NCBI GenBank assembly: GCA_018826295.1
Contig: JAHJZX010000040.1
Span: forward strand, 1-64,000
DNA length: 64,000 nucleotides
From: Gammaproteobacteria bacterium
GTDB lineage: Bacteria > Pseudomonadota > Gammaproteobacteria > Enterobacterales > Alteromonadaceae
Direction: 5' to 3'
Numbering within the stretch: the stretch's first letter is position 1; every line of letters begins with the position of its first letter. The notes beneath the pieces were generated by a model that ran no database searches, was not told the DNA's origin, and saw only the letters and a program-made list of their open reading frames with translations. This document shows, in pieces, positions 1-64,000 of this stretch. The position numbers and the translations under genes were made by a program.

Positions 1-61
1 GATTAAACAGTTCTATGCTGGCTTGCAGAATTTTATCTTTTGTTCTGAGCTTTTTTTCCAT
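1..61 (-). CDS. TetR-family transcriptional regulator, N-terminal fragment cut by the window edge
   Basis: Reading leftwards from an ATG at 61, the first 20 codons give a peptide starting MEKKLRTKDKILQAS and ending IELFN. This is the usual opening of a TetR repressor: a basic N-terminus followed by the first helix, in which a K-x-x-I-L-x-A pattern precedes the helix-turn-helix. The rest of the gene lies outside the window. It is divergent from coaD, with about 120 bp between the starts. No ligand or target can be inferred. Confidence 0.7.
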   Translation of the reverse strand, partial: MEKKLRTKDKILQASIELFN

Positions 62-68
62 CTGCTAA

Positions 69-2062
<1,994 letters not shown>

Positions 2063-2069
2063 CCCTGCG

Positions 2070-2098
2070 ATTATCCGCCTGCATTACAGGCGGATAAT
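2070..2098. terminator. Hairpin between the convergent wzi-like gene and nagX
   Basis: A perfect 12-bp stem (ATTATCCGCCTG at 2070-2081 pairing with CAGGCGGATAAT at 2087-2098) has a 5-nt loop that contains the nagX stop codon. It has no U-tract on either strand, so it may act as a weak bidirectional terminator or only as a 3'-end stabiliser. Confidence 0.5.
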
Positions 2099-3157
2099 AA
2101 TGTTACGCCGGTACAATAGCCGCGATAACCACCAAAACCACACCACATGTGCCAGAGCAAACAGCAATGACGCCAATTTGGCTGGCAAAAACTGCGCTAA
2201 CAGGCTAAACAGCGCCTGATACAGGTTAGTGTCGCCAACCGGGATCAGGCCTAAGGTTACAGCCCATAGCCAGGACAGCACATAAATAAACAGCGGATTA
2301 GTGCCGTAAGTTACCAGGGGTTGCAGCAGCAACGGCCGGCCTTTTATGTCGCTTAACCACAGCAGCCCAGCCAGCAACCAAAACAACAAGCCGGCCGTTA
2401 GCAATACATAGCTGCCACTCCACAGCGCTTTATTAACCGGCCAGATCTGGCTACATAACCAGGCGGCTAGCAATAAAACCAGGCCCGCACCTAGCAACCA
2501 GCTGGCGCCTGCTGTGGCAGTTCGTTCACTAAGTTGTTGCGCAGCATAATAGCCCAGCAGCACTGAAGCCACTGCCGGCAAAGTGCTTAGCAAACCTTCA
2601 GGGTCAAAGGCGATCCCAAAGCCCTGATACAGATGTTTTGCTCCGAGCAGCGCTATATCGAGCTGCCGCACCAAATTATGCTCTAAGCTATATGGCTGCT
2701 GAGCAGTCCCTTGCAACAGCAACCAATATAACACTAACAGTATCGCTGCCAGCCAGGGCAGATGCGGCCGCTTAACAAGCAGCACCAACACGGCTGCAAT
2801 GCCATAACACAGGCCAATGCGCTGCAAAACCCCTGGTAAGCGCAGCTCGGCCAGACTGCCGCTAAACGGAAACCAGTTTAATAAGATACCAATTAACACC
2901 AGCAAGGCACTGCGCTTAGCGATACGCAAAAAGGTTGCTGCATCAGCTTGGGCCCGGCGCAGCGCATAAAACATAGCGGCACCGACCACAAATAAGAACG
3001 CCGGAAATACAATATCAGCGAAGGTAAAACCGTCCCAGGAGGCGTGTAGCAAGGGGCTGTACACATGCTGCCAGGATCCTGGTGTATTCACCAGGATCAT
3101 CAGTGCTACCGCCAGGCCGCGCAGCGCATCCAGCGCTAAAAAACGATTCGCCGGCAT
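2084..3157 (-). CDS. nagX: NagX-like membrane acyltransferase-family protein
   Basis: An integral membrane protein of 357 residues with about ten hydrophobic segments. The N-terminal RFLALDALRGLAVALMILVN motif belongs to the heparan-alpha-glucosaminide N-acetyltransferase-like family (DUF5009 / COG4299). In Shewanella and relatives the same gene sits in the nag operon as nagX, where a role in transport or acetylation of amino sugars is assumed but not proven. The ATG at 3157 overlaps the nagP stop (TAATG) and is preceded by GGAAG; an in-frame TTG at 3166 has no such support. It is the last gene of the nagK-nagB-II-nagA-nagP-nagX operon. Confidence 0.8.
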   Translation of the reverse strand: MPANRFLALDALRGLAVALMILVNTPGSWQHVYSPLLHASWDGFTFADIVFPAFLFVVGAAMFYALRRAQADAATFLRIAKRSALLVLIGILLNWFPFSGSLAELRLPGVLQRIGLCYGIAAVLVLLVKRPHLPWLAAILLVLYWLLLQGTAQQPYSLEHNLVRQLDIALLGAKHLYQGFGIAFDPEGLLSTLPAVASVLLGYYAAQQLSERTATAGASWLLGAGLVLLLAAWLCSQIWPVNKALWSGSYVLLTAGLLFWLLAGLLWLSDIKGRPLLLQPLVTYGTNPLFIYVLSWLWAVTLGLIPVGDTNLYQALFSLLAQFLPAKLASLLFALAHVVWFWWLSRLLYRRNIIIRL

Positions 3158-4455
3158 TACTTCCAACTGGTCAGCTTATGGCCTTTAACGGCATAAAATA
3201 AAATAAACAGGTAGCATGGCAGCATGACAATATAAGCACCTTGCTGGCCCAAACCTGTGCCACTTGCCAGGCCCCAGAATAACGGCCCGAACGCACCACC
3301 GGCGATACCCATAATTAACAGTGCCGACCCTACGCTGGTCAGGCTGCCCAGGCCAGACAGTGCCAATGGCCAAACGGCAGGCCAGACAATGGCATTGGCT
3401 AAACCCAGCACCGCAATAAACAGTAAGGTATCCGGTAATGCAGTACCACCAAATGGCACTAACAGCGCATTGGCAATGGCGTAAGAGCTGGTATCACCAA
3501 ATACAATGGCCGTTGTCAGTAACAAACCTAATACAGCAGATATGGCCAGCGCACGTTGCTGCGATAACACCCGCGGGATCAGTACTATACCCAAAACATA
3601 ACCCAGCACCATGCATGCCATGGTATAGGAGGTCATTACGGTGTAGCGCTCTACGCCCAATGATAAGGCAAATAAACCTATGGTATCACCGGCAATAACC
3701 TCAACGGCGACATAAACAAACAGCGCCACGACACCCAACGCCAGGCTGGGCCGTGCCAGTGCGGCTTTTAACTGACCACTGTTACCCGCAGTATCGGCTT
3801 CTTTTTCCAGCTCCGGCAAAGGTGAATACTTGACTGCCAGCGCCAGCAAGCCCAAAAAGGCGGCCAGCCCCAGATACGGCAATACCAGGCCGGATGCCAT
3901 AGTGTCTATTTGCTCTGCCGTCAGTGCGACATCTGATTTAGTTGCAAAGCTGCCAGCCATCAGCGCGGTAAACACTATTGGCGCCACTACACCGGCGGTT
4001 TTATTTAAGATCCCCATAATACTAATACGCACAGCCGCCGTTTCTTCCGGACCAATTTTAACCACATAAGGGTTAACAGCAGTTTGCAGCAATGTCTGGC
4101 CGGCACCTATCACCAGTTGCGCCAGCAAAAATAACGCAAAGGTTTGTGTTTGTGCCGCCGGTATGTACAGCAAGCCCGCCAGCATCATGGTTGCCATGCC
4201 CAGCGCCATACCATTTTTATAACCGACTTTGCGGATCAGCCAGGCCGATGGCAACGCGGTAAAGGTGACTGCTATATAAAAAGAAAAGATAATCAGCGAC
4301 GCCTGCAAAGGTGTTAATTGCAACATCTGCTGCAAATAAGGCATCAGTGAGCCATTTAGCCAGGTGGCAAAACCCAGCACAAAAAATAGCATAGCCACTA
4401 TGACCATGGGCATAGTGCTATTACGGCTTTTTGTCTGTTGTGCAGCCATTTCCAT
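3157..4455 (-). CDS. nagP: N-acetylglucosamine permease (MFS, FucP/GluP type)
   Basis: A 432-residue major facilitator with about 12 membrane segments. It belongs to the sugar:H+ symporter branch used for GlcNAc uptake in PTS-independent chitin pathways. The N-terminal LFFVLGFATWLNGSLMPYLQQMLQLTPLQASLI and the AVNPYVVKIGPEETAAVRI stretch are family hallmarks. It imports free GlcNAc for phosphorylation by the adjacent BadF-type kinase. An AAGGA lies 5 bp before the ATG. It ends in a TAATG overlap with nagX and follows nagA after 62 bp. The assignment to GlcNAc rests on operon context. Confidence 0.88.
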   Translation of the reverse strand: MEMAAQQTKSRNSTMPMVIVAMLFFVLGFATWLNGSLMPYLQQMLQLTPLQASLIIFSFYIAVTFTALPSAWLIRKVGYKNGMALGMATMMLAGLLYIPAAQTQTFALFLLAQLVIGAGQTLLQTAVNPYVVKIGPEETAAVRISIMGILNKTAGVVAPIVFTALMAGSFATKSDVALTAEQIDTMASGLVLPYLGLAAFLGLLALAVKYSPLPELEKEADTAGNSGQLKAALARPSLALGVVALFVYVAVEVIAGDTIGLFALSLGVERYTVMTSYTMACMVLGYVLGIVLIPRVLSQQRALAISAVLGLLLTTAIVFGDTSSYAIANALLVPFGGTALPDTLLFIAVLGLANAIVWPAVWPLALSGLGSLTSVGSALLIMGIAGGAFGPLFWGLASGTGLGQQGAYIVMLPCYLFILFYAVKGHKLTSWK

Positions 4456-4517
4456 ATTCCTTCCCCGCTTTGTTATCGTGCTTGTTATTGTGATAGTTCT
4501 TGTATTAACTATGCTTG

Positions 4518-5636
4518 TTATCTGTTGCTATCGCTTTGCTGGCCGGCTATCCAGTTTTGCCTGACCTGCCAGTTAGGATCCAGCAGTACCATATCGGCCT
4601 GATATCCCACAGCTATCTTGCCCAAATGGCTGGCATGAAGAAATTGCGCCGGATACAACGAAGCCATCCTTAATGCCTCATCAGGCGCAACGTCCAGGGA
4701 CTCTATGGCGTAGCGCACAGCAGCTGCCATATCTAATACCGAGCCCGCCAGCCGGCCTTCGGTATCAGTCAGTTTGTTGCCGTGGCGTACGACTTTGCCG
4801 CCAAACAAATCAAATTCGCTGGCGTCCGTACCTACCGGCGACATCGCATCGGTAACGATCATTAGCTTACCAGCTGGTTTAGCTGCCAACGCGACTTTGG
4901 CTGCCAGCGGGTGCATGTGGTAACCATCAAAAATTACACCGCACCAGCTGTGCGGATCGGCCAATGCCACCCCCACCATGCCCGGCTCACGCGAGGTAAG
5001 TGGCGACATGGCATTATACAAATGGGTAAAACCGGTGGCCCCGGCGTTAAGCGCCGCCTGCACAGTCACTGAGTCGGCGTTGGAGTGCCCCAGGCAGACA
5101 ATCACATTTAACTCGATCAATTGACGTATTTGTGCCGGACTAACGTTTTCCGGTGCCACCGTAAGCAGTTTTATGCCTAAATCTTTGCGGCTGTACAGTG
5201 CCAGCTCGCCAGCGCTAAGCTGGCGGATATGATGTTCGGGGTGCACGCCCTTTTTCGGCACCGACAGATGCGGCCCTTCAAAGTGCACACCAATAATGCC
5301 GGGCTCTTTGTCAGCAATAGCTTGTGCTATCGCATCAGCAGCATGTTGCATCACGTCTAACTGATCGGTAATAACCGTTGGCAACATGGCCGTAGTACCG
5401 AAACGGGCATGCGCCTGCAGCATAGTGCGCAGCGCTTGTCGCGTTGGCGTGGCATTAAACAAAGCTCCGCCACCACCATTTACCTGTACATCAACAAAGC
5501 CCGGCACCAGCATGCCCTGCGTTACCGCGCCGGTTGCCGGTGCAATAGCCTGAATAACTCCATCGGCGATGGTTACACTAAGGTTGTCGTACCATTTTTC
5601 GCCGTCAAACAGGCGGCTGACACTTAACTGCTGCAT
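4518..5636 (-). CDS. nagA: N-acetylglucosamine-6-phosphate deacetylase
   Basis: It removes acetate from GlcNAc-6-P, giving GlcN-6-P and acetate in the cytoplasm. At 372 residues it is close to E. coli NagA (382). Visible motifs of the amidohydrolase barrel are GFVDVQVNGGGG (46-57), the metal-binding glutamate in FEGPH (E120), CLGHS (H184), THLYNAM (H205) and the catalytic aspartate in VTDAMSP (D263). It lies 20 bp downstream of nagB-II in the operon; the acetate it releases may be relevant to the CrbS/CrbR-like acetate sensors elsewhere in this window. The upstream Shine-Dalgarno is weak. Confidence 0.93.
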   Translation of the reverse strand: MQQLSVSRLFDGEKWYDNLSVTIADGVIQAIAPATGAVTQGMLVPGFVDVQVNGGGGALFNATPTRQALRTMLQAHARFGTTAMLPTVITDQLDVMQHAADAIAQAIADKEPGIIGVHFEGPHLSVPKKGVHPEHHIRQLSAGELALYSRKDLGIKLLTVAPENVSPAQIRQLIELNVIVCLGHSNADSVTVQAALNAGATGFTHLYNAMSPLTSREPGMVGVALADPHSWCGVIFDGYHMHPLAAKVALAAKPAGKLMIVTDAMSPVGTDASEFDLFGGKVVRHGNKLTDTEGRLAGSVLDMAAAVRYAIESLDVAPDEALRMASLYPAQFLHASHLGKIAVGYQADMVLLDPNWQVRQNWIAGQQSDSNR

Positions 5637-5656
5637 CTATTATTACCGTTCACTGG

Positions 5657-6655
5657 TTAAACCGTTTTGGTGACTTTATTCAGCCCCGGCGGGGCGTCCG
5701 GGTTAATACCGCGGCTGCGTGCGACCACTTCTACATCGAGGTAAAAGCGTTGCAAAATTAATAACGGCAGCAAGCGCGGATGCGCTGTTAAACCCTTATG
5801 GTGTAACTGCACTATGGCGGCGCCACGGCTTCTGACATCGTCAATCTGGCTGCGATGTGCAGTGATGGTTTCATCTTCGACACTGACATCGACAATGGCG
5901 AACTGATTTTTAACCAGGGTAACAGGGCCATGTAAAAACTCTGCACTGGAAAAAGCTTCGGCATGAATGCCGCACACTTCTTTTAGTTTTAAGGCAATTT
6001 CGCGCGAAATGGCATAACCCAGGCCCCGGCCCAACACCACCAGATGCGCCACTTTTTCCAGCGCCGTGCTATTTAACTGTTGCGGAGCATCGATAGCAGA
6101 TTGCAGCAACTGTGGCAGATTTTGCACCGCTTGTTGCAACTGCGCATTGTCTGACCAGGCAGATACTAATTGCAAAATAGCACTTAAGGTTGCCAGATAA
6201 CTTTTCGTTGCCGCTACAGCCTTTTCCGCGCCAACATGCAGTGGCAGCACAAAGTGTGCTTCTTCAGCCAGTGGTGATGTGGTGTCATTAACCAGAGCCA
6301 CCACCATAGCGCCGCTGCGTTTGGCCATAGCTACCTGCGCCAGAATATCCGGGCTGCGGCCCGATTGTGAGATCACCAGCACCAAAGCGTCAGCCAACTG
6401 CAACGATTTGTTATAGACACTGGCAATCGACGGTGCAGCTGCCGCCACCGGTAAACCTATTTCAATTTCAATTAAATATTTGGCAAACACGCCAGCATGA
6501 TCAGACGAACCACGGCCAACCATATAGACAAATTTTGGTGCCCTGCTGCGGATCTGCTGTACCACCTGCTGTACCGTTGCCGCATTGGCTGTCAGTTGCT
6601 CGGCGATACGTTGTGGGGTTTCTCTGGCTTCTGCAGCCATAATGCTATTGTTCAT
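5657..6655 (-). CDS. nagB-II: Glucosamine-6-phosphate deaminase, SIS-domain type (NagB-II)
   Basis: It converts GlcN-6-P to fructose-6-P and ammonia. The 332-residue protein is built of two SIS domains (about 35-170 and 195-325), not the classical NagB fold. Motifs include VGRGSSDHAG, VISQSGRSPD, and in the second half GRGLGYAISREIALKLKEVCGIHAEAFSSAEFLHGP. It lacks the N-terminal glutaminase domain of GlmS, which separates the deaminase from glucosamine-6-P synthase. The operon is the same set described for Shewanella. The start at 6655 has AGGTAAAGAC upstream. Confidence 0.9.
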   Translation of the reverse strand: MNNSIMAAEARETPQRIAEQLTANAATVQQVVQQIRSRAPKFVYMVGRGSSDHAGVFAKYLIEIEIGLPVAAAAPSIASVYNKSLQLADALVLVISQSGRSPDILAQVAMAKRSGAMVVALVNDTTSPLAEEAHFVLPLHVGAEKAVAATKSYLATLSAILQLVSAWSDNAQLQQAVQNLPQLLQSAIDAPQQLNSTALEKVAHLVVLGRGLGYAISREIALKLKEVCGIHAEAFSSAEFLHGPVTLVKNQFAIVDVSVEDETITAHRSQIDDVRSRGAAIVQLHHKGLTAHPRLLPLLILQRFYLDVEVVARSRGINPDAPPGLNKVTKTV

Positions 6656-6669
6656 TACGTCTTTACCTA

Positions 6670-7581
6670 TTATGCGACACTAATTGAAGATGACTGACTG
6701 TGCTTACGGGCAAACCAAACCGCGCCGAGCTCGGGCGTTTGTTGTGCCGGTGTAACCTGTTGCTGAATATCCTGCGGTAAGTGCGGCAATAACTTATACG
6801 CCAGACCACCAATAAATGACAGCCGCGGAGGCTGTTGGCTAAGCAAGCGCCGGGCAATGGCGGCAATAAACTCCGCGCCCTGTGCGACTACCGCTTGTGC
6901 TGTCACGTCGCCCTGCTCGGCAGCACTAAACACCAGCGGCGCATATTTAGCATAGGTTGTCGGGGTGGCATGCATAAAATGCGACACTATGCCCAGGCTG
7001 TCACTGACCGCCAGCTCCTGCAGCAATAGCCCCGCCATGCTCGTTGCCGGTGCCAGTTGATCCAGGCTCAGCAAGACTTTATGCACCAGCTGCATGCCAA
7101 ACCAGGCGCCACTGCCATTATCACCATAAGGAAAACCATGGCCACCAACCTCTGTCAGGCCGCCATTAACTGCCGCCAGACCACAGGAGCCTGTGCCGAC
7201 AATTATTACTGCTCCGTCCTGCCCCTGGTGAGCGCCCATACAGGCAATATGTAAGTCTGTTGTTAAATGCAGCGCTTTAAATGGGTGTTGCCAGTCAGAC
7301 AACAACTGAAAATACTGCGGTACGTTCACGCCAGCCAAACCGGCGCCGGCGATCAGGCGGGACATATCATTAAACGACAGCCCGGCGCTGCCCAGCGCTT
7401 GCTGGGTTGCAGCCAAAATAGAGTCGGTGGCTATTTTCATGCCACGCAACGGATTGGCTGGCCCGGACAGCCCCTCGCCTAGCACCTGCTGCTCTGACGA
7501 CACTATAACGGCGCGACATTTACTGCCGCCGCCATCGATCCCCAGATACAAAGGCGCATCGGCCCTTAGTGCTGCATTCAT
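6670..7581 (-). CDS. nagK: N-acetylglucosamine kinase, BadF/BadG/HgdA ATPase family
   Basis: It phosphorylates imported GlcNAc with ATP, giving GlcNAc-6-P. The 303-residue protein has the ASKHA phosphate-1 loop LGIDGGGSKCRAVI (13-26) and a second glycine-rich phosphate loop IVGTGSCGLA. It resembles eukaryotic-type NAGK and the Shewanella NagK more than ROK kinases. The ATG at 7581 follows AAGGTGGACAGG and is preferred over an in-frame GTG at 7590. It is the first gene of the nag operon. A NagR-type operator lies about 85 bp upstream, in the region shared with the divergent hexosaminidase gene. Confidence 0.88.
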   Translation of the reverse strand: MNAALRADAPLYLGIDGGGSKCRAVIVSSEQQVLGEGLSGPANPLRGMKIATDSILAATQQALGSAGLSFNDMSRLIAGAGLAGVNVPQYFQLLSDWQHPFKALHLTTDLHIACMGAHQGQDGAVIIVGTGSCGLAAVNGGLTEVGGHGFPYGDNGSGAWFGMQLVHKVLLSLDQLAPATSMAGLLLQELAVSDSLGIVSHFMHATPTTYAKYAPLVFSAAEQGDVTAQAVVAQGAEFIAAIARRLLSQQPPRLSFIGGLAYKLLPHLPQDIQQQVTPAQQTPELGAVWFARKHSQSSSISVA

Positions 7582-7666
7582 CCTGTCCACCTTATTGCAT
7601 TTGCTGTATAAAGCCTGACCAGCAGGCTGCTGCTTTCTTACACTGGTTTCTGTGCCAGAGCAAAAT

Positions 7667-7680
7667 TGACAGCGTTGTCA
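7667..7680. promoter_or_regulatory. NagR operator between nagK and the hexosaminidase gene
   Basis: TGACAGCGTTGTCA is a near-perfect 14-bp palindrome that fits TGACA-RCGY-TGTCA, flanked by AT-rich DNA. The same motif recurs at 11456 and 19178, next to genes that fit a GlcNAc/chitin regulon. A LacI-type regulator (nagR) is encoded nearby. Binding is inferred. Confidence 0.8.
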
Positions 7681-7702
7681 TTTTTTAAAATCAGCATATA
7701 AT
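7675..7702 (+). promoter_or_regulatory. Candidate sigma-70 promoter for the hexosaminidase gene
   Basis: TTGTCA (7675-7680) and TATAAT (7697-7702) are separated by 16 bp. The -35 element is the right half of the NagR palindrome, so repressor binding would block polymerase. The leader to the start codon at 7885 would be about 175 nt. Confidence 0.5.
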
Positions 7703-7884
7703 AATTCTGACAAATAACAAGTCCTTTGTTTAAAAATGCAGCTGGGCTTTTCTGTTTAAGTTATGCTAGCTTGCAACTATCATCAAATAAAAACAAAGTT
7801 AAACAATGAGTTAAACAATTAAACCAGCAAACAATTTAACTTCCGGCACACGCAGTAACATGTCGGTATCAACGGGGAAAAGCA

Positions 7885-10464
7885 ATGCGAATACTGATCT
7901 TACTGTTACTACTGTTTAGTCTGCCGGTCTGGGCCACCAACTGGACCCAACAACAGCTGGCCGATTTTGCCAATGGCAGCACACTGCACTTCGCGGTTGA
8001 TTCTAATCAGCTGGCTGAAGCCAGTCGCTTTCGGGCCGCTATAGTACTGCACAACAACTCATCTGTTGCGTTACCTGCCGGCCAGCACGACTGGCAAATT
8101 TACTTTCATCTTATCCGCCGTGTTGATACCACAGAGCAACAGGGCTTGCGTATTCAGCATGTACAAGGTGACTTACACAGCCTGAGCCCAACCGCCGACT
8201 TTGCCGGTTTAGCGCGCGGGCAGCAGTTGCAGCTGGTGTTTGAGTCGGCCCCCTGGCTGGTAAGTTATTCGGACTTTATGCCGCGCGCTTTTATTGTCAG
8301 CAAGCCGCTACAGCCTGAAGTATTCGCCAATACCGACACTGAAGATTTACAGCAGTTTGTGCTGCCATTAACCCGCGATGCCCAGTTACAACGCAATTTC
8401 GGCAGCCCGGATCTGGTTACCATTGCAACGCCTGAGCGTCGTTTTGCCAGCAATCTGGCCTTGAATGGCACACATAACAGCAACGTCAATCCGGCGCTGC
8501 GCATTATCCCCACTCCGCAGCAGGTTAACTTCAGTAAAAAGCGCATTACACTTGGTGCACACTGGCAACTGAAGTTTTCCGGTGCCGCCAGCCACGAAGC
8601 ACGCTATTTGCAACAGCAGTTACAACAACTGGGTATTGAACTGGGCAGCAACGCAGACAGCAAGCAACCGCTGATAGAGCTGACGATAACGCCAGCTTTG
8701 CCACTGGCTGCAGAAGGCTATCAGCTTAGCCTGAGCGCAAAACGAATTAGCCTGAACGCTAAAGACAATGCCGGTGCCTTTTATGCCGTGCAAAGCTTGT
8801 TGGCCTTACTACAGCAGCAAGGCGATGACTGGCTGCTGCCGGAGGGTAATATCACCGACCAGCCACGCGCCGCCTGGCGCGGCATGCACTATGATATGGC
8901 GCGCAATTTTCATGGCAAAGACGTAACGCTGCGGCTGATTGATAATATGGCGCGTTACAAACTGAATAAACTGCATTTGCACCTGACCGAAGATGAAGGC
9001 TGGCGGCTGGAAATTCCCGGCTTACCCGAACTGACCAGTGTCGGCGCCTATCGCTGCTTTGATTTGACAGAGCAGCAATGCCTGTTAACCCAGCTTGGCA
9101 CGGGCCCGCACAAACAAGGCTCAGGTAATGGCTATTACAGCACCGCCGATTTTATTGAAATCCTGCGCTACGCCGGCGAGCGCCATATTGAAGTGATCCC
9201 GGAAATTGACCTGCCAGGCCACGCCAGAGCGGCCATTGTCGCAATGAATGCACGCTACAACCGGCTAATGGCATTAGGCCAGCCCGACGCTGCCCGCGCC
9301 TATTTACTGGCAGAACCCGGAGACAGCTCACAATACATCAGTGTACAAAACTATACCGACAATGCGGCTAATGTATGTTTGCCGTCTACCTATGCTTTTG
9401 TCGATAAAGTGATTTACGAGTTACAACAGCTGTATCGCCAGGCTGGCCAGACCTTGCATATTTTTCATATGGGCGGTGACGAAGTTGCCGCAGGCGCCTG
9501 GCAGAGCTCGGCTGCTTGTCAGCAGCTATTTGCCGCACCGGGCAATGGCGTCAGCGGTGTGGCCGATCTAAAGCCGTATTTCGTCCGTCAGCTGGCACAG
9601 CTTACTGCGCAGCGTGGCCTGGCGCTGGCTGGCTGGGAAGACGGCCTGATGTACGACAAGCTCAATACCTTTGAGCGCTCACAACTTGCTAATCCGCGCA
9701 TCCTGGCTAATGCCTGGGATAACATCTGGGAATGGGGTGTAGCCGATCGCGCTTACCGGCTGGCCAATAACGGCTACCAGGTGATCCTGTCGCCCGGCAC
9801 TCACCTGTATTTCGACCACCCGCACGAAGCGCACCCGCAAGAACGCGGCTACTACTGGGCCACGCGTTTTACCGGTATCGACACCGTCTTTGGCTTTATG
9901 CCGGATGATCTGTACGCCAATGCCGTCACTACCCGCGATGGCGCTGACATCACTGATTTAGAAAAGCTGCTCGGCCGTGCATTGCCGCCGCTACTGCAGC
10001 CAGAAAATATCGTCGGCATTCAGGGCCAGGTATGGACCGAAACCATCCGCAGCGCTGAACAACTGGAACACATGATTTATCCGCGCTTACTGGCACTGGC
10101 CGAACGCGCCTGGCATAAAGCCGGCTGGGAGCATAACAATGACCCTAACAGCAGGCAGGCAGACTGGCACAGTTTTGCCAGCCGGCTGGCACAAGTTGAA
10201 CTTGCGCGCTTAGCCAAACAGGGCAGCAGCTATTATTTGCCACCACCGGGCGCGCGCTGGCAACACGACAAACTCACCGTTAATACCGCTCTGCCGGGAT
10301 TAAGCATTGAATTCAGCCTGGATGGCGGTAAAAACTGGCAAGCCTATAGCGACCAAAGCGTGCTGCCGGCCGAGGCATTGCTGTTTCGTAGCAGAGCTGG
10401 CGCGGTAACCAGCCGCAGTGTCGACCTGAGCCCGGTCCAGGCAACCGCTGACAGCGCGCAGTAA
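7885..10464 (+). CDS. Secreted beta-N-acetylhexosaminidase, GH20
   Basis: It cleaves terminal GlcNAc from chitooligosaccharides by substrate-assisted catalysis. The protein is 859 residues with a signal peptide (1-17, ending PVWA). Domain order: an N-terminal carbohydrate-binding CHB_HEX domain (about 20-190), a GH20b alpha/beta domain (about 200-325), the GH20 barrel starting at PRAAWRGMHYDMARNFHG, and a C-terminal CHB_HEX_C beta domain (about 775-850). The catalytic pair is D532-E533 in HMGGDEV. A HLHLTEDEGWRLEIPGLPELT stretch lines the active site. It acts in the periplasm or outside the cell and feeds the divergent nag operon. GGGGAAAAG lies upstream of the ATG. Confidence 0.93.
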   Translation: MRILILLLLLFSLPVWATNWTQQQLADFANGSTLHFAVDSNQLAEASRFRAAIVLHNNSSVALPAGQHDWQIYFHLIRRVDTTEQQGLRIQHVQGDLHSLSPTADFAGLARGQQLQLVFESAPWLVSYSDFMPRAFIVSKPLQPEVFANTDTEDLQQFVLPLTRDAQLQRNFGSPDLVTIATPERRFASNLALNGTHNSNVNPALRIIPTPQQVNFSKKRITLGAHWQLKFSGAASHEARYLQQQLQQLGIELGSNADSKQPLIELTITPALPLAAEGYQLSLSAKRISLNAKDNAGAFYAVQSLLALLQQQGDDWLLPEGNITDQPRAAWRGMHYDMARNFHGKDVTLRLIDNMARYKLNKLHLHLTEDEGWRLEIPGLPELTSVGAYRCFDLTEQQCLLTQLGTGPHKQGSGNGYYSTADFIEILRYAGERHIEVIPEIDLPGHARAAIVAMNARYNRLMALGQPDAARAYLLAEPGDSSQYISVQNYTDNAANVCLPSTYAFVDKVIYELQQLYRQAGQTLHIFHMGGDEVAAGAWQSSAACQQLFAAPGNGVSGVADLKPYFVRQLAQLTAQRGLALAGWEDGLMYDKLNTFERSQLANPRILANAWDNIWEWGVADRAYRLANNGYQVILSPGTHLYFDHPHEAHPQERGYYWATRFTGIDTVFGFMPDDLYANAVTTRDGADITDLEKLLGRALPPLLQPENIVGIQGQVWTETIRSAEQLEHMIYPRLLALAERAWHKAGWEHNNDPNSRQADWHSFASRLAQVELARLAKQGSSYYLPPPGARWQHDKLTVNTALPGLSIEFSLDGGKNWQAYSDQSVLPAEALLFRSRAGAVTSRSVDLSPVQATADSAQ

Positions 10465-10469
10465 CCAAT

Positions 10470-10503
10470 AAAAAACCCCGGTTAAAACCGGGGTTATTTT
10501 TTT
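10470..10503. terminator. Terminator between the hexosaminidase and sapC genes
   Basis: A 10-bp perfect stem (AACCCCGGTT at 10474-10483 with AACCGGGGTT at 10486-10495) and a 2-nt gap are followed by ATTTTTTT on the plus strand and preceded by an A-run, so it can serve both convergent genes. Confidence 0.9.
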
Positions 10504-10525
10504 GGGCAGCATACAGTTGCCGAAA

Positions 10526-11251
10526 TTAAGCGCTAACCGCTTCGCTTGCTTCGGCGATTTTTCTTACCAGTTTTTGCGTATGTTGCAACGACATCAGCTG
10601 GGCATAAATAGCCGTTAAATAGCCGTTTTTGCGCAGTTCAAGGAACTGTTCATCGCTCAGCTCATTCAGTTTAGCTTCGTCAACCAGATAAATACCGGTA
10701 ATACGGCGCTCTTCACCTTTAATTGTCAGCGTCAGTACCTGCTCTTTAATCAGATCCATGCTTTGTAATTTATCGATAAAGTTGCGGGTAACCACGCCCA
10801 TGTCGAGGTATTCTGCCATCTGCTGTTTGCGGAAGGTCAAAAACTCACTTTCACTGCCGTCTTCATTAAACAGGGCAAAACCATCTTCCTCGCTGACACG
10901 GCTTGATGCTTCGTCCAGTGCCACAACCAGACGCTCGCCCTCAGGCGTATTGTCTTTTACCAGTACCAAGGGATAATTGCGGATGGCGCGCGGCACATAG
11001 TGCGCCTGCCACTTTTCATCTTTAATAAACAGGTTTTGCTGGGCATTAAGTCCCAATAACGCAACCGGCTGCAGCAGTTCCTGATTTTTAATAAATACTA
11101 CCGGAAATTCGGCTCCGGCAACCACGAATTCGTGCACAACCACAGGTAACATATGCTCTTTGCTGATATGGGCAAAAGCATTGTTATTATTAATTTTTGT
11201 TTGGGCGTGCTGATCTTTTTTTAACGGCACAACTTTTGGCGTAGAAGTCAT
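10526..11251 (-). CDS. SapC-family protein, copy 1
   Basis: The protein has 241 residues from the ATG at 11251, which has AAAGAGCAG upstream; a second in-frame ATG at 11266 is possible. It matches the SapC family by its HISKEHMLPVVVHEFVVAGAEFPVVFIKN opening, VALLGLNAQQNLF, and YVPRAIRNYPLVLVKD blocks. There is no signal peptide and no membrane segment. Genes of this family often sit beside TonB receptors and tryptophan-halogenase-like genes in marine proteobacteria, with no proven biochemical role. A second copy lies at 14214. A NagR-type operator about 205 bp upstream suggests control by amino sugars. Confidence 0.8.
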   Translation of the reverse strand: MTSTPKVVPLKKDQHAQTKINNNNAFAHISKEHMLPVVVHEFVVAGAEFPVVFIKNQELLQPVALLGLNAQQNLFIKDEKWQAHYVPRAIRNYPLVLVKDNTPEGERLVVALDEASSRVSEEDGFALFNEDGSESEFLTFRKQQMAEYLDMGVVTRNFIDKLQSMDLIKEQVLTLTIKGEERRITGIYLVDEAKLNELSDEQFLELRKNGYLTAIYAQLMSLQHTQKLVRKIAEASEAVSA

Positions 11252-11455
11252 AAACTGCTCTTTCATTCTGTTCTTGGATAATAATAGTGCTGCTGGCAAA
11301 CTGTGTTAGATGATGCGGGTCAACGCTGTTGCCATCAGCTGCGCGGCCTTATCATGCGCTAAGTTGCGCGCCGGATCAACAGCTGAACTGTGGCAAAAGG
11401 GCAGTTAATTAGCCAAGGGTAACCGGCCTGATAAGCAACACAATAAAGCCGCTGA

Positions 11456-11469
11456 TGACATCGCTGTCA
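11456..11469. promoter_or_regulatory. NagR operator upstream of sapC copy 1 and tauE
   Basis: TGACATCGCTGTCA has perfect TGACA/TGTCA arms and fits the same 14-bp pattern as the sites at 7667 and 19178. It lies in the divergent region between sapC (minus) and the TauE/SafE gene (plus). A possible minus-strand -10 (TATACT, 11480-11485) sits just upstream of it for sapC. The remaining 320-bp gap shows nothing else that I recognise. Confidence 0.75.
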
Positions 11470-11571
11470 TTTTCATGCCAGTATAGCGTCAGCCAGTCGT
11501 ACAGTGTTACCACTGGCATTGTTAGCCATTCATCGATATAACATAGGTTTGCGTACTGCCAGAGGTAACCG

Positions 11572-12627
11572 ATGCAGCAAAAACTAAAACAACATTTGTG
11601 GCTATGGCTAGTCTGGCTGGCTGGCTTTTATGCTGTTTGGCTATATCTGGTTATCGGTTTAGGTTACTGGCCAGAGGCCAAAGCTCACTGGCCCATTGCT
11701 GTGGCTATGGCGATAGGCAGCTATGCCGCAGGGTCGACGCCGATGGGCGGTGGCACTGTTGGCTTTCCGGTATTGGTGCTGCTATTTGAACAACCCGCCA
11801 CGCTGGGACGTGATTTCAGCTTTGCCGTGCAAGCTATCGGCATGACCAGCGCCAGCATTTTTATACTGGCGCGGCGTCAGCCCATTGCCTGGGCCATGCT
11901 GAAAGGCGCCATGTTAGGTAGCTTAATCGGCACACCGCTGGGCATTTGGCTGATAGCCCCCTACATTCCTGGCTTGTGGATTAAACTGGTGTTTGCCGTG
12001 GTCTGGGCCAGTTTCGGTTTATTACACCTGTACCGTTTAAACGAAATTGCCGGCCACAGCGGCATGACCGAATTTAACGAGAAATGGGACTTTAAAGTCG
12101 GCTGCTGGCTGGGTTTAGGCGCTGGCGCAGCAGTGGCCGCAGTGACCGGCGTTGGTATCGATATGGTGCTGTATACCGCCCTGGTATTGCTGTGCCGTAC
12201 AGACTTAAAAATCGCTATTCCTACCTCAGTAATTATTATGGCGTTCACCTCGGTGCTGGGCGTTATCGTGAAAAACTTCAACACCGGTATGCAACCGGGC
12301 GTCTTCGAAAATTGGCTGGCCGCTGCACCGGTAGTCGCGCTGGGTGCGCCGCTGGGGGTATATATCGTTGCGCTAATTGGCCGTAAACCAACCTTGCTGG
12401 TAGTAGCCTTTTTATGTGTACTGCAGTTTTTCTGGACCCTGTATTCCGAGCGCGCCAGTTTGGGCCTCAGCGGCATGCTGCTGTCCGCCCTGGCAGTAGG
12501 TGTGTGCTTATTCGGCTTTGAGCATCTGCGGCGCTGGGGAGCAAAACTGGTGGGCTATCGCAGTGCAGCGGCAACACTTAAGGTGACAGATACGCCAAGT
12601 TTAATAGCACCAGCCGGCAAACAATAA
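11572..12627 (+). CDS. TauE/SafE-family anion permease
   Basis: A 351-residue inner-membrane protein with about nine hydrophobic segments, in the two-repeat arrangement of the TauE/SafE family (sulfite, sulfoacetate and other organic anions). The first repeat has GSYAAGSTPMGGGTVGFPVL and the second has GLGAGAAVAAVTGVGIDMVLYTALVLL, the paired glycine-rich turns of this family. AGAGGTAA lies 5 bp before the ATG. It is divergent from sapC and shares the region holding the NagR site. Substrate unknown; context would allow an acidic sugar derivative or acetate, but this is a guess. Confidence 0.8.
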   Translation: MQQKLKQHLWLWLVWLAGFYAVWLYLVIGLGYWPEAKAHWPIAVAMAIGSYAAGSTPMGGGTVGFPVLVLLFEQPATLGRDFSFAVQAIGMTSASIFILARRQPIAWAMLKGAMLGSLIGTPLGIWLIAPYIPGLWIKLVFAVVWASFGLLHLYRLNEIAGHSGMTEFNEKWDFKVGCWLGLGAGAAVAAVTGVGIDMVLYTALVLLCRTDLKIAIPTSVIIMAFTSVLGVIVKNFNTGMQPGVFENWLAAAPVVALGAPLGVYIVALIGRKPTLLVVAFLCVLQFFWTLYSERASLGLSGMLLSALAVGVCLFGFEHLRRWGAKLVGYRSAAATLKVTDTPSLIAPAGKQ

Positions 12628-12636
12628 GCCGGCTGG
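12610..12636. terminator. Hairpin between convergent tauE and the halogenase-like gene
   Basis: A 9-bp perfect stem (CCAGCCGGC at 12610-12618 with GCCGGCTGG at 12628-12636) includes the tauE stop codon in its loop. There is no clear U-tract. Confidence 0.45.
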
Positions 12637-12638
12637 CG

Positions 12639-14198
12639 TTACACTTTAGGCAAGCCGTAGCGATACACCTTATCAATTAACTCACGATGCGTCGGCAATT
12701 GCTGTTGTAACAACGCTGTGGTGCGATCAATGTCAGCAAATAATTGTTGGGCGCGCTGTTTATCCGGGTAACTACTGAGGTTGTGCCTGATGTCTGTATT
12801 AAACTTCATGCCGTACAAGACAAACAAATAGCTGTCGAGTACAAAGGGTTCAAAGGCATAGTCAAAATCGTACTTGCCGGGCGGGTGCAGCCGCCAATGC
12901 GCCAAACGCTGCTGTAATGACTCCGGAATTGAACTGTCTGCACAGTTATCTACCCAGTACGCCGTGTCACGGCGCTGACTGATACAATAATGCAATTTAA
13001 TAAAGTCGATGCTTTTATCCCAGCGTAGTTTGAAGGTGTCATTAAATTTTTGTTCGACAAAACCCAGCGCGGCGCGGCTACGCGGAAACTGCTCTGCCAG
13101 CATGTTGGCCGCAGCTTCAATCAGAAAAATCGCCGACGCTTCCAACGGCTCAATAAAAGCAGCCGACATACCAATGGCCACGCAATTGTGCTGCCAAAAC
13201 TTTTGCCGGTAACCGAGGTTCAGCTTTATTTTACGGGCCTCCAGCCCCTCTGCCTGATCACCTATATGTTGGCGCAATATCTGCTCAGCCCGTTCATCTG
13301 AGCTATGGGCACTGGAGTAAACATAACCGACACCGCGCCGGTTATGTAAGCCTATATCCCAGGTCCAGCCTGCTTCATGTGCTGTCGCTATGGTATGGGT
13401 GGCAATAGGCCAGTCTGCGGTAGGATAAGGCACCTGCATTGCAAGGGCAGTATCGTTAAAAATGACATCGTTAATGCTGTGCCAGCCGACGCCTAATGCC
13501 TCGCCTAACAACAGCGCTTTACTGCCAGTACAATCGACAAAAAAATCGCCGTTAATCTCACCTGCACTATCAGTTAGCACCCCGGCAATGGCACCACAGG
13601 AGTGTTGGCGCACTTGCTGCACATTGGCCGCGATAAAACGTACCGCCAGTTTCTCAGTACAGTGTTTTTTCATAAAGGCGGCAAACTTTACCGCATTAAA
13701 GTGGTAAGCATAATTTTGCAAGGCGCTGTAAGCAGCAGTGGTAATTTTTTTCGGTGCCAGCCCAAGCTGGCAAATGCGGCTTTGCGATGCCACCGCTAAA
13801 TCATAAGGTAATTCAGACACGCCCTGTAGCCAGTAAGGCGCCAGATTAAAATCATAGGAGGAATGAAACACCGCACTTAACGGATGAAAATAGCTGTGTG
13901 TCTCACCGGCAGCCGGCGTATGCTGCCAGTTTACAAACTCCGCGCCCTGCTTAAAGGTAGCATCGCATTCGCGCATAAACTCACCTTCATCCACACCCAC
14001 GCTTTGCAAGGTCGTGCGCATGGTTGGCCAGGTACCTTCACCGACGCCGATAATCGGAATATCCGGAGACTCAATTACGGTGATTTGCACACTGCCGGCA
14101 GCACCGACATTAAGTTTTTTCGCCAGTATCGCCGCCGTTAACCAGCCGGCGGTACCACCACCGACGATAACAATGTCGTCCAGAGTAGGCTTTAACAT
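12639..14198 (-). CDS. Tryptophan-halogenase-family flavoprotein, copy 2
   Basis: A 519-residue FAD-dependent protein of the tryptophan halogenase family. The N-terminal GxGxxG-type loop IVGGGTAGWLTAA (11-23) binds FAD, GVGEGTWPTM (51-60) is the second flavin segment, and DATFKQGAEFVNW carries the lysine (K83) that matches the catalytic Lys79 of PrnA. AAFIEPLEASAIF (347-357) keeps the conserved glutamate region, and GWTWDIGL (277-284) is close to the WxWxIP signature. Halogenation of a free substrate is not established for receptor-linked members. AGAGGAAT precedes the ATG. It is last in a block with sapC copy 2 and the paralogue at 14938. Confidence 0.82.
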   Translation of the reverse strand: MLKPTLDDIVIVGGGTAGWLTAAILAKKLNVGAAGSVQITVIESPDIPIIGVGEGTWPTMRTTLQSVGVDEGEFMRECDATFKQGAEFVNWQHTPAAGETHSYFHPLSAVFHSSYDFNLAPYWLQGVSELPYDLAVASQSRICQLGLAPKKITTAAYSALQNYAYHFNAVKFAAFMKKHCTEKLAVRFIAANVQQVRQHSCGAIAGVLTDSAGEINGDFFVDCTGSKALLLGEALGVGWHSINDVIFNDTALAMQVPYPTADWPIATHTIATAHEAGWTWDIGLHNRRGVGYVYSSAHSSDERAEQILRQHIGDQAEGLEARKIKLNLGYRQKFWQHNCVAIGMSAAFIEPLEASAIFLIEAAANMLAEQFPRSRAALGFVEQKFNDTFKLRWDKSIDFIKLHYCISQRRDTAYWVDNCADSSIPESLQQRLAHWRLHPPGKYDFDYAFEPFVLDSYLFVLYGMKFNTDIRHNLSSYPDKQRAQQLFADIDRTTALLQQQLPTHRELIDKVYRYGLPKV

Positions 14199-14213
14199 AA
14201 GCGTATTCCTCTA

Positions 14214-14909
14214 TTAGGCTAACCTGGCCACCAATAATGGCAGCTGGGCCATCGACATCAATACCGCGTGTATTGCCAGCAAATCATTGTTGGCACGCAA
14301 TGACAGCCATTGCTCTGCCGTCAGTTGCGCCAGCCGCTGCTCATCGATACCGTACATACCGGTCAGCTCGTATGGCTCCGCCCCTTTTGGTGTCAGAGTT
14401 AACGTTCTGGCCACCAACAGCTCCAGAGCAAGCAAACGATTAATAAATTGCTGCGTTAGTCCAATGCCATGCGCCTGGTTAATAGCAGAGCGAGCCCGTT
14501 GCTGCAAATAGTCAGTACCCTTATCAGCTGCAAACAACGCCTGTCCACTTTGCTGGTTAAACAGCTCACTGCCGGTATCAACCGCAATAATGTAATCATC
14601 AGATTGTGCCTCTGGCTTCAGCGCCAGCAGCGGATAATTGCGCACTGCAAGCGGTATGTAGGCAGCCTGCCAACCTGATTCCTGCCAGCATAGATTTTGC
14701 CCTGGTTGCAACCCTGTCAGAGCGCAGGCACGGAATTGACCGGTTGTACTGTCTTTGACAAACACTATTGGCAAGCTTACCGCCGCAGCGACAAATTCGG
14801 TCACGGCCAACGGTAGGATGTGCGCCGTCCGGGTGTGCGAAAACAATTTGTCTTCGCTCAGTTTGTAATGCTGATGTTGCTGGCTGTCCAGCGCAACTAT
14901 ATTAGTCAT
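14214..14909 (-). CDS. SapC-family protein, copy 2
   Basis: A 231-residue paralogue of the protein at 10526, with the same succession of blocks: AHILPLAVTEFVAAAVSLPIVFVKD, ALTGLQPGQNLCW, YIPLAVRNYPLLALK, and a C-terminal LTLTPKGAEPYELTGMYGIDE region. No signal peptide. It is encoded between two tryptophan-halogenase-like genes with gaps of 15 and 28 bp, so the three are almost certainly one transcript. Function unknown; the repeated pairing suggests that SapC works with the flavoenzyme or receptor. Confidence 0.8.
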   Translation of the reverse strand: MTNIVALDSQQHQHYKLSEDKLFSHTRTAHILPLAVTEFVAAAVSLPIVFVKDSTTGQFRACALTGLQPGQNLCWQESGWQAAYIPLAVRNYPLLALKPEAQSDDYIIAVDTGSELFNQQSGQALFAADKGTDYLQQRARSAINQAHGIGLTQQFINRLLALELLVARTLTLTPKGAEPYELTGMYGIDEQRLAQLTAEQWLSLRANNDLLAIHAVLMSMAQLPLLVARLA

Positions 14910-14937
14910 TATTATTATTTCCGCTTAACATCTGCCT

Positions 14938-16485
14938 TTAAAGTGCAGAAAAACCATACTGATAAATTTTTGCCAGCAGCTCCCGCTGAGGCGGCAGTTG
15001 CTGTTGTAATTGTGAGGTTAGCTGTTGCACCCGTTGAAAATACATCGCCGCTTTGTCATGTTGCCGATAGCGCTGCGGGTCAGCCAACTGCTGGTTAAAA
15101 CCCATGCCATACAACACATATTGGTAGCTTTCCATCGGAAACGGCTCATACACGTGGGCAAAATCATAGGCGCTAACCGGCTGCGTTTGCCAGCTTTGTA
15201 ATAAGTCCTGCAATGAGGCCGGAATTAATTGCTTGCCGCGGGCAGCTTGCCAAAACGGCTCAGTGCGGCCAGACAAGGCATAATGCAGCTTGATAAAATC
15301 AATGGTTTTTTGCCAGCGAAACAAAAATGAGCTGTTAAATTTACGCTCGGCCAGCGGCAGGTTTTGTTTTAACGCTGGCAACTGATCGGCCAGCATATTG
15401 GCTGCGGCCTCAATCAGAAAAATAGCCGAGGCTTCCAGCGGTTCGACAAAAGCGGCAGATAAACCCACCGCAGCACAGTTTTTATGCCAGAATTTCTCCC
15501 GGTAACCTACCTGCATTGCCAGTTTTCTGGCGCTAAGCGAGTCTGCTGCCGGGCCAATATAGCGCCGCAACGTTTGCTCCGCTTCCTCGTGCGATACATA
15601 GTTGCTGCTATAGACATAGCCAACACCACGCCGGTTGGTCAGGCCGATATCCCAAATCCAACCCGCGGCTTGCGCTGTAGAATGGGTGCAGGCATTGATG
15701 GGGGCGTCTTCGCTAGCATGCGGCACCTGAATAGTCACCGCATGATCTGCCAGTAAGGTGTCGGCCACTGAGCAAAAGCCAACGCCCATCGCCTTACCCA
15801 GCAATAAGCTTTGGAAACCGGTACAATCCACATAAAAATCGGCTTGCTGCGTGCCGGCGACGTCAGTAATGACAGCGGCAATACTGCCATCGCCAGCCAG
15901 AGTGACATCCAGCACATTAGCACTGATAAACTTCACACCTAATTTTTGCTGCGCATGCTGCTTTAACAGCTCGGCGAATTTTCCGGCATCAAGATGATAA
16001 GCGTAATTAAGCACGCCCTCGTAGGCTTTGTTAGTAATTTTTTTCGGCGCTAACCCAAGCTCGGCAATAACACCCTGGGCGCTTACTGCACTGGCATAAG
16101 GCCGATCATTACCGGCATCGCCCTGTAGCCAATAAGGAGCCAGATTAAACTGTGTCGGATCACTGACCGAAGTAAATAAATGATGATAACTGCCAGGCTG
16201 TTCACTATGCTGCCAGTTTACAAATTTTGTACCTTGTTTAAAGGTCGCGTTGCAACTGCGCAAAAAGTCTTCTTCTTTTATGCCCAGTTTTTGCAGTGTG
16301 GCCCGCATTGTTGGCCAGGTACCCTCGCCCACACCTATGGTAGGAATATCCGGTGACTCTATCAGCGTTACGCTGATGGCCCCCGGGGCAGCACTGTTAA
16401 ATGACTGCGCCAGATTAGCCGCAGTAAGCCAGCCGGCAGTACCACCGCCAACCACCAGTACTGAACGTATTGACTCTGTTTGCAT
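14938..16485 (-). CDS. Tryptophan-halogenase-family flavoprotein, copy 1
   Basis: A 515-residue paralogue of the protein at 12639. It keeps the FAD loop VVGGGTAGWLTAA (11-23), GVGEGTWPTM (51-60), the lysine K83 in ATFKQGTKFVNW, the GWIWDIGLTNRRGVGYVY segment, and AAFVEPLEASAIF. All residues associated with the halogenase active-site lysine and glutamate are therefore present, which does not prove halogenation. It follows the TonB receptor gene after a terminator-like hairpin, so it is either read through or has its own weak promoter. AGGTTGC lies upstream of the ATG. Confidence 0.82.
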   Translation of the reverse strand: MQTESIRSVLVVGGGTAGWLTAANLAQSFNSAAPGAISVTLIESPDIPTIGVGEGTWPTMRATLQKLGIKEEDFLRSCNATFKQGTKFVNWQHSEQPGSYHHLFTSVSDPTQFNLAPYWLQGDAGNDRPYASAVSAQGVIAELGLAPKKITNKAYEGVLNYAYHLDAGKFAELLKQHAQQKLGVKFISANVLDVTLAGDGSIAAVITDVAGTQQADFYVDCTGFQSLLLGKAMGVGFCSVADTLLADHAVTIQVPHASEDAPINACTHSTAQAAGWIWDIGLTNRRGVGYVYSSNYVSHEEAEQTLRRYIGPAADSLSARKLAMQVGYREKFWHKNCAAVGLSAAFVEPLEASAIFLIEAAANMLADQLPALKQNLPLAERKFNSSFLFRWQKTIDFIKLHYALSGRTEPFWQAARGKQLIPASLQDLLQSWQTQPVSAYDFAHVYEPFPMESYQYVLYGMGFNQQLADPQRYRQHDKAAMYFQRVQQLTSQLQQQLPPQRELLAKIYQYGFSAL

Positions 16486-16533
16486 ACTGCAACCTATAAA
16501 AGCAGAACTGTTTTACGTTACTACAAAGCAGAA

Positions 16534-16561
16534 AAAAAGGAAGGCAAATGCCTTCCTTTTT
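16534..16561. terminator. Terminator after the TonB receptor gene
   Basis: A perfect 13-bp stem (16534-16546 with 16549-16561) reading AAAAAGGAAGGCA / TGCCTTCCTTTTT gives an intrinsic terminator on both strands. It separates the receptor from the halogenase/sapC genes and may partly attenuate read-through. Confidence 0.85.
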
Positions 16562-16569
16562 CGTCAAGA

Positions 16570-19122
16570 TCAGAAACGATAAGACGCTTTTAACGCATAA
16601 CGCCGACCATTTTCTGTAATAACCCGTACCGTTTGTGCACCAGTACTATGGCGCTGATAAGTGATTTCATTGGTCAGGTTAATACCTTCCAGTGATACAT
16701 CTAACTGGTCGGTAATTTTGAACACGAATGATGCATCAAGGAAGTCCTGCGCATCAAACGAGTCGCTACCGTTACCTAAAGCGGTACCTTCTGCAAAAAA
16801 CTCGCTGCGGTTGGTATAAGCTAAACGGGCTGAGAACATGTCATGCTCGTAATAACCGGTAACGTTGAACTGGTTACGAGATGACCCCGGCAGAATAATT
16901 TTTTCGCCATTGTCAGTCTCACCTGTTGCATCAACGTAGGTGTAGTTGAACAAGGCACCGAAACCATTGCCAAAGTTAGTTTGCCACTGGAATTCAACAC
17001 CTTCAATCTTACCGCCACGGCCCTGATCCGGCACAGATACTTCGTACTCGCCCGGAACCGGCACATCAACTAAGTCTTCAATGATTTTCTTCGTGCTGAT
17101 AAAAGACGCAATGTCTTTGTTAAACACGGCGAAAGACAACAGTGATGACTCGTTGTAATACCATTCCAGACCAATATCCATTTGCGTTGCACGGAACGGA
17201 TCTATCGCCGGGTTACCACGGGCAGCTTGTAAACGGCCACTTTCTGGCGGCGTGTCAGGCAACCCTTTGTAGCCCGGTGCCAGTTGGCTGTAGCCGGCAC
17301 GGGTCATTACCTTGGCTGCCGACATCCGTAAAATCAGGTCGTCTGACAGGTCAATGGCTAGGTTTAAACTGGGCAGGAAATCGCTGTAATCACCTTTGAA
17401 CGAATCAATACCAGTCAAATTACCATTGTAGGCACGGCCATCCGTTTCGGTTTTCACGTAGCGCACACCGACGTTACCGCGATAGTTGTCGCCAGAGAAA
17501 TTGCCTTGTACATAAGCGGCGTACACGTCCTCAGTCACAGAACTGAAACTGGCAAGCTGCCTGTTCCAGGCCGTTACTGAATCATTTAATGCATTCCAGT
17601 ACGCCTGACCATTAATCTTGACATAACTGGTTGGCGAACCAGCAGCCAGTACACCGTCAAAATCTTCTAATACGCCGTCGGCAAACTGATTAATATTGGT
17701 AATGCCATGGGCGCCCAATGTTGCACCGTAAGAGTTGTAAGTGAATTCATGCGAGCGAATTTTCACACCGGTTTCAATGCTTTGAATAGCACCCAATTCT
17801 ACATCCAGTTTTAAATCAGCCTGAGCATAGGTTTCTTCGTCTTCCAGTTCAGTGCGCGCCAGTGAACCACCCTGGAAATCCTGCCAGGATGCATCACTCA
17901 GGTTTACACCGTTTGGTACCAGCAACATTGAGTTTGCCAGGTCCATGTTAACGTCAACGGTAATACCGTTAGTACCGTCTATCGGCTGGCCCCATAAACC
18001 GTTAGCATTGCCACCGTTACCACCATCAGCTGAGGTTTTACCGATTACACCAGATAGAGTGTAATTGGCCGCTTCGTAGTCAAAGCGTAGATCCAATACA
18101 TCACTGGTCATTTCAGCGTTACGGGTATTGGTATCCTGTGCCAGCCAGGCCGCACGGTTAACAGTACCTGTCAGTGGTAAACCATTTGGTGCCACACGGC
18201 CGCTGGTATTGGTCATGCTGGCAGCATCAGCACCAATTACCAGAAAGTTCTGGTTAGTGTTAAATGCATCTAACTTAGTACGGAAGGCATGCGCCGTGAT
18301 CCGCAGTTGTTCGGTTGCCTGAAACTGAGCGGTGATATCGAAAGCGTCACGCTGACGATCCTGGTCAAAGCCAGCAATACCGGCAGCCGACCAACCTTCT
18401 TCCCAGTAGTTTTCCGCTTTACGACCGCGGCCAATTTGCTCCAGCGTTGAAATCATACCGAGTACACCAAAAGACTCGTTGTCATTTTTCCAGCTGAATA
18501 AGGCTGAAGCACCGACACCGGTGTCATCTGCCAATGAATTCTGATTAGCTTCGATTGAAGCAAATAAGGTGTTGCTGTCTAAATCGAGCGGCTTACGGGT
18601 ATGCAAAATAACAGTACCGCCAACACCACCCTCGTCCAGTGATGCTACTGGCGATTTATATACTTCCAGATCTGAGATCATTTCTGATGGCATCAGATCC
18701 ATATTGAAACTGCGCTTGTTGGCCCCCTGCGAAAACCAGGAAGTAGACGCGACAAACTGGCCATTCATCTGTACCTGAGTCAATGTCGGGTCAACACCAC
18801 GAATTGATACTTCAGCACCTTCACCAACAAAGCCACGGTTAATTGCTACACCGGCAATACGCTGCAACGATTCCGCGATATTTTTATCCGGAAACTTACC
18901 GATGTCTTCTGAAGTAATAGCGTCTACGGTAGCAACCGCATAACGTTTTACGTTTAATGAGGCTTCCTGCGAGGCTTTGATACCACGCACCTGAATAACT
19001 TCTACTTGTTGTTCTTTTGCAGCTTCATCAGCAGCAAGAGCTGGCATACTTAATGCGGCGCTTCCCACTAACAAACTTAGCTTAACTGCTAATGCACATT
19101 TATTTATTTTATTGTGCTGCAT
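16570..19122 (-). CDS. TonB-dependent receptor, candidate chitooligosaccharide transporter
   Basis: An 850-residue outer-membrane receptor with a signal peptide (1-30, ending MPALA). The TonB box region is EVIQVRG. The plug domain begins at about 55 (YAVATVDAITSEDIGKFPDKNIAESLQRIAGVAI), and the barrel ends in RYALKASYRF. The long plug with this IGKFPDKN motif is typical of carbohydrate-linked receptors in marine gammaproteobacteria and Caulobacter relatives. A perfect NagR-type operator sits 56 bp before the start codon, immediately downstream of a good promoter, so it should be derepressed on GlcNAc. It probably imports chitin oligomers; the substrate is inferred from context. Confidence 0.87.
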   Translation of the reverse strand: MQHNKINKCALAVKLSLLVGSAALSMPALAADEAAKEQQVEVIQVRGIKASQEASLNVKRYAVATVDAITSEDIGKFPDKNIAESLQRIAGVAINRGFVGEGAEVSIRGVDPTLTQVQMNGQFVASTSWFSQGANKRSFNMDLMPSEMISDLEVYKSPVASLDEGGVGGTVILHTRKPLDLDSNTLFASIEANQNSLADDTGVGASALFSWKNDNESFGVLGMISTLEQIGRGRKAENYWEEGWSAAGIAGFDQDRQRDAFDITAQFQATEQLRITAHAFRTKLDAFNTNQNFLVIGADAASMTNTSGRVAPNGLPLTGTVNRAAWLAQDTNTRNAEMTSDVLDLRFDYEAANYTLSGVIGKTSADGGNGGNANGLWGQPIDGTNGITVDVNMDLANSMLLVPNGVNLSDASWQDFQGGSLARTELEDEETYAQADLKLDVELGAIQSIETGVKIRSHEFTYNSYGATLGAHGITNINQFADGVLEDFDGVLAAGSPTSYVKINGQAYWNALNDSVTAWNRQLASFSSVTEDVYAAYVQGNFSGDNYRGNVGVRYVKTETDGRAYNGNLTGIDSFKGDYSDFLPSLNLAIDLSDDLILRMSAAKVMTRAGYSQLAPGYKGLPDTPPESGRLQAARGNPAIDPFRATQMDIGLEWYYNESSLLSFAVFNKDIASFISTKKIIEDLVDVPVPGEYEVSVPDQGRGGKIEGVEFQWQTNFGNGFGALFNYTYVDATGETDNGEKIILPGSSRNQFNVTGYYEHDMFSARLAYTNRSEFFAEGTALGNGSDSFDAQDFLDASFVFKITDQLDVSLEGINLTNEITYQRHSTGAQTVRVITENGRRYALKASYRF

Positions 19123-19177
19123 ATTACTCTCCCGTTCCTGTTCTGCGTATTTGCTGTTTTACTTCCCGGTCAAACCA

Positions 19178-19191
19178 TGACAACGCTGTCA
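19178..19191. promoter_or_regulatory. NagR operator upstream of the TonB receptor gene
   Basis: TGACAACGCTGTCA fits TGACA-RCGY-TGTCA, and one further base pair on each side (A/T) extends the dyad. It lies just downstream of the predicted -10 of the receptor promoter, a classic repression position. Confidence 0.82.
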
Positions 19192-19200
19192 TTGGAATTT

Positions 19201-19229
19201 AACATACACAAAAAATTTTGCCTTTGCAA
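19201..19229 (-). promoter_or_regulatory. Candidate promoter of the TonB receptor gene
   Basis: On the minus strand TTGCAA (19224-19229) and TATGTT (19201-19206) are 17 bp apart. The NagR palindrome begins 10 bp downstream of the -10. Confidence 0.55.
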
Positions 19230-19344
19230 ACCGTATTCGACGAATTTTTAAACGACATTGGCGCATCTAAACAATAACAGCCACAAGCTTACTGACTGTT
19301 GCAGGACAAATCATTATTTCCAACACAACAACAGTAAAATTATT

Positions 19345-19372
19345 TTTACATTTAAATACAGTACCTTATGTA
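19345..19372 (+). promoter_or_regulatory. Candidate nagR promoter
   Basis: TTTACA (19345-19350) and TATGTA (19367-19372) are 16 bp apart in the 407-bp gap between the receptor and nagR starts. The rest of the gap is AT-rich and, apart from the NagR sites, holds nothing I recognise. Confidence 0.35.
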
Positions 19373-19485
19373 AAGCGGTAACCTTTTCTTAGTCTGCTAG
19401 ACAAAAGTAGTAGCAAAAATAAGCAATAAATATTTGCCGTTTAGTCAAAAAAGAGGTATCCATTAGTTCAATTTGATCTAATAAA

Positions 19486-19500
19486 TGACTAGCGCTGTCA
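19486..19500. promoter_or_regulatory. Degenerate NagR operator in the nagR leader
   Basis: TGACTAGCGCTGTCA (15 bp) looks like the 14-bp NagR palindrome with one extra base between arms. It lies 30 bp before the chosen nagR start, where it could mediate weak autoregulation. The altered spacing makes strong binding doubtful. Confidence 0.4.
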
Positions 19501-19529
19501 TAAACTCTAATAAGAGCCAGGATCTGCAA

Positions 19530-20555
19530 ATGAAAGTAACCATTAATGACGTGGCAAGCCAGGCCGGCGTGTCGATTAAAACCGTATCCAGGGTGATGAA
19601 CAATGAGCCCTCAGTGCGTAAAGACACCTTTGATAAAGTGATGGCCGCGATAAACGAGCTGCAATATCAACCCAATGCTGCCGCGCGTAATCTGGCCAGC
19701 AGCCGCTCATTCAGCATTGGTTATATCTACGACAACCCCAACGCCTATTACGTAATTGATATGCAGCGCGGCATGCTGGATGCCTGCCGTAAGCATGGTT
19801 ATGAGCTGATTATTCACCCGACTAATGCAAAATCGCCGGGTATAGTACAAGAGGTGCTGGATCTGGTGCAGCATTCCCGGCTGGCGGGGCTGGTGTTAAC
19901 CCCGCCGTTTTCCGAAATGCCCAATATTGCCCAGGCACTGGAGAAAATCGGTTTGCCGTTTATCCGCATCATCTCGGGGTCAACGCCCTCACCCAAGCTA
20001 AGTAACTGTGTATTGGTAGACGACTTTACCGCCGCCTTTAAAATTACCAATCACTTGCTGGAACTAGGCCACACCGACATTGCCTTTTTATGTGGTGATG
20101 AAGAACACAGCTCCAGTGGTGAACGCCTGGCCGGTTATCAGGCAGCGTTGGCCAAGCGTGGTATTGCCGCTAACCCGAAGTTTATTGTTCCCGGCAGCTA
20201 CTCGTTTGAATCCGGTGTTAAAGGTGCAGAGCAATTAATGCAGCTGGCTAAAAAGCCCAGCGCTATTTTTGCCTGTAACGATGAAATTGCCGCCGGTGCC
20301 TTGTTTGCCGCCCGCTTAATGAATATTGCGATACCAAAACAACTGGCGATAGCCGGCTTTGAAAACAGCCCGTTCTCACGCCAGACCTGGCCGCCGCTAA
20401 CCACAGCGCATCAGCCTAACGTCACCATAGCGCAGCAAGCCGCCGAGCTGCTGTTTCGCCATACCAAGCCCAACGCCAGCAAAACCTTGTCAGACAAACA
20501 GCCGGTGTTTATTCCGGAGCTGGTGGTTCGCGAGTCTACCGCTGTCAGCGAGTAA
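19530..20555 (+). CDS. nagR: LacI-family repressor, probable NagR
   Basis: A 341-residue LacI/GalR regulator. The helix-turn-helix is MKVTINDVASQAGVSIKTVSRVMNNEPSVR (1-30), followed by a hinge with NAAARNLASSRS and a periplasmic-binding-protein-like sensor domain. The family start is the ATG at 19530, with AGGA 7 bp upstream, not the longer frame from 19485 that runs through the operator-like sequence. Shewanella and relatives use a LacI-type NagR that responds to GlcNAc-6-P, and its position beside the receptor and near the nag operon fits. The operators at 7667, 11456 and 19178 are its likely targets. Confidence 0.83.
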   Translation: MKVTINDVASQAGVSIKTVSRVMNNEPSVRKDTFDKVMAAINELQYQPNAAARNLASSRSFSIGYIYDNPNAYYVIDMQRGMLDACRKHGYELIIHPTNAKSPGIVQEVLDLVQHSRLAGLVLTPPFSEMPNIAQALEKIGLPFIRIISGSTPSPKLSNCVLVDDFTAAFKITNHLLELGHTDIAFLCGDEEHSSSGERLAGYQAALAKRGIAANPKFIVPGSYSFESGVKGAEQLMQLAKKPSAIFACNDEIAAGALFAARLMNIAIPKQLAIAGFENSPFSRQTWPPLTTAHQPNVTIAQQAAELLFRHTKPNASKTLSDKQPVFIPELVVRESTAVSE

Positions 20556-20556
20556 T

Positions 20557-20584
20557 AAAAAACCGCACCTGGGTGCGGTTTTTT
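20557..20584. terminator. Bidirectional terminator after nagR
   Basis: A 9-bp perfect stem (AACCGCACC at 20561-20569 with GGTGCGGTT at 20572-20580) is flanked by an A-run on the left and a T-run on the right. It serves nagR and possibly the convergent abgT gene. Confidence 0.88.
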
Positions 20585-20630
20585 AACTCTTATCTGTCTG
20601 GTTAAACAGCGGCTTAAATAACTATTTAAC

Positions 20631-22232
20631 CTAGCCTGCAATCTGATAATAGGTTGGTGCATCAGGGCCAACCGGTAAACCGAATAAAAATACCCAGATG
20701 TAAAACAAAATGGTCCAGCCCAGTAAAAAGAATAAGGAATACGGCAGCATTGTTGCAACCAAAGTACCAATACCCAGATTCTTTTGATAGCGACTGGCTA
20801 CTGCAAGAATAAGCCCAAAATAGCTCATCATTGGCGTAATCAAGTTAGTCACAGAGTCACCAATACGATAGGCCGCTTGTATTACTTCTGGCGCATAACC
20901 AATTAACATGAGCATTGGCACAAAAATAGGCGCTGTTATTGCCCATTGCGCTGAAGAGCTGCCAAGCGACAAATTAACCATGGCACACATTAAAATAAAC
21001 AGGGCAAACACCTCCGGGCCATCAAGACCCAAGGCTGTAAGCAACGCAGCACCTTTAACCGCCAGTACCGTGCCAAGATTAGTCCAGTTAAAAAAAGCGA
21101 CAAACTGCGCAGCAAAAAACACCAACACTATGTACATGCCCAGGGTACTCATGCCTTTGGACATGGCATTGATAACGTCCTTATCGTTTTTCATGCTGCC
21201 AACTGTTTTGCCGTAGACAAAACCGGGAATAGCAAAGGTGACAAAAATAAAGGCAACTATGCCTTTTAAAAACGGCGAACCGGCCAGCTCGCCAGTTGTC
21301 GGGTGCAATAGTGCGCCACCAAATTGTGGCACTATCGTCAGCACCAGCACCGCCACAACTAGCAACAATGCGATACCGGCATTACGTAAACCAGCCTTTT
21401 CTGCTGCAGTCAGTGCTTGCAAATCCTGGTGCTGTAAATCGTCCGCTGCACCAGCCGGGTCAAACTTACCCAATCTGGGCTCAACAATCTTCTCTGTAAT
21501 TACTGCACCAAGTATTGCAATCATAAAAGTGCTGACAAACATAAAGAAGTAATTAGCTTCGGGGCCAACGGTGTATGCCGGATCTATCATATGAGCCGCT
21601 TCGGTAGTAATACCCGACAGCAATGGATCTATAGTGCCAAGCGCCAAATTCGCGCTGTAGCCCCCAGAGACTCCAGCAAAAGCGGCCGCGAGCCCGGCCA
21701 ACGGGTGACGCCCCAATGAATGGAAAATCATCGCTGCCATAGGTACCAGCACCACATAACCTAACTCAGAAGCGGTATTTGATACTACCCCGGCAAAAAC
21801 TACCGTCAACGTTACCAATTTTGCCGGTGCTTTTAATACTAGCCCCCGCATAGCAGCCGATAACAACCCTGAATGCTCGGCTACAGCCACCCCCAACAAC
21901 GCAACTAGTACCGTGCCCAATGGGGCAAAACCAGTAAAGTTAGTTACCAAGCCGGTGACAATACGCTGTAAACCTTCGGCACTTAACAGGGAAATGACTT
22001 CAATCATGCCATCCGGCGCCCGACCTGCGGCCCCCAGAGGCCGGGGATCTGCAACGCTAACGTCCAAAGCGCCTAAAATGCCGCTTAGCAGAATGATAAA
22101 CACTGAAAAACAGGCAAACAGGGTTATCGGGTGCGGTAGCAAATTACCCAACCACTCTACCGTAGCTAAAAAACGATTAAACCAACTACCCTTTGTATTG
22201 TTTACTGCTAACGTATTGTCAGGCGCTGACAT
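20631..22232 (-). CDS. AbgT-family transporter
   Basis: A 533-residue inner-membrane protein of the AbgT family. Members import p-aminobenzoyl-glutamate (E. coli AbgT) or export antimetabolites such as sulfonamides (MtrF, YdaH). Family segments seen are WLGNLLPHPITLFACF near the N-terminus, VVSNTASELGYVVLVPMAAMIF, GGYSANLALGTIDPLLSGITTEAA and MCAMVNLSLGSSSAQWAITAPIFVPMLML. The start at 22232 follows AGAGGA; the longer frame to 22298 has a cysteine-rich leader not typical of the family. Substrate here is unknown: GlcNAc-related peptides or aminobenzoates are both possible. Confidence 0.85.
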   Translation of the reverse strand: MSAPDNTLAVNNTKGSWFNRFLATVEWLGNLLPHPITLFACFSVFIILLSGILGALDVSVADPRPLGAAGRAPDGMIEVISLLSAEGLQRIVTGLVTNFTGFAPLGTVLVALLGVAVAEHSGLLSAAMRGLVLKAPAKLVTLTVVFAGVVSNTASELGYVVLVPMAAMIFHSLGRHPLAGLAAAFAGVSGGYSANLALGTIDPLLSGITTEAAHMIDPAYTVGPEANYFFMFVSTFMIAILGAVITEKIVEPRLGKFDPAGAADDLQHQDLQALTAAEKAGLRNAGIALLLVVAVLVLTIVPQFGGALLHPTTGELAGSPFLKGIVAFIFVTFAIPGFVYGKTVGSMKNDKDVINAMSKGMSTLGMYIVLVFFAAQFVAFFNWTNLGTVLAVKGAALLTALGLDGPEVFALFILMCAMVNLSLGSSSAQWAITAPIFVPMLMLIGYAPEVIQAAYRIGDSVTNLITPMMSYFGLILAVASRYQKNLGIGTLVATMLPYSLFFLLGWTILFYIWVFLFGLPVGPDAPTYYQIAG

Positions 22233-22566
22233 ACTGAATCCTCTGTGTAGACCTTGTTCTGTGCAACAGCACTCAGGATAATTAGTACTTTTACTCAATA
22301 TTTACTAATTATCTTACTAACACCCTGAAAGATTATTCTTTTTATAGAAAAAATGGCTGTCACGTACGAATTATTTTTATTGTTAAGGCGAAAATGTACC
22401 ACAAGCACGCGGAGTAGAAAACTATAAGGCGGATTTTTCACTAGTTGGCTATAGCAGCCGAAACAAAGGCGACAATATATCGAAATGCCACGCATAGCAC
22501 TAAAGTAGCGTTGCTGCTTTAACATTCGCCACCTAGCATAACTGTACTTACCATTTTGGAGTTCAG
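22233..22566. other. Divergent intergenic region, abgT / 3-hydroxybutyrate dehydrogenase
   Basis: A 334-bp AT-rich region that must hold promoters for both divergent genes. I find no NagR palindrome, clear hairpin, RNA gene or convincing short gene in it. Open frames on the minus strand here have unusual composition and no start signal. Confidence 0.5.
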
Positions 22567-23319
22567 ATGATGCAGGTGTTAATTACAGGCGGCAGCGGTG
22601 GTATTGGTTTTGCCATTGCCCGCCATTTTGCCGGCGCAGGGCATAAAGTAATACTGGCCGATTTAAACCAGCAGGCTCTGGCTGAAAAGGTCGCCGCGCT
22701 GCAGGCCGAAGGTGCCAGTGCCGCTGCGGTGCTGTTAGACGTAACAGACCAGGCGTCAATTACGCAGTGTGCAGCGCAATACCCTGTCGATATTTTAGTA
22801 AACAATGCCGGTATTCAGCATGTTGCGCGGCTGGAGGACTTTCCACCGGAAAAATGGCAGCAGTTGCTTAATGTGATGCTAACCGGCCCGGCCATGTTAA
22901 GCCGGGCTGTGCTGCCTGGCATGCGCCAGCGCAATTTTGGCCGCATTATTAATATCGGCTCTATTCACGCTCTGGTGGCATCGCCATTTAAATCAGCCTA
23001 TGTTGCGGCCAAACACGGCATGCTCGGCTTTAGCAAAGTGGTAGCACTGGAAAACGCCGATTTCAATTTCAGCATTAATACCATTTGCCCGGCTTATGTT
23101 AAAACGCCGCTGGTTGAACAGCAGATCGCTGCGCAGGCGAAAGAGCACAACCTGACCGAGCAACAGGTCATAGAGCAAATTATGCTGGCACCTATGCCGC
23201 AAAAAGCCTTTATTGGCGTAGATGAAATTGCCGCAACGGCCGGTTTTTTGTGCAGTGATGCAGCGCGCCATATCACCGCCCAGACGCTGGTACTGGATGG
23301 TGGCTGGACGGCCCGCTAG
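22567..23319 (+). CDS. 3-hydroxybutyrate dehydrogenase (SDR family)
   Basis: A 250-residue classical short-chain dehydrogenase that oxidises D-3-hydroxybutyrate to acetoacetate with NAD. The cofactor loop is TGGSGGIG (7-14), NNAG is at 79-82, and the triad is S132, Y145 and K149 in IGSIHALVASPFKSAYVAAKHG, a sequence characteristic of the BdhA group. The C-terminal half keeps the ICPAYVKTPLVEQQI and SDAARHITAQTLVLDGGW segments. TTTTGGAG lies upstream of the ATG. It lies 44 bp before a CrbS-like sensor kinase, suggesting a link with C2/C4 acid metabolism. Confidence 0.88.
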   Translation: MMQVLITGGSGGIGFAIARHFAGAGHKVILADLNQQALAEKVAALQAEGASAAAVLLDVTDQASITQCAAQYPVDILVNNAGIQHVARLEDFPPEKWQQLLNVMLTGPAMLSRAVLPGMRQRNFGRIINIGSIHALVASPFKSAYVAAKHGMLGFSKVVALENADFNFSINTICPAYVKTPLVEQQIAAQAKEHNLTEQQVIEQIMLAPMPQKAFIGVDEIAATAGFLCSDAARHITAQTLVLDGGWTAR

Positions 23320-23363
23320 CCGGGCCGGTAAATCTCAGGCACAATCGGCAGATATTGCAATAC

Positions 23364-26300
23364 ATGACAGCAGCTCAGCTTATGCTTCTAAACGGCAGCA
23401 GCATTGGTCTTGGCACCATAGCGGCGCTTTCTCTGGTTTATTTATTGATCCTGTACAGCGTCGGCCGCTTTGGCCGGCGGGTAAACAGCAAGCATCCGCT
23501 GGCGCCCTGGGTTTTCAGCTTTGCGCTGTCTATTTACTGCACCTCCTGGGCGTTTTACGGCGTGTCAGCCCAGGCAGTGGTGAATGGCTGGTGGATGCCG
23601 CCCACCTATATTGGCTCTTTTTTATTGTTTGGCTTCGGTTTTAAACTAATAGCCCGCATTGCAATTGCTTGCCGCCGTTACCGCATTACCTCTGTCGCCG
23701 ACTTTATCGCGACCCGCTTTGGCCACTCGCGCACGCTGGCCGTGCTGACTACGCTGATCCTGCTAATGTCGACAATTCCATACATTGCACTGCAACTGCA
23801 CGCCGTCTCCACCAGTATTAATACCTTGGTTGGGTCTGCACCCGGCAGCCAGTGGTTTAGCGATACCGGTTTTTATGTCAGCTTATGGATGGCGGTTTTT
23901 GCGCTGCTATTTGTCAGCAAAGGTGCCAAAGCGCATCAACCCAACCCCGGCCTGATGACTGCCATTGCTTTTGAATCACTGGTCAAGCTGCTGGCATTAT
24001 TGGCCATAGCCGCCTTTGTGTTTTGGGGCATGTACGATGGTATCGGTCAGATATTCCAATTGGCACAGCAACATCCGGCGGTAGCTCAGGTGCAGCAACA
24101 GGGCTTGCCCACCCACGCTTACTGGCTGCATGTGTTGCTGGGTTTTGCCGCCACCCTGTGTCTGCCGCGCCAGTTTCATGTCAGCTTTGTTGAAAATCAG
24201 CATCTTGGTCATTTACGCAGCGCGCGTTGGATCTTCCCGCTGTACTTATTATTAATGGGCATCTGTACTTTACCGCTGGCATTGGCCGGCGTGATGCTGC
24301 TTGGCGGCAACGCTAATATCGATCTGGTGGTGTTGCAACTGCCATTGGCAGCGCAGCGCACCGACATTGCTTTGCTTGCTTACCTGGGCGGTTTTTCTGC
24401 CGCCACCAGCATGGTAGTGGTAGCCACTGTGGTGCTGGGCATAATGATAACCAATGAACTGCTGGCGCCACTGATTTACCGTGCACCGGCCAGCCAGCTG
24501 CATACTGTTAACAGAGTAAAAGTCGCGACCTTGCGCCGCATTACCATGCTAATAGTGATGGCACTGGGGTATCTGTATTACCGCTGGATTGGCACCGACA
24601 CCGGCTTAGCCCAACTCGGCCTGATGGCCTTTGCGCTGGTGGCCCAGCTGGCGCCAGCGCTGATCCTTGGTTTGCTTAGCCGTGATATTAACCGCCAGGG
24701 CGCAATTGCCGGTTTAACCGGCGGTGCACTGATCTGGGCTTATGTGATATTGCTACCCGAGTTAAACCGGGCCGGGCTTATCAGCTTGCCGTTGCCGTCG
24801 ATACAACACTGGCTGCAAACCGAGCTGGACGCTATTACACTGGGAGTACTATTAAGCCTTAGCATTAACTGCGCGCTGGTGTTGTTAATCAGCCGCTTTA
24901 GCAACACCCGGGTGGCAGAATGGCTGGAAAGCGGCCGCTTTTTACGCACTCAGTTATCGCAACACTCTGCCAGGCCACTTAATCTCAGCGTGCAGGACTG
25001 CTATTTATTAGTAAAACGCTTTGCCGGTGAAAAAGAAGCCCGTCGCTTGTTGCAGCGCAACCTGAAAGAGCCACATGAGTTACAGCAGCTGGCACCGGCC
25101 AATTTGCTACAGGCCGCCGAACGCAGCTTAGCGGCCGTAGTCGGCGGTGCTTCTATGCGGCTGATTATGGATGCCAGCAGCCGCCACGCCGCACTGCCGC
25201 TGGAATCGGTGGCCCGCTTTGTTGACGAAGCCAGTCAGGTATTTCAGTTTAATCAGGCACTGCTACGCGCCACTATCGACAACATCAGCCAGGGCATTAG
25301 TGTGGTGGATGCCGACTTGCGGCTGATTGCCTGGAACCAGCGTTATATCGATATGTTCAGCTACCCGCCGGCACTGGTAGAAGTGGGCCGGCCGGTCGCC
25401 GATGTGATCCGCTTTAATCTTAAACGCGGTTTAATCGACAGCGAAAACATCGAAGCCGAAATAAACAAACGCCTGAGCTACCTGCGCCAGGGTAGTGCCT
25501 ATAAGTTTCAGCGCCGCCAGCAAGATGGCCGGGTACTGGAAATGCAGGGCAACCCGCTACCGGGCGGTGGCTTTGTTACTACCTATACCGATGTCAGTGC
25601 CTTTATCGACACCCAACAACAGCTGGAACAACGCGTAGCCGAACGCACCGCAGCGTTACAGCAATTAAACCAGCAACTGCAACTGGCCCAACAAAAAATA
25701 GAGGCCAGTACCCAGGCAAAAACCCGCTTTTTTGCCGCCGCCAGCCACGACTTAATGCAGCCTTTTAATGCCTCAGCGCTGTTCGCCAGCTTGTTACGCG
25801 ACAAGCAAAGCACGCCAGAGCTGAAACAGTTAAGCCAGAATCTGATTAACTCGTTAAACTCAGCCGAAGAGCTGCTCGGTGCCATACTGGAGCTGACCAA
25901 ACTGGATTCCGGCGTTATCAAAGCAGTGCCACAGGCAGTTGCGGTCAGCAGTCTGTTAGACGATTTAGCACGGGATGCCGGCGTACTGGCAGAAGAAAAA
26001 GGCGTGCAATTTCATTATCTGCCAAGCATTGCCGTAATTGACACCGACCGAAAATTACTAAAACGGGTCATCCAAAACCTGCTGGCCAATGCCATTCGTT
26101 ACACCAGCTCAGGCCGCATAGTACTTGGAGTAAAACGTCGCGGCAGCAGCTTGCAAATTTGTGTGCTGGACAGCGGCTGCGGCATAGCGATCGAGGATCA
26201 ACAGCGTATTTTTGAAGAGTTTCAGCAAGGGCCGCAGCAAGATCAACGCGGCCTGGGCTTGGGGCTGGCTATAGCCAGCCGTATCAGCACCATTTTAGGC

Positions 26301-26786
26301 CATCAGCTACAGGTGCACTCTGTACCCGGTAAAGGCAGTTGTTTTAGCGTTTACGTAACAAAATCTGCCGCACAGTGCCCGTCACAACCGAAACTAAATA
26401 GCGACATTAGTGCCAGTTTTGCGGGTAAAGCCGTGTTGCTACTAGACAATGAGCCGCAACTGCGCACCGCTGTGGCTGAGTTACTGCGCAGCTGGCAGAT
26501 TAATGTTGTGGCCGTCGGCCAACCCGCTGAAGCACTACAAGCCTTACAACAGGGCTTTGTACCTAACGCCTTGCTATTTGACTATCATCTGGATAATGGC
26601 GCTACCGGTATCGACGTGGCGCGCCAGTTAGCAGAACATTTTGCGGTCTCAGCACCGGTTATTATTCACTCCGCTGATCACAACGAGCAAATCCGCGAAG
26701 CGGCGCTCAGCGCCGGTTACTATTTTTTGCTAAAGCCATTAAAAGCAGTGGCGCTGAAAAAGCTGTTTCAGCGCCTGCTACGTTAA
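23364..26786 (+). CDS. CrbS/MxtR-like hybrid histidine kinase with Na+/solute symporter domain
   Basis: A 1140-residue membrane sensor. Residues 1 to about 500 form a sodium:solute-symporter domain with about 13 membrane segments. A PAS domain follows at about 635-740 (DNISQGISVVDADLRLIAWN), then a coiled coil rich in Gln, a HisKA domain with phospho-acceptor H795 (AASHDLMQP), a HATPase domain, and a C-terminal receiver with D1073 (LLFDYHLD). This architecture is that of CrbS (Vibrio) and MxtR (Pseudomonas), which control acetyl-CoA synthetase during the acetate switch through a LuxR-type partner. Such a regulator lies at 30925. The ATG at 23364 is preferred to the TTG at 23355; ribosome binding site weak. 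Confidence 0.85.
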   Translation: MTAAQLMLLNGSSIGLGTIAALSLVYLLILYSVGRFGRRVNSKHPLAPWVFSFALSIYCTSWAFYGVSAQAVVNGWWMPPTYIGSFLLFGFGFKLIARIAIACRRYRITSVADFIATRFGHSRTLAVLTTLILLMSTIPYIALQLHAVSTSINTLVGSAPGSQWFSDTGFYVSLWMAVFALLFVSKGAKAHQPNPGLMTAIAFESLVKLLALLAIAAFVFWGMYDGIGQIFQLAQQHPAVAQVQQQGLPTHAYWLHVLLGFAATLCLPRQFHVSFVENQHLGHLRSARWIFPLYLLLMGICTLPLALAGVMLLGGNANIDLVVLQLPLAAQRTDIALLAYLGGFSAATSMVVVATVVLGIMITNELLAPLIYRAPASQLHTVNRVKVATLRRITMLIVMALGYLYYRWIGTDTGLAQLGLMAFALVAQLAPALILGLLSRDINRQGAIAGLTGGALIWAYVILLPELNRAGLISLPLPSIQHWLQTELDAITLGVLLSLSINCALVLLISRFSNTRVAEWLESGRFLRTQLSQHSARPLNLSVQDCYLLVKRFAGEKEARRLLQRNLKEPHELQQLAPANLLQAAERSLAAVVGGASMRLIMDASSRHAALPLESVARFVDEASQVFQFNQALLRATIDNISQGISVVDADLRLIAWNQRYIDMFSYPPALVEVGRPVADVIRFNLKRGLIDSENIEAEINKRLSYLRQGSAYKFQRRQQDGRVLEMQGNPLPGGGFVTTYTDVSAFIDTQQQLEQRVAERTAALQQLNQQLQLAQQKIEASTQAKTRFFAAASHDLMQPFNASALFASLLRDKQSTPELKQLSQNLINSLNSAEELLGAILELTKLDSGVIKAVPQAVAVSSLLDDLARDAGVLAEEKGVQFHYLPSIAVIDTDRKLLKRVIQNLLANAIRYTSSGRIVLGVKRRGSSLQICVLDSGCGIAIEDQQRIFEEFQQGPQQDQRGLGLGLAIASRISTILGHQLQVHSVPGKGSCFSVYVTKSAAQCPSQPKLNSDISASFAGKAVLLLDNEPQLRTAVAELLRSWQINVVAVGQPAEALQALQQGFVPNALLFDYHLDNGATGIDVARQLAEHFAVSAPVIIHSADHNEQIREAALSAGYYFLLKPLKAVALKKLFQRLLR

Positions 26787-26799
26787 TCTGGCTTGCCGG

Positions 26800-27405
26800 T
26801 TAACACCGCCAGCTAAAGCGCCTACTCAGCGGCAGTAACACCGCCAGTGCAAATAACCACAGCGTTGACGGTGCCGGAATATCTGTTGCGCACTGCCCCT
26901 GTCCAACGCCGACACAGGCACCCCGGGCCGATAAATCCAGACTCAGCCCGTCACGCCCGGTGACATTAAGCTCAAAGTCCGGATCGGTTCCAAAATTAAG
27001 CAGGCTAACGCCATCCGTCAGCGCCAGAAAACTGACCGAGAACAACCGCACCGGCTCGGTTTGTCGTAACGCCAGCTCTGCATCACTGAGGAAAGACACC
27101 ATAAAAGTGCTAACTTCACCAACGCTAATAGTCGCGTCATAAAGCGCATCAGCTATCGGATCGTCGGCAAAATTTGCCAGGTCAAAAAACACATCCGTGG
27201 CTTGTAGGATGCTGCCATCAAATAACAATAACAGATCCCAACCCGATACCACTTCTCCAGCCAGACCAGACACGAAGATATCCACCGACAAGGTGTCGGC
27301 CACCGCCACTTGCTGCTGTACCGGTGAGATATAAATAAGAGCGGCTCTGGCGGGCACTGCAACGAGTAGCAGTGCTAGCATTGCCGGAAGCAGAAACTTA
27401 GTCAT
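26800..27405 (-). CDS. Exported cohesin-like protein with PEP-CTERM-type C-terminus
   Basis: A 201-residue protein with a signal peptide (1-21, ending VPARA). Residues about 23-150 look like a cohesin-type beta-sandwich: VAVADTLSVDIFVSGLAGEVVSGWDLLLLFDGSILQATDV matches the pattern seen in exported proteobacterial cohesin-domain proteins. The C-terminus has PAPSTLWLFALAVLLPLSRRF, which resembles a PEP-CTERM sorting signal (Pro-x-Pro-Ser, hydrophobic helix, Arg pair) with Ala in place of Glu. AAGGA precedes the ATG. It is the last gene of a four-gene operon whose second-last product carries a dockerin-like tail. No exosortase gene is in the window. Confidence 0.7.
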   Translation of the reverse strand: MTKFLLPAMLALLLVAVPARAALIYISPVQQQVAVADTLSVDIFVSGLAGEVVSGWDLLLLFDGSILQATDVFFDLANFADDPIADALYDATISVGEVSTFMVSFLSDAELALRQTEPVRLFSVSFLALTDGVSLLNFGTDPDFELNVTGRDGLSLDLSARGACVGVGQGQCATDIPAPSTLWLFALAVLLPLSRRFSWRC

Positions 27406-27438
27406 AATAGTATCCTTCTATTTATGTTACACATCGGT

Positions 27439-29271
27439 TTAGGGCGCTACGGCGCAGCGCGGCAGGCTGCACTTCAACGCACATAAACGGGCGTCGTTTA
27501 CCGTGATCTTTCCGTCGTCGTTTTGATCACGCACATCATCTGGCAGCGGCACCTGACCAATACCCGCACGTACCAGCGCTACGTCAGCAGAATCAGTAGC
27601 GCCATTGCCATCAACATCACAACCGGCGTCTACCGCTGCAATCGTCAGATCAAACAGTATCGGGCTATCTCCCTGCTCATTACCATTAAGACGACTTTGC
27701 ACCTGAATAAAGCGGCCACTGCTTGCCAAAGCTGTACCTTTAGTGGTTGGCTGATAACTGACTAACGCCAGGCCGGCCTGGCTTTCTGCCGTGCGAAATG
27801 CCACCTGCACCCCGGTATCAGCTGGTGTTAGATCGTTCCAGTTTATATTGTCCCAGGCGGTGCCGCTGCTACCACTGTCATATACCACTGTCCAGGTGCC
27901 TGTGGGATTAGTTACGTTACGCGCCACCAGACCGGTAGCATCGCTGTAGGTATAGGGCATATTGCCGACCGGAAACACACCAAGTGGTGCACCGTCACTG
28001 CCACGGTACTTCTGAATACGGCCGGCACTGGTGAAACCGATTTGCAGCACATCATTGTTGGCATCGACTTGAATACCAACTGAGCTGCTGCCACCTGCCT
28101 GCAATGGTGCCTGCCACAATAGCGTGCCGTCGGCTGCAACTTTACGCACTGTTGTGGTGCCCGCAATAATATTGCCACCACCATCTACTACTATACCGGC
28201 AGTACCAACCGCCATATTCGGAATAGCGATATTGGTATCGGTGGCCGGATCAAACTGGCGGTTACCGCTACCCAGGTAAACCTTGCCATTACCCAGTGCG
28301 ATACCATAATTGGACAGGCCACCAAACGACGAAACAGTATAGGGCCCGGTGTTACTCTGCGTATTGGTAATTTTACCCAGCACACTGGATAACGATGCAC
28401 TCCACAAGGTGCCACTGGCATCGATCAGGCAGCCATATGGCGTCCAGGAACCTACTGACGGCTGACCGGCAGTGGGCGTTGTAGATACCGGGCCAAAAAT
28501 GGTAGAACCATCTGCCGAGCTGATTTTGTAGTAAGTTCGATCGTTAAACAGCCCAACCCATAAGTTGCCGTCAGTGCCAATACACATGGCCCGGCCCAAA
28601 GTGCCGGTTGGCCGCAGGGGCGCTGCTACACCGTCAGGCACCCGTTTCGCCCAGGCAATGCGCTCATCCTGAATTTCATTATCATCAATGATACCGTTGC
28701 CATTGGTGTCAGCCATGGGCTGCATTTCACTGGTATCAATAATGCCATCATCATTGGCATCTACCGAGGTGTCCATCACGCCGTTACCATTACGGTCAAC
28801 AAAGCCCTCCGCCAGGATTTTTAGCACGACACCAGCACTACTGGTACCCTGGGTAAAGTGGCGGTTAAGTACATAAGCGTTACCATTAATGTCAACCGCT
28901 GTGCGCGATGGTGCCGGCCCGCTATAAGCGTTACCCAGATGGTTAAAATGGCCTGGCTGACCCGCCGGGCCAAACCAGGTACGATAACGGGCTACTTCTT
29001 TGTTTAAATTGGTATCAAACTTAGACACCGTATCTTCACCGGCATTGGCTATCCAGGCTACCGGGAAAGTAGTGCCTACCGCATTCAGTTGTAGCTGATC
29101 GCCGTTGGGTGCATCATAGTTAACGCCATCGAGTGCACCCTGAGCAAAATCAGCGTCCAGCGTATAGGTTTTATTGGCCGCCAGCGCGGCGCTGCTATAG
29201 CAGCAAAGTGCCGCCAGCAGCAACGGATAAACTGCCCCTTTGCCAGCCGGCTTAATAAGTTTAGTGTTCAT
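27439..29271 (-). CDS. Exported NHL/beta-propeller protein with EF-hand and dockerin-like repeats
   Basis: A 610-residue protein with a signal peptide (about 1-31, ending ALAAN). The body is a beta-propeller-type repeat region. It has an insert near 155-200 made of three calcium-binding DxNxDG loops (DRNGNGVMD, DANDDGIID, DTNGNGIID). The C-terminal 60 residues carry two loops, DVDGNGATDSADVALVRAGI and DQNDDGKITVNDARLCAL, with the spacing of a type I dockerin: two 22-residue repeats, each a calcium loop followed by a helix. It starts 1 bp after the stop of the upstream gene, with AGGAGG. Function unknown; the dockerin suggests docking to a cohesin such as the next gene's product. Confidence 0.72.
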   Translation of the reverse strand: MNTKLIKPAGKGAVYPLLLAALCCYSSAALAANKTYTLDADFAQGALDGVNYDAPNGDQLQLNAVGTTFPVAWIANAGEDTVSKFDTNLNKEVARYRTWFGPAGQPGHFNHLGNAYSGPAPSRTAVDINGNAYVLNRHFTQGTSSAGVVLKILAEGFVDRNGNGVMDTSVDANDDGIIDTSEMQPMADTNGNGIIDDNEIQDERIAWAKRVPDGVAAPLRPTGTLGRAMCIGTDGNLWVGLFNDRTYYKISSADGSTIFGPVSTTPTAGQPSVGSWTPYGCLIDASGTLWSASLSSVLGKITNTQSNTGPYTVSSFGGLSNYGIALGNGKVYLGSGNRQFDPATDTNIAIPNMAVGTAGIVVDGGGNIIAGTTTVRKVAADGTLLWQAPLQAGGSSSVGIQVDANNDVLQIGFTSAGRIQKYRGSDGAPLGVFPVGNMPYTYSDATGLVARNVTNPTGTWTVVYDSGSSGTAWDNINWNDLTPADTGVQVAFRTAESQAGLALVSYQPTTKGTALASSGRFIQVQSRLNGNEQGDSPILFDLTIAAVDAGCDVDGNGATDSADVALVRAGIGQVPLPDDVRDQNDDGKITVNDARLCALKCSLPRCAVAP

Positions 29272-29272
29272 A

Positions 29273-30355
29273 CTACAGGCCTCCTGTTAATCCAGTCACC
29301 ACCGTTTGCGACGTGCGCACTGCGGCAGGCTGGGGTACCTGATCCATATCATGTGATTGATTTTCGGTAAGTCGTACTGCGCGATTAGCTACCAAATCGT
29401 AACTATAAAGTTGTGCAGTACCGCTGCGTAAGCTGGTGAAAACGACGTTTTTACCATCTGCTGACCAATGTGGGTTGTAATCTTCATGCGGATGCCGGCT
29501 CAGGTTAGTTACTGCTGAGCCATCAGCATTCATTACAAAGATATCCATCCGGGTTAATCCGGGGTCATCACGGCTGCTGGCAAACACTATCTGCCGGCCA
29601 TCTGCAGACCAACGCGGGGTTTCATAGGCAGCGGGTGTATCGGCGGTTAGATTCTCCGACTCCCCGCTGTGTAAATCGGTGCGAAACAACGCCAGATGGC
29701 CACGCATATCAGCAACATAAACCACATAGCGGCCATCTGGTGAAATTGCCGGATGAGCCTTATGCCGCTTAGACACCTGATAACTGATATTTTTCAGGCC
29801 AACACCGTTTCGCTGCACTAACCAGACATCGGTTTTACCATCTTCATTGGCACCGACAAAAACCAGTTGCTGGGCATCGGCAGACCACAGCGGAGCATCC
29901 GGGCCCTTTTCCAGGCCGTTGGCCGCTATTACCTGCACAGAGGCCTCACCCAGTCGCTGAATATGCAGCTCGACCCCGGCTTTGCTGTTGTCGCGGGCCA
30001 GATAGGCGATAGCACTGCCATCAGGAGCCCAGGATGGCGCAGTTTGCCACAGAGCACTTTGGTTTAACCGGCGCAAGTTTTGGCCGTCAGCATCTATCAG
30101 ATAAATAGCCGACTGACCATCCCGTACCGAGCTAAACGCTAATTGCCGGCCGTTCGCCGACCAGGCCGGCTGGGTATTAACGGAGTTGCCATGGGTTAAC
30201 GCCCGTTCGCTATTGCCCTGGCTGATATAAATATGGGCGTTACCGTCCCGGATAGAGACAAATGCCAACCCTTGCTGCACTGCTGCGGCAAGAGCAGAAC
30301 TGCCCCACAACGCCAGCACAACAGTAGCACTGCGCAGATATTTAAAATATGCCAT
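29273..30355 (-). CDS. Exported TolB-like beta-propeller protein (PD40/WD40-like repeats)
   Basis: A 360-residue protein with a signal peptide (1-24, ending LAAA). It is composed of about six repeats of the type PxWSADGRQLVFxSxRDG, ending in a LYSYDLVANRAVRLTEN blade, as in the TolB C-terminal propeller and related surface or periplasmic proteins. It lacks the TolB N-terminal domain and the tol-pal neighbours, so it is not TolB itself. GGGAGATTAG lies before the ATG, which comes 2 bp after the stop of the upstream gene. Probably a protein-protein interaction scaffold in the same exported complex. Confidence 0.75.
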   Translation of the reverse strand: MAYFKYLRSATVVLALWGSSALAAAVQQGLAFVSIRDGNAHIYISQGNSERALTHGNSVNTQPAWSANGRQLAFSSVRDGQSAIYLIDADGQNLRRLNQSALWQTAPSWAPDGSAIAYLARDNSKAGVELHIQRLGEASVQVIAANGLEKGPDAPLWSADAQQLVFVGANEDGKTDVWLVQRNGVGLKNISYQVSKRHKAHPAISPDGRYVVYVADMRGHLALFRTDLHSGESENLTADTPAAYETPRWSADGRQIVFASSRDDPGLTRMDIFVMNADGSAVTNLSRHPHEDYNPHWSADGKNVVFTSLRSGTAQLYSYDLVANRAVRLTENQSHDMDQVPQPAAVRTSQTVVTGLTGGL

Positions 30356-30357
30356 GA

Positions 30358-30711
30358 CTAATCTCCCGCCGGATGAACCAGCACGAAAGACGTGACAACC
30401 AGCTGATTTTCACTGTCATGTACCCGTACTTCATATTTACCCGGGCTGGCTGTAACTAACTGATAGGATAAGCTGCCATCGTTGGCAGCAGTCACCAACT
30501 CCTCACTGCTATTACTACCCCGTATCGTTATTACAGTAAAAGTGGCGCCAGCTTCAAAGTGCTGACCGTTCAATGTAACCAGATCTCCGGCTACGGCTTG
30601 TGATGGCCCTGAAAGCGCCGCTTTGGCTGCGGCTAAAGCATTAGCAGTCACCAGTAACATTAAGCAAAGTGTCGCTGCGCAGATGCGCTGTTTTGTGCAG
30701 GGGTTTTCCAT
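30358..30711 (-). CDS. Small exported Ig-like (IPT/TIG-type) protein
   Basis: A 117-residue protein with a signal peptide (about 1-28, ending ALAAA). Its mature part AALSGPSQAVAGDLVTLNGQHFEAGATFTVITIRG resembles the start of an IPT/TIG immunoglobulin-like domain. It continues with SPGKYEVRVHDSENQLVVTSF. GAGGAG precedes the ATG. It is the first gene of a tight operon (gaps 2, 1 and 33 bp) with the propeller, dockerin-like and cohesin-like genes. Function unknown. Confidence 0.65.
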   Translation of the reverse strand: MENPCTKQRICAATLCLMLLVTANALAAAKAALSGPSQAVAGDLVTLNGQHFEAGATFTVITIRGSNSSEELVTAANDGSLSYQLVTASPGKYEVRVHDSENQLVVTSFVLVHPAGD

Positions 30712-30924
30712 TGCTAGCTTCTCCTCTTTTAACAGGCAGAAACCCGCATCACACCTTGATATGCAGGGAATACAACAATGCCAGGCAATGCATAGCGCAA
30801 GCCAACATTAGAAGGTACTGTTTTATTTAGAGTTAATTTAGCAATATCGGCTATATACGTAATCAAATGTAAAGCCAACTGACAAAATCAGTGTAAATAG
30901 CAGCGTACTAAAGAGGGTGCAGCC

Positions 30925-31566
30925 CTATTGCGGTAAACGCAGTTTTTCGAACAGTATGCCAGCCAGGGTGCGGTTATTGACATTAAGTTTGCGCAATATG
31001 GCGGACACATGTTGTTTAATGGTGGTTTCCTGTACATTCATTTCATAGGCAATTTGCTTATTTAGCAGGCCATCGGCAATCATTTTTAACACCCGAAACT
31101 GCTGTGGGGTAAGTTGTTCCAGCCGGCTGGCAAAATCGTCATCTATCAGGGCTTTGGCACTATTTACATCCTGGATCAGACCAGCTGGCAACCAGCTTTC
31201 GCCGCTTAATACCGCCGCTATTGCTTCCGACAATAATTCCAGTGGTGCCGATTTCGGGATATAGGCTGCAGCGCCTAAAGTCAGTGCTTGTTTTATAATG
31301 GTCGGGTCTTCTTCAGCCGACACCATAATAACCGGTACGTCCGGGTATTCAGTGCGCAGTGCGGTTAAGCCGGTAAAGCCGTCAGAGCCGGGCATACGCA
31401 AATCAAGGAAGATAAAGCTGGTGTCGGGGTGAGCGCGTAGCAAGGGCCACAGCTGCTGCATATTCTGTGCTTGCAATAGCGTAGCATCGTTACCAAGAAT
31501 ATTGGCGCAGGCTTGTGATAAAGCCACCCGAAACAGCGGATGGTCGTCAGCAATTAAAACTATCAT
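30925..31566 (-). CDS. LuxR/NarL-type response regulator, probable CrbR/ErdR homologue
   Basis: A 213-residue two-domain regulator. The receiver (1-120) has acidic residues D7-D8, phospho-acceptor D55 in FLDLRMPG, and the conserved lysine in AAYIPKS. The C-terminal LuxR helix-turn-helix is LTPQQFRVLKMIADGLLNKQIAYEMNVQETTIKQHVSAILRKL. With the CrbS-like kinase at 23364 it probably forms the acetate-switch pair known from Vibrio (CrbS/CrbR) and Pseudomonas (MxtR/ErdR), which activates acs. The two genes are separated here by the four-gene exported-protein operon, so the pairing rests on family, not on adjacency. Confidence 0.78.
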   Translation of the reverse strand: MIVLIADDHPLFRVALSQACANILGNDATLLQAQNMQQLWPLLRAHPDTSFIFLDLRMPGSDGFTGLTALRTEYPDVPVIMVSAEEDPTIIKQALTLGAAAYIPKSAPLELLSEAIAAVLSGESWLPAGLIQDVNSAKALIDDDFASRLEQLTPQQFRVLKMIADGLLNKQIAYEMNVQETTIKQHVSAILRKLNVNNRTLAGILFEKLRLPQ

Positions 31567-31577
31567 AGATCCGGTTC

Positions 31578-31618
31578 TGAGCCTTTTGGCTCATAATGTA
31601 CCGGGGCTTTCGCCCCGG
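31578..31618. terminator. Two short hairpins between a TonB receptor and the CrbR-like gene
   Basis: TGAGCC-TTTT-GGCTCA (31578-31593) and CCGGGGC-TTTC-GCCCCGG (31601-31618) are perfect small stems downstream of the receptor gene on the minus strand. Neither has a strong U-tract in that direction, so they are weak terminator candidates. Confidence 0.4.
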
Positions 31619-31632
31619 CAAGTGTTTTATGG

Positions 31633-33939
31633 TTAGAAACGGTAGCCAACACTCAGACTAAGTGTGCGCGGTGCTCCATAATAACCGATTAAAGTGTTGT
31701 CACCACCGGTTCCGGCATCATAGCCGCTACCATTTGGGTTGTCGGGATTTGGTCTGATAAAGGCATAGTTACCCACCAGATATTGTTCATCTGTCAGGTT
31801 TTTGCCGTGCAAGCCAATGGTCCAATGCCCGTCGCTGCTAAACCAGTTGATGCCAAGATTCAAAAGTCCGTAGGATTCCTGAGTTAATAAATTATCTAAC
31901 TCAACCAGGTTATATTTGCTGCGATAGCTATAGTTACCGTTGATCACGATATCGCCGAAATCGGTCGCCACTTCGTAACTAAAGCCTGCGTTAGCGGTGG
32001 TTTTTGGCGTATTGGTAATACTGAACCTGTCAGAAATATCCCCCTCAGTTGCATGGAATACTTCTTTGAAGCTTGAATCGATAACACCAAGATTGGCGTA
32101 CAGTTGCAGCTCGCGGCTGGCTGCATAAGTAATCTCCAATTCTGCACCCGTCGCTTCTGATCGACCAACGTTACCCAAACGTTGGTTATTAATGGTCAGA
32201 TCATCCGGATCAGGAATGGCCGAAATATACTGTCTGTCTTTGTGATCCAGCATAAACAAGGTGGCATTTATGCGTAACCGGTCAAACCAGTCACTTTTAA
32301 TACCCAATTCAAATGAATTAACTGTTTCGGGATTAGCAGCAGGCTCGTTTGATGTCGCCCGTGGGTTAAACGTACCCGATTTAAAGCCCTGGCTAAAGCT
32401 GGCAAAAAGCATCATATCGTTATCGTATTGATACTCGACACTCAGCTTAGGTGTAAGTTTATTCCAGCTGGCTTCGCCATCTAACGGAACTCTATCAACC
32501 GCAGGAGTTGGTCTTACGTGGCCTGGTAGCCAGCCATCTTCCGGATAAACCGTTGTGTAATAAGTCCGGTTGAATACCTGAGCGTCTTTATCATCTTTGG
32601 TGTAACGCAAACCGGCAGTGACTGACCATTTATCATCAAACTGATAGGTGCCCTGGGTATAAGCCGCTAAACTGTCTCCATTGCTACAACCACCAACCTC
32701 AGAAGTAAAGCCCGGTAATCCCAGCCCTTGCCCAAGTACCTCAAGAATGGCGTCGTACATACCACAGGAATCTGACGTGTAATAGTACAAGCCTGATACC
32801 ATTTTCAAGTTATCTGTCTGGTAGTTAAGCTGGAATTCCTGCGATAAGCTTTCGTCATCATACAGCGCAGGAACATCAAAAATACGCAAAGCAGTGTTGT
32901 CAAAATCAATATTGGTTTTCGAGTAACTTTCACGTTTTGAGGTTACTGATTTAAAGGTAAAGTTATCGTTGATATACCAGTTGGCCGTTAAGCTTAAACC
33001 TTCCGTCTCAACCGAGTTCCAGGTTGGTAAGCTGGTGTAGGAATCGTACACACTGTCGGGTACAGGCGCATTAGTCAGGATACTGGGAACTAAACGATAG
33101 CCTCCTTTTGAGTTAGAGTCATCTTCAGTTTTATCGTAGTTTAAGCGGATAAACAGCTCATCGCTTGGTTTGAATTCTAACGTCAGGCGATAAGCCTGCA
33201 GATCTTTATTGTAGTTTTCACCATCCTGGTCAGGTAAGGCAGATTGCAGGAAATTACCATAACCATCCCGTTTCAAATTGGCATAGCCGACCCCCAGATA
33301 CAGTTTATTGTCTACCAGGGGGAGTTGACCGGTCAGTTTAACGTCACCCTGTTTATAACTGCCTGCGGTAAGATTTACTGCAAATTCAGTATCACCACTC
33401 ATTTCACGGGTAATATATTTTACCGCGCCACCAATAGTATTTTTACCGTACAAGGTACCCTGCGGGCCACGCAGCACTTCTATCCGTTCGACATTGAGAA
33501 TATCCAGCACGGCGCCCTGAGGCCTGGCAATATAGGCGTCGTCGATATAAATACCGACACCAGATTCATAACCCCACAGTGGGTCTTCCTGGCCTACGCC
33601 GCGAATAAAGGCGGTAAGAGTTGAGTTAGTGCCGCGGCTTTGCTGCAAGGTGGTATTGGGTGAGAATTGCTGAATTTCAACGACAGATTCCAAGCCACGC
33701 TCTGCAATATCTGCTGCGCCAATCGAAGTAACCGCTACCGGAACTTGCTGTATGCTTTCAACCGTGCGCCGTGCGGTAACCTCAATCCGTTCCAGTTTAA
33801 CTTCGTCTTGCTCTTTTGCGGTTTCCTGCGCCAGAGCTGATGCAGCAAAGCAGCTGCTGATAGCCAGTGCCACCAGGCTGGGCTTTAACAGGGTACGACT
33901 AAACTTGTGCTGAGCATCACTATTATTGTTATAGGCCAT
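31633..33939 (-). CDS. TonB-dependent receptor
   Basis: A 768-residue outer-membrane receptor with a signal peptide (about 1-37, ending ASALA). The TonB box region is ERIEVTARR, and the plug continues with VPVAVTSIGAADIAERGLESVVEIQQFSPN and RGPQGTLYGKNTIGGAVKYIT. The barrel ends in LSLSVGYRF. This plug type is common in Sphingomonas- and alteromonad-type receptors for hydrophobic or organic compounds, but no substrate can be read from it. CAGGAGAG precedes the ATG. It is divergent from the GntP-family permease, which may move the same compound across the inner membrane. Confidence 0.85.
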   Translation of the reverse strand: MAYNNNSDAQHKFSRTLLKPSLVALAISSCFAASALAQETAKEQDEVKLERIEVTARRTVESIQQVPVAVTSIGAADIAERGLESVVEIQQFSPNTTLQQSRGTNSTLTAFIRGVGQEDPLWGYESGVGIYIDDAYIARPQGAVLDILNVERIEVLRGPQGTLYGKNTIGGAVKYITREMSGDTEFAVNLTAGSYKQGDVKLTGQLPLVDNKLYLGVGYANLKRDGYGNFLQSALPDQDGENYNKDLQAYRLTLEFKPSDELFIRLNYDKTEDDSNSKGGYRLVPSILTNAPVPDSVYDSYTSLPTWNSVETEGLSLTANWYINDNFTFKSVTSKRESYSKTNIDFDNTALRIFDVPALYDDESLSQEFQLNYQTDNLKMVSGLYYYTSDSCGMYDAILEVLGQGLGLPGFTSEVGGCSNGDSLAAYTQGTYQFDDKWSVTAGLRYTKDDKDAQVFNRTYYTTVYPEDGWLPGHVRPTPAVDRVPLDGEASWNKLTPKLSVEYQYDNDMMLFASFSQGFKSGTFNPRATSNEPAANPETVNSFELGIKSDWFDRLRINATLFMLDHKDRQYISAIPDPDDLTINNQRLGNVGRSEATGAELEITYAASRELQLYANLGVIDSSFKEVFHATEGDISDRFSITNTPKTTANAGFSYEVATDFGDIVINGNYSYRSKYNLVELDNLLTQESYGLLNLGINWFSSDGHWTIGLHGKNLTDEQYLVGNYAFIRPNPDNPNGSGYDAGTGGDNTLIGYYGAPRTLSLSVGYRF

Positions 33940-34095
33940 TATGGCTCTCCTGCTGTTGATTTGACTTCATCTGGTCATTATTGCTGTAGTCTTACTGTAG
34001 GCTTAAACGCAGAAATTTTAACCTGTACCTTAGTACTATGGTGATGACAGCTGTCCTGTATCAGACTAAACCAAAATGCGAATAAGGATAACAAG

Positions 34096-35397
34096 ATGTT
34101 GAGTCTTCTGGGATTACTGGCCGGGTTAGGTCTGTTAATCATACTGACTATGCGTGGCTTTAACCTGTTTATCACTGCGCCGCTGTGTGCCTTGCTGGTA
34201 GCAATAACCAATGGCATTCCGTTCTGGCAAGTCAGCGACAAGCTGGATTTTGTGCATGGCTATATGACGGGCTTTTCCGGCTTTGTCGCCGCCTGGTTTT
34301 TAATGTTTTTGTTAGGCTCATTGTTCGGTAAGCTGATGGAACATACCGGCGCAGCCGATGCGGTAGCGCTGGCCATCGTTAACAAGCTGGGGCAAGGTAA
34401 AGCGGTATTGGCAGTGGTGCTGGCCTGTGCGGTACTGACTTATGGCGGCGTCAGCGTATTTGTGGTGGCGTTTTCGGCCTACCCGATGGCAGTCAGCTTA
34501 TTTAAAGGTGCCAATTTACCACGGCGCTTTATTCCGGCGGCGCTGGCACTGGGCTCGGTGACCTTTACCATGACGTCGGCCGGCTCGCCGGAAATTCAAA
34601 ACTGGATCCCAATCCCCTATTTAGGCACCACGCCTTATGCCGGCTGGCAGGTTAGTATAGTGGTAGCTATTTTTATGGCGATTGCCGGCTATGCCGCGCT
34701 GATGTGGATGTTAAAACGCGCTGTTGCCAAGGGTGAACACTTTAGCCAGCGCAGCAGCGATCCGGTACTTAGCGAGCGTGCCTTGCCGCATCCGTTAATG
34801 GGCATTATTCCGCTTGGTGTTGTGCTGTTACTGTCTTTCTTACTGCATGACAGCCTGCAGCAGGCAGCACTGATTGTCGCATTGTCCGGCGGTGTGGTAA
34901 GCCTGTACTTACTTAACTTCCGCTTTCTGCACAACCCTGCCGCAGCCACCAATGAAGGTGTGCTGGGTGCGCTACTGGCCATCGGTAATACCGCCGCTGT
35001 GGTCGGTTTTGGCTCAGTGGCAAAACTCACCCCGGCCTTTAGCAGCGTAGTGGATTATATGACCCACCTGCCCGGGCCTGAGCTATTGGGTGCCGCTGTG
35101 GCAGTAAGCGCCATTGCCGGCTTAACCGGCTCTGCCTCGGGTGGCCAGGCCATTGCACTGCCTGAACTGGCACCGCATTATCTGGATCGTGGCGTTGATG
35201 CCGAGCAACTACACCGCGTGGTTGCTATCTCGTCCGGCGCGTTAGATTCGTTACCGCATAACGGCTATGTGGTCACCACTATCCGTGCTATTTGTGGTGA
35301 GAGTCATCAAAATGCTTACTGGCCGGTGGCCGTGGTTAGTGTATTGGTGCCGCTACTTGGCACGGCACTGGCTATCTTGTTATTTCAATGGTTTTAG
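34096..35397 (+). CDS. GntP-family permease, candidate short-chain hydroxy-acid transporter
   Basis: A 433-residue inner-membrane protein with about 12 membrane segments. The GntP/CitM-like pattern includes LTYGGVSVFVVAFSAYPMAVSLFK, TMTSAGSPEIQNWIPI, and near the end SGALDSLPHNGYVVTTIRAICGESHQNAY. GntP-family members carry gluconate and related sugar acids or D-3-hydroxybutyrate; the 3-hydroxybutyrate dehydrogenase in this window favours the latter, but only by context. AAGGATAACAAG precedes the ATG. A secreted hydrolase gene starts 8 bp after its stop, so the two form an operon. Confidence 0.8.
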   Translation: MLSLLGLLAGLGLLIILTMRGFNLFITAPLCALLVAITNGIPFWQVSDKLDFVHGYMTGFSGFVAAWFLMFLLGSLFGKLMEHTGAADAVALAIVNKLGQGKAVLAVVLACAVLTYGGVSVFVVAFSAYPMAVSLFKGANLPRRFIPAALALGSVTFTMTSAGSPEIQNWIPIPYLGTTPYAGWQVSIVVAIFMAIAGYAALMWMLKRAVAKGEHFSQRSSDPVLSERALPHPLMGIIPLGVVLLLSFLLHDSLQQAALIVALSGGVVSLYLLNFRFLHNPAAATNEGVLGALLAIGNTAAVVGFGSVAKLTPAFSSVVDYMTHLPGPELLGAAVAVSAIAGLTGSASGGQAIALPELAPHYLDRGVDAEQLHRVVAISSGALDSLPHNGYVVTTIRAICGESHQNAYWPVAVVSVLVPLLGTALAILLFQWF

Positions 35398-35405
35398 GAG
35401 CGGTT

Positions 35406-36563
35406 ATGCGCTGGCTTGCAGCTATACTCATCTGCGTTACTGTTACCCTATCAGCTGAACCGCTACTGGTAGAAAAACAGCGCTTTACGCTGGATAAATT
35501 TACCACCGAAAATGGCCAGCTTATTGCCCCGGTTAATATCGGCTGGGAAGCCTACGGCAAACTGAACAGCGATAAATCCAATGCGATTTTAATTACGCAT
35601 TTTTTTTCCGGCAGCAGCCATGCTGCAGGTAAATACCAGCCTGATGATGCAACGCCCGGCTACTGGGACGCTATTATCGGCCCGGGTAAAGCGATAGATA
35701 GCAATAAATTCTATGTCATTAGCAGCGACACCCTGGTCAATGCCAATGTGTTTGATAACAACGTCATCACCACAGGCCCGGCAACGATTAACCCGGCCAG
35801 CGGTAAACCTTATGGTTTAAGCTTTCCGGTAGTAACCATCGGCGATTTTGTCGAGGTGCAAAAAGCCCTGCTCGACAGGTTAGGCATAACTAAGCTACAT
35901 GCAGTAGTAGGCCCGTCGATGGGCTCATTTCAGGCCATTGAATGGGCGGTGCGCTACCCGGACAAGGTAGAGCGCTTGATCCCGGTGATTGGCAGCGCCT
36001 ATATGGATAACTACAGCGCGATAAAGCTGCAGCGCTGGGCCTACCCCATTTTGCAGGACCCGGCCTGGCATAACGGCGATTACTACGCTAAAGGCCAACC
36101 CTGGCAAGGCTTAAGTACGGCTTTGGCCTATATAACTCAGGATGCACTGCACCCGGATGGGTTTAATCCGCGTTATCCGCCAATCAGTAGTGATACCGCC
36201 ATACATCAACGCATTGAAGCACTGCCGCAAGCCTGGCAGCAATTACTGGCACAAGCGCGGCTGCGGGCCGAAAAGCAAGACGCTAACCATATTTTGTATT
36301 TAGTGCGCGCCTCACAGCTGTGGCGGGCCGGCATGGGCGATAACTGGCAACAGGCGCTCAGCCGGGTAACCGCCAAAACGCTGTTTTTACCGGCCAGCGG
36401 CGATTTACTGCTGCCACCTGCGCTGAGTAAAAACAGCGCCGGGGCCATGTCTGCCGCCGGTAACCAAGTGCAATATGCCGAAATTCCCGGCAGCTTTGGC
36501 CACCTTGACGGTGTGCTGGGCATAAGCGCTGTAGCGCAACAGATTGAAGCCTTGCTTAACTAA
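35406..36563 (+). CDS. Exported MetX-like alpha/beta-hydrolase
   Basis: A 385-residue protein of the homoserine O-acetyltransferase-like alpha/beta-hydrolase superfamily. The nucleophile is S171 in VVGPSMGSFQAIEWA (MetX has GGSMGG). A likely acid is in FLPASGDLLLPP and the histidine in GSFGHLDGVLGI. It differs from true MetX in carrying an N-terminal hydrophobic signal (MRWLAAILICVTVTLSAEP), so it is probably periplasmic or secreted and not a methionine enzyme. AGGAG precedes the ATG at 35406; the longer frame from 35388 runs into the permease gene. Coupled to the permease, it may release the transported acid from an ester. Confidence 0.75.
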   Translation: MRWLAAILICVTVTLSAEPLLVEKQRFTLDKFTTENGQLIAPVNIGWEAYGKLNSDKSNAILITHFFSGSSHAAGKYQPDDATPGYWDAIIGPGKAIDSNKFYVISSDTLVNANVFDNNVITTGPATINPASGKPYGLSFPVVTIGDFVEVQKALLDRLGITKLHAVVGPSMGSFQAIEWAVRYPDKVERLIPVIGSAYMDNYSAIKLQRWAYPILQDPAWHNGDYYAKGQPWQGLSTALAYITQDALHPDGFNPRYPPISSDTAIHQRIEALPQAWQQLLAQARLRAEKQDANHILYLVRASQLWRAGMGDNWQQALSRVTAKTLFLPASGDLLLPPALSKNSAGAMSAAGNQVQYAEIPGSFGHLDGVLGISAVAQQIEALLN

Positions 36564-36584
36564 GCTCGCGCAATTTTTCCTGAC

Positions 36585-36614
36585 GGGTGCTGCAGGTATT
36601 GAGCGCCCTTTTTT
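36585..36614 (+). terminator. Terminator after the exported hydrolase gene
   Basis: A 7-bp stem with one G-T wobble (GGGTGCT at 36585-36591 with AGCGCCC at 36602-36608) is followed by six T. The loop is 10 nt. It ends the permease-hydrolase operon. Confidence 0.6.
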
Positions 36615-36743
36615 AACCGCAATTAATTTATTCGCCAACTGGCCGATTTTCCGCTAAAACTATCCAACCGGGCATTGCAAAATGGCCGCAGTCAGGCAAG
36701 ATAGCATCAATTACAACAACCTGATTTTTAAAAGGAAGTAATC

Positions 36744-38621
36744 ATGGCCTATGATTATGGCAGTGAGTCGTTAGGGATCCGCAACCCGTTTAAAATTGAA
36801 GGCCTGCTACGTGCAGTGCGCGGTATGCTGGTTAGCCTGTTGGGTATTTACCCGTTATTACAGGTCGTCACTTTGGTACAGCAGGATAAAACCCTGGCCT
36901 GGATTTACGCCGCAGTTGGCTTTGCCTTACTGGCCGGCGGGCTGCGCGCCTTGGGTGGCGGCATTTTTCAGATGTTGCGGTTTTTTGTTGGCCGCAGTGT
37001 GCCTACCTCACTGGCGGAAAACTTCAGTAAATCCGAGCGTGAAACGGCCAAATTTGAACAGCCGCACTATAAAAGCACCGACTTAGAAGAAATGCTGATG
37101 GGGCGTAAAAACAAAACCTTTGTTGAACCCGTCGGCTTTATTTCGCGCCTGGTGCATACCTTAGTACCCAAACTGATTTTTCTGCCTTACCCGCTGCGTA
37201 ATCTGGCGCAACGCTTTGCCGGTGCCCTAATCGCTACTGTCGTGGCGTTAGTGGCCTATGCATTAACCGCCTTTGTTTGCCTGACCGGCCTGGCCGGTAA
37301 TACCGGTGATATACTGTTGCCGTTTTTCTCCTTCTTGCTGATGGTGTATCTGGTACTAAGCTGGCGCAATGCCAGTACCGTTTACCGTATGGCAGAGCGG
37401 CGCATTGAAACCCAGGGTAACCTGCAATTGGCCAAAATAATGGCCTTTGCCATACTGGCACCGGTCGTGCTGGGGCTGATAATCAGCTATTTACTACAGC
37501 AGCGCGATATCGCGCTGTTTGTCGTGGATATGCAAGACAGCGAGCTGCAAACCTTTGCCGTGATGCCGCAATTGCTGCTGGTGTTATTGTTTACAGCAGT
37601 GAGTGGCGCGCTGATTTTTTTGCTGTTAAAACAGCGTACCGCTCTGGTTCAGGCGCAAACTAAGGTATCGGAATATCGCGCCAATTGGCAGGAAAACATT
37701 CACCCGCGCGAGCTGTTTGTTAACATCGACAACATAGTGATGGCTAACCGGCGTTATAAAGAAATACCAAACCGGCTGTATCGCGAGTTAAACCCCAACC
37801 TGAATGAGCAATCGGAAAGCAAGGGCAATTTCAGCGGCGAAGTGATGATTGAAACCCAGCCGGCCTATGCGCCACTGCAACACACAGCACTGTTTAAGCA
37901 GTTGCGGCTGTGGGCCACCCTTGCCGCCCAGCTGTTGCTGTTAATCGGGCCTTTTATTCTGTTTTACCTGCTGGGCGAAGCGCAATTAATACTGCAAATA
38001 GTGCGCGATTTCAGCGCCATACAACGGCCAGGCGATGCTGCGGTATCACAGTTTGTTGTAGCACTGTTTAATGAAAGCCAGTTTATTATCAGTCTGGTGT
38101 TTAGCTGGTTAATTTGTCACAGCTTTGGCCGCCTGCTGCAAAACTACAGCCATACCTTCTGGGCAGAACTTAATTTTGACTCGCTGCTGGTCTATTTAAA
38201 ATGCGAAGGTACTTATACCCAAAGCAAACTGACCACAGGCAAAGGCATTTACGATTCTACCTCGTCAGAAAACTATGTGATGCGCTCATCACTGACGCCC
38301 TGGATCATCAGTTCCCGCATTATGAGCAGCACCTTCGCTGATAGCGGCGCGAAAAACGTTGAGCACCCGCGGCATATTCTGGAAATGCACGACAACCCAC
38401 AGGAGATGCAAGCCATACTGGATGACATTCAAAGCTTTCTGTCGGAGCGTGAAACCATTGCCAATATTAAAAACGCGCAGGATATATCCAATACCGAGCA
38501 AATTTACCAGATTAATCAGCAGTCACGCGCCATGCCGCTAACACCGGACCAAGCCACTCTGGCCAGCCCGCAGCAGGATGCTGACGCCAGCACCAGCTTA
38601 CAACCACCGGCCAAAGAGTAA
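36744..38621 (+). CDS. Polytopic membrane protein of unknown function
   Basis: A 625-residue protein that I do not recognise. Seen are two hydrophobic segments at about 25-75, a polar stretch (100-145), a second membrane block (about 165-215 and 230-300), a soluble region of some 90 residues with HPRELFVNIDNIVMANRRYKEIPNRLYRELNPN, and two more membrane segments (about 390-470). After these come a soluble 150-residue tail with a WAELNFDSLLVYLKCEGTYTQSK block and a low-complexity end. No signal peptide. AAAGGAAGT precedes the ATG. It is flanked by terminators, so it is monocistronic. Function unknown. Confidence 0.75.
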   Translation: MAYDYGSESLGIRNPFKIEGLLRAVRGMLVSLLGIYPLLQVVTLVQQDKTLAWIYAAVGFALLAGGLRALGGGIFQMLRFFVGRSVPTSLAENFSKSERETAKFEQPHYKSTDLEEMLMGRKNKTFVEPVGFISRLVHTLVPKLIFLPYPLRNLAQRFAGALIATVVALVAYALTAFVCLTGLAGNTGDILLPFFSFLLMVYLVLSWRNASTVYRMAERRIETQGNLQLAKIMAFAILAPVVLGLIISYLLQQRDIALFVVDMQDSELQTFAVMPQLLLVLLFTAVSGALIFLLLKQRTALVQAQTKVSEYRANWQENIHPRELFVNIDNIVMANRRYKEIPNRLYRELNPNLNEQSESKGNFSGEVMIETQPAYAPLQHTALFKQLRLWATLAAQLLLLIGPFILFYLLGEAQLILQIVRDFSAIQRPGDAAVSQFVVALFNESQFIISLVFSWLICHSFGRLLQNYSHTFWAELNFDSLLVYLKCEGTYTQSKLTTGKGIYDSTSSENYVMRSSLTPWIISSRIMSSTFADSGAKNVEHPRHILEMHDNPQEMQAILDDIQSFLSERETIANIKNAQDISNTEQIYQINQQSRAMPLTPDQATLASPQQDADASTSLQPPAKE

Positions 38622-38628
38622 TACTGTT

Positions 38629-38657
38629 GGGATCAGCCCCGGCTGATCCCACTTTTT
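38629..38657 (+). terminator. Terminator after the unknown membrane protein gene
   Basis: A 10-bp perfect stem (GGGATCAGCC at 38629-38638 with GGCTGATCCC at 38641-38650) is followed by ACTTTTT. Confidence 0.85.
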
Positions 38658-38715
38658 ATTAGCATTTTTATAACTTCATGCCACACTTAGCAGTAGCGAA
38701 ATTAAGGACTACTGC

Positions 38716-39468
38716 ATGAAAGCCTTACCACTAATTTACCTATTGTTATTAGTCTGCGTTAACCAGCCGGCACCGGCGCACGGCGAAACACTGATGCTGG
38801 CCAGCAGTAATTATTACCCACATTATGCCGCCGATATACCGCAGCAAGGCGCGGTAAGTGAAGTCGTACGGCAAGCATTTTTATTGCAGGGCATTGATAT
38901 ACAGATAGAATTTATGCCATTTGCCCGCGCGCTGCGGCAAAGTCAGCAGGCCGAATACATTGGCCTGGTGGCCGCCTGGTACGACGATGAGCGCGCCCGG
39001 CATTTTTACTATTCGCAGCCGTTATATGCCAATCAAATCGTATTTTTTAAACAAAAGCAGAAAAGCATTAGTTATCAGCATTATGCCGATCTGGCTGCCC
39101 AAAGCTTACGGCTGGGCTTGGTACAGGGTTATTTACAACCTCAGGGATTATTGCAAAGCCAGCCTAATCTGGTGCAGGTGGCAACCGACGAGCAGGCATT
39201 TATGATGCTGGCGAAAAGCCGGGTTGATTTAGTGCCGGCCGATAAACTCAATGGCTTATATATACTGGAGAACAAGCTGCCGCAGTACGCCGGGCAATTA
39301 GACTGGCTGACACCGGCACTGGAACTGCGACCGATGTATTTACTGTTGTCAAAACAGGATCCTCGCTCCGAAACCCTGATGCAGCAGTTTAATACCGGCC
39401 TGACCGAGCTGCGTCAATCGGGCCAGTATCAGCGCATTCTCGATACCCTGTTGCCCGAAGGCTACTAA
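38716..39468 (+). CDS. Periplasmic solute-binding protein family 3 (polar amino acid type)
   Basis: A 250-residue protein with a signal peptide (about 1-23, ending APAHG). The SBP_bac_3 fold is visible in LMLASSNYYPHYAADIPQQGAVSEVVRQAF, the LRLGLVQGYLQ hinge region and the C-terminal SETLMQQFNTGLTELRQSGQYQRILDTLL. No permease or ATPase of the matching class is adjacent, so it may be a sensory or orphan binding protein, as is frequent in alteromonads. AAGGACTACTGC precedes the ATG. Ligand unknown. Confidence 0.78.
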   Translation: MKALPLIYLLLLVCVNQPAPAHGETLMLASSNYYPHYAADIPQQGAVSEVVRQAFLLQGIDIQIEFMPFARALRQSQQAEYIGLVAAWYDDERARHFYYSQPLYANQIVFFKQKQKSISYQHYADLAAQSLRLGLVQGYLQPQGLLQSQPNLVQVATDEQAFMMLAKSRVDLVPADKLNGLYILENKLPQYAGQLDWLTPALELRPMYLLLSKQDPRSETLMQQFNTGLTELRQSGQYQRILDTLLPEGY

Positions 39469-39484
39469 ATGTGCCGGCCTGTGG

Positions 39485-40525
39485 TTAACGTAAACGCGGA
39501 AATAACACTAAGTGATCTAAATCCAGCCGGATGCCAATTTGCTCACCTATAGCATGGTTATGATGACTAAGCGCCAGACATTGCACCTGTTCACCGGTTT
39601 TCAGCTTTAGCTGATACAAAATATGCGAACCGCGAAAGGCCTTGTCCAGCACTTGTGCTGTTACACCGCTGTTATCGTCATGCACGATATCATCCGGCCG
39701 GATCAACACATCCACGCTGTCGCCCACCGCTAAATCGGCGTTGTAGCGCTGCTGAAAAATACCCAGGTTAGTGGCAACCTGCGCGCCATCGACCACGGTC
39801 CCCGGCAGCAATACGCCGCGGCCGATAAAGTCAGCGACAAAACGGTTGGCCGGTTTATGATACAACTCATAGGGCGTGGCCCATTGCTGCAGCCGGCCAT
39901 GTTGCATCACACCTATCATATCGGCCATAGCAAAAGCTTCGTTTTGATCGTGCGTCACCAGCACTGCAGTAATATGTAGCTGCTGTAATATCTGGCGGAT
40001 CTCACGCGCTAAGCCCTCGCGCAGCTCGGTATCCAGGCTGGAGAATGGTTCATCCAGCAGTAGTACCTTAGGCTGTGGTGCCAATGCCCGCGCCAGAGCT
40101 ACCCGTTGTTGCTGACCACCGGATAACTGATGGATATAACGCTGGCCCAGATCAGGCAAGCCAACCAGCTGCAACAGCTCTCTGACCTTATTGAGCTTAT
40201 TGGCTTTGGTTAACCCTTGCAGGCCAAAAGCAATATTGTCCGCTACCGACAGATGCGGAAACAGCGCGAAGTCCTGAAACACCATACCTACATGACGTCG
40301 CTCCGGCACCTGCAGCACCGTGCTACTGCTGACGATTTGTTGCTGCAGCCTGATACAGCCCTGCGCCACGGCCTCAAAACCGGCAATTGCCCGCAACAAA
40401 GTCGTTTTGCCGCAGCCCGAGGGGCCGACTAAACAGCCAATCTGGCCCTGCGCCAACGATAAACTGATGTCTTTTACTACCGTATGGCCGCTGTAGGCTA
40501 CGGCCAGCTGTTGTAATTCCAGCAT
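39485..40525 (-). CDS. fbpC: Iron(III) ABC transporter ATP-binding protein
   Basis: A 346-residue ATPase that energises ferric-ion import. Walker A is GPSGCGKTT (34-42), the signature is LSGGQQQRVALARAL and Walker B is LLLDEPFSSLD; a C-terminal TOBE-like domain follows (about 240-340). The ATG overlaps the permease stop by one base (TGATG). It is the last gene of fbpA-fbpB-fbpC, the normal order of this iron uptake system. It could equally be called a polyamine/iron-type ATPase by sequence alone; the partners decide. Confidence 0.88.
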   Translation of the reverse strand: MLELQQLAVAYSGHTVVKDISLSLAQGQIGCLVGPSGCGKTTLLRAIAGFEAVAQGCIRLQQQIVSSSTVLQVPERRHVGMVFQDFALFPHLSVADNIAFGLQGLTKANKLNKVRELLQLVGLPDLGQRYIHQLSGGQQQRVALARALAPQPKVLLLDEPFSSLDTELREGLAREIRQILQQLHITAVLVTHDQNEAFAMADMIGVMQHGRLQQWATPYELYHKPANRFVADFIGRGVLLPGTVVDGAQVATNLGIFQQRYNADLAVGDSVDVLIRPDDIVHDDNSGVTAQVLDKAFRGSHILYQLKLKTGEQVQCLALSHHNHAIGEQIGIRLDLDHLVLFPRLR

Positions 40526-42165
40526 CAGGTGGGTCCTTTTTCAGGTGATTCAACCGAGCGCGCCAGCAGGATCACCGGCAGTAAACTGACTAATACTATT
40601 GCCAGTGCCGGTAAGGCGGCATCGGCCAGGCGCTCATCAGAAGCCAGCTCGTAAGTGCGTACCGCCAAAGTATTAAAGTTAAACGGCCGCAATAGTAAGG
40701 TAGCAGGCAGCTCTTTTAATACATCGACAAATACCAACAGTAACGCCGTCAGCACACTGGAGCGCAGCAAGGGTACGTGCACCTTGCGCAATACCTGTGC
40801 CGGCGAATAGCCTAACGAGCGGGCAGCGTTATCCATACTGGGTTTTATCCGTTGCAGGCCGGCTTCAACGCTGTGTAACGACACCGCCAGAAACCGCACA
40901 CTGTAGGCCAGCACTAACGCAAACAAAGTACCGGAGAAAATCAGCCCTGTGCGCAGCCCAAACCAGCGCTCGGCCAGCAGGTCAATCTGGCCATCCAGCC
41001 AGGCCAGCGGCAGCATTACGCCAATCGCGATAACAGTACCCGGCACCGCATAGCCCAGCGCAGCGACCCGCACCGGTGCACGCACCAATATATCCTGACG
41101 TAACCGCTGGCCATAGCCAAACAACAGCGCCAGCCCGACCGATATCAGCGCCGCCATAGCGGCCAGTTTAAAGCTGTTCCACACTAACCCGGTAAACTGG
41201 CTGTTTAAGCTAACCTGATAATTGCTTAGCGCCCAGCTCAGCAACTGCATGGCCGGAATTAAAAAGCCAAACAGCAGCGGTAACAGGCACAAGGTAAAAA
41301 ACAGCCATTGTTTAGGCCGCCCTGGCTTACGCCTGGCAGCACTATGCGGGCGCTGGCCCTGATGATAGTAGCGGATTTTGCGTCTGGACCATTGCTCTAA
41401 CAGCAACAACGCCAGTACAAAGCCGGTTAACAAAGCCGCCAGCTGAGCCGCAGCTGCCTGGCTGCCCATACCAAACCAGGTACGGAAAATACCGGTAGTA
41501 AAGGTTGGTACGCCAAAATACTGCACAGTGCCGTAATCTGCAAACGCTTCCATCATTGCCAGCGCCGTGCCGGTAATAATGGCAGGCCGCGCCAGCGGTA
41601 AGGCCACTTGCCAGAAATGCTGGCGTGGCGTTAAACCCAGTGTACGGCTGGCCTCCAGTAATGAGGATGACTGCTCACGAAAGGCGGTACGTGCCAGCAT
41701 ATAAACATAAGGATACAGCACCAGAGTCAGCATCAGGATGGCGCCGCCTAACGAGCGGATTTGCGGAAACCAGTAGTCGCCATAGCGCCAGCCGGTAAGC
41801 TCGCGCAACAGGCTTTGCACCGGCCCGGCAAAATCCAGCATACCGGTGTAGGTGTAGGCAATAATATAAGCCGGCATAGCCAGTGGCAGCAGCAGCAACC
41901 ACTCCAGATAACGGCGGCCAACAAATTGGTATTGGGTAATTAACCAGGCGGTGCCCGTGCCAACCGCTAAAGCGCCGGCACCGGTGCCAAACGCCAGCAG
42001 CAGCGAGTTAGTGACATAGTCGGCCAGCACGGTCTGGCGTAAATGCAACCAGATCTCGGTTTGTGGCGATAGCAAACTGGCAAAAATCATCAGCACCGGC
42101 AATGCCAGTACCGCTGCAGGCAACAATACAGCCCAGCGCCAGATATCTGTCCAACCCGACTTCAT
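40525..42165 (-). CDS. fbpB: Iron(III) ABC transporter permease
   Basis: A 546-residue inner-membrane protein with about 12 membrane segments, in two fused permease halves. Each half carries an EAA-type loop: SSSLLEASRTLGLTPRQHFWQVALPLARPAI in the first and MDNAARSLGYSPAQVLRKVHVPLL in the second. This is the double-permease form found with ferric-binding FbpA proteins. It lies 38 bp downstream of fbpA and overlaps fbpC. Upstream Shine-Dalgarno is modest. Confidence 0.88.
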   Translation of the reverse strand: MKSGWTDIWRWAVLLPAAVLALPVLMIFASLLSPQTEIWLHLRQTVLADYVTNSLLLAFGTGAGALAVGTGTAWLITQYQFVGRRYLEWLLLLPLAMPAYIIAYTYTGMLDFAGPVQSLLRELTGWRYGDYWFPQIRSLGGAILMLTLVLYPYVYMLARTAFREQSSSLLEASRTLGLTPRQHFWQVALPLARPAIITGTALAMMEAFADYGTVQYFGVPTFTTGIFRTWFGMGSQAAAAQLAALLTGFVLALLLLEQWSRRKIRYYHQGQRPHSAARRKPGRPKQWLFFTLCLLPLLFGFLIPAMQLLSWALSNYQVSLNSQFTGLVWNSFKLAAMAALISVGLALLFGYGQRLRQDILVRAPVRVAALGYAVPGTVIAIGVMLPLAWLDGQIDLLAERWFGLRTGLIFSGTLFALVLAYSVRFLAVSLHSVEAGLQRIKPSMDNAARSLGYSPAQVLRKVHVPLLRSSVLTALLLVFVDVLKELPATLLLRPFNFNTLAVRTYELASDERLADAALPALAIVLVSLLPVILLARSVESPEKGPT

Positions 42166-42203
42166 CCGGCGCTCAATCCTTTACAACATATTGACTTCAA
42201 ATA

Positions 42204-43226
42204 TTATTTCCAGCCAGCGCGATCCATTACCCGGATTGCCTCGGCGTTTAATTCGCCCAATTTGTCCAATTGTAACTGGTCTGCTTTAAATTCACCAAAG
42301 CCTTGTAAAATGGCACTGGCTTTAACACCGGCACGCACCGGATATTCATGATTGGTTTCAGCATACCATTGCTGTGCATCGGCGGTCGTCATGTATTCCA
42401 GCAGCTGAATGGCTTCGGTTTTGTTAGGCGCATATTTTGCTATGCCAGCGCCGGAAATATTGATATGGGCGCCACGGTCAGCCTGATTTGGCCAGAAGAC
42501 TTTAACTTTTTCTGCCGCAGCTTTTTCTTTTGCATCAGCCAGCATGCCGCCTAAGTAATAGGTATTGGCGATGGCGATATCACAGACACCGGCCGCAGCC
42601 GCTTTAATCTGGTCACGGTCGCCGCCTTTGGGTGGCATGGCAAAGTTGGCCACCAGGCCTTTAGCCCAGCTCTCTGCCTTTTCGGCACCATCATGAGCAA
42701 TTAGGCTGGCCGTCATCGACTGGTTATAGATATTGTCTGACGAACGGATACAAATACGGCCTTTCCACTGCGGGCTGGTTAACGCTTCATAAGTCGATAA
42801 GTCTTTCGGGTCCACCTTGCCAGGCACATATAAAATCGGCCGCGCGCGCATGGTCAGGCCAAACCACTGGCCGCTAGGATCGCGCATCTCTGCCGGTATG
42901 GTGCTGCTTAACACATCAGACGTTATTGCCTGTAACACCCCCTGCTGCTTGGCACGGTATAAACGGCCCACATCAGTACTAATTAATAAATCGGCCGGGC
43001 TGTTACGACCTTCGCTGGCCATGCGGCTAATCAGCTCGTCCGGCTTACCGGTAATCAGGTTTACTTTAATGCCGGTTTGCGCGCTGAACTTGTCCAGCAG
43101 CGGCTTAATCAGCTCTTCCTGCCGCGCTGAGTAAACATTCACTTCGCTGGCCTCTGCTGCAGCCAGATTACACAATGCGGTTACTACGGCCGCGCCGACT
43201 AAACTTAATGCCTTAACTGATTTCAT
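42204..43226 (-). CDS. fbpA: Ferric iron-binding periplasmic protein
   Basis: A 340-residue substrate-binding protein of the Fe(III) ABC transporter, with a signal peptide (about 1-26, ending AEASE). Family blocks include EVNVYSARQEELIKPLLDKFSAQTGIKVNLITGKPDELI, and the adjacent tyrosines in ANTYYLGGML match the iron-coordinating Tyr pair of FbpA. The ATG at 43226 has AGGAG 8 bp upstream and is preferred to the TTG at 43232. It heads the fbpABC operon. A Fur-like sequence lies 60-90 bp upstream. Confidence 0.9.
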   Translation of the reverse strand: MKSVKALSLVGAAVVTALCNLAAAEASEVNVYSARQEELIKPLLDKFSAQTGIKVNLITGKPDELISRMASEGRNSPADLLISTDVGRLYRAKQQGVLQAITSDVLSSTIPAEMRDPSGQWFGLTMRARPILYVPGKVDPKDLSTYEALTSPQWKGRICIRSSDNIYNQSMTASLIAHDGAEKAESWAKGLVANFAMPPKGGDRDQIKAAAAGVCDIAIANTYYLGGMLADAKEKAAAEKVKVFWPNQADRGAHINISGAGIAKYAPNKTEAIQLLEYMTTADAQQWYAETNHEYPVRAGVKASAILQGFGEFKADQLQLDKLGELNAEAIRVMDRAGWK

Positions 43227-43284
43227 CACCAAACTCCTGAAGGAAAGGGGAAACGCAAAAGATGGGCTATCTAAGCATAAATAC

Positions 43285-43312
43285 GAATAATTCTCAACGA
43301 GATTGAGATTAG
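43285..43312 (-). promoter_or_regulatory. Candidate Fur box upstream of fbpA
   Basis: The minus strand reads AATCTCAATCTCGTTGAGAATTATT (43310 to 43286), which includes TGAGAATTATT, a common Fur-box half, and an inverted TCTCAA/TTGAGA pair. The position before an iron operon supports it. The match to the full 19-bp consensus is incomplete. Confidence 0.5.
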
Positions 43313-43321
43313 TCTAATAAA

Positions 43322-43351
43322 AAAAGCCGTTAAACTTTCTTAACGGCTTTT
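43322..43351 (-). terminator. Terminator after the His-rich lipoprotein gene
   Basis: A 12-bp perfect stem (AAAAGCCGTTAA at 43322-43333 with TTAACGGCTTTT at 43340-43351) with a 6-nt loop and terminal A/T runs forms an intrinsic terminator usable in both directions. Confidence 0.88.
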
Positions 43352-43374
43352 CAGTTGCAACTAATGTAGGGTTT

Positions 43375-44748
43375 TTAGTGATCGTGCGCTGCGGCAGCTT
43401 CTGCGATACCTAACCACACCAGCTTATGCGGGACAAAGTTCAGCTGTTTTGTCGCCACCACTTCAGCATCGGCAATATCGACAGTCAGCAGGGTGCTGTC
43501 GATGGGGTTAGCCACATAGACTTTGTCATCACTGGCTGAGATCGCCAGTTCAAAGCGGCTGCCACTTGGCATAGTGCTAACATCAGCGCTGGTTAGCTGC
43601 ACTTTAGCGGCAAACTCAAACGCCGGCTCTTCCGCTGCTGCAGCGCCGTCGTGTTCATGACCATGATAGTTAAGAATAGTTAAGTAGCCCTGGTTATCCA
43701 GCAGCACAAACTTTTCGCCCTTATCGGCAAAACCGTAGCCAATAATGCCGGCACCTTCGCCGCCCTGCCAGTCTACCAGATCCATTTCGCCATCTTCTGC
43801 ATGAATAGCAAACATGCTGCTACCGGCAAACCCCACTAAATGTTCGGCATGCATAGCGCCGACCAGAGTACCAATGCGCATGGTGCCGCTAAAATCATCG
43901 GTGTTGGCAATTTTACTGGCGGTAAAGGTTTCACCTTGCTGCGCTATGACCAACACGCCGTCAGTACAGCCAAAAGCAATCACATGCTCGTTCTGCGCGC
44001 TGCCATGTAAACCCGGGCAAGTCTCGGTAAACACCATTTCTTCATGGAAGTGATCATCATGCGCATGATACAGCCCTACTTTATCAGGCAAAGTGGTCGC
44101 GCTATTGGCATCGCGGATAGTCGACAGTACGTATTCGCCACGGGCCTGGGCAGCGCCATGCATATGCGTCGTGTAATGCAGTACCGGGTAGCCGTTGCTG
44201 TCGGTGCTGATATCTGCATCGGTAATTACTGCCACTGCCGCCGGCGTGCTGCTATTGCCATCGCCGTCAAAAAATACTGCGGTCTGGCTGTCGGTGCTGG
44301 TAATGTGGGTTGGCCGGCTTTCAGATAGCACAAAGCTGCTCAGTGCCGGTGCTTGCTGATAGTCGTGCAGGTGATCAACATGATCTTCCTGGAATAAACC
44401 ACCATCAACAAACTCGACCCGATCTGTGGTGCGTTGCACAACCAGCGCGTAGCGCTTACCGGCAGACGCAGCCAGCGCAGAAGGCGTGTCAGCTACCGCA
44501 AAGCTGTCCAGCAGGCTGCCATCTTCCAGCTCATACACTGATACCAGGTTGGAATCTTTGGCGGAAATGACCAACCGGCCGACGCTGCTAATCTCATCAT
44601 GATCGTGATCATGGTCGTCACCATCATCGCCAGCGATAGGCTCTTTTTCGACGATATTCGTTGTGCTATCACCGCAGGCGCTAAGTAGCGAGCTGGCTAC
44701 CAGCAGCGCCACCAAACTTAATTTATTTTGTAACATAGGCTGAAACAT
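43375..44748 (-). CDS. His-rich lipoprotein, candidate zinc-binding protein
   Basis: A 457-residue predicted lipoprotein (lipobox LLSAC near residue 25). A metal-binding stretch (DDGDDHDHDHDE) follows close behind the anchor, and further His motifs are spread along it: DHVDHLHDY, HAHDDHFHEE, HGHEHDG and a terminal AAHDH. The body looks like a beta-propeller (repeated VYVANPIDSTLL, FVLLDNQGYLTIL type strands). GGAGA lies 7 bp before the ATG at 44748. It follows the ZnuD-like receptor gene, so it probably binds zinc at the outer membrane or in the periplasm and passes it on. No enzymatic signature. Confidence 0.72.
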   Translation of the reverse strand: MFQPMLQNKLSLVALLVASSLLSACGDSTTNIVEKEPIAGDDGDDHDHDHDEISSVGRLVISAKDSNLVSVYELEDGSLLDSFAVADTPSALAASAGKRYALVVQRTTDRVEFVDGGLFQEDHVDHLHDYQQAPALSSFVLSESRPTHITSTDSQTAVFFDGDGNSSTPAAVAVITDADISTDSNGYPVLHYTTHMHGAAQARGEYVLSTIRDANSATTLPDKVGLYHAHDDHFHEEMVFTETCPGLHGSAQNEHVIAFGCTDGVLVIAQQGETFTASKIANTDDFSGTMRIGTLVGAMHAEHLVGFAGSSMFAIHAEDGEMDLVDWQGGEGAGIIGYGFADKGEKFVLLDNQGYLTILNYHGHEHDGAAAAEEPAFEFAAKVQLTSADVSTMPSGSRFELAISASDDKVYVANPIDSTLLTVDIADAEVVATKQLNFVPHKLVWLGIAEAAAAHDH

Positions 44749-44772
44749 GAAAATCTCCATATTAAATAAAAA

Positions 44773-44807
44773 TTGCCGCAGGCCAGGAACCAAGCTTCCT
44801 ACGGCAA
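44773..44807 (-). terminator. Imperfect hairpin between the ZnuD-like receptor and lipoprotein genes
   Basis: TTGCCG (44773-44778) pairs with CGGCAA (44802-44807), with an inner GGAA/TTCC pair. On the minus strand it is followed by TTTTTATTT. It may partly terminate the receptor transcript. Confidence 0.5.
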
Positions 44808-44812
44808 AAAAC

Positions 44813-47227
44813 TTAAAAACTGCCGCGCAAACCCAGTGCCACAGAACGGCCAGGTAACGGCGTGATATCTTTTAAGAATGAAGTGTGTACCCGCGCTTCT
44901 TCGTCAGTCAGGTTTTGCCCTTTCAAATAGGCGGTTATCAGCTGACCGCCGAGGTTAAAGCGGTAACTCAGGCTGGCATCAAGCAAGGTGTAACCGTCGG
45001 TCGCGGTTTCTAATGCGGCCGTTCTATCCTGTTTAAAGTAACGGGTGGCGCGCAGATCAGCACTGTAAGCATCCTGCTCATAGGCCAGCTCGGCACTGAT
45101 ACGTAGCGGTGGCGTGCGCGGTAACTCGCCGCCCTGCTTTAAACGGGCACGGATGTAGTCGCCCTGCAGGGTTAACTTAAACGGCGCATTAATTTGCCAG
45201 ATATACTGGGCTTCAAAACCATGTAGCCTGACGTCGGCAGCAGTAAACAGATATACCGGCAATTCGCCACCGTGATCATGGCCATCTTCCTCAGCATGCT
45301 CATGGCTATGGCCAGACTCAGCAAACAAGCCGGTATTTTGCTGGTAATAATAGTTATCTATCTGGTTATAGAAGGCATTTAACACAAAGCCGGTATCACC
45401 GTTGAACTTACGCAGCGTAATATCCAGGTTATTCGCCGTTTCCAGTTTCACCGGCTGGCTATTTAATACAAACTCGTCGTCGTCCAGGGTAAACAGTGCG
45501 CCGACTTCATAAGATTGCGTACCGATATGCGCACCAAACGACAGCATTTCCGCTGCAGAAGGTGCACGCTGTGAGCGCGATAGCGAAATACCCAGGTTAT
45601 AGCCTTCAGCAAAATCCCACACTGTGCCGGCCGATAAGCTGTATGGCGTAAACTTCTGGCTGACATCAAATACCCGGATCATTCCATCTGCGTGCTCATG
45701 GTCATGGTCGTGATCATGCTCTGCTTCGTCATGGCCATGGGCAGCGATGTCTGGCAGCCGCATATCAGTGGCGTCAATAGTGACGCGTTCAACCCTGGCA
45801 CCTAACTGCACCAGCCAGTGGCCAAAATGACGCTCTTCCACCCAGGCCAGCGCCAGCGTTTTGCTTTTCGATGGTGGGGTAAAGGCTTCTTCGCCGATGG
45901 CTTCGAAGTCGCTGTATTTATAATGCAGGCTTAAACCGCCACGCCAGTCGTTAATGGTGCGGTGTAACAGCTCAATACGCGCTTCATAGCTGTTATTGGC
46001 GAAGGTGGTGCCAACAACTCCGTTTTCAATTTCAGCATGCTGATAGTCGGTATAGGCTAAACGGGTATTAACGGCGCGGATCAGGCTATTGTCGAAGTTA
46101 AGCTCGCTCAGTAACTGCCAGCGGTTTTGCGTTAAGTCGGCCAATACCCGCTCTGCGTCGTGCGCTTCACCCTCTTCGTCTTCATGCGCATGCTCTTCAT
46201 GGTCATGCCCGCCGTGAGAGTGGCCAGGTATGCCGTACTCGCGCTCTAAGCGACCGTAAGACATACCAACATAGCCATTATCCAGCAACCAACTGCCGCC
46301 GACAGTCGCGCCTTTGGCGGTTTGGCCTGAGTTTTCAACTTTGCCTTTTTCAGCACCTTGTTCCGGCACACTTTCGGCAAAACCCGGAATACTGTAGTTG
46401 TCACTGTCGCGCCAGAAGCCATCAACATAAACCGCAAACATATCAGTACCATTTACAGCCGAGCCTGCGACCAGTTTTTCATTATTTACCGACTCACGCT
46501 GCAGCATCCATTCAGCACGCGGCGTACTGCTGGTTGGCACCCGCTCATCAACCACATTCACCACACCACCTATGGCGCCGCTGCCATAAAATAATGTCGC
46601 CGGGCCACGCAGTACTTCAATCTGGGTTGCGGTGCTGGCTTCGCTGGCAACACCATGATCCGGGCCAACCCGAGAAGCATCACCGGCATCCAGGCCGTTT
46701 TGTGTAATCAGCACGCGCGGGCCATCTAAACCGCGGATAATCGGGCTACTTGAGACACCGCCATAAAAGTTTGAGTGCACGCCAACTTCATTTTTTAGCG
46801 TATCGCCCAGCGTCGCCGCCTGACGCATTTTCAGTGCGTCACCGGCCAGCACGTTTACCGGCATCGAAGACTCGGTAGCTGAGGCATGAAACGGACTGGC
46901 TTTAATGTCGATGGTTTCAATAGTAGTAGAAAGCAGTACTACGCTGAGGTTATCCAGCCCGGTGGCAGGTACTTCAAGATGCACATTACGATGGGCAAAG
47001 CGGCTCGCTTCAATATGCAGCTCTGCTTCACCGGCGTTGATATTGGCCAGCACAAAACGGCCATTGTCATCAGTGCGGGTTTCGCCATTGCTGCCCATCA
47101 GCTGCACTCTGGCATTCGCCACCGGTTTGCCAGCGGCGTCCGTTACTGTACCTGTAATACTGTCGGCATAAGCCGTTGACGTTAAAGCAGCAAACACTGC
47201 TGCGGTTAACAGAGTCGGTTTAAACAT
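44813..47227 (-). CDS. ZnuD-like TonB-dependent zinc receptor
   Basis: An 804-residue outer-membrane receptor with a signal peptide (ending TAYA). It opens with a carboxypeptidase-regulatory-like beta domain (SITGTVTDAAGKPVANARVQL, about 22-100), followed by the plug (RGLDGPRVLITQNGLDAGDASRVGPDHG) and a barrel with three His/Asp-rich extracellular loops (HSHGGHDHEEHAHEDEE, HDEAEHDHDHDHEHADG, HSHEHAEEDGHDHGGE). Such loops are the hallmark of ZnuD zinc receptors. The ATG at 47227 has GGAG 5 bp upstream. Zur-like boxes lie 59-102 bp upstream. Nickel or copper uptake is less likely. Confidence 0.85.
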   Translation of the reverse strand: MFKPTLLTAAVFAALTSTAYADSITGTVTDAAGKPVANARVQLMGSNGETRTDDNGRFVLANINAGEAELHIEASRFAHRNVHLEVPATGLDNLSVVLLSTTIETIDIKASPFHASATESSMPVNVLAGDALKMRQAATLGDTLKNEVGVHSNFYGGVSSSPIIRGLDGPRVLITQNGLDAGDASRVGPDHGVASEASTATQIEVLRGPATLFYGSGAIGGVVNVVDERVPTSSTPRAEWMLQRESVNNEKLVAGSAVNGTDMFAVYVDGFWRDSDNYSIPGFAESVPEQGAEKGKVENSGQTAKGATVGGSWLLDNGYVGMSYGRLEREYGIPGHSHGGHDHEEHAHEDEEGEAHDAERVLADLTQNRWQLLSELNFDNSLIRAVNTRLAYTDYQHAEIENGVVGTTFANNSYEARIELLHRTINDWRGGLSLHYKYSDFEAIGEEAFTPPSKSKTLALAWVEERHFGHWLVQLGARVERVTIDATDMRLPDIAAHGHDEAEHDHDHDHEHADGMIRVFDVSQKFTPYSLSAGTVWDFAEGYNLGISLSRSQRAPSAAEMLSFGAHIGTQSYEVGALFTLDDDEFVLNSQPVKLETANNLDITLRKFNGDTGFVLNAFYNQIDNYYYQQNTGLFAESGHSHEHAEEDGHDHGGELPVYLFTAADVRLHGFEAQYIWQINAPFKLTLQGDYIRARLKQGGELPRTPPLRISAELAYEQDAYSADLRATRYFKQDRTAALETATDGYTLLDASLSYRFNLGGQLITAYLKGQNLTDEEARVHTSFLKDITPLPGRSVALGLRGSF

Positions 47228-47285
47228 TGTCACTCCATGTTAGCCATTTACTGTTACAACCTGATCAGTCGATTTGACGACTTAA

Positions 47286-47302
47286 ATGTTACGTTATAAC
47301 AT
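47286..47302. promoter_or_regulatory. Zur-like box 1
   Basis: ATGTTACGTTATAACAT is a 17-bp dyad with 6 of 8 matching positions per arm to the ATGTTATA-n-TATAACAT form of gammaproteobacterial Zur boxes. It lies between the divergent ZnuD-like receptor and the COG0523 GTPase. Confidence 0.7.
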
Positions 47303-47317
47303 ATTTTGAATATTGTG

Positions 47318-47329
47318 ATGTTATAACAT
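47318..47329. promoter_or_regulatory. Zur-like box 2
   Basis: ATGTTATAACAT is a perfect 12-bp palindrome that forms the core of a second Zur-type site, 16 bp from the first. Two sites suggest one for each divergent promoter. Confidence 0.65.
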
Positions 47330-47346
47330 TTTTATGGCGGACTGCA

Positions 47347-47508
47347 ATGCTTACGACAAGAAAACCACTGCGCACGGTGAATAACATAAACGGCAGAGGT
47401 GCCATCTCGGCGCTATCTATTAGCGGTGGCTTACTGCTGGTTAGCGCGCATTTGTATAACGGTAAACTGCTGCATAAACTGCAAGGGCTTCAGCATGCTG
47501 CCAACTAA
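47347..47508 (+). CDS. Possible 53-residue small protein before the COG0523 gene
   Basis: An open frame opens with ATG at 47347, soon after the second Zur-like box, and ends 14 bp inside the COG0523 gene in another frame. The peptide starts [18 protein letters not shown] and has one hydrophobic segment ([18 protein letters not shown]), then a basic tail with two His. A GGCGG lies upstream. The overlap with the next start would allow translational coupling. It could be a small Zur-regulated membrane peptide or chance; I do not recognise it. Confidence 0.4.
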
Positions 47509-48715
47509 TACTGCTTCTGACACACGTCTGCCGGTTACGGTGCTATCCGGCTTTTTAGGCGCCGGAAAAACCACCTTGCTAAACCATGTGCTGAATAACC
47601 GCGATGGCTTACGCGTTGCCGTTATCGTCAACGATATGAGCGACGTTAACATCGACGCCAACCAGCTTAATAAAGAAGTCAGCCTTAACCGCGCCGAAGA
47701 AAAGCTGGTAGAAATGAGCAACGGCTGCATTTGCTGCACCTTGCGCGAAGATTTACTGCTCGAAGTCGGCCAGCTGGCCAAAGCCGGCCGCTTTGATTAT
47801 CTGCTGATTGAATCGACCGGTATCTCCGAGCCGCTACCTATAGCTGAAACCTTTACCTTTGAGCACGAAGACGGCCAGAGCCTGGCCGATATTGCCCGGC
47901 TGGACACCCTGGTCACCGTAGTAGATGCGGTAAACTTTCTGGCCGATTTTGAAGCGGCACAAGACTTAGCCGAACGCGGCGAGAGCCTCGGTGAAGATGA
48001 CGAGCGCAGCGTGGCCGACTTGCTAATTGAGCAAGTCGAGTTTTGTGATGTGCTGGTGGTTAGCAAAACGGATTTGGTCAGCGCAGCACAGCTAAAACGC
48101 CTTAGTGCCATTTTACGTAGCTTAAACAGCCGCGCCCACATTATTTATGCTGACAATGGCAAAGTAGCATTAACGCAAATCCTCAATACCGGCTTATTTA
48201 ATTTTGAACAGGCACAGCAAGCCCCCGGCTGGCTGGCCGAGCTACGTGGTGAGCATAAGCCCGAAACCGAAGAATACGGTATCAGCAGCTTCGCCTTTAC
48301 TGCGCGAAAACCCTTTCATCCCGCGCGTTTTCACGCCTTTTTACATCAGGACTGGCCAAGCGGCCGCCTGCTGCGCTCTAAAGGCTATTTCTGGCTGGCC
48401 AGCACACCGGAGTATGCCTGGCTGTGGCATCAGGCCGGCGGTATCGCCCGTTACAATATGGCCGGCTTATTCTGGCAGGCCGTGCCGGCCGAGCAGTGGC
48501 CGCAAGACCCAGAGCTGCAGGACGCCATTATGCAAAGCTGGGCCGAACCCTATGGCGACCGCCGCCAGGAGCTGGTGTTTATTGGCCAGCAACTGGATAA
48601 AACCGCCATGTTAGCCCAGCTTAACGCCTGCCTGTTAAGCGATGCAGAGCTGGCGCTGGGCGAGGCCGGCTGGCAGCGGCTGCCAACGCCTTTTATGCAG
48701 CAGCAACCGGCATGA
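47495..48715 (+). CDS. COG0523 (CobW/P47K-type) GTPase, probable zinc metallochaperone
   Basis: A 406-residue GTPase. The P-loop is [12 protein letters not shown] (18-29) and the metal site is the CxCC motif in NGCICCT (76-82). VSKTDLV is the guanine-specificity motif, and a CobW C-terminal domain follows (about 285-395). Zur-controlled COG0523 proteins (ZigA, YeiR and ZNG1-like) deliver zinc to client enzymes under starvation. AAGGG lies 7 bp before the ATG at 47495; the longer frame from 47399 has no site. It is divergent from the ZnuD-like receptor across two Zur-like boxes, which supports zinc, not cobalamin or nitrile hydratase, as its role. Confidence 0.85.
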
Positions 48716-48746
48716 TTGCGTTAGCCGGTAAGCTAGCGCAATCATG
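48711..48746. terminator. Hairpin between convergent COG0523 and class II aldolase-like genes
   Basis: A 15-bp stem with one wobble (CATGATTGCGTTAGC at 48711-48725 with GCTAGCGCAATCATG at 48732-48746) overlaps the COG0523 stop codon. It has no U-tract and probably works as a bidirectional transcript end. Confidence 0.55.
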
Positions 48747-48751
48747 CCAGA

Positions 48752-49531
48752 TTAAATATGCAGATTTAGCAGGCGGGCGGTACGTCGTGCATAGTAAGCA
48801 AAGCCGGCTTTAGAGCGCTTGTCCTGCAAAATCCAGTCATGCGCCTCTTTCGCTAAAGCCGGGTCAATGTCTTTTATCGGTGCTACGGCTTCGGCCAACA
48901 ACTGCAGTCGTGCCGCCCTTTCACACTGGATCGCCAGCATACAGGCTTCTTCGATAGACTTACCGGCCACCACCAGGCCATGGTGACACAGCAGTGCGGC
49001 ACGCTTATCAGCCAGCACAGCCGTGATAATTTCGCCCTCTTCATTACCTACCGGCACCCCGGGCCAGTTTGGCAAAAAAGCCACATCGTCATACAGCATA
49101 CAGCTGTCCATATGCGAAACTTTTAATGGCACCCCAAGCATTGATAGCGCCGAGATATGTGGCGGATGAGTATGAATAATACAGCGCACATCCGGCCTGG
49201 CGCGATAAATCCAGGAGTGAAACCGGTTAGCCGGGTTAGCCATACCTTCGCCTTCGATTACCTGCAGATCCTCATCTACTGTCAGTAAATTGTCAGTGCT
49301 GATCTCGTCAAAACCAAAGCCAAAAGGCTGGGTATAGTACTGCGCCGGGTAGTCACATCTTGCGGTGATCTGTCCTGCTAAGCCGGAATCATGGCCCTGT
49401 GCAAACAGGATCCGGCAGGTCAGTGCAACTTTTTGCTTGTCACTCCATAAACCTTCAGGCAAGTTTTGCGCTATATCTGCCCGGCTTTTGGCCATAATCG
49501 ATTGCTTATCCATACTCAGGGTACTGTTCAT
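48752..49531 (-). CDS. Class II aldolase/adducin-family protein
   Basis: A 259-residue protein of the L-fuculose-phosphate-aldolase fold. The zinc-binding histidines are in CIIHTHPPHIS and LCHHGLVVAG, and the family opening is CRILFAQGHDSGLAGQITARC. It lacks a clear sugar-phosphate specificity. Members of the adducin-like subgroup occur in secondary-metabolite loci as decarboxylases or aldolases, but the reaction here is unknown. It is the last gene of the ten-gene minus-strand cluster, 14 bp after the diiron protein gene. AAAGAG precedes the ATG. Confidence 0.8.
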   Translation of the reverse strand: MNSTLSMDKQSIMAKSRADIAQNLPEGLWSDKQKVALTCRILFAQGHDSGLAGQITARCDYPAQYYTQPFGFGFDEISTDNLLTVDEDLQVIEGEGMANPANRFHSWIYRARPDVRCIIHTHPPHISALSMLGVPLKVSHMDSCMLYDDVAFLPNWPGVPVGNEEGEIITAVLADKRAALLCHHGLVVAGKSIEEACMLAIQCERAARLQLLAEAVAPIKDIDPALAKEAHDWILQDKRSKAGFAYYARRTARLLNLHI

Positions 49532-49545
49532 TGCGGTCCGGCTCT

Positions 49546-50259
49546 TTAAGAAAACTCAATATTAGCAGCATTTAGTTCGGCGACGCTGCCAGCTTGTTGC
49601 TCAATAGCAGTAAAGAAGTTCAGCCGCGCGTTTATCAGGGCTTCACCGGCCTGGATCATATTCTCCAGTTGAAACTCATTCGATCCGGCTATTTCCAGCA
49701 TAATGTCGTTCAGGGTTTCTGCATGCCCGTCGTCGCATTCAATATGCAGGATAAAGAAATGGATTTGCTCATCGGCAATGCCGTGATGCCGGAAACCCGA
49801 CACCAGGCTACTGTACAGCACCGGCACTATAGCTTCAGCACCAATACACAAAGCGCCCAGCCCAAAGGCCGGGTTAAGCTCGCGGCATTGGGCAAACATC
49901 ACATCAATCAATGCCTGGGTTTGTTGGTTTATCTTGCTTGAATCCAGCTCAATGGCAAAAGACTGCAGCATATCTTTATAAATTAAATGATGTGGTGTCG
50001 GGCTGTCAGGCGCAAGACCCAGTTCTTCAAAGAGATTCTCTGCCAGCGTAAGCACCTGATTATTATTAGGAAGATTTGACATCATCGCACAAAGATAACG
50101 GGTAAAATACGCGCTGTAAAAGCCGTGCTGTAATAGAAAACTCTTCAATTCGGCCAGTGAAACCGAGCCGTCGCGACAGCGTTTTAAAAATGAGTGCTGA
50201 TATAACTTATCAGATAGCCGTTTAATAGCTAAGTTGAGCTTTTCGATACTTTGAGCCAT
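49546..50259 (-). CDS. Heme-oxygenase-like diiron oxygenase (HDO / TenA-PqqC-like fold)
   Basis: A 237-residue all-helical protein of the iron-containing redox enzyme family. The probable ligand set is E79 (ENLFEELG), H90/H91 (TPHHLIY), E142 (GAEAIVP), H172, D176/D177 and H179 (HIECDDGHAE), which matches the HDO pattern seen in SznF, UndA and BesC and in the pABA-forming CADD. Known HDO reactions are N-oxygenation, oxidative C-C cleavage and desaturation; which applies is unknown. GGAGAGG lies upstream of the ATG at 50259, so the longer frame to 50307 is not used. In a cluster that makes aminobenzoate, N-oxygenation of the amine is an attractive guess. Confidence 0.78.
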   Translation of the reverse strand: MAQSIEKLNLAIKRLSDKLYQHSFLKRCRDGSVSLAELKSFLLQHGFYSAYFTRYLCAMMSNLPNNNQVLTLAENLFEELGLAPDSPTPHHLIYKDMLQSFAIELDSSKINQQTQALIDVMFAQCRELNPAFGLGALCIGAEAIVPVLYSSLVSGFRHHGIADEQIHFFILHIECDDGHAETLNDIMLEIAGSNEFQLENMIQAGEALINARLNFFTAIEQQAGSVAELNAANIEFS

Positions 50260-50355
50260 TTGCCCTCTCCATTCATGTTTAATTTTTTTGCTTAGCGAGC
50301 TAATCAAAATAACTTTAAATTATTGATTTATATAATATTTAATATTAGGACACTG

Positions 50356-52851
50356 CTAAACCACATTAATATCGGCACTGACATCCAGCCACAGGGCTTT
50401 CAGTTGTTGCCGCTGCAATTTGCCAGTTACCGTTCTTGGCAAGGCTGCGACATACTGGAACAAATGCGGGTATTTCCAGCGCTCCAGATGTTGCTTGGCG
50501 TACTGCTTTAGCTCGTCAGTAAACTGGTCATGGTCTGTGCGTTGCGTCACCACAAAGGCTTTGGTTCGGGTGGTGGTTTCATGATCGCCAACGGCTATTA
50601 CGGCAATTTCTGTCACATCAGGATGGCGGATTAATACCGCTTCAATATCCTGCGGCGACACCCATTGTCCCGACACTTTAACGACGTCATCAGCGCGGCC
50701 AAAGAAGCGAAAATAGCCGTCGTTATCGCGTACAAACATGTCATTAGTGCAATACCAGCCGTTACTAAAGCGCAACCTGGTGGCTTCGATGTTGTTTTCA
50801 TACCGGCTGGGTAACGTCGGGCCTTTTAGCCATAGTGTGCCAATATCGCCCGGCGCGCAGATAACGCCGCGTTCATTAATTATTTTGGCCGTAAAACCCG
50901 GTACTATTTTGCCGGTGTCACCAAATTGTCGGTTAGTGCCGGGTATGTTAGTAAGATAGGTGCTGAATGCTTCTGTCGAGCCTAAACTGTCTAAAATAGT
51001 GGCGTTGAATTTTGCCTGCCATTTTCTGTTTAACTCAACGGGCATCCGATCACCGGCCGATACAAAACAGCGTACCGCGCGAAAATCATCATCATGGATA
51101 CCGGCGTGATTCAACAAAAACTGATAAACCGTTGGTACCGCGTAAATAATTGTCGGTTGGTACAATTTAATGGCCGCGACAATTTCATCCATCGAAAGCG
51201 TAGCCGGTGATATCACCGCTGTGGCGCGATTAAACAGCGCGTTAAAGCAGTTATGCAGCCCGAAGGCGAAGCTCATCTTCGACACCGAGAATGCCCGGTC
51301 ACTGCTATTAATATGCAGCACCTGGGCAGCATAACGCTCTGCTGCCACGACAAAATCCTGCTGCCGGTGCAGTATTAACTTCGGTACCCCTGTGGTACCC
51401 GATGTAAACATACCAATGGCGTAATCAAAAGGGCTTGTCCGCGCCGGCAACCATGACGTTGTCATGCTGGTGCTAAGCTGCAGCGGGGCAATGGCGGTCA
51501 GTTCCGAGACAATCGTTGTCTGCTCGGTAAATTGCCTGGCATTGGCCTGAAACTGCCGGATAAAGTCCTGGTCGGCAAACACATGCGTCACCGCTGCCGA
51601 CTCCAGAGCATGGCTAATGGTCTTTTGCTTAAACAGCGGATTAACAATGATGGCAATGCAGCCGGCATACATTAACGACAGTACTGCTACGGCAAAATTC
51701 GGGCTGTCGTTGGCAATAATGGCAACACGGCTGCCAGGGGTAATATTAAGCCGGGCAATGTTGCTAACGCAGTTCAACACTGAAGCAGGCAGATCGCCAT
51801 ACTGCAGCTGAGCATCGGCATGACAGATCGCAATTTTATCGGCATTGATTTCGCTGGCGATAGTACAGATTTTGTCAGCAAAATTAAAAAACGAGACATT
51901 ATCTTTTTCTTTGGCAAACAACATAGCATCTTCGGTAATGTCATCACGCCAGGCCGACGCTGTAGCGATATCGCTGTGCAGCATAGTGAGAAAATTACGC
52001 CGTTGTTCAAACTCGTCAGCTGTGTCTTTGCTGGCAAGCGATATCTCTGTGGTAACCAGGCCTGCATTTGCAATCAGTTTAGCGAAAAGCTGCTCCTGAC
52101 TATTTAACTCTTCTGCAGTGCTATCTATAAACGCAACATCGATATTCAACGCAGTAGCAACAGTTGCAATAAACTCTTTCAGCGGGATCTTGTACTGGTA
52201 TTGCCGGTTATTAGCCGCCTTATCGGACAGCATTGTGTTCAGATCAGCTGCAAAAGTTGAGAAAAACAGATAGCTGGTGTCAGCGACAAACAGGCGGACT
52301 TTTCTGCCATTTAGCGCCGCAGCAAAATCCACCATAGCAAAAATATAACGATTCAACGCTGTATCAATGCTGTTTAAGTCGTTGCCAACCGGGCTTAGCA
52401 GGTTGGCAAACGCCATTTCCCTAACATCAATAACCTGACTGGCCGCGCCCTGCTGCGCTGCGCCATAGCGGTAATTGATTATGTTGCCCGCACCTGCTGC
52501 GTCAAGCCCGCCACTCGGGTTAGCTGCAACCACCCAACTAGCCGTCTGGTTTAGCTGCAGCTGCCATTCTGCCACTTTTGGCCCCAGCTGCGACAGCGGC
52601 TCGCCTGGCCCAAGCTGACTGTCGTGTTGAAAAATAGCCAGTTTTGCTAACTGCTGCTGGTTTAACAGCTGGCCGTTCTTGGTGGCAATCTCCTGCAGAT
52701 AGCGCTTAATGTCTGGCAGTTGCAGGGTGTCGGCCGTGGGCTGCGCCAGCATTAACGTCAGCTGCTGCGTGGTGTTATCCGTTAGCAAGGCTAACAGCAG
52801 CCTGGCAGACAGGTAATGTAGTTCTGTAAACACGAGATGATGTTTTAGCAC
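50356..52851 (-). CDS. Benzoate-CoA-ligase-like enzyme with an N-terminal degenerate reductase-like extension
   Basis: An 831-residue protein. Residues about 320-830 are an ANL adenylating enzyme: the P-loop MFTSGTTGVPKLI is at 481-493, LDSLGSTEAF is the A5 region, and the C-terminal catalytic lysine is in TVTGKLQR. The middle (KMSFAFGLHNCFNAL, YAVPTVYQFLL, CFVSAGDRMP, GKIVPGF) is that of benzoate-CoA ligases, so 4-aminobenzoate is a fitting substrate. The first ~310 residues are not part of an ANL enzyme. The order FTELHYLSARLLLALL, then LGPKVAEW, then ASWVVAANPSG, resembles a thioester-reductase SDR whose glycine loop is lost. It starts at a GTG that overlaps the pabAB stop by 7 bp. Confidence 0.72.
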   Translation of the reverse strand: MLKHHLVFTELHYLSARLLLALLTDNTTQQLTLMLAQPTADTLQLPDIKRYLQEIATKNGQLLNQQQLAKLAIFQHDSQLGPGEPLSQLGPKVAEWQLQLNQTASWVVAANPSGGLDAAGAGNIINYRYGAAQQGAASQVIDVREMAFANLLSPVGNDLNSIDTALNRYIFAMVDFAAALNGRKVRLFVADTSYLFFSTFAADLNTMLSDKAANNRQYQYKIPLKEFIATVATALNIDVAFIDSTAEELNSQEQLFAKLIANAGLVTTEISLASKDTADEFEQRRNFLTMLHSDIATASAWRDDITEDAMLFAKEKDNVSFFNFADKICTIASEINADKIAICHADAQLQYGDLPASVLNCVSNIARLNITPGSRVAIIANDSPNFAVAVLSLMYAGCIAIIVNPLFKQKTISHALESAAVTHVFADQDFIRQFQANARQFTEQTTIVSELTAIAPLQLSTSMTTSWLPARTSPFDYAIGMFTSGTTGVPKLILHRQQDFVVAAERYAAQVLHINSSDRAFSVSKMSFAFGLHNCFNALFNRATAVISPATLSMDEIVAAIKLYQPTIIYAVPTVYQFLLNHAGIHDDDFRAVRCFVSAGDRMPVELNRKWQAKFNATILDSLGSTEAFSTYLTNIPGTNRQFGDTGKIVPGFTAKIINERGVICAPGDIGTLWLKGPTLPSRYENNIEATRLRFSNGWYCTNDMFVRDNDGYFRFFGRADDVVKVSGQWVSPQDIEAVLIRHPDVTEIAVIAVGDHETTTRTKAFVVTQRTDHDQFTDELKQYAKQHLERWKYPHLFQYVAALPRTVTGKLQRQQLKALWLDVSADINVV

Positions 52852-55067
52852 GCCTCTACCCCTTGTTGTTGTTGCTGACTTTGCTGGTCAAAAGCAGGCG
52901 ATAGCACGGCAACGTTATCCTGTACAGGCGTTACCACAGGTGGTTTAGTCTCAGCACCGACAATGTTGTAACGGTTTTCATCACCGGTGGCGTATTTTGC
53001 AATGGTGCGCAGCAGGGCCCGCGCCTTGATCAGTATTTCTTCAAACTCTTCATCGGCATTCGACAGCCAGGTAATAGCACCGCCAACACCAATTTCGAGG
53101 TTGCTGCCCTGCACAACCAGGGTTCTGATCGCTACATTAAGTTCAGCCGCACCATTTAACGACATATAGCCAATAGCACCGGAATAAATGCCGCGCGCAG
53201 ACGATTCCAACTCATCTAATATTTCTAATGTTCGGGTTTTGGGTGCCCCTGTCATAGAGCCGGGCGGAAAGGTGGCAGCGAATAAACTTGCCAGCGATTC
53301 ATGTTCGTTCAGTCTACCCCGCACCGTTGAAACCAGCTGGTGCACCGAGGCATAAGTTTCAATTTGCATCAGCTTGGGTACCCAAACCGAACCGGCTTCA
53401 CAGACCCGGTTTAGATCATTGCGCAGTAAATCCACAATCATCAGATTTTCAGCATGATCTTTTTCGCTCTGTGCCAAATCTGTTATCAGTGCCGCATCCT
53501 CAGCCGCCGTGGCGCCGCGCTTTCGGGTTCCTTTAATCGGCTTGGCTTCAACCACAGCATTACGGCCAACACTGACAAATTTTTCCGGCGAAGAGCACAG
53601 GATGGCAAAGTCCGGGCTATGTAAGTAAACCGACCTTGGCGCCGGGTTAACCTGGCGCAAAACAGTGTAAAGGGCCAGGGGCTCGACATCGAGCGTAGCG
53701 CGCAGCCGGTTTGTTAAACAGATTTCGTAACTTTCTCCCCGCCGGATATAGTCCATGCAGCGACTGATTTTGCTGGTGTATTGCTGATAGTCATCTTCAA
53801 GATAAAAGCGGATGTCCTGCTGCGACCGCGCCGTGTTGACGGCTGACGCAGAACTTTTTTCCGTTGCAGGCATAGTCGCCAGGCGTTGGCTAACCGTGCT
53901 AAGCCATTGCTCAGATGCCGCAGCCGCACGGTGCGGGCTGTGCTCTTTTTCGATAATAACGGCGTAAACCAGTCCGGTTTTATGATCAAATGCAATAAAT
54001 CTGTCGACAAAGATCCCGGCGGCGTCCGGCTGTTTTGCGGCGTATTTATTGCTTACGGCTTCCGTCTCGGCTTTCAGTTCGTAACCCTGAAAGCCAACCA
54101 GACCGCCACAAAAATCAAATGGCAACTCTTCCGCCCCGGCCACGGTTGCGGCCAGTGTCTGCTTAACAAAAGCGCAGTAGTCACTGTGCAGTTCATGTTG
54201 TTTGCCATGGGCATTGAGCAACACGGTTTGCTTTTTCATATCGTATGAAAACCAAAACGACTCCGGTCCGCTTGCATCGCCGATAAAGGAAAACCTGGCC
54301 TCGGCATTGTTAACAGAGCTGGAATCGAGCCAAAAGCTATACTGCGAATCACCGTACAGCCGTTGAAAAACCTCTGCCGGCTGAAACGTGCTGTTTAGCT
54401 GCTGATAACGACAGCGCCAGGCTACAGGCGGCACTGCTGCTTGCGGCAGGTCAAGCTGCTCAGTTGCCGCCCGCTGCACACTGCTGCGGTTTACATTATG
54501 CTGCTGCACCAAGTTCTTAAAGTTTTCGATCAGCTGGCGACCACAATCAGTAGAGATCGATTCAGGATGAAATTGCACCCCCCACATCGGCCTGTGCCGG
54601 TGTTCTATCGCCATGATCATGCCATCTTCGGTAAAGGCAGTGGCAATTAACTCAGTGGGTAACGGTTGAGAGGCGATCAGCGAATGATAGCGCACCACCG
54701 TTAAAGGATTGGGTAAGTTGCTAAAAACACCGCTGCCACCGTGTAAGATCTTACTGCTTCGGCCATGATAAGGCATGCCGGAAAGCTCAACGGTCCCGCC
54801 CAGACTCGCCACGATAGATTGATGGCCTAAACAGATCCCCAACAGCGGTTTGCTGGTGTGTTTTATGATCTGCTCACATATGCCAATATCACTCTTGTTA
54901 TTGGGCGTGCCAGGTCCGGGTGAGATCACTATGGCGTCATAGTCTTCAAAATCGACATGGGTATCATCGTTTCTTACCACCACCGGCAAGACGGCAAAAA
55001 CTTCACTAACATACTGATACAGGTTAAATGTGAAGCTATCATAGTTATCTACAATAAGAATTTTCAC
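52845..55067 (-). CDS. pabAB: Fused aminodeoxychorismate synthase (PabA-PabB)
   Basis: It converts chorismate and glutamine to 4-amino-4-deoxychorismate. The 740-residue fusion has a glutamine amidotransferase (1-190; catalytic C79 in GICLGH, H168 and E170 in FHPES) and a chorismate-binding component (about 220-715). The key motif is PIKGT (511-515): the lysine marks aminodeoxychorismate synthase, whereas anthranilate synthase has PIAGT. GGLVGFQGYE and PPGSMTGAPK are further family blocks. It starts at a GTG with an excellent AAGGAGGTGCT. A fused synthase within a ligase/aminotransferase cluster points to secondary metabolism, not folate housekeeping. Confidence 0.9.
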   Translation of the reverse strand: MKILIVDNYDSFTFNLYQYVSEVFAVLPVVVRNDDTHVDFEDYDAIVISPGPGTPNNKSDIGICEQIIKHTSKPLLGICLGHQSIVASLGGTVELSGMPYHGRSSKILHGGSGVFSNLPNPLTVVRYHSLIASQPLPTELIATAFTEDGMIMAIEHRHRPMWGVQFHPESISTDCGRQLIENFKNLVQQHNVNRSSVQRAATEQLDLPQAAVPPVAWRCRYQQLNSTFQPAEVFQRLYGDSQYSFWLDSSSVNNAEARFSFIGDASGPESFWFSYDMKKQTVLLNAHGKQHELHSDYCAFVKQTLAATVAGAEELPFDFCGGLVGFQGYELKAETEAVSNKYAAKQPDAAGIFVDRFIAFDHKTGLVYAVIIEKEHSPHRAAAASEQWLSTVSQRLATMPATEKSSASAVNTARSQQDIRFYLEDDYQQYTSKISRCMDYIRRGESYEICLTNRLRATLDVEPLALYTVLRQVNPAPRSVYLHSPDFAILCSSPEKFVSVGRNAVVEAKPIKGTRKRGATAAEDAALITDLAQSEKDHAENLMIVDLLRNDLNRVCEAGSVWVPKLMQIETYASVHQLVSTVRGRLNEHESLASLFAATFPPGSMTGAPKTRTLEILDELESSARGIYSGAIGYMSLNGAAELNVAIRTLVVQGSNLEIGVGGAITWLSNADEEFEEILIKARALLRTIAKYATGDENRYNIVGAETKPPVVTPVQDNVAVLSPAFDQQSQQQQQGVEAC

Positions 55068-55130
55068 AGCACCTCCTTAAACAATAAGTTAAAACAAAAT
55101 GGTGAACAACGGCGTCGTCAATACACAGGC

Positions 55131-57782
55131 TTAACTGAGCTCGGCTATTCGTTTTTCGTTTGCAATGGCTTCGCGGTTGTTACTTTGTGCCGGTGCAGGC
55201 ATTGGATACCCCAAAGGCGTGAACCCCTGCTTGCGTGCTACCTCGGTAACATAGCGGGCCTGTGAATATTCAATGGATTTGCCAACACTAAAGTAGCCGT
55301 CACAACCTTCGATTGCCAACGCTATGGTCTCTGACAAGCAGGCTAAATTGATACCAGGTGGCAACCCAACCATATTACAATCGCCGTAGCGCAGCACCTC
55401 AGGTTGCACTACCAGGCCACCTTCGAGTACCTGCACGCGTTGCCCTGGCTGCACCATAAAGTCGAACGGGCGGGCGGTATCAATTGCCACAGCGCCGGCT
55501 TTTAAAAATTCAGTGCTAAGAAATGGTTTGCCTTCACTGGTTGCCGACACCACATAATCAGATTGCTCCAGCGCGGTTTTGTAACAATCGCATGTGCTGA
55601 TACCGAGCGAACTAATCAGGTTATCCAGCAATAAGGCGTCTGCTACAGTACTGAGCATGTCGGCCGGCACAGCGGCAGCGCTGCCGATATAGCGGGCTAG
55701 CTCCGGCATCGATTGCTGCACATAATGGCGAATATTGTGGATAACAGAACCCGGTTGCACTTGCTGCTCGGTACTGAATGCCAGCTGGCATAAGGTGGGT
55801 GTCAGCTCCTGCAGCAGGTGTTTTTCGGTCCCCGGGCGGCCCATCAGAATGATGTTGTCACCCCAGTGCGCCAGCTCACTTACCATCAGCTTGCCAACCG
55901 CACCGCGGGCACCGATCACACTGATCACAGAGCCAACCAGATTATATCCCGCCGCCTCGATAACGGTTGCCGTAGTGCTCATTGCCGTTAAACTGTTACC
56001 TGTGGTAAACGACAACCCATCGATGTCATCTAACATTTTCTCACCGCCGCGGGTGATCACCGACGTGTAGGCACCCAGCCCAAAAAACTCGACGCCTTCA
56101 CGCCGCGCTACGGCAATGTAGTCTTTAATCAGGTTTTCTTTTTCAGCGGCAGGTAAGTCCATCATATCGCGCGGTGCCATGGTGCTCATAATCATAATAC
56201 CGTCAGCAAAGGCGTGTTCATTACTGACACAGAATTTCAGCGCCACGCCCGGGCTTGGGTCCACCGCACCAACTTCCATCACTAATTGACATAAATGCTG
56301 CTTTTCGTCGTCGCTGAAATTAGCGTGAAAACACTGGGGTAACATGCGCACGCAATCATCTATCACGGTAAAGTGCATTAAAAAGGCGAATTTTTTGCCG
56401 CGTTTTTTGCCTTGCTGCACATAGTGCGTCGGTACAGTTTGCCCGGCAATTGGCACCGGAAACGCCTGCTCCAGCGCGGGCAACTCGGTATAGGGTTTTT
56501 CAATAAGTCCGGCCATCAGGATGTCGTACCGACCATTTTGAATTATGCGGCACAGCTGCTCTACTGCAGTAAAAAAGTCGCTAATATCTTCGGCACTGGT
56601 ATTTAGTGGTGGCTCAAAGCGGATCGAGCATTTATCTGACAACAGCGGCATTACCAGCATCTTGTGCCGGTTAAGCAAGTAGCTGCACAGCAACCAGGCT
56701 AAAGAGCCGCTATTTTGCAGATAGGTGACAAAGTAATTGCTATCTGCAGCAACATCATTAAATTGAAAAGCCCGCATTAAACCGGCGCCACGCCAGGAAA
56801 AAATACCGCCATATTGCCCGGCCAGGCGTTCGCAGCACTCGTCAACCTGAGCAGAAATGTTTTTGACGTGCTGCAGTGCCTCACCATTGTTATGGCGCAG
56901 CTGTTTAATAACCGCACGGCCAACACAGGTCGCTAAACCATTGTTAGCGAAAGTGGAGCTGTGTTTGCGATCGAACTCTGCTGTGGCGACCCAATTGGAA
57001 TAAATGGCCGCACCGGTTGGTATTAAACCGCCGCTGAGTGATTTTGCCAGCAATAATATATCCGGTATTACACCGATATCCATCGCCACACACATGGCGC
57101 CAGAGCGGCCCAGGCCGGTTTGCACTTCATCAAAGATCAGTACTGTACGGGTTTTAGCGCATAACTCCCGCGCCCGCGCCAGCCAGGCAACATCTGCGAC
57201 ATGCATGCCGCCTTCGCCTTGTATCGGTTCGACGATAAAAGCGGCATATTGCTGCGTTTCCAGTTCGGCTTCCAGCGCAGCAAAATCGTTCAGCACCACC
57301 TTATTAAAGTTTTTATCATCCTTGCGCAGATGATCAATGTTGTGCCGGCGTGAATTGGTAGCCAGCAGTGCCGAATAGGTTTTGCCATGAAACGAGCGGT
57401 CAACCGACAGTATTTTCTTGCGGCCGGTTTTGATCCGCGCCAGCTTAAAGCCTACCTCAACTGTCTCAGCGCCACTGTTGGCAAAGGTTACATTGCTGGC
57501 CCAGCCGCCAACGGCCTCAATCAGCTCTTGTGCAAAAGCTTCGGTGGCCTGCTGAAATATTGGCTGAGTAAACACCGGCGCTTTATTTTGCAGGTGTTCA
57601 ATAACGGCATTAACACAAAATTCCGGGTTATGGCCAAAGGGCAAAGCACCATACTGCGATAAGTAATCACGGACAACGCCGCCGTCCTCAGTATAAATTT
57701 TATTGTCTTCACAGCGGGCGATGGCGATATCCAAATCAAGTTTGCCCATTAAAAACTTGCGATAGTTGTTGATCAGAGACAC
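55131..57782 (-). CDS. Class III aminotransferase fused to an acyl-ACP-reductase-like domain
   Basis: An 883-residue fusion. Residues 1-430 are a class III PLP aminotransferase with SGAE, D218 in FDEVQTGLGRSG and the PLP lysine K247 in LLAKSLSGG. Residues about 450-883 resemble cyanobacterial long-chain acyl-ACP reductase: LGAYTSVITRGG, LSFTTGNSLTAMST, the NADPH loop VIGARGAVGK and the terminal KQGFTPLGYPM. Together they would reduce an acyl thioester to an aldehyde and transaminate it to an amine, as proposed for TamH in tambjamine biosynthesis. The GTG at 57782 with AAGGGG is preferred; the frame back to 57869 crosses a 16-bp tandem duplication and lacks a site. Confidence 0.78.
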   Translation of the reverse strand: MSLINNYRKFLMGKLDLDIAIARCEDNKIYTEDGGVVRDYLSQYGALPFGHNPEFCVNAVIEHLQNKAPVFTQPIFQQATEAFAQELIEAVGGWASNVTFANSGAETVEVGFKLARIKTGRKKILSVDRSFHGKTYSALLATNSRRHNIDHLRKDDKNFNKVVLNDFAALEAELETQQYAAFIVEPIQGEGGMHVADVAWLARARELCAKTRTVLIFDEVQTGLGRSGAMCVAMDIGVIPDILLLAKSLSGGLIPTGAAIYSNWVATAEFDRKHSSTFANNGLATCVGRAVIKQLRHNNGEALQHVKNISAQVDECCERLAGQYGGIFSWRGAGLMRAFQFNDVAADSNYFVTYLQNSGSLAWLLCSYLLNRHKMLVMPLLSDKCSIRFEPPLNTSAEDISDFFTAVEQLCRIIQNGRYDILMAGLIEKPYTELPALEQAFPVPIAGQTVPTHYVQQGKKRGKKFAFLMHFTVIDDCVRMLPQCFHANFSDDEKQHLCQLVMEVGAVDPSPGVALKFCVSNEHAFADGIMIMSTMAPRDMMDLPAAEKENLIKDYIAVARREGVEFFGLGAYTSVITRGGEKMLDDIDGLSFTTGNSLTAMSTTATVIEAAGYNLVGSVISVIGARGAVGKLMVSELAHWGDNIILMGRPGTEKHLLQELTPTLCQLAFSTEQQVQPGSVIHNIRHYVQQSMPELARYIGSAAAVPADMLSTVADALLLDNLISSLGISTCDCYKTALEQSDYVVSATSEGKPFLSTEFLKAGAVAIDTARPFDFMVQPGQRVQVLEGGLVVQPEVLRYGDCNMVGLPPGINLACLSETIALAIEGCDGYFSVGKSIEYSQARYVTEVARKQGFTPLGYPMPAPAQSNNREAIANEKRIAELS

Positions 57783-57795
57783 GTGTTTTCCCCTT

Positions 57796-57827
57796 AATTT
57801 TTGAACACCAGAATTTTTGAACACCAG
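57796..57827. repeat. 16-bp perfect tandem duplication in the leader of the fusion gene
   Basis: AATTTTTGAACACCAG occurs twice in direct succession (57796-57811 and 57812-57827), just upstream of the chosen GTG start. The unit is not a multiple of three, which supports a non-coding leader. Confidence 0.9.
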
Positions 57828-57925
57828 AGTGCAATTAGGTACAGCCCGGGCTAACTGCGTACATTTCAATTCACCTTAACCGTCAGCGGCTCAGACGAGA
57901 CAGCGCTGACTAAAGGCGTGTGCTG

Positions 57926-59065
57926 TCAGACAGCTGGCTGACACAATTCATGCTGAATTAACTCCACGGTCTCATTGCGTGACAGCGGATGAAAATTCAG
58001 ACATTGGCTAACTTGTAACAGGTATCTTAGATCTTCCGTAGCCAGGTACTTCATGCCGCCCAGGCCAATCAACGCCAGGCGGTTGGCACGGTCAATACAT
58101 TGGGCAACCAGAGTGCGAACACAAATCGCCAGCGCCACTAACTCCTCGCTCGGTGGTTGGGCGTCAAGCAAAGCGGCGGCGCCCTCCAGCGCCAATGCCG
58201 CCGACTCCAGCTCAATGGCCAGCTGGCTAACATCGGTGGCATTGCCAGGTCTGGCAGCGAAGCAACTGGCAGCCAGCCGTGACGCCACCCCCAGATAAGA
58301 TGCGGCGATTAGCAGCTGAAAACTGCTCAGGCCACACAGCTCCGTTGTTTCTATGGCTTGTTTCGCCTGTGACGGTGCATTGCCCGCCTCCATCAACACT
58401 ACGTTGTCTTTTGCCACGGCAAAGTCAGTAAATACTAATTCATTGCTGCTGGTTGCTTTTAAGATAGACGCGGGCCAAAACGGCACTTTGCGGATGTTTT
58501 CCGCGCGCATATCTTCAACAATCAGCAGGCCTCTGGCAGTGGCGTCATCCGCTAACGGGTTGGCGATACCGATCAAAGCGATATCGGCATAGTCCGCCAT
58601 AGTGCACGGCTTCTTACTGCCATTAATAACAAAGCCGGCTGAGCCTGGTACACAACTTACCGACGAGCTAAGAATATTGGCACCGGGGCGGGCTTCGGCA
58701 AATCCGCTGCAAAACACCAGCTTATCCATAGCGACTTGGCTCAACACCCGGTCTTTTGCTGCCAGCGACGCATCCATCGCTGTAGAAAGGCAATAGGTCG
58801 TGTGGTTATGCATCGTCATCATTATCGCCAACGACGGCGACAAACTACCGACATAACGATGTATCCGCACGGCGGCGGTCAGCCCGGCGGCAGCGCCCCC
58901 CCACTGGGTTCCGACTAACAGGCCGGGATTGGCATAGTGTTTAAAATACTGCACAAGCTCACGACCATCACCCGATTCAAGCTGCGACAGCGATTTTTGC
59001 TGCAATATGGCAGACAGCCCGGGTAACAGCTTATCTGTGGTATATTTTTCTTTATCTAAAAACAT
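57926..59065 (-). CDS. Acyl-CoA dehydrogenase-family flavoprotein
   Basis: A 379-residue acyl-CoA/acyl-ACP dehydrogenase homologue. The fold is visible in the helical N-terminus, GTQWGGAAAGLTAAVRIHRYVGSLSPSLAIMMTMHNHT, the middle beta domain (FAEARPGANILSSSVSCVPGSAGFVINGSKKPCTMADYADIALIGI) and the C-terminal helices. The usual catalytic glutamate position is not evident to me, so it may use a different base, as in the beta,gamma-desaturating members of antibiotic clusters such as TamT. It would introduce a double bond in an acyl chain before reductive amination. AAGGTG precedes the ATG; the gap to the fusion gene is about 140 bp. Confidence 0.72.
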   Translation of the reverse strand: MFLDKEKYTTDKLLPGLSAILQQKSLSQLESGDGRELVQYFKHYANPGLLVGTQWGGAAAGLTAAVRIHRYVGSLSPSLAIMMTMHNHTTYCLSTAMDASLAAKDRVLSQVAMDKLVFCSGFAEARPGANILSSSVSCVPGSAGFVINGSKKPCTMADYADIALIGIANPLADDATARGLLIVEDMRAENIRKVPFWPASILKATSSNELVFTDFAVAKDNVVLMEAGNAPSQAKQAIETTELCGLSSFQLLIAASYLGVASRLAASCFAARPGNATDVSQLAIELESAALALEGAAALLDAQPPSEELVALAICVRTLVAQCIDRANRLALIGLGGMKYLATEDLRYLLQVSQCLNFHPLSRNETVELIQHELCQPAV

Positions 59066-59107
59066 AACAACACCTTATTTAAGCACGCCTGGCGCCAGAC
59101 ATTGGCC

Positions 59108-59437
59108 TTAGTGCGTAACCGTTTTTGAAAATACGTTGATAACAAAGACACCAAGGATGATCATTAACAACCCCAGCATCGCGGGCAGATCCGGTACTTC
59201 TTTAAACGCCACGGCACCAATCAGGGTAATCAACACTATGCCTAAACCAGCCCAGATGGCGTAAGCAACGCCAACCTGAATAGACGACAACGCCAATGAC
59301 AAAAAGTAAAATGCGGCCGCATAACCCAGCACCACAAATATCGACGGCGTAAGCTTGGTAAACTCCCCCGACATCTTTAACGCTGTGGTACCGATAACTT
59401 CAGAAATTATCGCCAGCCCCAAAAACACATAATGCAT
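59108..59437 (-). CDS. SMR-family multidrug exporter (EmrE/QacE-like)
   Basis: A 109-residue inner-membrane protein with four membrane helices. The essential membrane-embedded glutamate is E13 in LAIISEVIGTTALK, and VGVAYAIWAGLGIVLI is the family block in helix 3. The pair-type gene partner of guanidinium SMRs is absent. As a proton-coupled exporter of cationic or amphipathic compounds, it is well placed to export a cluster product with an amine or alkyl chain. AGAGGAATGAG lies before the ATG. Confidence 0.85.
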   Translation of the reverse strand: MHYVFLGLAIISEVIGTTALKMSGEFTKLTPSIFVVLGYAAAFYFLSLALSSIQVGVAYAIWAGLGIVLITLIGAVAFKEVPDLPAMLGLLMIILGVFVINVFSKTVTH

Positions 59438-59527
59438 TGCTCATTCCTCTTTAAAAAATACTAAGTGATTAAATAAATTTACGGTTAATTACGCTTCAGG
59501 CTACACAAGCAAGGTTATTGCCGGCCG

Positions 59528-60895
59528 TTAAGCAGTTTTATCAAAATGGCGGCCAATGCTGCCATTAATCTTATGGCTGTCGGCAACAGCACATATTTCT
59601 TCCAGCACACTAACAAAAGGCGCCATTACCGACTCCTGAACTGGCTTAGCAAAGCATCTGTCGTCATAAACCAGCGTTAACTTTAACCGGCCACGGAATG
59701 TACAGAAGAAAAAGCCCAGCCGCAGCGGGCCGCCAACATTAGGGAAACTGAAGAAATCTGTTACTTCTGCCGCGCCAAACTGATAAGAGTCAAAATTGAA
59801 TACGCCAAGATTAGAAATCAGCATGTTGCTTCTTAGCTTATCGTCCAACACTTTGGCGACATATTGCTTTTTAAAGCGTTCAGGTAGCAGTAAAAACACC
59901 GACACCCAAATCTTTTGCTGGTACCAGTCTTCAAATATTTTTCCGTGTTTCAGCCCGGCGATGTAAGAGGTAATATCATCAATAACCTGCTCATCCGGCT
60001 TGTTGGTATAAAAGTCTTTAAAATGATTAATGCTGTAGGCGTCATAGGACATTGACACATCTTCATCAGAAAACTGCCGTAAGGTCAGTACATCCAGCAA
60101 CTGAAAGCCGGGTATATCTTTAGCGCCATTAAATTTTTGTTTAAATTTAATCATCGCCAAAACAAACAACACATGCACCGAGGTGTTGTAGTGTTTAGCG
60201 GTTTGTTTCAGTTTGGCCAGTAAATTTTCCGGTAAGGCATCAGTGTATATCGAGCGCATAGCATCTGCCGCCGGATCCGGAATATTCAGGCCAGACACAG
60301 CAAAATCCGGTTTGCTCAAAAAAGCTTTAATGCCGCGGCAAAATATCGCGACCCGCTGCATAAATGACTGTTTATTTAAGCAAACACGGCCGACGTCGCG
60401 GTTTTGTATATAGTGCTCGTCACTGTACACCGGCGTACCTTGCGTTAAAGCCGTGTATATTTTGGCGATGTCTTTAAACAGAATAAAGCCGGATTGTGCA
60501 TCGGCGGCCGCATGGTGCGACACGCTTTGCAAATAGCTGACGTTATTGCCGGCATCAATCAGGTAAAACCTGATTAACCGCTCCTGCGTATAGTCGGCCT
60601 GCCGGCACCAGGTGTGACTGGCTATCTGCTGTTTTAATGCCTCGTCCGACAGCGTCGAGTAGTCGCACCGCTGAACTGAAATTGGTGTATCAGCCGGCAG
60701 TGGCTGCCAGTGGTAAGCAAACCGGCCGGGCTTAATACAGCACTGTAAAACAGGTTGCTTATTCACCGCTATGCTAATGGCTTGCTTGAGTAAGCCAAAA
60801 TCAATGTCTCCGCTAAGCTGGATAATTTCGGCAGAGTGGGAGTTCATTAACTTGCCCCACAAAATATAATTTAAGTTTAGATGCGTCAGCTTCAT
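59528..60895 (-). CDS. Stand-alone condensation-type acyltransferase (HHxxxD)
   Basis: A 455-residue protein of the NRPS condensation / PapA / alcohol-acetyltransferase superfamily. The catalytic motif is HHAAAD (127-132), and the C-terminal block with NLGVFNFDSYQFGAAEVTDFFSFPNVGGPLRLG corresponds to the bridge and DFGWG-type region of these enzymes. No adenylation or carrier domain is attached. It would join an activated acyl group (aminobenzoyl or fatty) to an amine or alcohol. It lies between the second ligase and the SMR exporter. AAGG lies 8 bp upstream of the ATG. Confidence 0.78.
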   Translation of the reverse strand: MKLTHLNLNYILWGKLMNSHSAEIIQLSGDIDFGLLKQAISIAVNKQPVLQCCIKPGRFAYHWQPLPADTPISVQRCDYSTLSDEALKQQIASHTWCRQADYTQERLIRFYLIDAGNNVSYLQSVSHHAAADAQSGFILFKDIAKIYTALTQGTPVYSDEHYIQNRDVGRVCLNKQSFMQRVAIFCRGIKAFLSKPDFAVSGLNIPDPAADAMRSIYTDALPENLLAKLKQTAKHYNTSVHVLFVLAMIKFKQKFNGAKDIPGFQLLDVLTLRQFSDEDVSMSYDAYSINHFKDFYTNKPDEQVIDDITSYIAGLKHGKIFEDWYQQKIWVSVFLLLPERFKKQYVAKVLDDKLRSNMLISNLGVFNFDSYQFGAAEVTDFFSFPNVGGPLRLGFFFCTFRGRLKLTLVYDDRCFAKPVQESVMAPFVSVLEEICAVADSHKINGSIGRHFDKTA

Positions 60896-60935
60896 TTTAT
60901 CGGCCTTGTTTAGTGGTAAACCTCTGATGCAGACA

Positions 60936-62612
60936 TCAGATCACGCTAAAATTGTGTACAATTTCATCGCCGCGCTGCTGCAATAGCAAAGCAACCTCAG
61001 ACTTTAATTGTCGCTTTAACACCTTGCCGGTTAAACCACGCGGGAAATCGCTGAGGGTAAAGACAAAATGCTTAATATCCCTGGCCAGTTCGCATTCCTT
61101 GATAGCCGAAACGATACCGGCATAGGCATCTGCCCGTACATTGGACTGTATAACGCAGGCAACCGCCTGGCTGTCGGCATCGTTTAATTTGACCCCCAGC
61201 ACGCAGGCGTTTAACACTCCCGACACTTTAATAATTTGCTCTTCCAGCGCCAGTGACGACACTTGCCCGCTGTTTGTCTGAATTAAATTTACCCCGCGAT
61301 CCAGATGATAAAAGCGTCCGCGCTTATCTTTGTAAACGATGTCCCCTGTCCACCAGCAGTTATCGTGAAACACGCCAAGCATTTTTTCACTGTTGTTCCA
61401 GTAACCTTTGAATACCGTCGGCCCGCTAACCACAAGCCGGCCCGGCTGATTAACCGCAACTTCGTTGCCATATTCATCCACAACATTAACCTGCAAACTA
61501 TTGTTAATCGGCTTGCCAAGATAACGGCCAAAGCGGTTGCTATAAGATGAAATACTGCGCATCAAAGCCGGCACGCCGGTTTCTGACGACCCCAATAAGT
61601 CAATAAACAGCGATTTCACTATCACTTTGCCAAACACCCGCAGTAATGCGCCCTTTTGCACAAAGGCGCGCTGGTGCACTTCGTAGCTGACATCCGCCAC
61701 TGACACCCACATCTTGATACTGTCCAGCCGGTAGTTGTCCAGACCTTCGTTATACATCCGCGCATAGTTGCCGGCAAAACTGACAAAACTGGTGATGTTG
61801 TATTGATCAATATTGCTTAAAATAAATTTTGCACTGTACTGCTTCACCAGCCACCAGGTTTGATCACTCGACACCAGGGTCACAATAAAAGCACAATGCG
61901 AAATCCAGTGATTACACGGCATTACCAGCATCATGCGTTCATCTTTTGAGGTAAAGACGGCTTTTGAGTTGGATAACAGCACGGCAACCAGGGTTGAATC
62001 GGTATGGATCACTGGCTTGGGCAGGCCGGTGGTACCGGAGGTATGCACTATTAAGACGACATCATCCGGGCTTAGCTTTACCGCGCTAAACTCATCAGTC
62101 TCGTCTTTGGCCGCATCAGCCAGATAACAGCCGCGCGCATCAAGGTTTTTGTTGTCGAGACTGATGTAGTTATCGATATACTGTGACGGCGCTTCGCCTT
62201 GCCAGATACAGGATTCGGTGATCAGCAGTTTGACACCGGTTTGCGCCAGATATTCGTCGAGTTCTGTTTTATCAAAGCCGCCATTCATCGGCACAGCTAT
62301 GCCTCCGGCCCTGACTATAGCCTGAAACCACAGGTGGTATTCCATGCTATTGCTTAACAAAATACCGACGCGCTGGTAGCGGCTGATCCGGTACTTATTT
62401 TTTAGAATGTTGCTGCGGATATTAACCTGACGTTTTAACGACAGCGCTGACCAGGCGGCAGGAGATTCAAGCTGTTGTTCTGATAACTGGAAAAATATGC
62501 TCTTGTCACCATGCAGCTCAGCCGTTACGTCCAGCAAGCTGGAGACACTAAGCCTTTCGTTCTGGTTGGCCAACAGCTTTTTTAACGCTGCTAAATTGCT
62601 ATGATAGGACAT
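60936..62612 (-). CDS. Acyl-CoA/acyl-AMP ligase (ANL family)
   Basis: A 558-residue adenylating enzyme. The P-loop is HTSGTTGLPKPVI (190-202), LLGSSETG the A5 region, WWTGDIVYKDKRGRFYHLDRG the A7/A8 hinge, and LTGKVLKRQL holds the catalytic lysine. It is distinct from the 831-residue ligase in the same cluster. A fatty or branched acid is a likely substrate, but the pocket cannot be read. It has no carrier domain at its C-terminus. TCGGAGG lies before the ATG. The gap to pabC is 108 bp and AT-rich with no clear feature. Confidence 0.8.
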   Translation of the reverse strand: MSYHSNLAALKKLLANQNERLSVSSLLDVTAELHGDKSIFFQLSEQQLESPAAWSALSLKRQVNIRSNILKNKYRISRYQRVGILLSNSMEYHLWFQAIVRAGGIAVPMNGGFDKTELDEYLAQTGVKLLITESCIWQGEAPSQYIDNYISLDNKNLDARGCYLADAAKDETDEFSAVKLSPDDVVLIVHTSGTTGLPKPVIHTDSTLVAVLLSNSKAVFTSKDERMMLVMPCNHWISHCAFIVTLVSSDQTWWLVKQYSAKFILSNIDQYNITSFVSFAGNYARMYNEGLDNYRLDSIKMWVSVADVSYEVHQRAFVQKGALLRVFGKVIVKSLFIDLLGSSETGVPALMRSISSYSNRFGRYLGKPINNSLQVNVVDEYGNEVAVNQPGRLVVSGPTVFKGYWNNSEKMLGVFHDNCWWTGDIVYKDKRGRFYHLDRGVNLIQTNSGQVSSLALEEQIIKVSGVLNACVLGVKLNDADSQAVACVIQSNVRADAYAGIVSAIKECELARDIKHFVFTLSDFPRGLTGKVLKRQLKSEVALLLQQRGDEIVHNFSVI

Positions 62613-62720
62613 TACGCCTCCGATATATCAACATATCTGTGGTTAAAATAAGTTAAGTTGTCTAAACAGGCTGTGCTTTTACAGACTGTGTTTTTAGCTG
62701 TTTGCCAAATGCTGTGCTGC

Positions 62721-63539
62721 TTATACGTCTGAGTCCTGCAGGTTTCGGCTGACAATATCCTGCATAACGGCGCCAATGGTAAAAATGCTATTATCAAGTT
62801 GTGACAAAGGCATTACGCCAAGTAAGGCGTTACAAATGGCCACTGAGTCGGCAGCCAGCAACTCCTGCAGCGTTATATCTTTAACCACTGCCGGCCTGTT
62901 TTCTGCTTGCAATATGGCAAGCACTTTTCTGCGCAGCACGCCGCACACGCCCGCCCGGTTAAGTTGCGGTGTATAGATCACCCCATCTTTCTCAAGCAGG
63001 ATATTTGACATGGTGCCTTCAATGACAAACCCCTGCGCATCCAGCATCAGGCCTTCTTTAATCGCCGGATCATGCCATTCCGCTCTGGCCATGACCTGCT
63101 CCAGCCGGTTCAGATGCTTAATACCCGCTAAGTTAACATTGTCAGACAACCTGGTTTTACAGGTAATAGCTCTGACTCCAGTAATATAGGCGTTGGCATC
63201 CTGTGTATATTCAGGCGCAGACATCACAATAACACTGGGCTTTTCGTCACCGCTAAAGGCGTAACCTCTTTGCCCGACTCCCCGGGTGACGATGATTTTC
63301 AGCACCATATTGCTGCCGGTAGCACTAATTACGCTATCAACATCGCGTTGCAAGGCGGCTAAATCCGGTAGCGGTATTCTTAACGCCTGGCAACCTTTTA
63401 CCAGCCGGTCCAGATGCAGGCGCCACAGCTTTGGCTGCGAATGTTTAACTTTTACCGTTTCGAACAAGCCATCGCCGTAGCACAGACCACGGTCTTTAAC
63501 GCTAATCTCGGTGTTTTGCTGTCCATTTACAATAATCAT
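62721..63539 (-). CDS. pabC: Aminodeoxychorismate lyase, class IV aminotransferase family
   Basis: It eliminates pyruvate from 4-amino-4-deoxychorismate to give 4-aminobenzoate. The 272-residue protein tracks E. coli PabC along its length: VKDRGLCYGDGLFET (14-28), LAGIKHLNRLEQ with the PLP lysine K141, and AICNALLGVMPL at the C-terminus. The ATG at 63539 matches the family start; the longer frame to 63587 does not. AGAGAC lies upstream. It is the first gene of the minus-strand cluster, and with pabAB gives a complete route from chorismate to pABA. Confidence 0.9.
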   Translation of the reverse strand: MIIVNGQQNTEISVKDRGLCYGDGLFETVKVKHSQPKLWRLHLDRLVKGCQALRIPLPDLAALQRDVDSVISATGSNMVLKIIVTRGVGQRGYAFSGDEKPSVIVMSAPEYTQDANAYITGVRAITCKTRLSDNVNLAGIKHLNRLEQVMARAEWHDPAIKEGLMLDAQGFVIEGTMSNILLEKDGVIYTPQLNRAGVCGVLRRKVLAILQAENRPAVVKDITLQELLAADSVAICNALLGVMPLSQLDNSIFTIGAVMQDIVSRNLQDSDV

Positions 63540-63602
63540 CAAATGTCTCTGCAAATCAATTGTTGTCAGACTGCCTGATCCAAACACACCACGGCACAGT
63601 AT

Positions 63603-63622
63603 TACAGTACAACCTTACTGTA
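63603..63622. promoter_or_regulatory. Inverted repeat upstream of pabC
   Basis: TACAGTA (63603-63609) and TACTGTA (63616-63622) are perfect inverted 7-bp arms 6 bp apart, with a further ACAGTA half-site at 63596-63601. The position, about 65 bp before the pabC start, fits an operator for the biosynthetic cluster. It does not match the SOS box length. Confidence 0.45.
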
Positions 63623-63883
63623 TAACCAGGAACTTGCTGTAGCGGCAGCACAGTCAGCTGCAAGCAAATGGCGTCTTGCCGGCCAACTTGTTAACTAATT
63701 TGGACTATTGTGTCTTTTTTGCGCATGGCGCGACGGTTTTCGATAGTAGGCGGTTAAATTTGGCAAGTCAATAATTAGTTTTGCAGTTATTTTTTTCCCG
63801 CTAAAATTGTACCGAAACCTACCGGTACCGGCTGCTAAGCCACCACAGTTGTCAACGCTAAACCTCGATAGCAGCTGGTATTG

Positions 63884-63933
63884 TCTCACGTGTGAGATGG
63901 TTGCACCGCTATCGCATGTCTCACACGTGAGAC
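63884..63933. promoter_or_regulatory. Pair of mirrored 15-bp palindromic operator-like sites
   Basis: GTCTCACGTGTGAGA (63884-63898) and TCTCACACGTGAGAC (63919-63933) are exact reverse complements of one another, and each is itself a near-perfect TCTCAC-GTGAGA dyad. The centres are 34 bp apart, about three helical turns. This suggests cooperative binding of a dimeric repressor. The neighbouring 63540-64000 region holds no gene I can support. Confidence 0.6.
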
Positions 63934-63964
63934 GATGGCCGCGGGCATTTCTGACAAACTGAGG

Positions 63965-64000
63965 TTACGCAGCAGCGATGGATTTCGCCAACAGGTGTTT
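63965..64000 (-). CDS. Possible C-terminal end of a gene cut by the right window edge
   Basis: On the minus strand the last 36 bp read as 11 codons and a TAA (peptide ending AKSIAAA). This is too short to assign. On the plus strand an ATG at 63979 opens a frame to the edge with no clear ribosome binding site. Either may be chance. Confidence 0.15.
   Translation of the reverse strand, partial: KHLLAKSIAAA

What the first reader, a model, noticed from the sequence alone, without database searches (positions are those of the whole stretch)
48752..63539. Undescribed-looking cluster: 4-aminobenzoate synthesis joined to a fatty-amine branch
Ten co-directional genes with small gaps or overlaps combine a dedicated chorismate-to-pABA pair (PabAB with PIKGT; PabC with LAGIKHLNRLEQ), a benzoate-CoA-ligase-like enzyme, a second acyl ligase, an acyl-CoA dehydrogenase homologue, a thioester reductase/aminotransferase fusion, a stand-alone HHxxxD acyltransferase, an SMR exporter, an HDO diiron enzyme and a class II aldolase. 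Acyl ligase, dehydrogenase and reductase-aminotransferase is the logic of tambjamine fatty-amine synthesis. Adding an aminobenzoyl unit suggests an N-alk(en)yl 4-aminobenzamide or a related product. I know of no characterised cluster with this exact set.
Basis: partly seen in the sequence, partly recalled or inferred. Interest (0 to 1): 0.88.

Follow-up and report, generated by a model that had tools for sequence, protein, structure and literature searches.

The report
Aminobenzoate–fatty amine cluster with N–N enzymes
A conserved marine-bacterial gene cluster looks built to join a fatty amine to 4-aminobenzoate, and it carries relatives of enzymes that make rare nitrogen–nitrogen bonds, so it may make a new type of such compound.

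Summary
Ten co-directional minus-strand genes (48752-63539) encode a second 4-aminobenzoate (pABA) pair, two adenylating ligases, a TamH-type transaminase/thioester reductase, an HHxxxD transferase, an SMR exporter, a heme-oxygenase-like diiron enzyme (HDO) and a class II aldolase. Other PabB and PabC copies lie elsewhere in the genome. All ten genes recur in Rheinheimera pleomorphica and a Pseudoalteromonas, nine of ten in Alkalimonas.

The interpretation needs a major change. The 'acyl-CoA dehydrogenase' is VlmH-like; VlmH is the amine N-hydroxylase of valanimycin-type azoxy pathways. Just past the window end (contig 64064-64501), divergent from pabC, lies a 145-aa VlmO-like protein. VlmO is the membrane N–N bond-forming enzyme; its four essential residues are all conserved. 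MMPL and LolA-like export genes follow. VlmA and VlmB were not found in the genome, so pABA activation plus the HHxxxD transferase may replace aminoacyl-tRNA transfer.

Best reading: a fatty amine is N-hydroxylated, joined to pABA and converted to an N–N (hydrazine/azoxy-type) product. A hydroxamate or amide without an N–N bond remains possible. Leisingera plasmids carry a related pABA/fatty-amine core without the N–N genes. My searches found no print report. The chemistry is inferred; nothing was assayed.

The parts
62721..63539 (-). pabC: aminodeoxychorismate lyase, second copy (another on C56)
   Evidence: NCBIfam NF004761 288.5 bits over cut-off 260; second copy C56 264.3 bits
60936..62612 (-). 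ligA: adenylate-forming enzyme grouping with CreM/AvaA6-type ATP-dependent diazotases; most likely activates (or diazotises) the aminobenzoate
   Evidence: best NCBIfam model AvaA6 diazotase, far under its cut-off (189.8 v 975); tree of 20 chosen rows, 100/100 with CreM-like and AvaA6-like proteins
59528..60895 (-). stand-alone condensation-type (HHxxxD) acyltransferase
   Evidence: PF00668 46 bits; HHxxxD in 4 of 4 gammaproteobacterial clusters, degenerate (SHxxxC) in Leisingera
59108..59437 (-). SMR exporter (no match in the Alkalimonas cluster)
   Evidence: PF00893 102 bits; synteny
57926..59065 (-). VlmH-like flavin N-hydroxylase (acyl-CoA dehydrogenase fold), proposed fatty-amine N-hydroxylase
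   Evidence: 31-36% over about 360 aa to six chosen VlmH-like proteins, five of them from loci that also hold VlmO, the Nostoc one not; shared FHPxSR motif; homologue within about 3 kb upstream of VlmO in 13 of 13 actinobacterial loci
55131..57782 (-). TamH-type fusion: class III aminotransferase (N) and AAR-like thioester reductase (C); proposed to make the fatty amine
   Evidence: PF00202; AAR/PigE matches; AKSLSGG, GARGAVG, ACLSET motifs in 4 of 4
52845..55067 (-). pabAB: fused aminodeoxychorismate synthase, PIKGT
   Evidence: TIGR00553 358 bits over cut-off 328.4; closer to Leisingera cluster PabB (314 bits) than to the other PabB of its own genome (224 bits)
50356..52851 (-). ligB: about 315-aa N-terminal domain of no known family plus benzoate-CoA-ligase-like ligase
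   Evidence: 2v7b 255 bits; N-domain 28-40% identical in 3 relatives, no significant match in Pfam or PDB
49546..50259 (-). heme-oxygenase-like diiron oxidase/oxygenase with a full set of candidate ligands (E78 or E79, H90, E142, H172, D176, H179)
   Evidence: PF14518; CADD family 56.9 bits, under cut-off 200; ligand spacing in 4 of 4
48752..49531 (-). class II aldolase (PRK07090), last shared gene
   Evidence: 424.8 bits over cut-off 261; follows the HDO in 4 of 4 clusters
63884..63932 (.). two palindromes TCTCAC-NN-GTGAGA in the divergent promoter region, possible operators
   Evidence: 2 exact matches; 0.02 expected with up to 1 mismatch; one copy between the same genes in R. pleomorphica and Alkalimonas, none in the Pseudoalteromonas loci
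63933..64000 (+). upstream region of the divergent VlmO-like gene. The gene itself lies BEYOND the window at contig C73 64064-64501 (145 aa, D51/H81/H109/D113), followed by an MMPL/RND exporter (64515-66929) and a LolA-like protein (66923-67726)
   Evidence: VlmO-like: 34% end to end to VlmO-like proteins, the 4 columns invariant in 16 of 16 homologues, essential VlmO residues from PMC11705231. Exporters: PF03176 and PF17131, in all three relatives and beside some other AT-AAR genes

Best explanation
A dedicated pathway makes an N-oxidised, most likely N–N-linked, conjugate of a fatty amine and 4-aminobenzoate. Steps: (1) PabAB and PabC make pABA from chorismate (families shown, activity inferred). 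(2) ligB activates a fatty acid; the TamH-type fusion reduces it to the aldehyde and transaminates it to the fatty amine (architecture shown, substrate inferred). (3) The VlmH-like protein hydroxylates the amine to an N-alkylhydroxylamine (family shown, substrate inferred). (4) ligA activates pABA and the HHxxxD transferase acylates the hydroxylamine with it, in place of VlmA and seryl-tRNA (inferred). (5) The VlmO-like membrane enzyme converts the O-acyl hydroxylamine to an N–N product (metal residues shown, reaction inferred). Because the amino group is para it cannot reach that nitrogen within one molecule, so the attack must come from a second molecule or the rearrangement must differ. (6) The HDO oxidises the hydrazine (VlmB's job) or the aryl amine (inferred). 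(7) MMPL/LolA-like and SMR proteins export a lipophilic product (inferred).
For: In 13 of 13 actinobacterial VlmO loci a VlmH homologue lies upstream of VlmO: directly in 11, with an aminotransferase-like gene between in 2 (L025, L028); VlmB matches in 13, VlmR in 12, VlmA in 11 of 13. One of the 13 (L023) is the record the query proteins came from. The four essential VlmO residues D51, H82, H110, D114 (PMC11705231, passages) fall on invariant columns in the 3-row and 16-row alignments. Paraburkholderia phymatum joins the same TamH-type fusion to VlmO, VlmA and VlmH, so TamH-made amines plausibly feed VlmH. The window type keeps VlmH and VlmO, while VlmA and VlmB were not found in the whole genome, and adds its own pABA genes. 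The parts stay together in four genomes. Leisingera plasmids carry a pABA/TamH/ligA/HHxxxD-like core; NJS201 gave no VlmH, VlmO or HDO match by tblastn, NJS204 shows none by annotation, so the pABA and fatty-amine halves belong together and the N–N half looks like an add-on.
Against: No metabolite or enzyme assay exists. Known VlmO chemistry needs an alpha-amino acyl group; [quoted passage not shown] VlmH-like proteins also occur without a VlmO match (Nostoc plasmid), so VlmH alone does not mean N–N. PtTamH did not reduce C12-CoA and needed an ACP-bound acyl chain, yet none of the ten proteins matched a carrier-protein family. None of the ten matched a flavin reductase family. The HDO is not a VlmB homologue (hhalign probability 1.5). 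The genome-wide absences of VlmA and VlmB have no positive control in a relative. ligA's activity is open. ligB resembles benzoate-CoA ligases, so it might activate pABA instead. The aldolase has no assigned step.
Confidence: 0.5

Rival explanations
1. The end product is a hydroxamate or amide without an N–N bond: N-alkyl-(N-hydroxy)-4-aminobenzamide. The VlmO-like protein only moves the acyl group or has another role.
For: Ligase plus HHxxxD transferase is ordinary amide logic; the Leisingera core has these genes without a VlmH or VlmO match; the para-amino group rules out the known VlmO rearrangement within one molecule; a VlmH-like gene occurs without VlmO in Nostoc.
Against: The VlmO-like protein keeps all four essential residues, and every VlmO-like locus found, 13 actinobacterial, P. 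phymatum and the window type, also has a VlmH-like gene. The HDO is conserved in 4 of 4 clusters and would have no clear role.
Confidence: 0.27
2. ligA is a true ATP-dependent diazotase: it turns pABA (or the conjugate) into an aryl diazonium with nitrite, which couples with the N-alkylhydroxylamine to an N-hydroxytriazene or is reduced.
For: ligA groups 100/100 with CreM-like and AvaA6-like proteins, apart from 11 other ligases, in a tree of 20 chosen rows. The AvaA6 diazotase is the best NCBIfam model for ligA of the window and its three close relatives. The third and fourth of its 39 PDB matches, 8tf7 and 9bq0 (122.5 bits each), are the N–N ligase Tri17 (identity from PMC11705231). Leisingera has a PobA-like hydroxylase in the cluster and, in NJS204, a formate/nitrite transporter nearby.
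Against: Score far below the AvaA6 cut-off (190 v 975). ligA is a separate branch from the diazotases (95/94), and the tree carries long-branch and composition warnings, ligA rows included. A FadD fatty-acid ligase outscores Tri17 in the PDB list (139 v 122.5). For Leisingera ligA the generic model PRK06187 scores higher (221 v 200). No CreE homologue in the genome (no positive control), so no obvious nitrite source.
Confidence: 0.12
3. ligB and the TamH-type fusion act on pABA itself, making 4-aminobenzaldehyde and 4-aminobenzylamine, so there is no fatty chain.
For: ligB is closest to benzoate-CoA ligases (255 bits) and matches an anthranilate-CoA ligase at 228 bits; a ligB-like ligase is fused to the aminotransferase/reductase in Leisingera.
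Against: AAR-family reductases and TamH act on fatty acyl thioesters (PMC9594044, passages); MMPL/LolA-like genes beside other AT-AAR genes suggest lipids.
Confidence: 0.08

Closest known systems
Valanimycin/azodyrecin-type azoxy clusters (VlmH, VlmO, VlmA, VlmB)
   Same: VlmH-like N-hydroxylase and VlmO-like membrane protein with all four essential residues
   Different: VlmA and VlmB not found in the genome; pABA synthesis, TamH-type fusion and HHxxxD transferase instead; HDO not homologous to VlmB
Tambjamine fatty-amine module (TamA, TamT, TamH)
   Same: TamH architecture: aminotransferase then AAR-like reductase
   Different: no carrier-protein domain found, no TamT-like dehydrogenase, no bipyrrole genes among the ten
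Leisingera plasmid cluster (NJS201, NJS204; no characterisation found)
   Same: PabAB, PabC-like, ligA, HHxxxD-like protein, aminotransferase/reductase fused to a ligB-like ligase, annotated MMPL, LolA-like, a possible outer-membrane barrel (weak)
   Different: PobA-like 3-hydroxylase; no VlmH-, VlmO- or HDO-like match (tblastn on NJS201, annotation on NJS204)
Nocuolin A (noc) cluster of cyanobacteria
   Same: aminotransferase, acyl-ACP reductase, N-monooxygenase, fatty acid activation and an N–N bond (PMC5333925, passages read)
   Different: pABA synthesis not mentioned in the passages; 1,2,3-oxadiazine product; genes not compared by sequence here
Azoxymycin and aureothin pathways
   Same: pABA-type aryl amine and diiron N-oxygenase chemistry (recalled, and abstracts in the listings)
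   Different: AurF/AzoC-type oxygenase and polyketide synthase; aryl–aryl azoxy (recalled)

Membership tests
VlmH/VlmO (valanimycin-type) azoxy pathway | VlmO homologue with D51, H82, H110, D114 | tested here: met
   D51, H81, H109, D113 on the same columns (residues); the gene starts at 64064, beyond the window
VlmH/VlmO (valanimycin-type) azoxy pathway | VlmH-like flavin amine N-hydroxylase | tested here: met
   157-206 bits to six chosen VlmH-like proteins, FHPxSR motif shared; no published VlmH sequence itself was compared
VlmH/VlmO (valanimycin-type) azoxy pathway | VlmA aminoacyl-tRNA-dependent transferase | tested here: not met
   no match in the whole genome at E 0.001 (no positive control); present in 11 of 13 actinobacterial loci
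VlmH/VlmO (valanimycin-type) azoxy pathway | VlmB diiron oxidase | tested here: not met
   no match in the genome at E 0.001 (no positive control); HDO not related to VlmB
VlmH/VlmO (valanimycin-type) azoxy pathway | VlmR flavin reductase | tested here: inconclusive
   no match in L012 or L046-L048 and no such family among the ten proteins; rest of the genome not searched
Tambjamine fatty-amine module | TamH: N-terminal transaminase, C-terminal AAR-like reductase with Rossmann motif and catalytic Cys | tested here: met
   TamH anatomy from PMC9594044
Tambjamine fatty-amine module | TamT-type acyl dehydrogenase | tested here: not met
   VlmH-like instead; TamT sequence itself not on hand, the G244 dehydrogenase served as a stand-in
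Tambjamine fatty-amine module | TamA: adenylation domain fused to an ACP | tested here: not met
   no carrier-protein domain among Pfam matches of the ten proteins at E 0.001
4-amino-4-deoxychorismate synthase/lyase (PabAB, PabC) | curated model cut-offs and PIKGT | tested here: met
CreM/AvaA6 ATP-dependent diazotase | falls inside the diazotase clade and passes the AvaA6 cut-off | tested here: inconclusive
   100/100 with the clade but on its own branch, 95/94; 189.8 v 975 bits. One CreM-like row (331 bits) and the AvaA6-like row (396 bits) of the tree are also under that cut-off
CreM/AvaA6 ATP-dependent diazotase | nitrite-forming CreE/CreD partner | tested here: not met
   no CreE homologue in the genome at E 0.001 (no positive control); CreD not tested
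Heme-oxygenase-like diiron oxidase (HDO) | six His/carboxylate ligands with HDO spacing | tested here: met
   E78/E79, H90, E142, H172, D176, H179 in 4 of 4; E-30-H-4-D spacing as in SznF (E281, H311, D315). Metal binding itself not testable here
CADD self-sacrificing pABA synthase | TIGR04305 cut-off 200 bits | tested here: not met
   56.9 bits

The most novel reading that the evidence does not exclude
A VlmO-type enzyme makes an N–N bond between a fatty-alkyl hydroxylamine and the aryl nitrogen of pABA, with ligase-activated pABA and an HHxxxD transferase replacing aminoacyl-tRNA transfer, and an HDO replacing VlmB. This would be an enzymatic alkyl–aryl hydrazine/azoxy pathway, beyond the alpha-amino-acid limit now assumed for this enzyme type.
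Probability: 0.33. Interest if true: 0.9.

Novelty: new variant of a known kind. Interest (0 to 1): 0.74.

Why it matters
N–N bond enzymes are few, and in the review read VlmO-type chemistry is described only with amino-acid partners. A cluster that pairs VlmH- and VlmO-like proteins with its own pABA synthesis instead of VlmA makes a direct test possible: can this enzyme type join an alkyl nitrogen to an aryl amine or another non-alpha amine? It also shows VlmH/VlmO pairs in Gammaproteobacteria (four genomes here) and in Paraburkholderia, linked to TamH-type fatty-amine synthesis, and it points to a related core in Leisingera for which I found no description.

Tried and rejected
TamT-like desaturase: rejected, since the dehydrogenase matches six VlmH-like proteins at 157-206 bits against 28.5 bits for an acyl-CoA dehydrogenase beside another TamH-type gene. 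PigE-type fusion: rejected; PigE has the reductase first, while here and in TamH the aminotransferase comes first. pABA genes as the only copies: rejected. HDO as VlmB: no support. HDO as CADD-type pABA synthase: cut-off not met. ligB N-domain as VlmA or any known family: no support; its single-sequence AlphaFold model failed (mean pLDDT 35). A genome-contig scan with the ligB N-domain matched 22 stretches and confirmed none; that negative is blind, for the three relatives later found do encode it. In 398 genomes of the phylum it matched only the own genome. The VlmO profile and the HHxxxD protein each matched 1 of 369 sampled genomes of the class, the own genome, so the cluster is rare in those samples; the three close relatives came from the other collection. 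The VlmO-like model (mean pLDDT 71) was not compared with other structures. ParB-like regulator: only a weak match (TIGR00180 E 0.0013; Spo0J E 0.044; no Pfam match; no PADLOC match).
Full report
What is there. The ten minus-strand genes exist as described, with gaps of -7 to 143 bp. The cluster PabAB has PIKGT and passes the PabB cut-off; PabC passes its cut-off. The genome has other copies: a PabB on contig C58 (PIKGT) and a PabC on C56, presumably for folate, besides a PIAGT protein on C86 that I take for TrpE. The cluster PabB is closer to the Leisingera cluster PabB (314 bits) than to the C58 PabB of its own genome (224 bits).

The cluster goes on past the window. The window is part of contig C73 of 158,701 bases. 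Just beyond its end, on the plus strand, are a 145-aa protein (64064-64501), an MMPL/RND exporter (64515-66929) and a LolA-like protein (66923-67726), followed on the minus strand by a possible outer-membrane barrel and a weakly ParB-like protein. The divergent promoter region between pabC and the 145-aa gene holds two exact TCTCACNNGTGAGA palindromes (63884, 63919); 0.02 matches with up to one mismatch are expected by chance.

The acyl-CoA dehydrogenase homologue is VlmH-like. A search of plasmid records hit 15 records, among them a Streptomyces lavendulae plasmid in which the homologue stands near a flavin reductase, a 'VlmB-like protein' and a seryl-tRNA ligase. That set is the valanimycin-type azoxy set (PMC9379638, first of three parts of the text read; PMC11705231, passages). 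Against six VlmH-like proteins that I chose (Paraburkholderia, Streptomyces, Nostoc, Saccharothrix, Salinispora, Microbispora) the window protein scores 157-206 bits and shares a C-terminal FHPxSR motif; against an acyl-CoA dehydrogenase beside another TamH-type gene (genome G244) it scores 28.5 bits, and that protein has FSGTS there. The own genome has no second relative at E 0.001. The Nostoc locus has no VlmO match, so a VlmH-like gene can occur without VlmO.

The 145-aa protein is VlmO-like. It aligns end to end (34%) with the S. lavendulae gene next to the VlmH-like gene and with a P. phymatum gene. VlmO, the membrane N–N bond enzyme, has four essential residues, D51, H82, H110 and D114 (PMC11705231). 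All four columns are invariant in the three-row alignment, where the window genome has D51, H81, H109 and D113, one residue being missing before H81, and in 16 of 16 homologues. A scan of genome contigs with this alignment matched 74 stretches, of which 16 were confirmed: three close relatives and 13 actinobacterial loci. All 13 carry the VlmH-like gene upstream of VlmO, directly in 11 and with an aminotransferase-like gene between in two (L025, L028). VlmB matches in 13, VlmR in 12 and VlmA in 11 of 13; one of the 13, L023, is the plasmid the queries came from. None of the 13 matched the cluster PabAB or PabC.

Conservation of the window type. In Rheinheimera pleomorphica all ten genes plus VlmO-like, MMPL, LolA-like, barrel and ParB-like genes are present; in Pseudoalteromonas sp. 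CIP111854 all ten plus VlmO-like, MMPL, LolA-like and barrel genes, with the two halves arranged differently and no ParB-like match in the 20 kb locus; in Alkalimonas amylolytica nine of ten (no SMR match), with VlmO-like, MMPL, LolA-like and ParB-like genes and no barrel match. The palindrome occurs once between the same genes in R. pleomorphica and Alkalimonas and was not found in the Pseudoalteromonas loci. The type is rare in the samples searched: the reductase half over 394 genomes of the order gave 8 with a match, only the own genome close, and two other genomes of the genus none; a VlmO profile and the HHxxxD protein each hit 1 of 369 genomes of the class, the own genome.

What is missing and what may replace it. 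The window genome has no match to VlmA or VlmB (no positive control in a relative). The HDO is not VlmB, but it has a full set of candidate diiron ligands in 4 of 4 clusters and is distantly related to an HDO (hhalign probability 88) present in 6 of the 13 actinobacterial loci, whose place in those pathways I do not know. P. phymatum joins a TamH-type fusion to VlmO, VlmA and VlmH, with no VlmB or VlmR match in 49 kb; this suggests that TamH-made amines can feed VlmH.

The amine and the ligases. The fusion has TamH order, aminotransferase then AAR-like reductase, with Rossmann, PLP-lysine and catalytic-cysteine motifs in 4 of 4. The TamH transaminase accepts C7-C14 aldehydes; its reductase did not take C12-CoA and needed an ACP-bound chain (PMC9594044, passages), and no carrier protein matched among the ten, which is a gap in the model. 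In Leisingera NJS204 one 4188-bp gene, judged from the NJS201 match and the tree, carries the same fusion plus a ligB-like ligase. It lies in a plasmid cluster with PabAB, a PabC-like gene, ligA, an HHxxxD-like protein, annotated MMPL, a LolA-like gene and a PobA-like hydroxylase; NJS201 gave no VlmH, VlmO or HDO match by tblastn, and NJS204 shows none by annotation. This argues that ligB serves the reductase and that ligA, next to pabC and the HHxxxD gene in both types, serves pABA. Against it, ligB is closest to benzoate-CoA ligases. ligA groups with CreM- and AvaA6-like diazotases at 100/100 but on its own branch, in a tree with long-branch and composition warnings, and far below the AvaA6 cut-off. 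Diazotase action is possible, but no CreE-like nitrite-forming enzyme was found.

Likely mechanism. Fatty acid to fatty amine (ligB, TamH-type); amine to N-alkylhydroxylamine (VlmH-like); O-acylation with activated pABA (ligA, HHxxxD) in place of VlmA; N–N bond formation (VlmO-like); oxidation (HDO); export (MMPL, LolA-like, SMR). The weak link is chemical: in valanimycin the amino group of a seryl ester ends up bound to the hydroxylamine nitrogen, and the review says the partner amine is restricted to amino acids. A para-amino group cannot do this within one molecule, so either a second pABA unit attacks, or the VlmO-like enzyme does something new, or there is no N–N bond and the product is a hydroxamate. 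I hold about 0.5 for an N–N product by this route, 0.33 for the alkyl–aryl bond.

Print. Ten literature searches listed no paper that, by title and abstract start, describes this cluster or an alkyl–aryl azoxy pathway. The library holds only open-licence papers; the J. Am. Chem. Soc. 2023 paper on the azoxy cascade, cited, did not appear in the listings and I did not look it up.

Verdict. A real, conserved, apparently undescribed cluster. The pABA plus fatty-amine idea stands; the dehydrogenase was misread, and the more surprising part, a VlmH/VlmO pair without VlmA or VlmB, lies partly outside the window.

Noticed in passing
L012:9314-10414 (contig C73 69314-70414) and window 63884-63932: A weakly ParB-like protein follows the export genes in the three genomes that have the TCTCACNNGTGAGA palindromes and was not found in the 20 kb Pseudoalteromonas locus, which lacks them. 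It may be the cluster's regulator.
   Followed up: partly
L018:20392-31603 (Paraburkholderia phymatum STM815 pBPHY01): A TamH-type fusion together with VlmO-, VlmA- and VlmH-like genes and, by my reading of the translation, a fatty acyl-AMP-type ligase and a P450: looks like a fatty-amine-derived azoxy cluster.
   Followed up: partly
L055, L058 (Leisingera NJS201, NJS204 plasmids): A 1395-aa aminotransferase/reductase/ligase gene beside PabAB, a PobA-like hydroxylase, a diazotase-like ligA and, in NJS204, a formate/nitrite transporter. In NJS201 PabAB and the fusion are annotated as several pieces.
   Followed up: partly
   Followed up: no
L025, L028 (Microbispora oryzae, Salinispora cortesiana): VlmH and VlmO are separated by a gene matching the class III aminotransferase half of the window fusion.
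   Followed up: no
L050:11340-16264 (genome G198): A PigE-order fusion (reductase first) directly after a 796-aa gene, resembling a PigD/PigE pair; the PigD name is recalled.
   Followed up: no
window 44813-48715: Histidine-rich TonB-dependent receptor and a CobW-type GTPase next to the cluster; probably metal (zinc) uptake, function recalled.
   Followed up: no
window 51910-52851: ligB N-terminal domain of about 315 aa, conserved in four genomes and matching no known family.
   Followed up: partly
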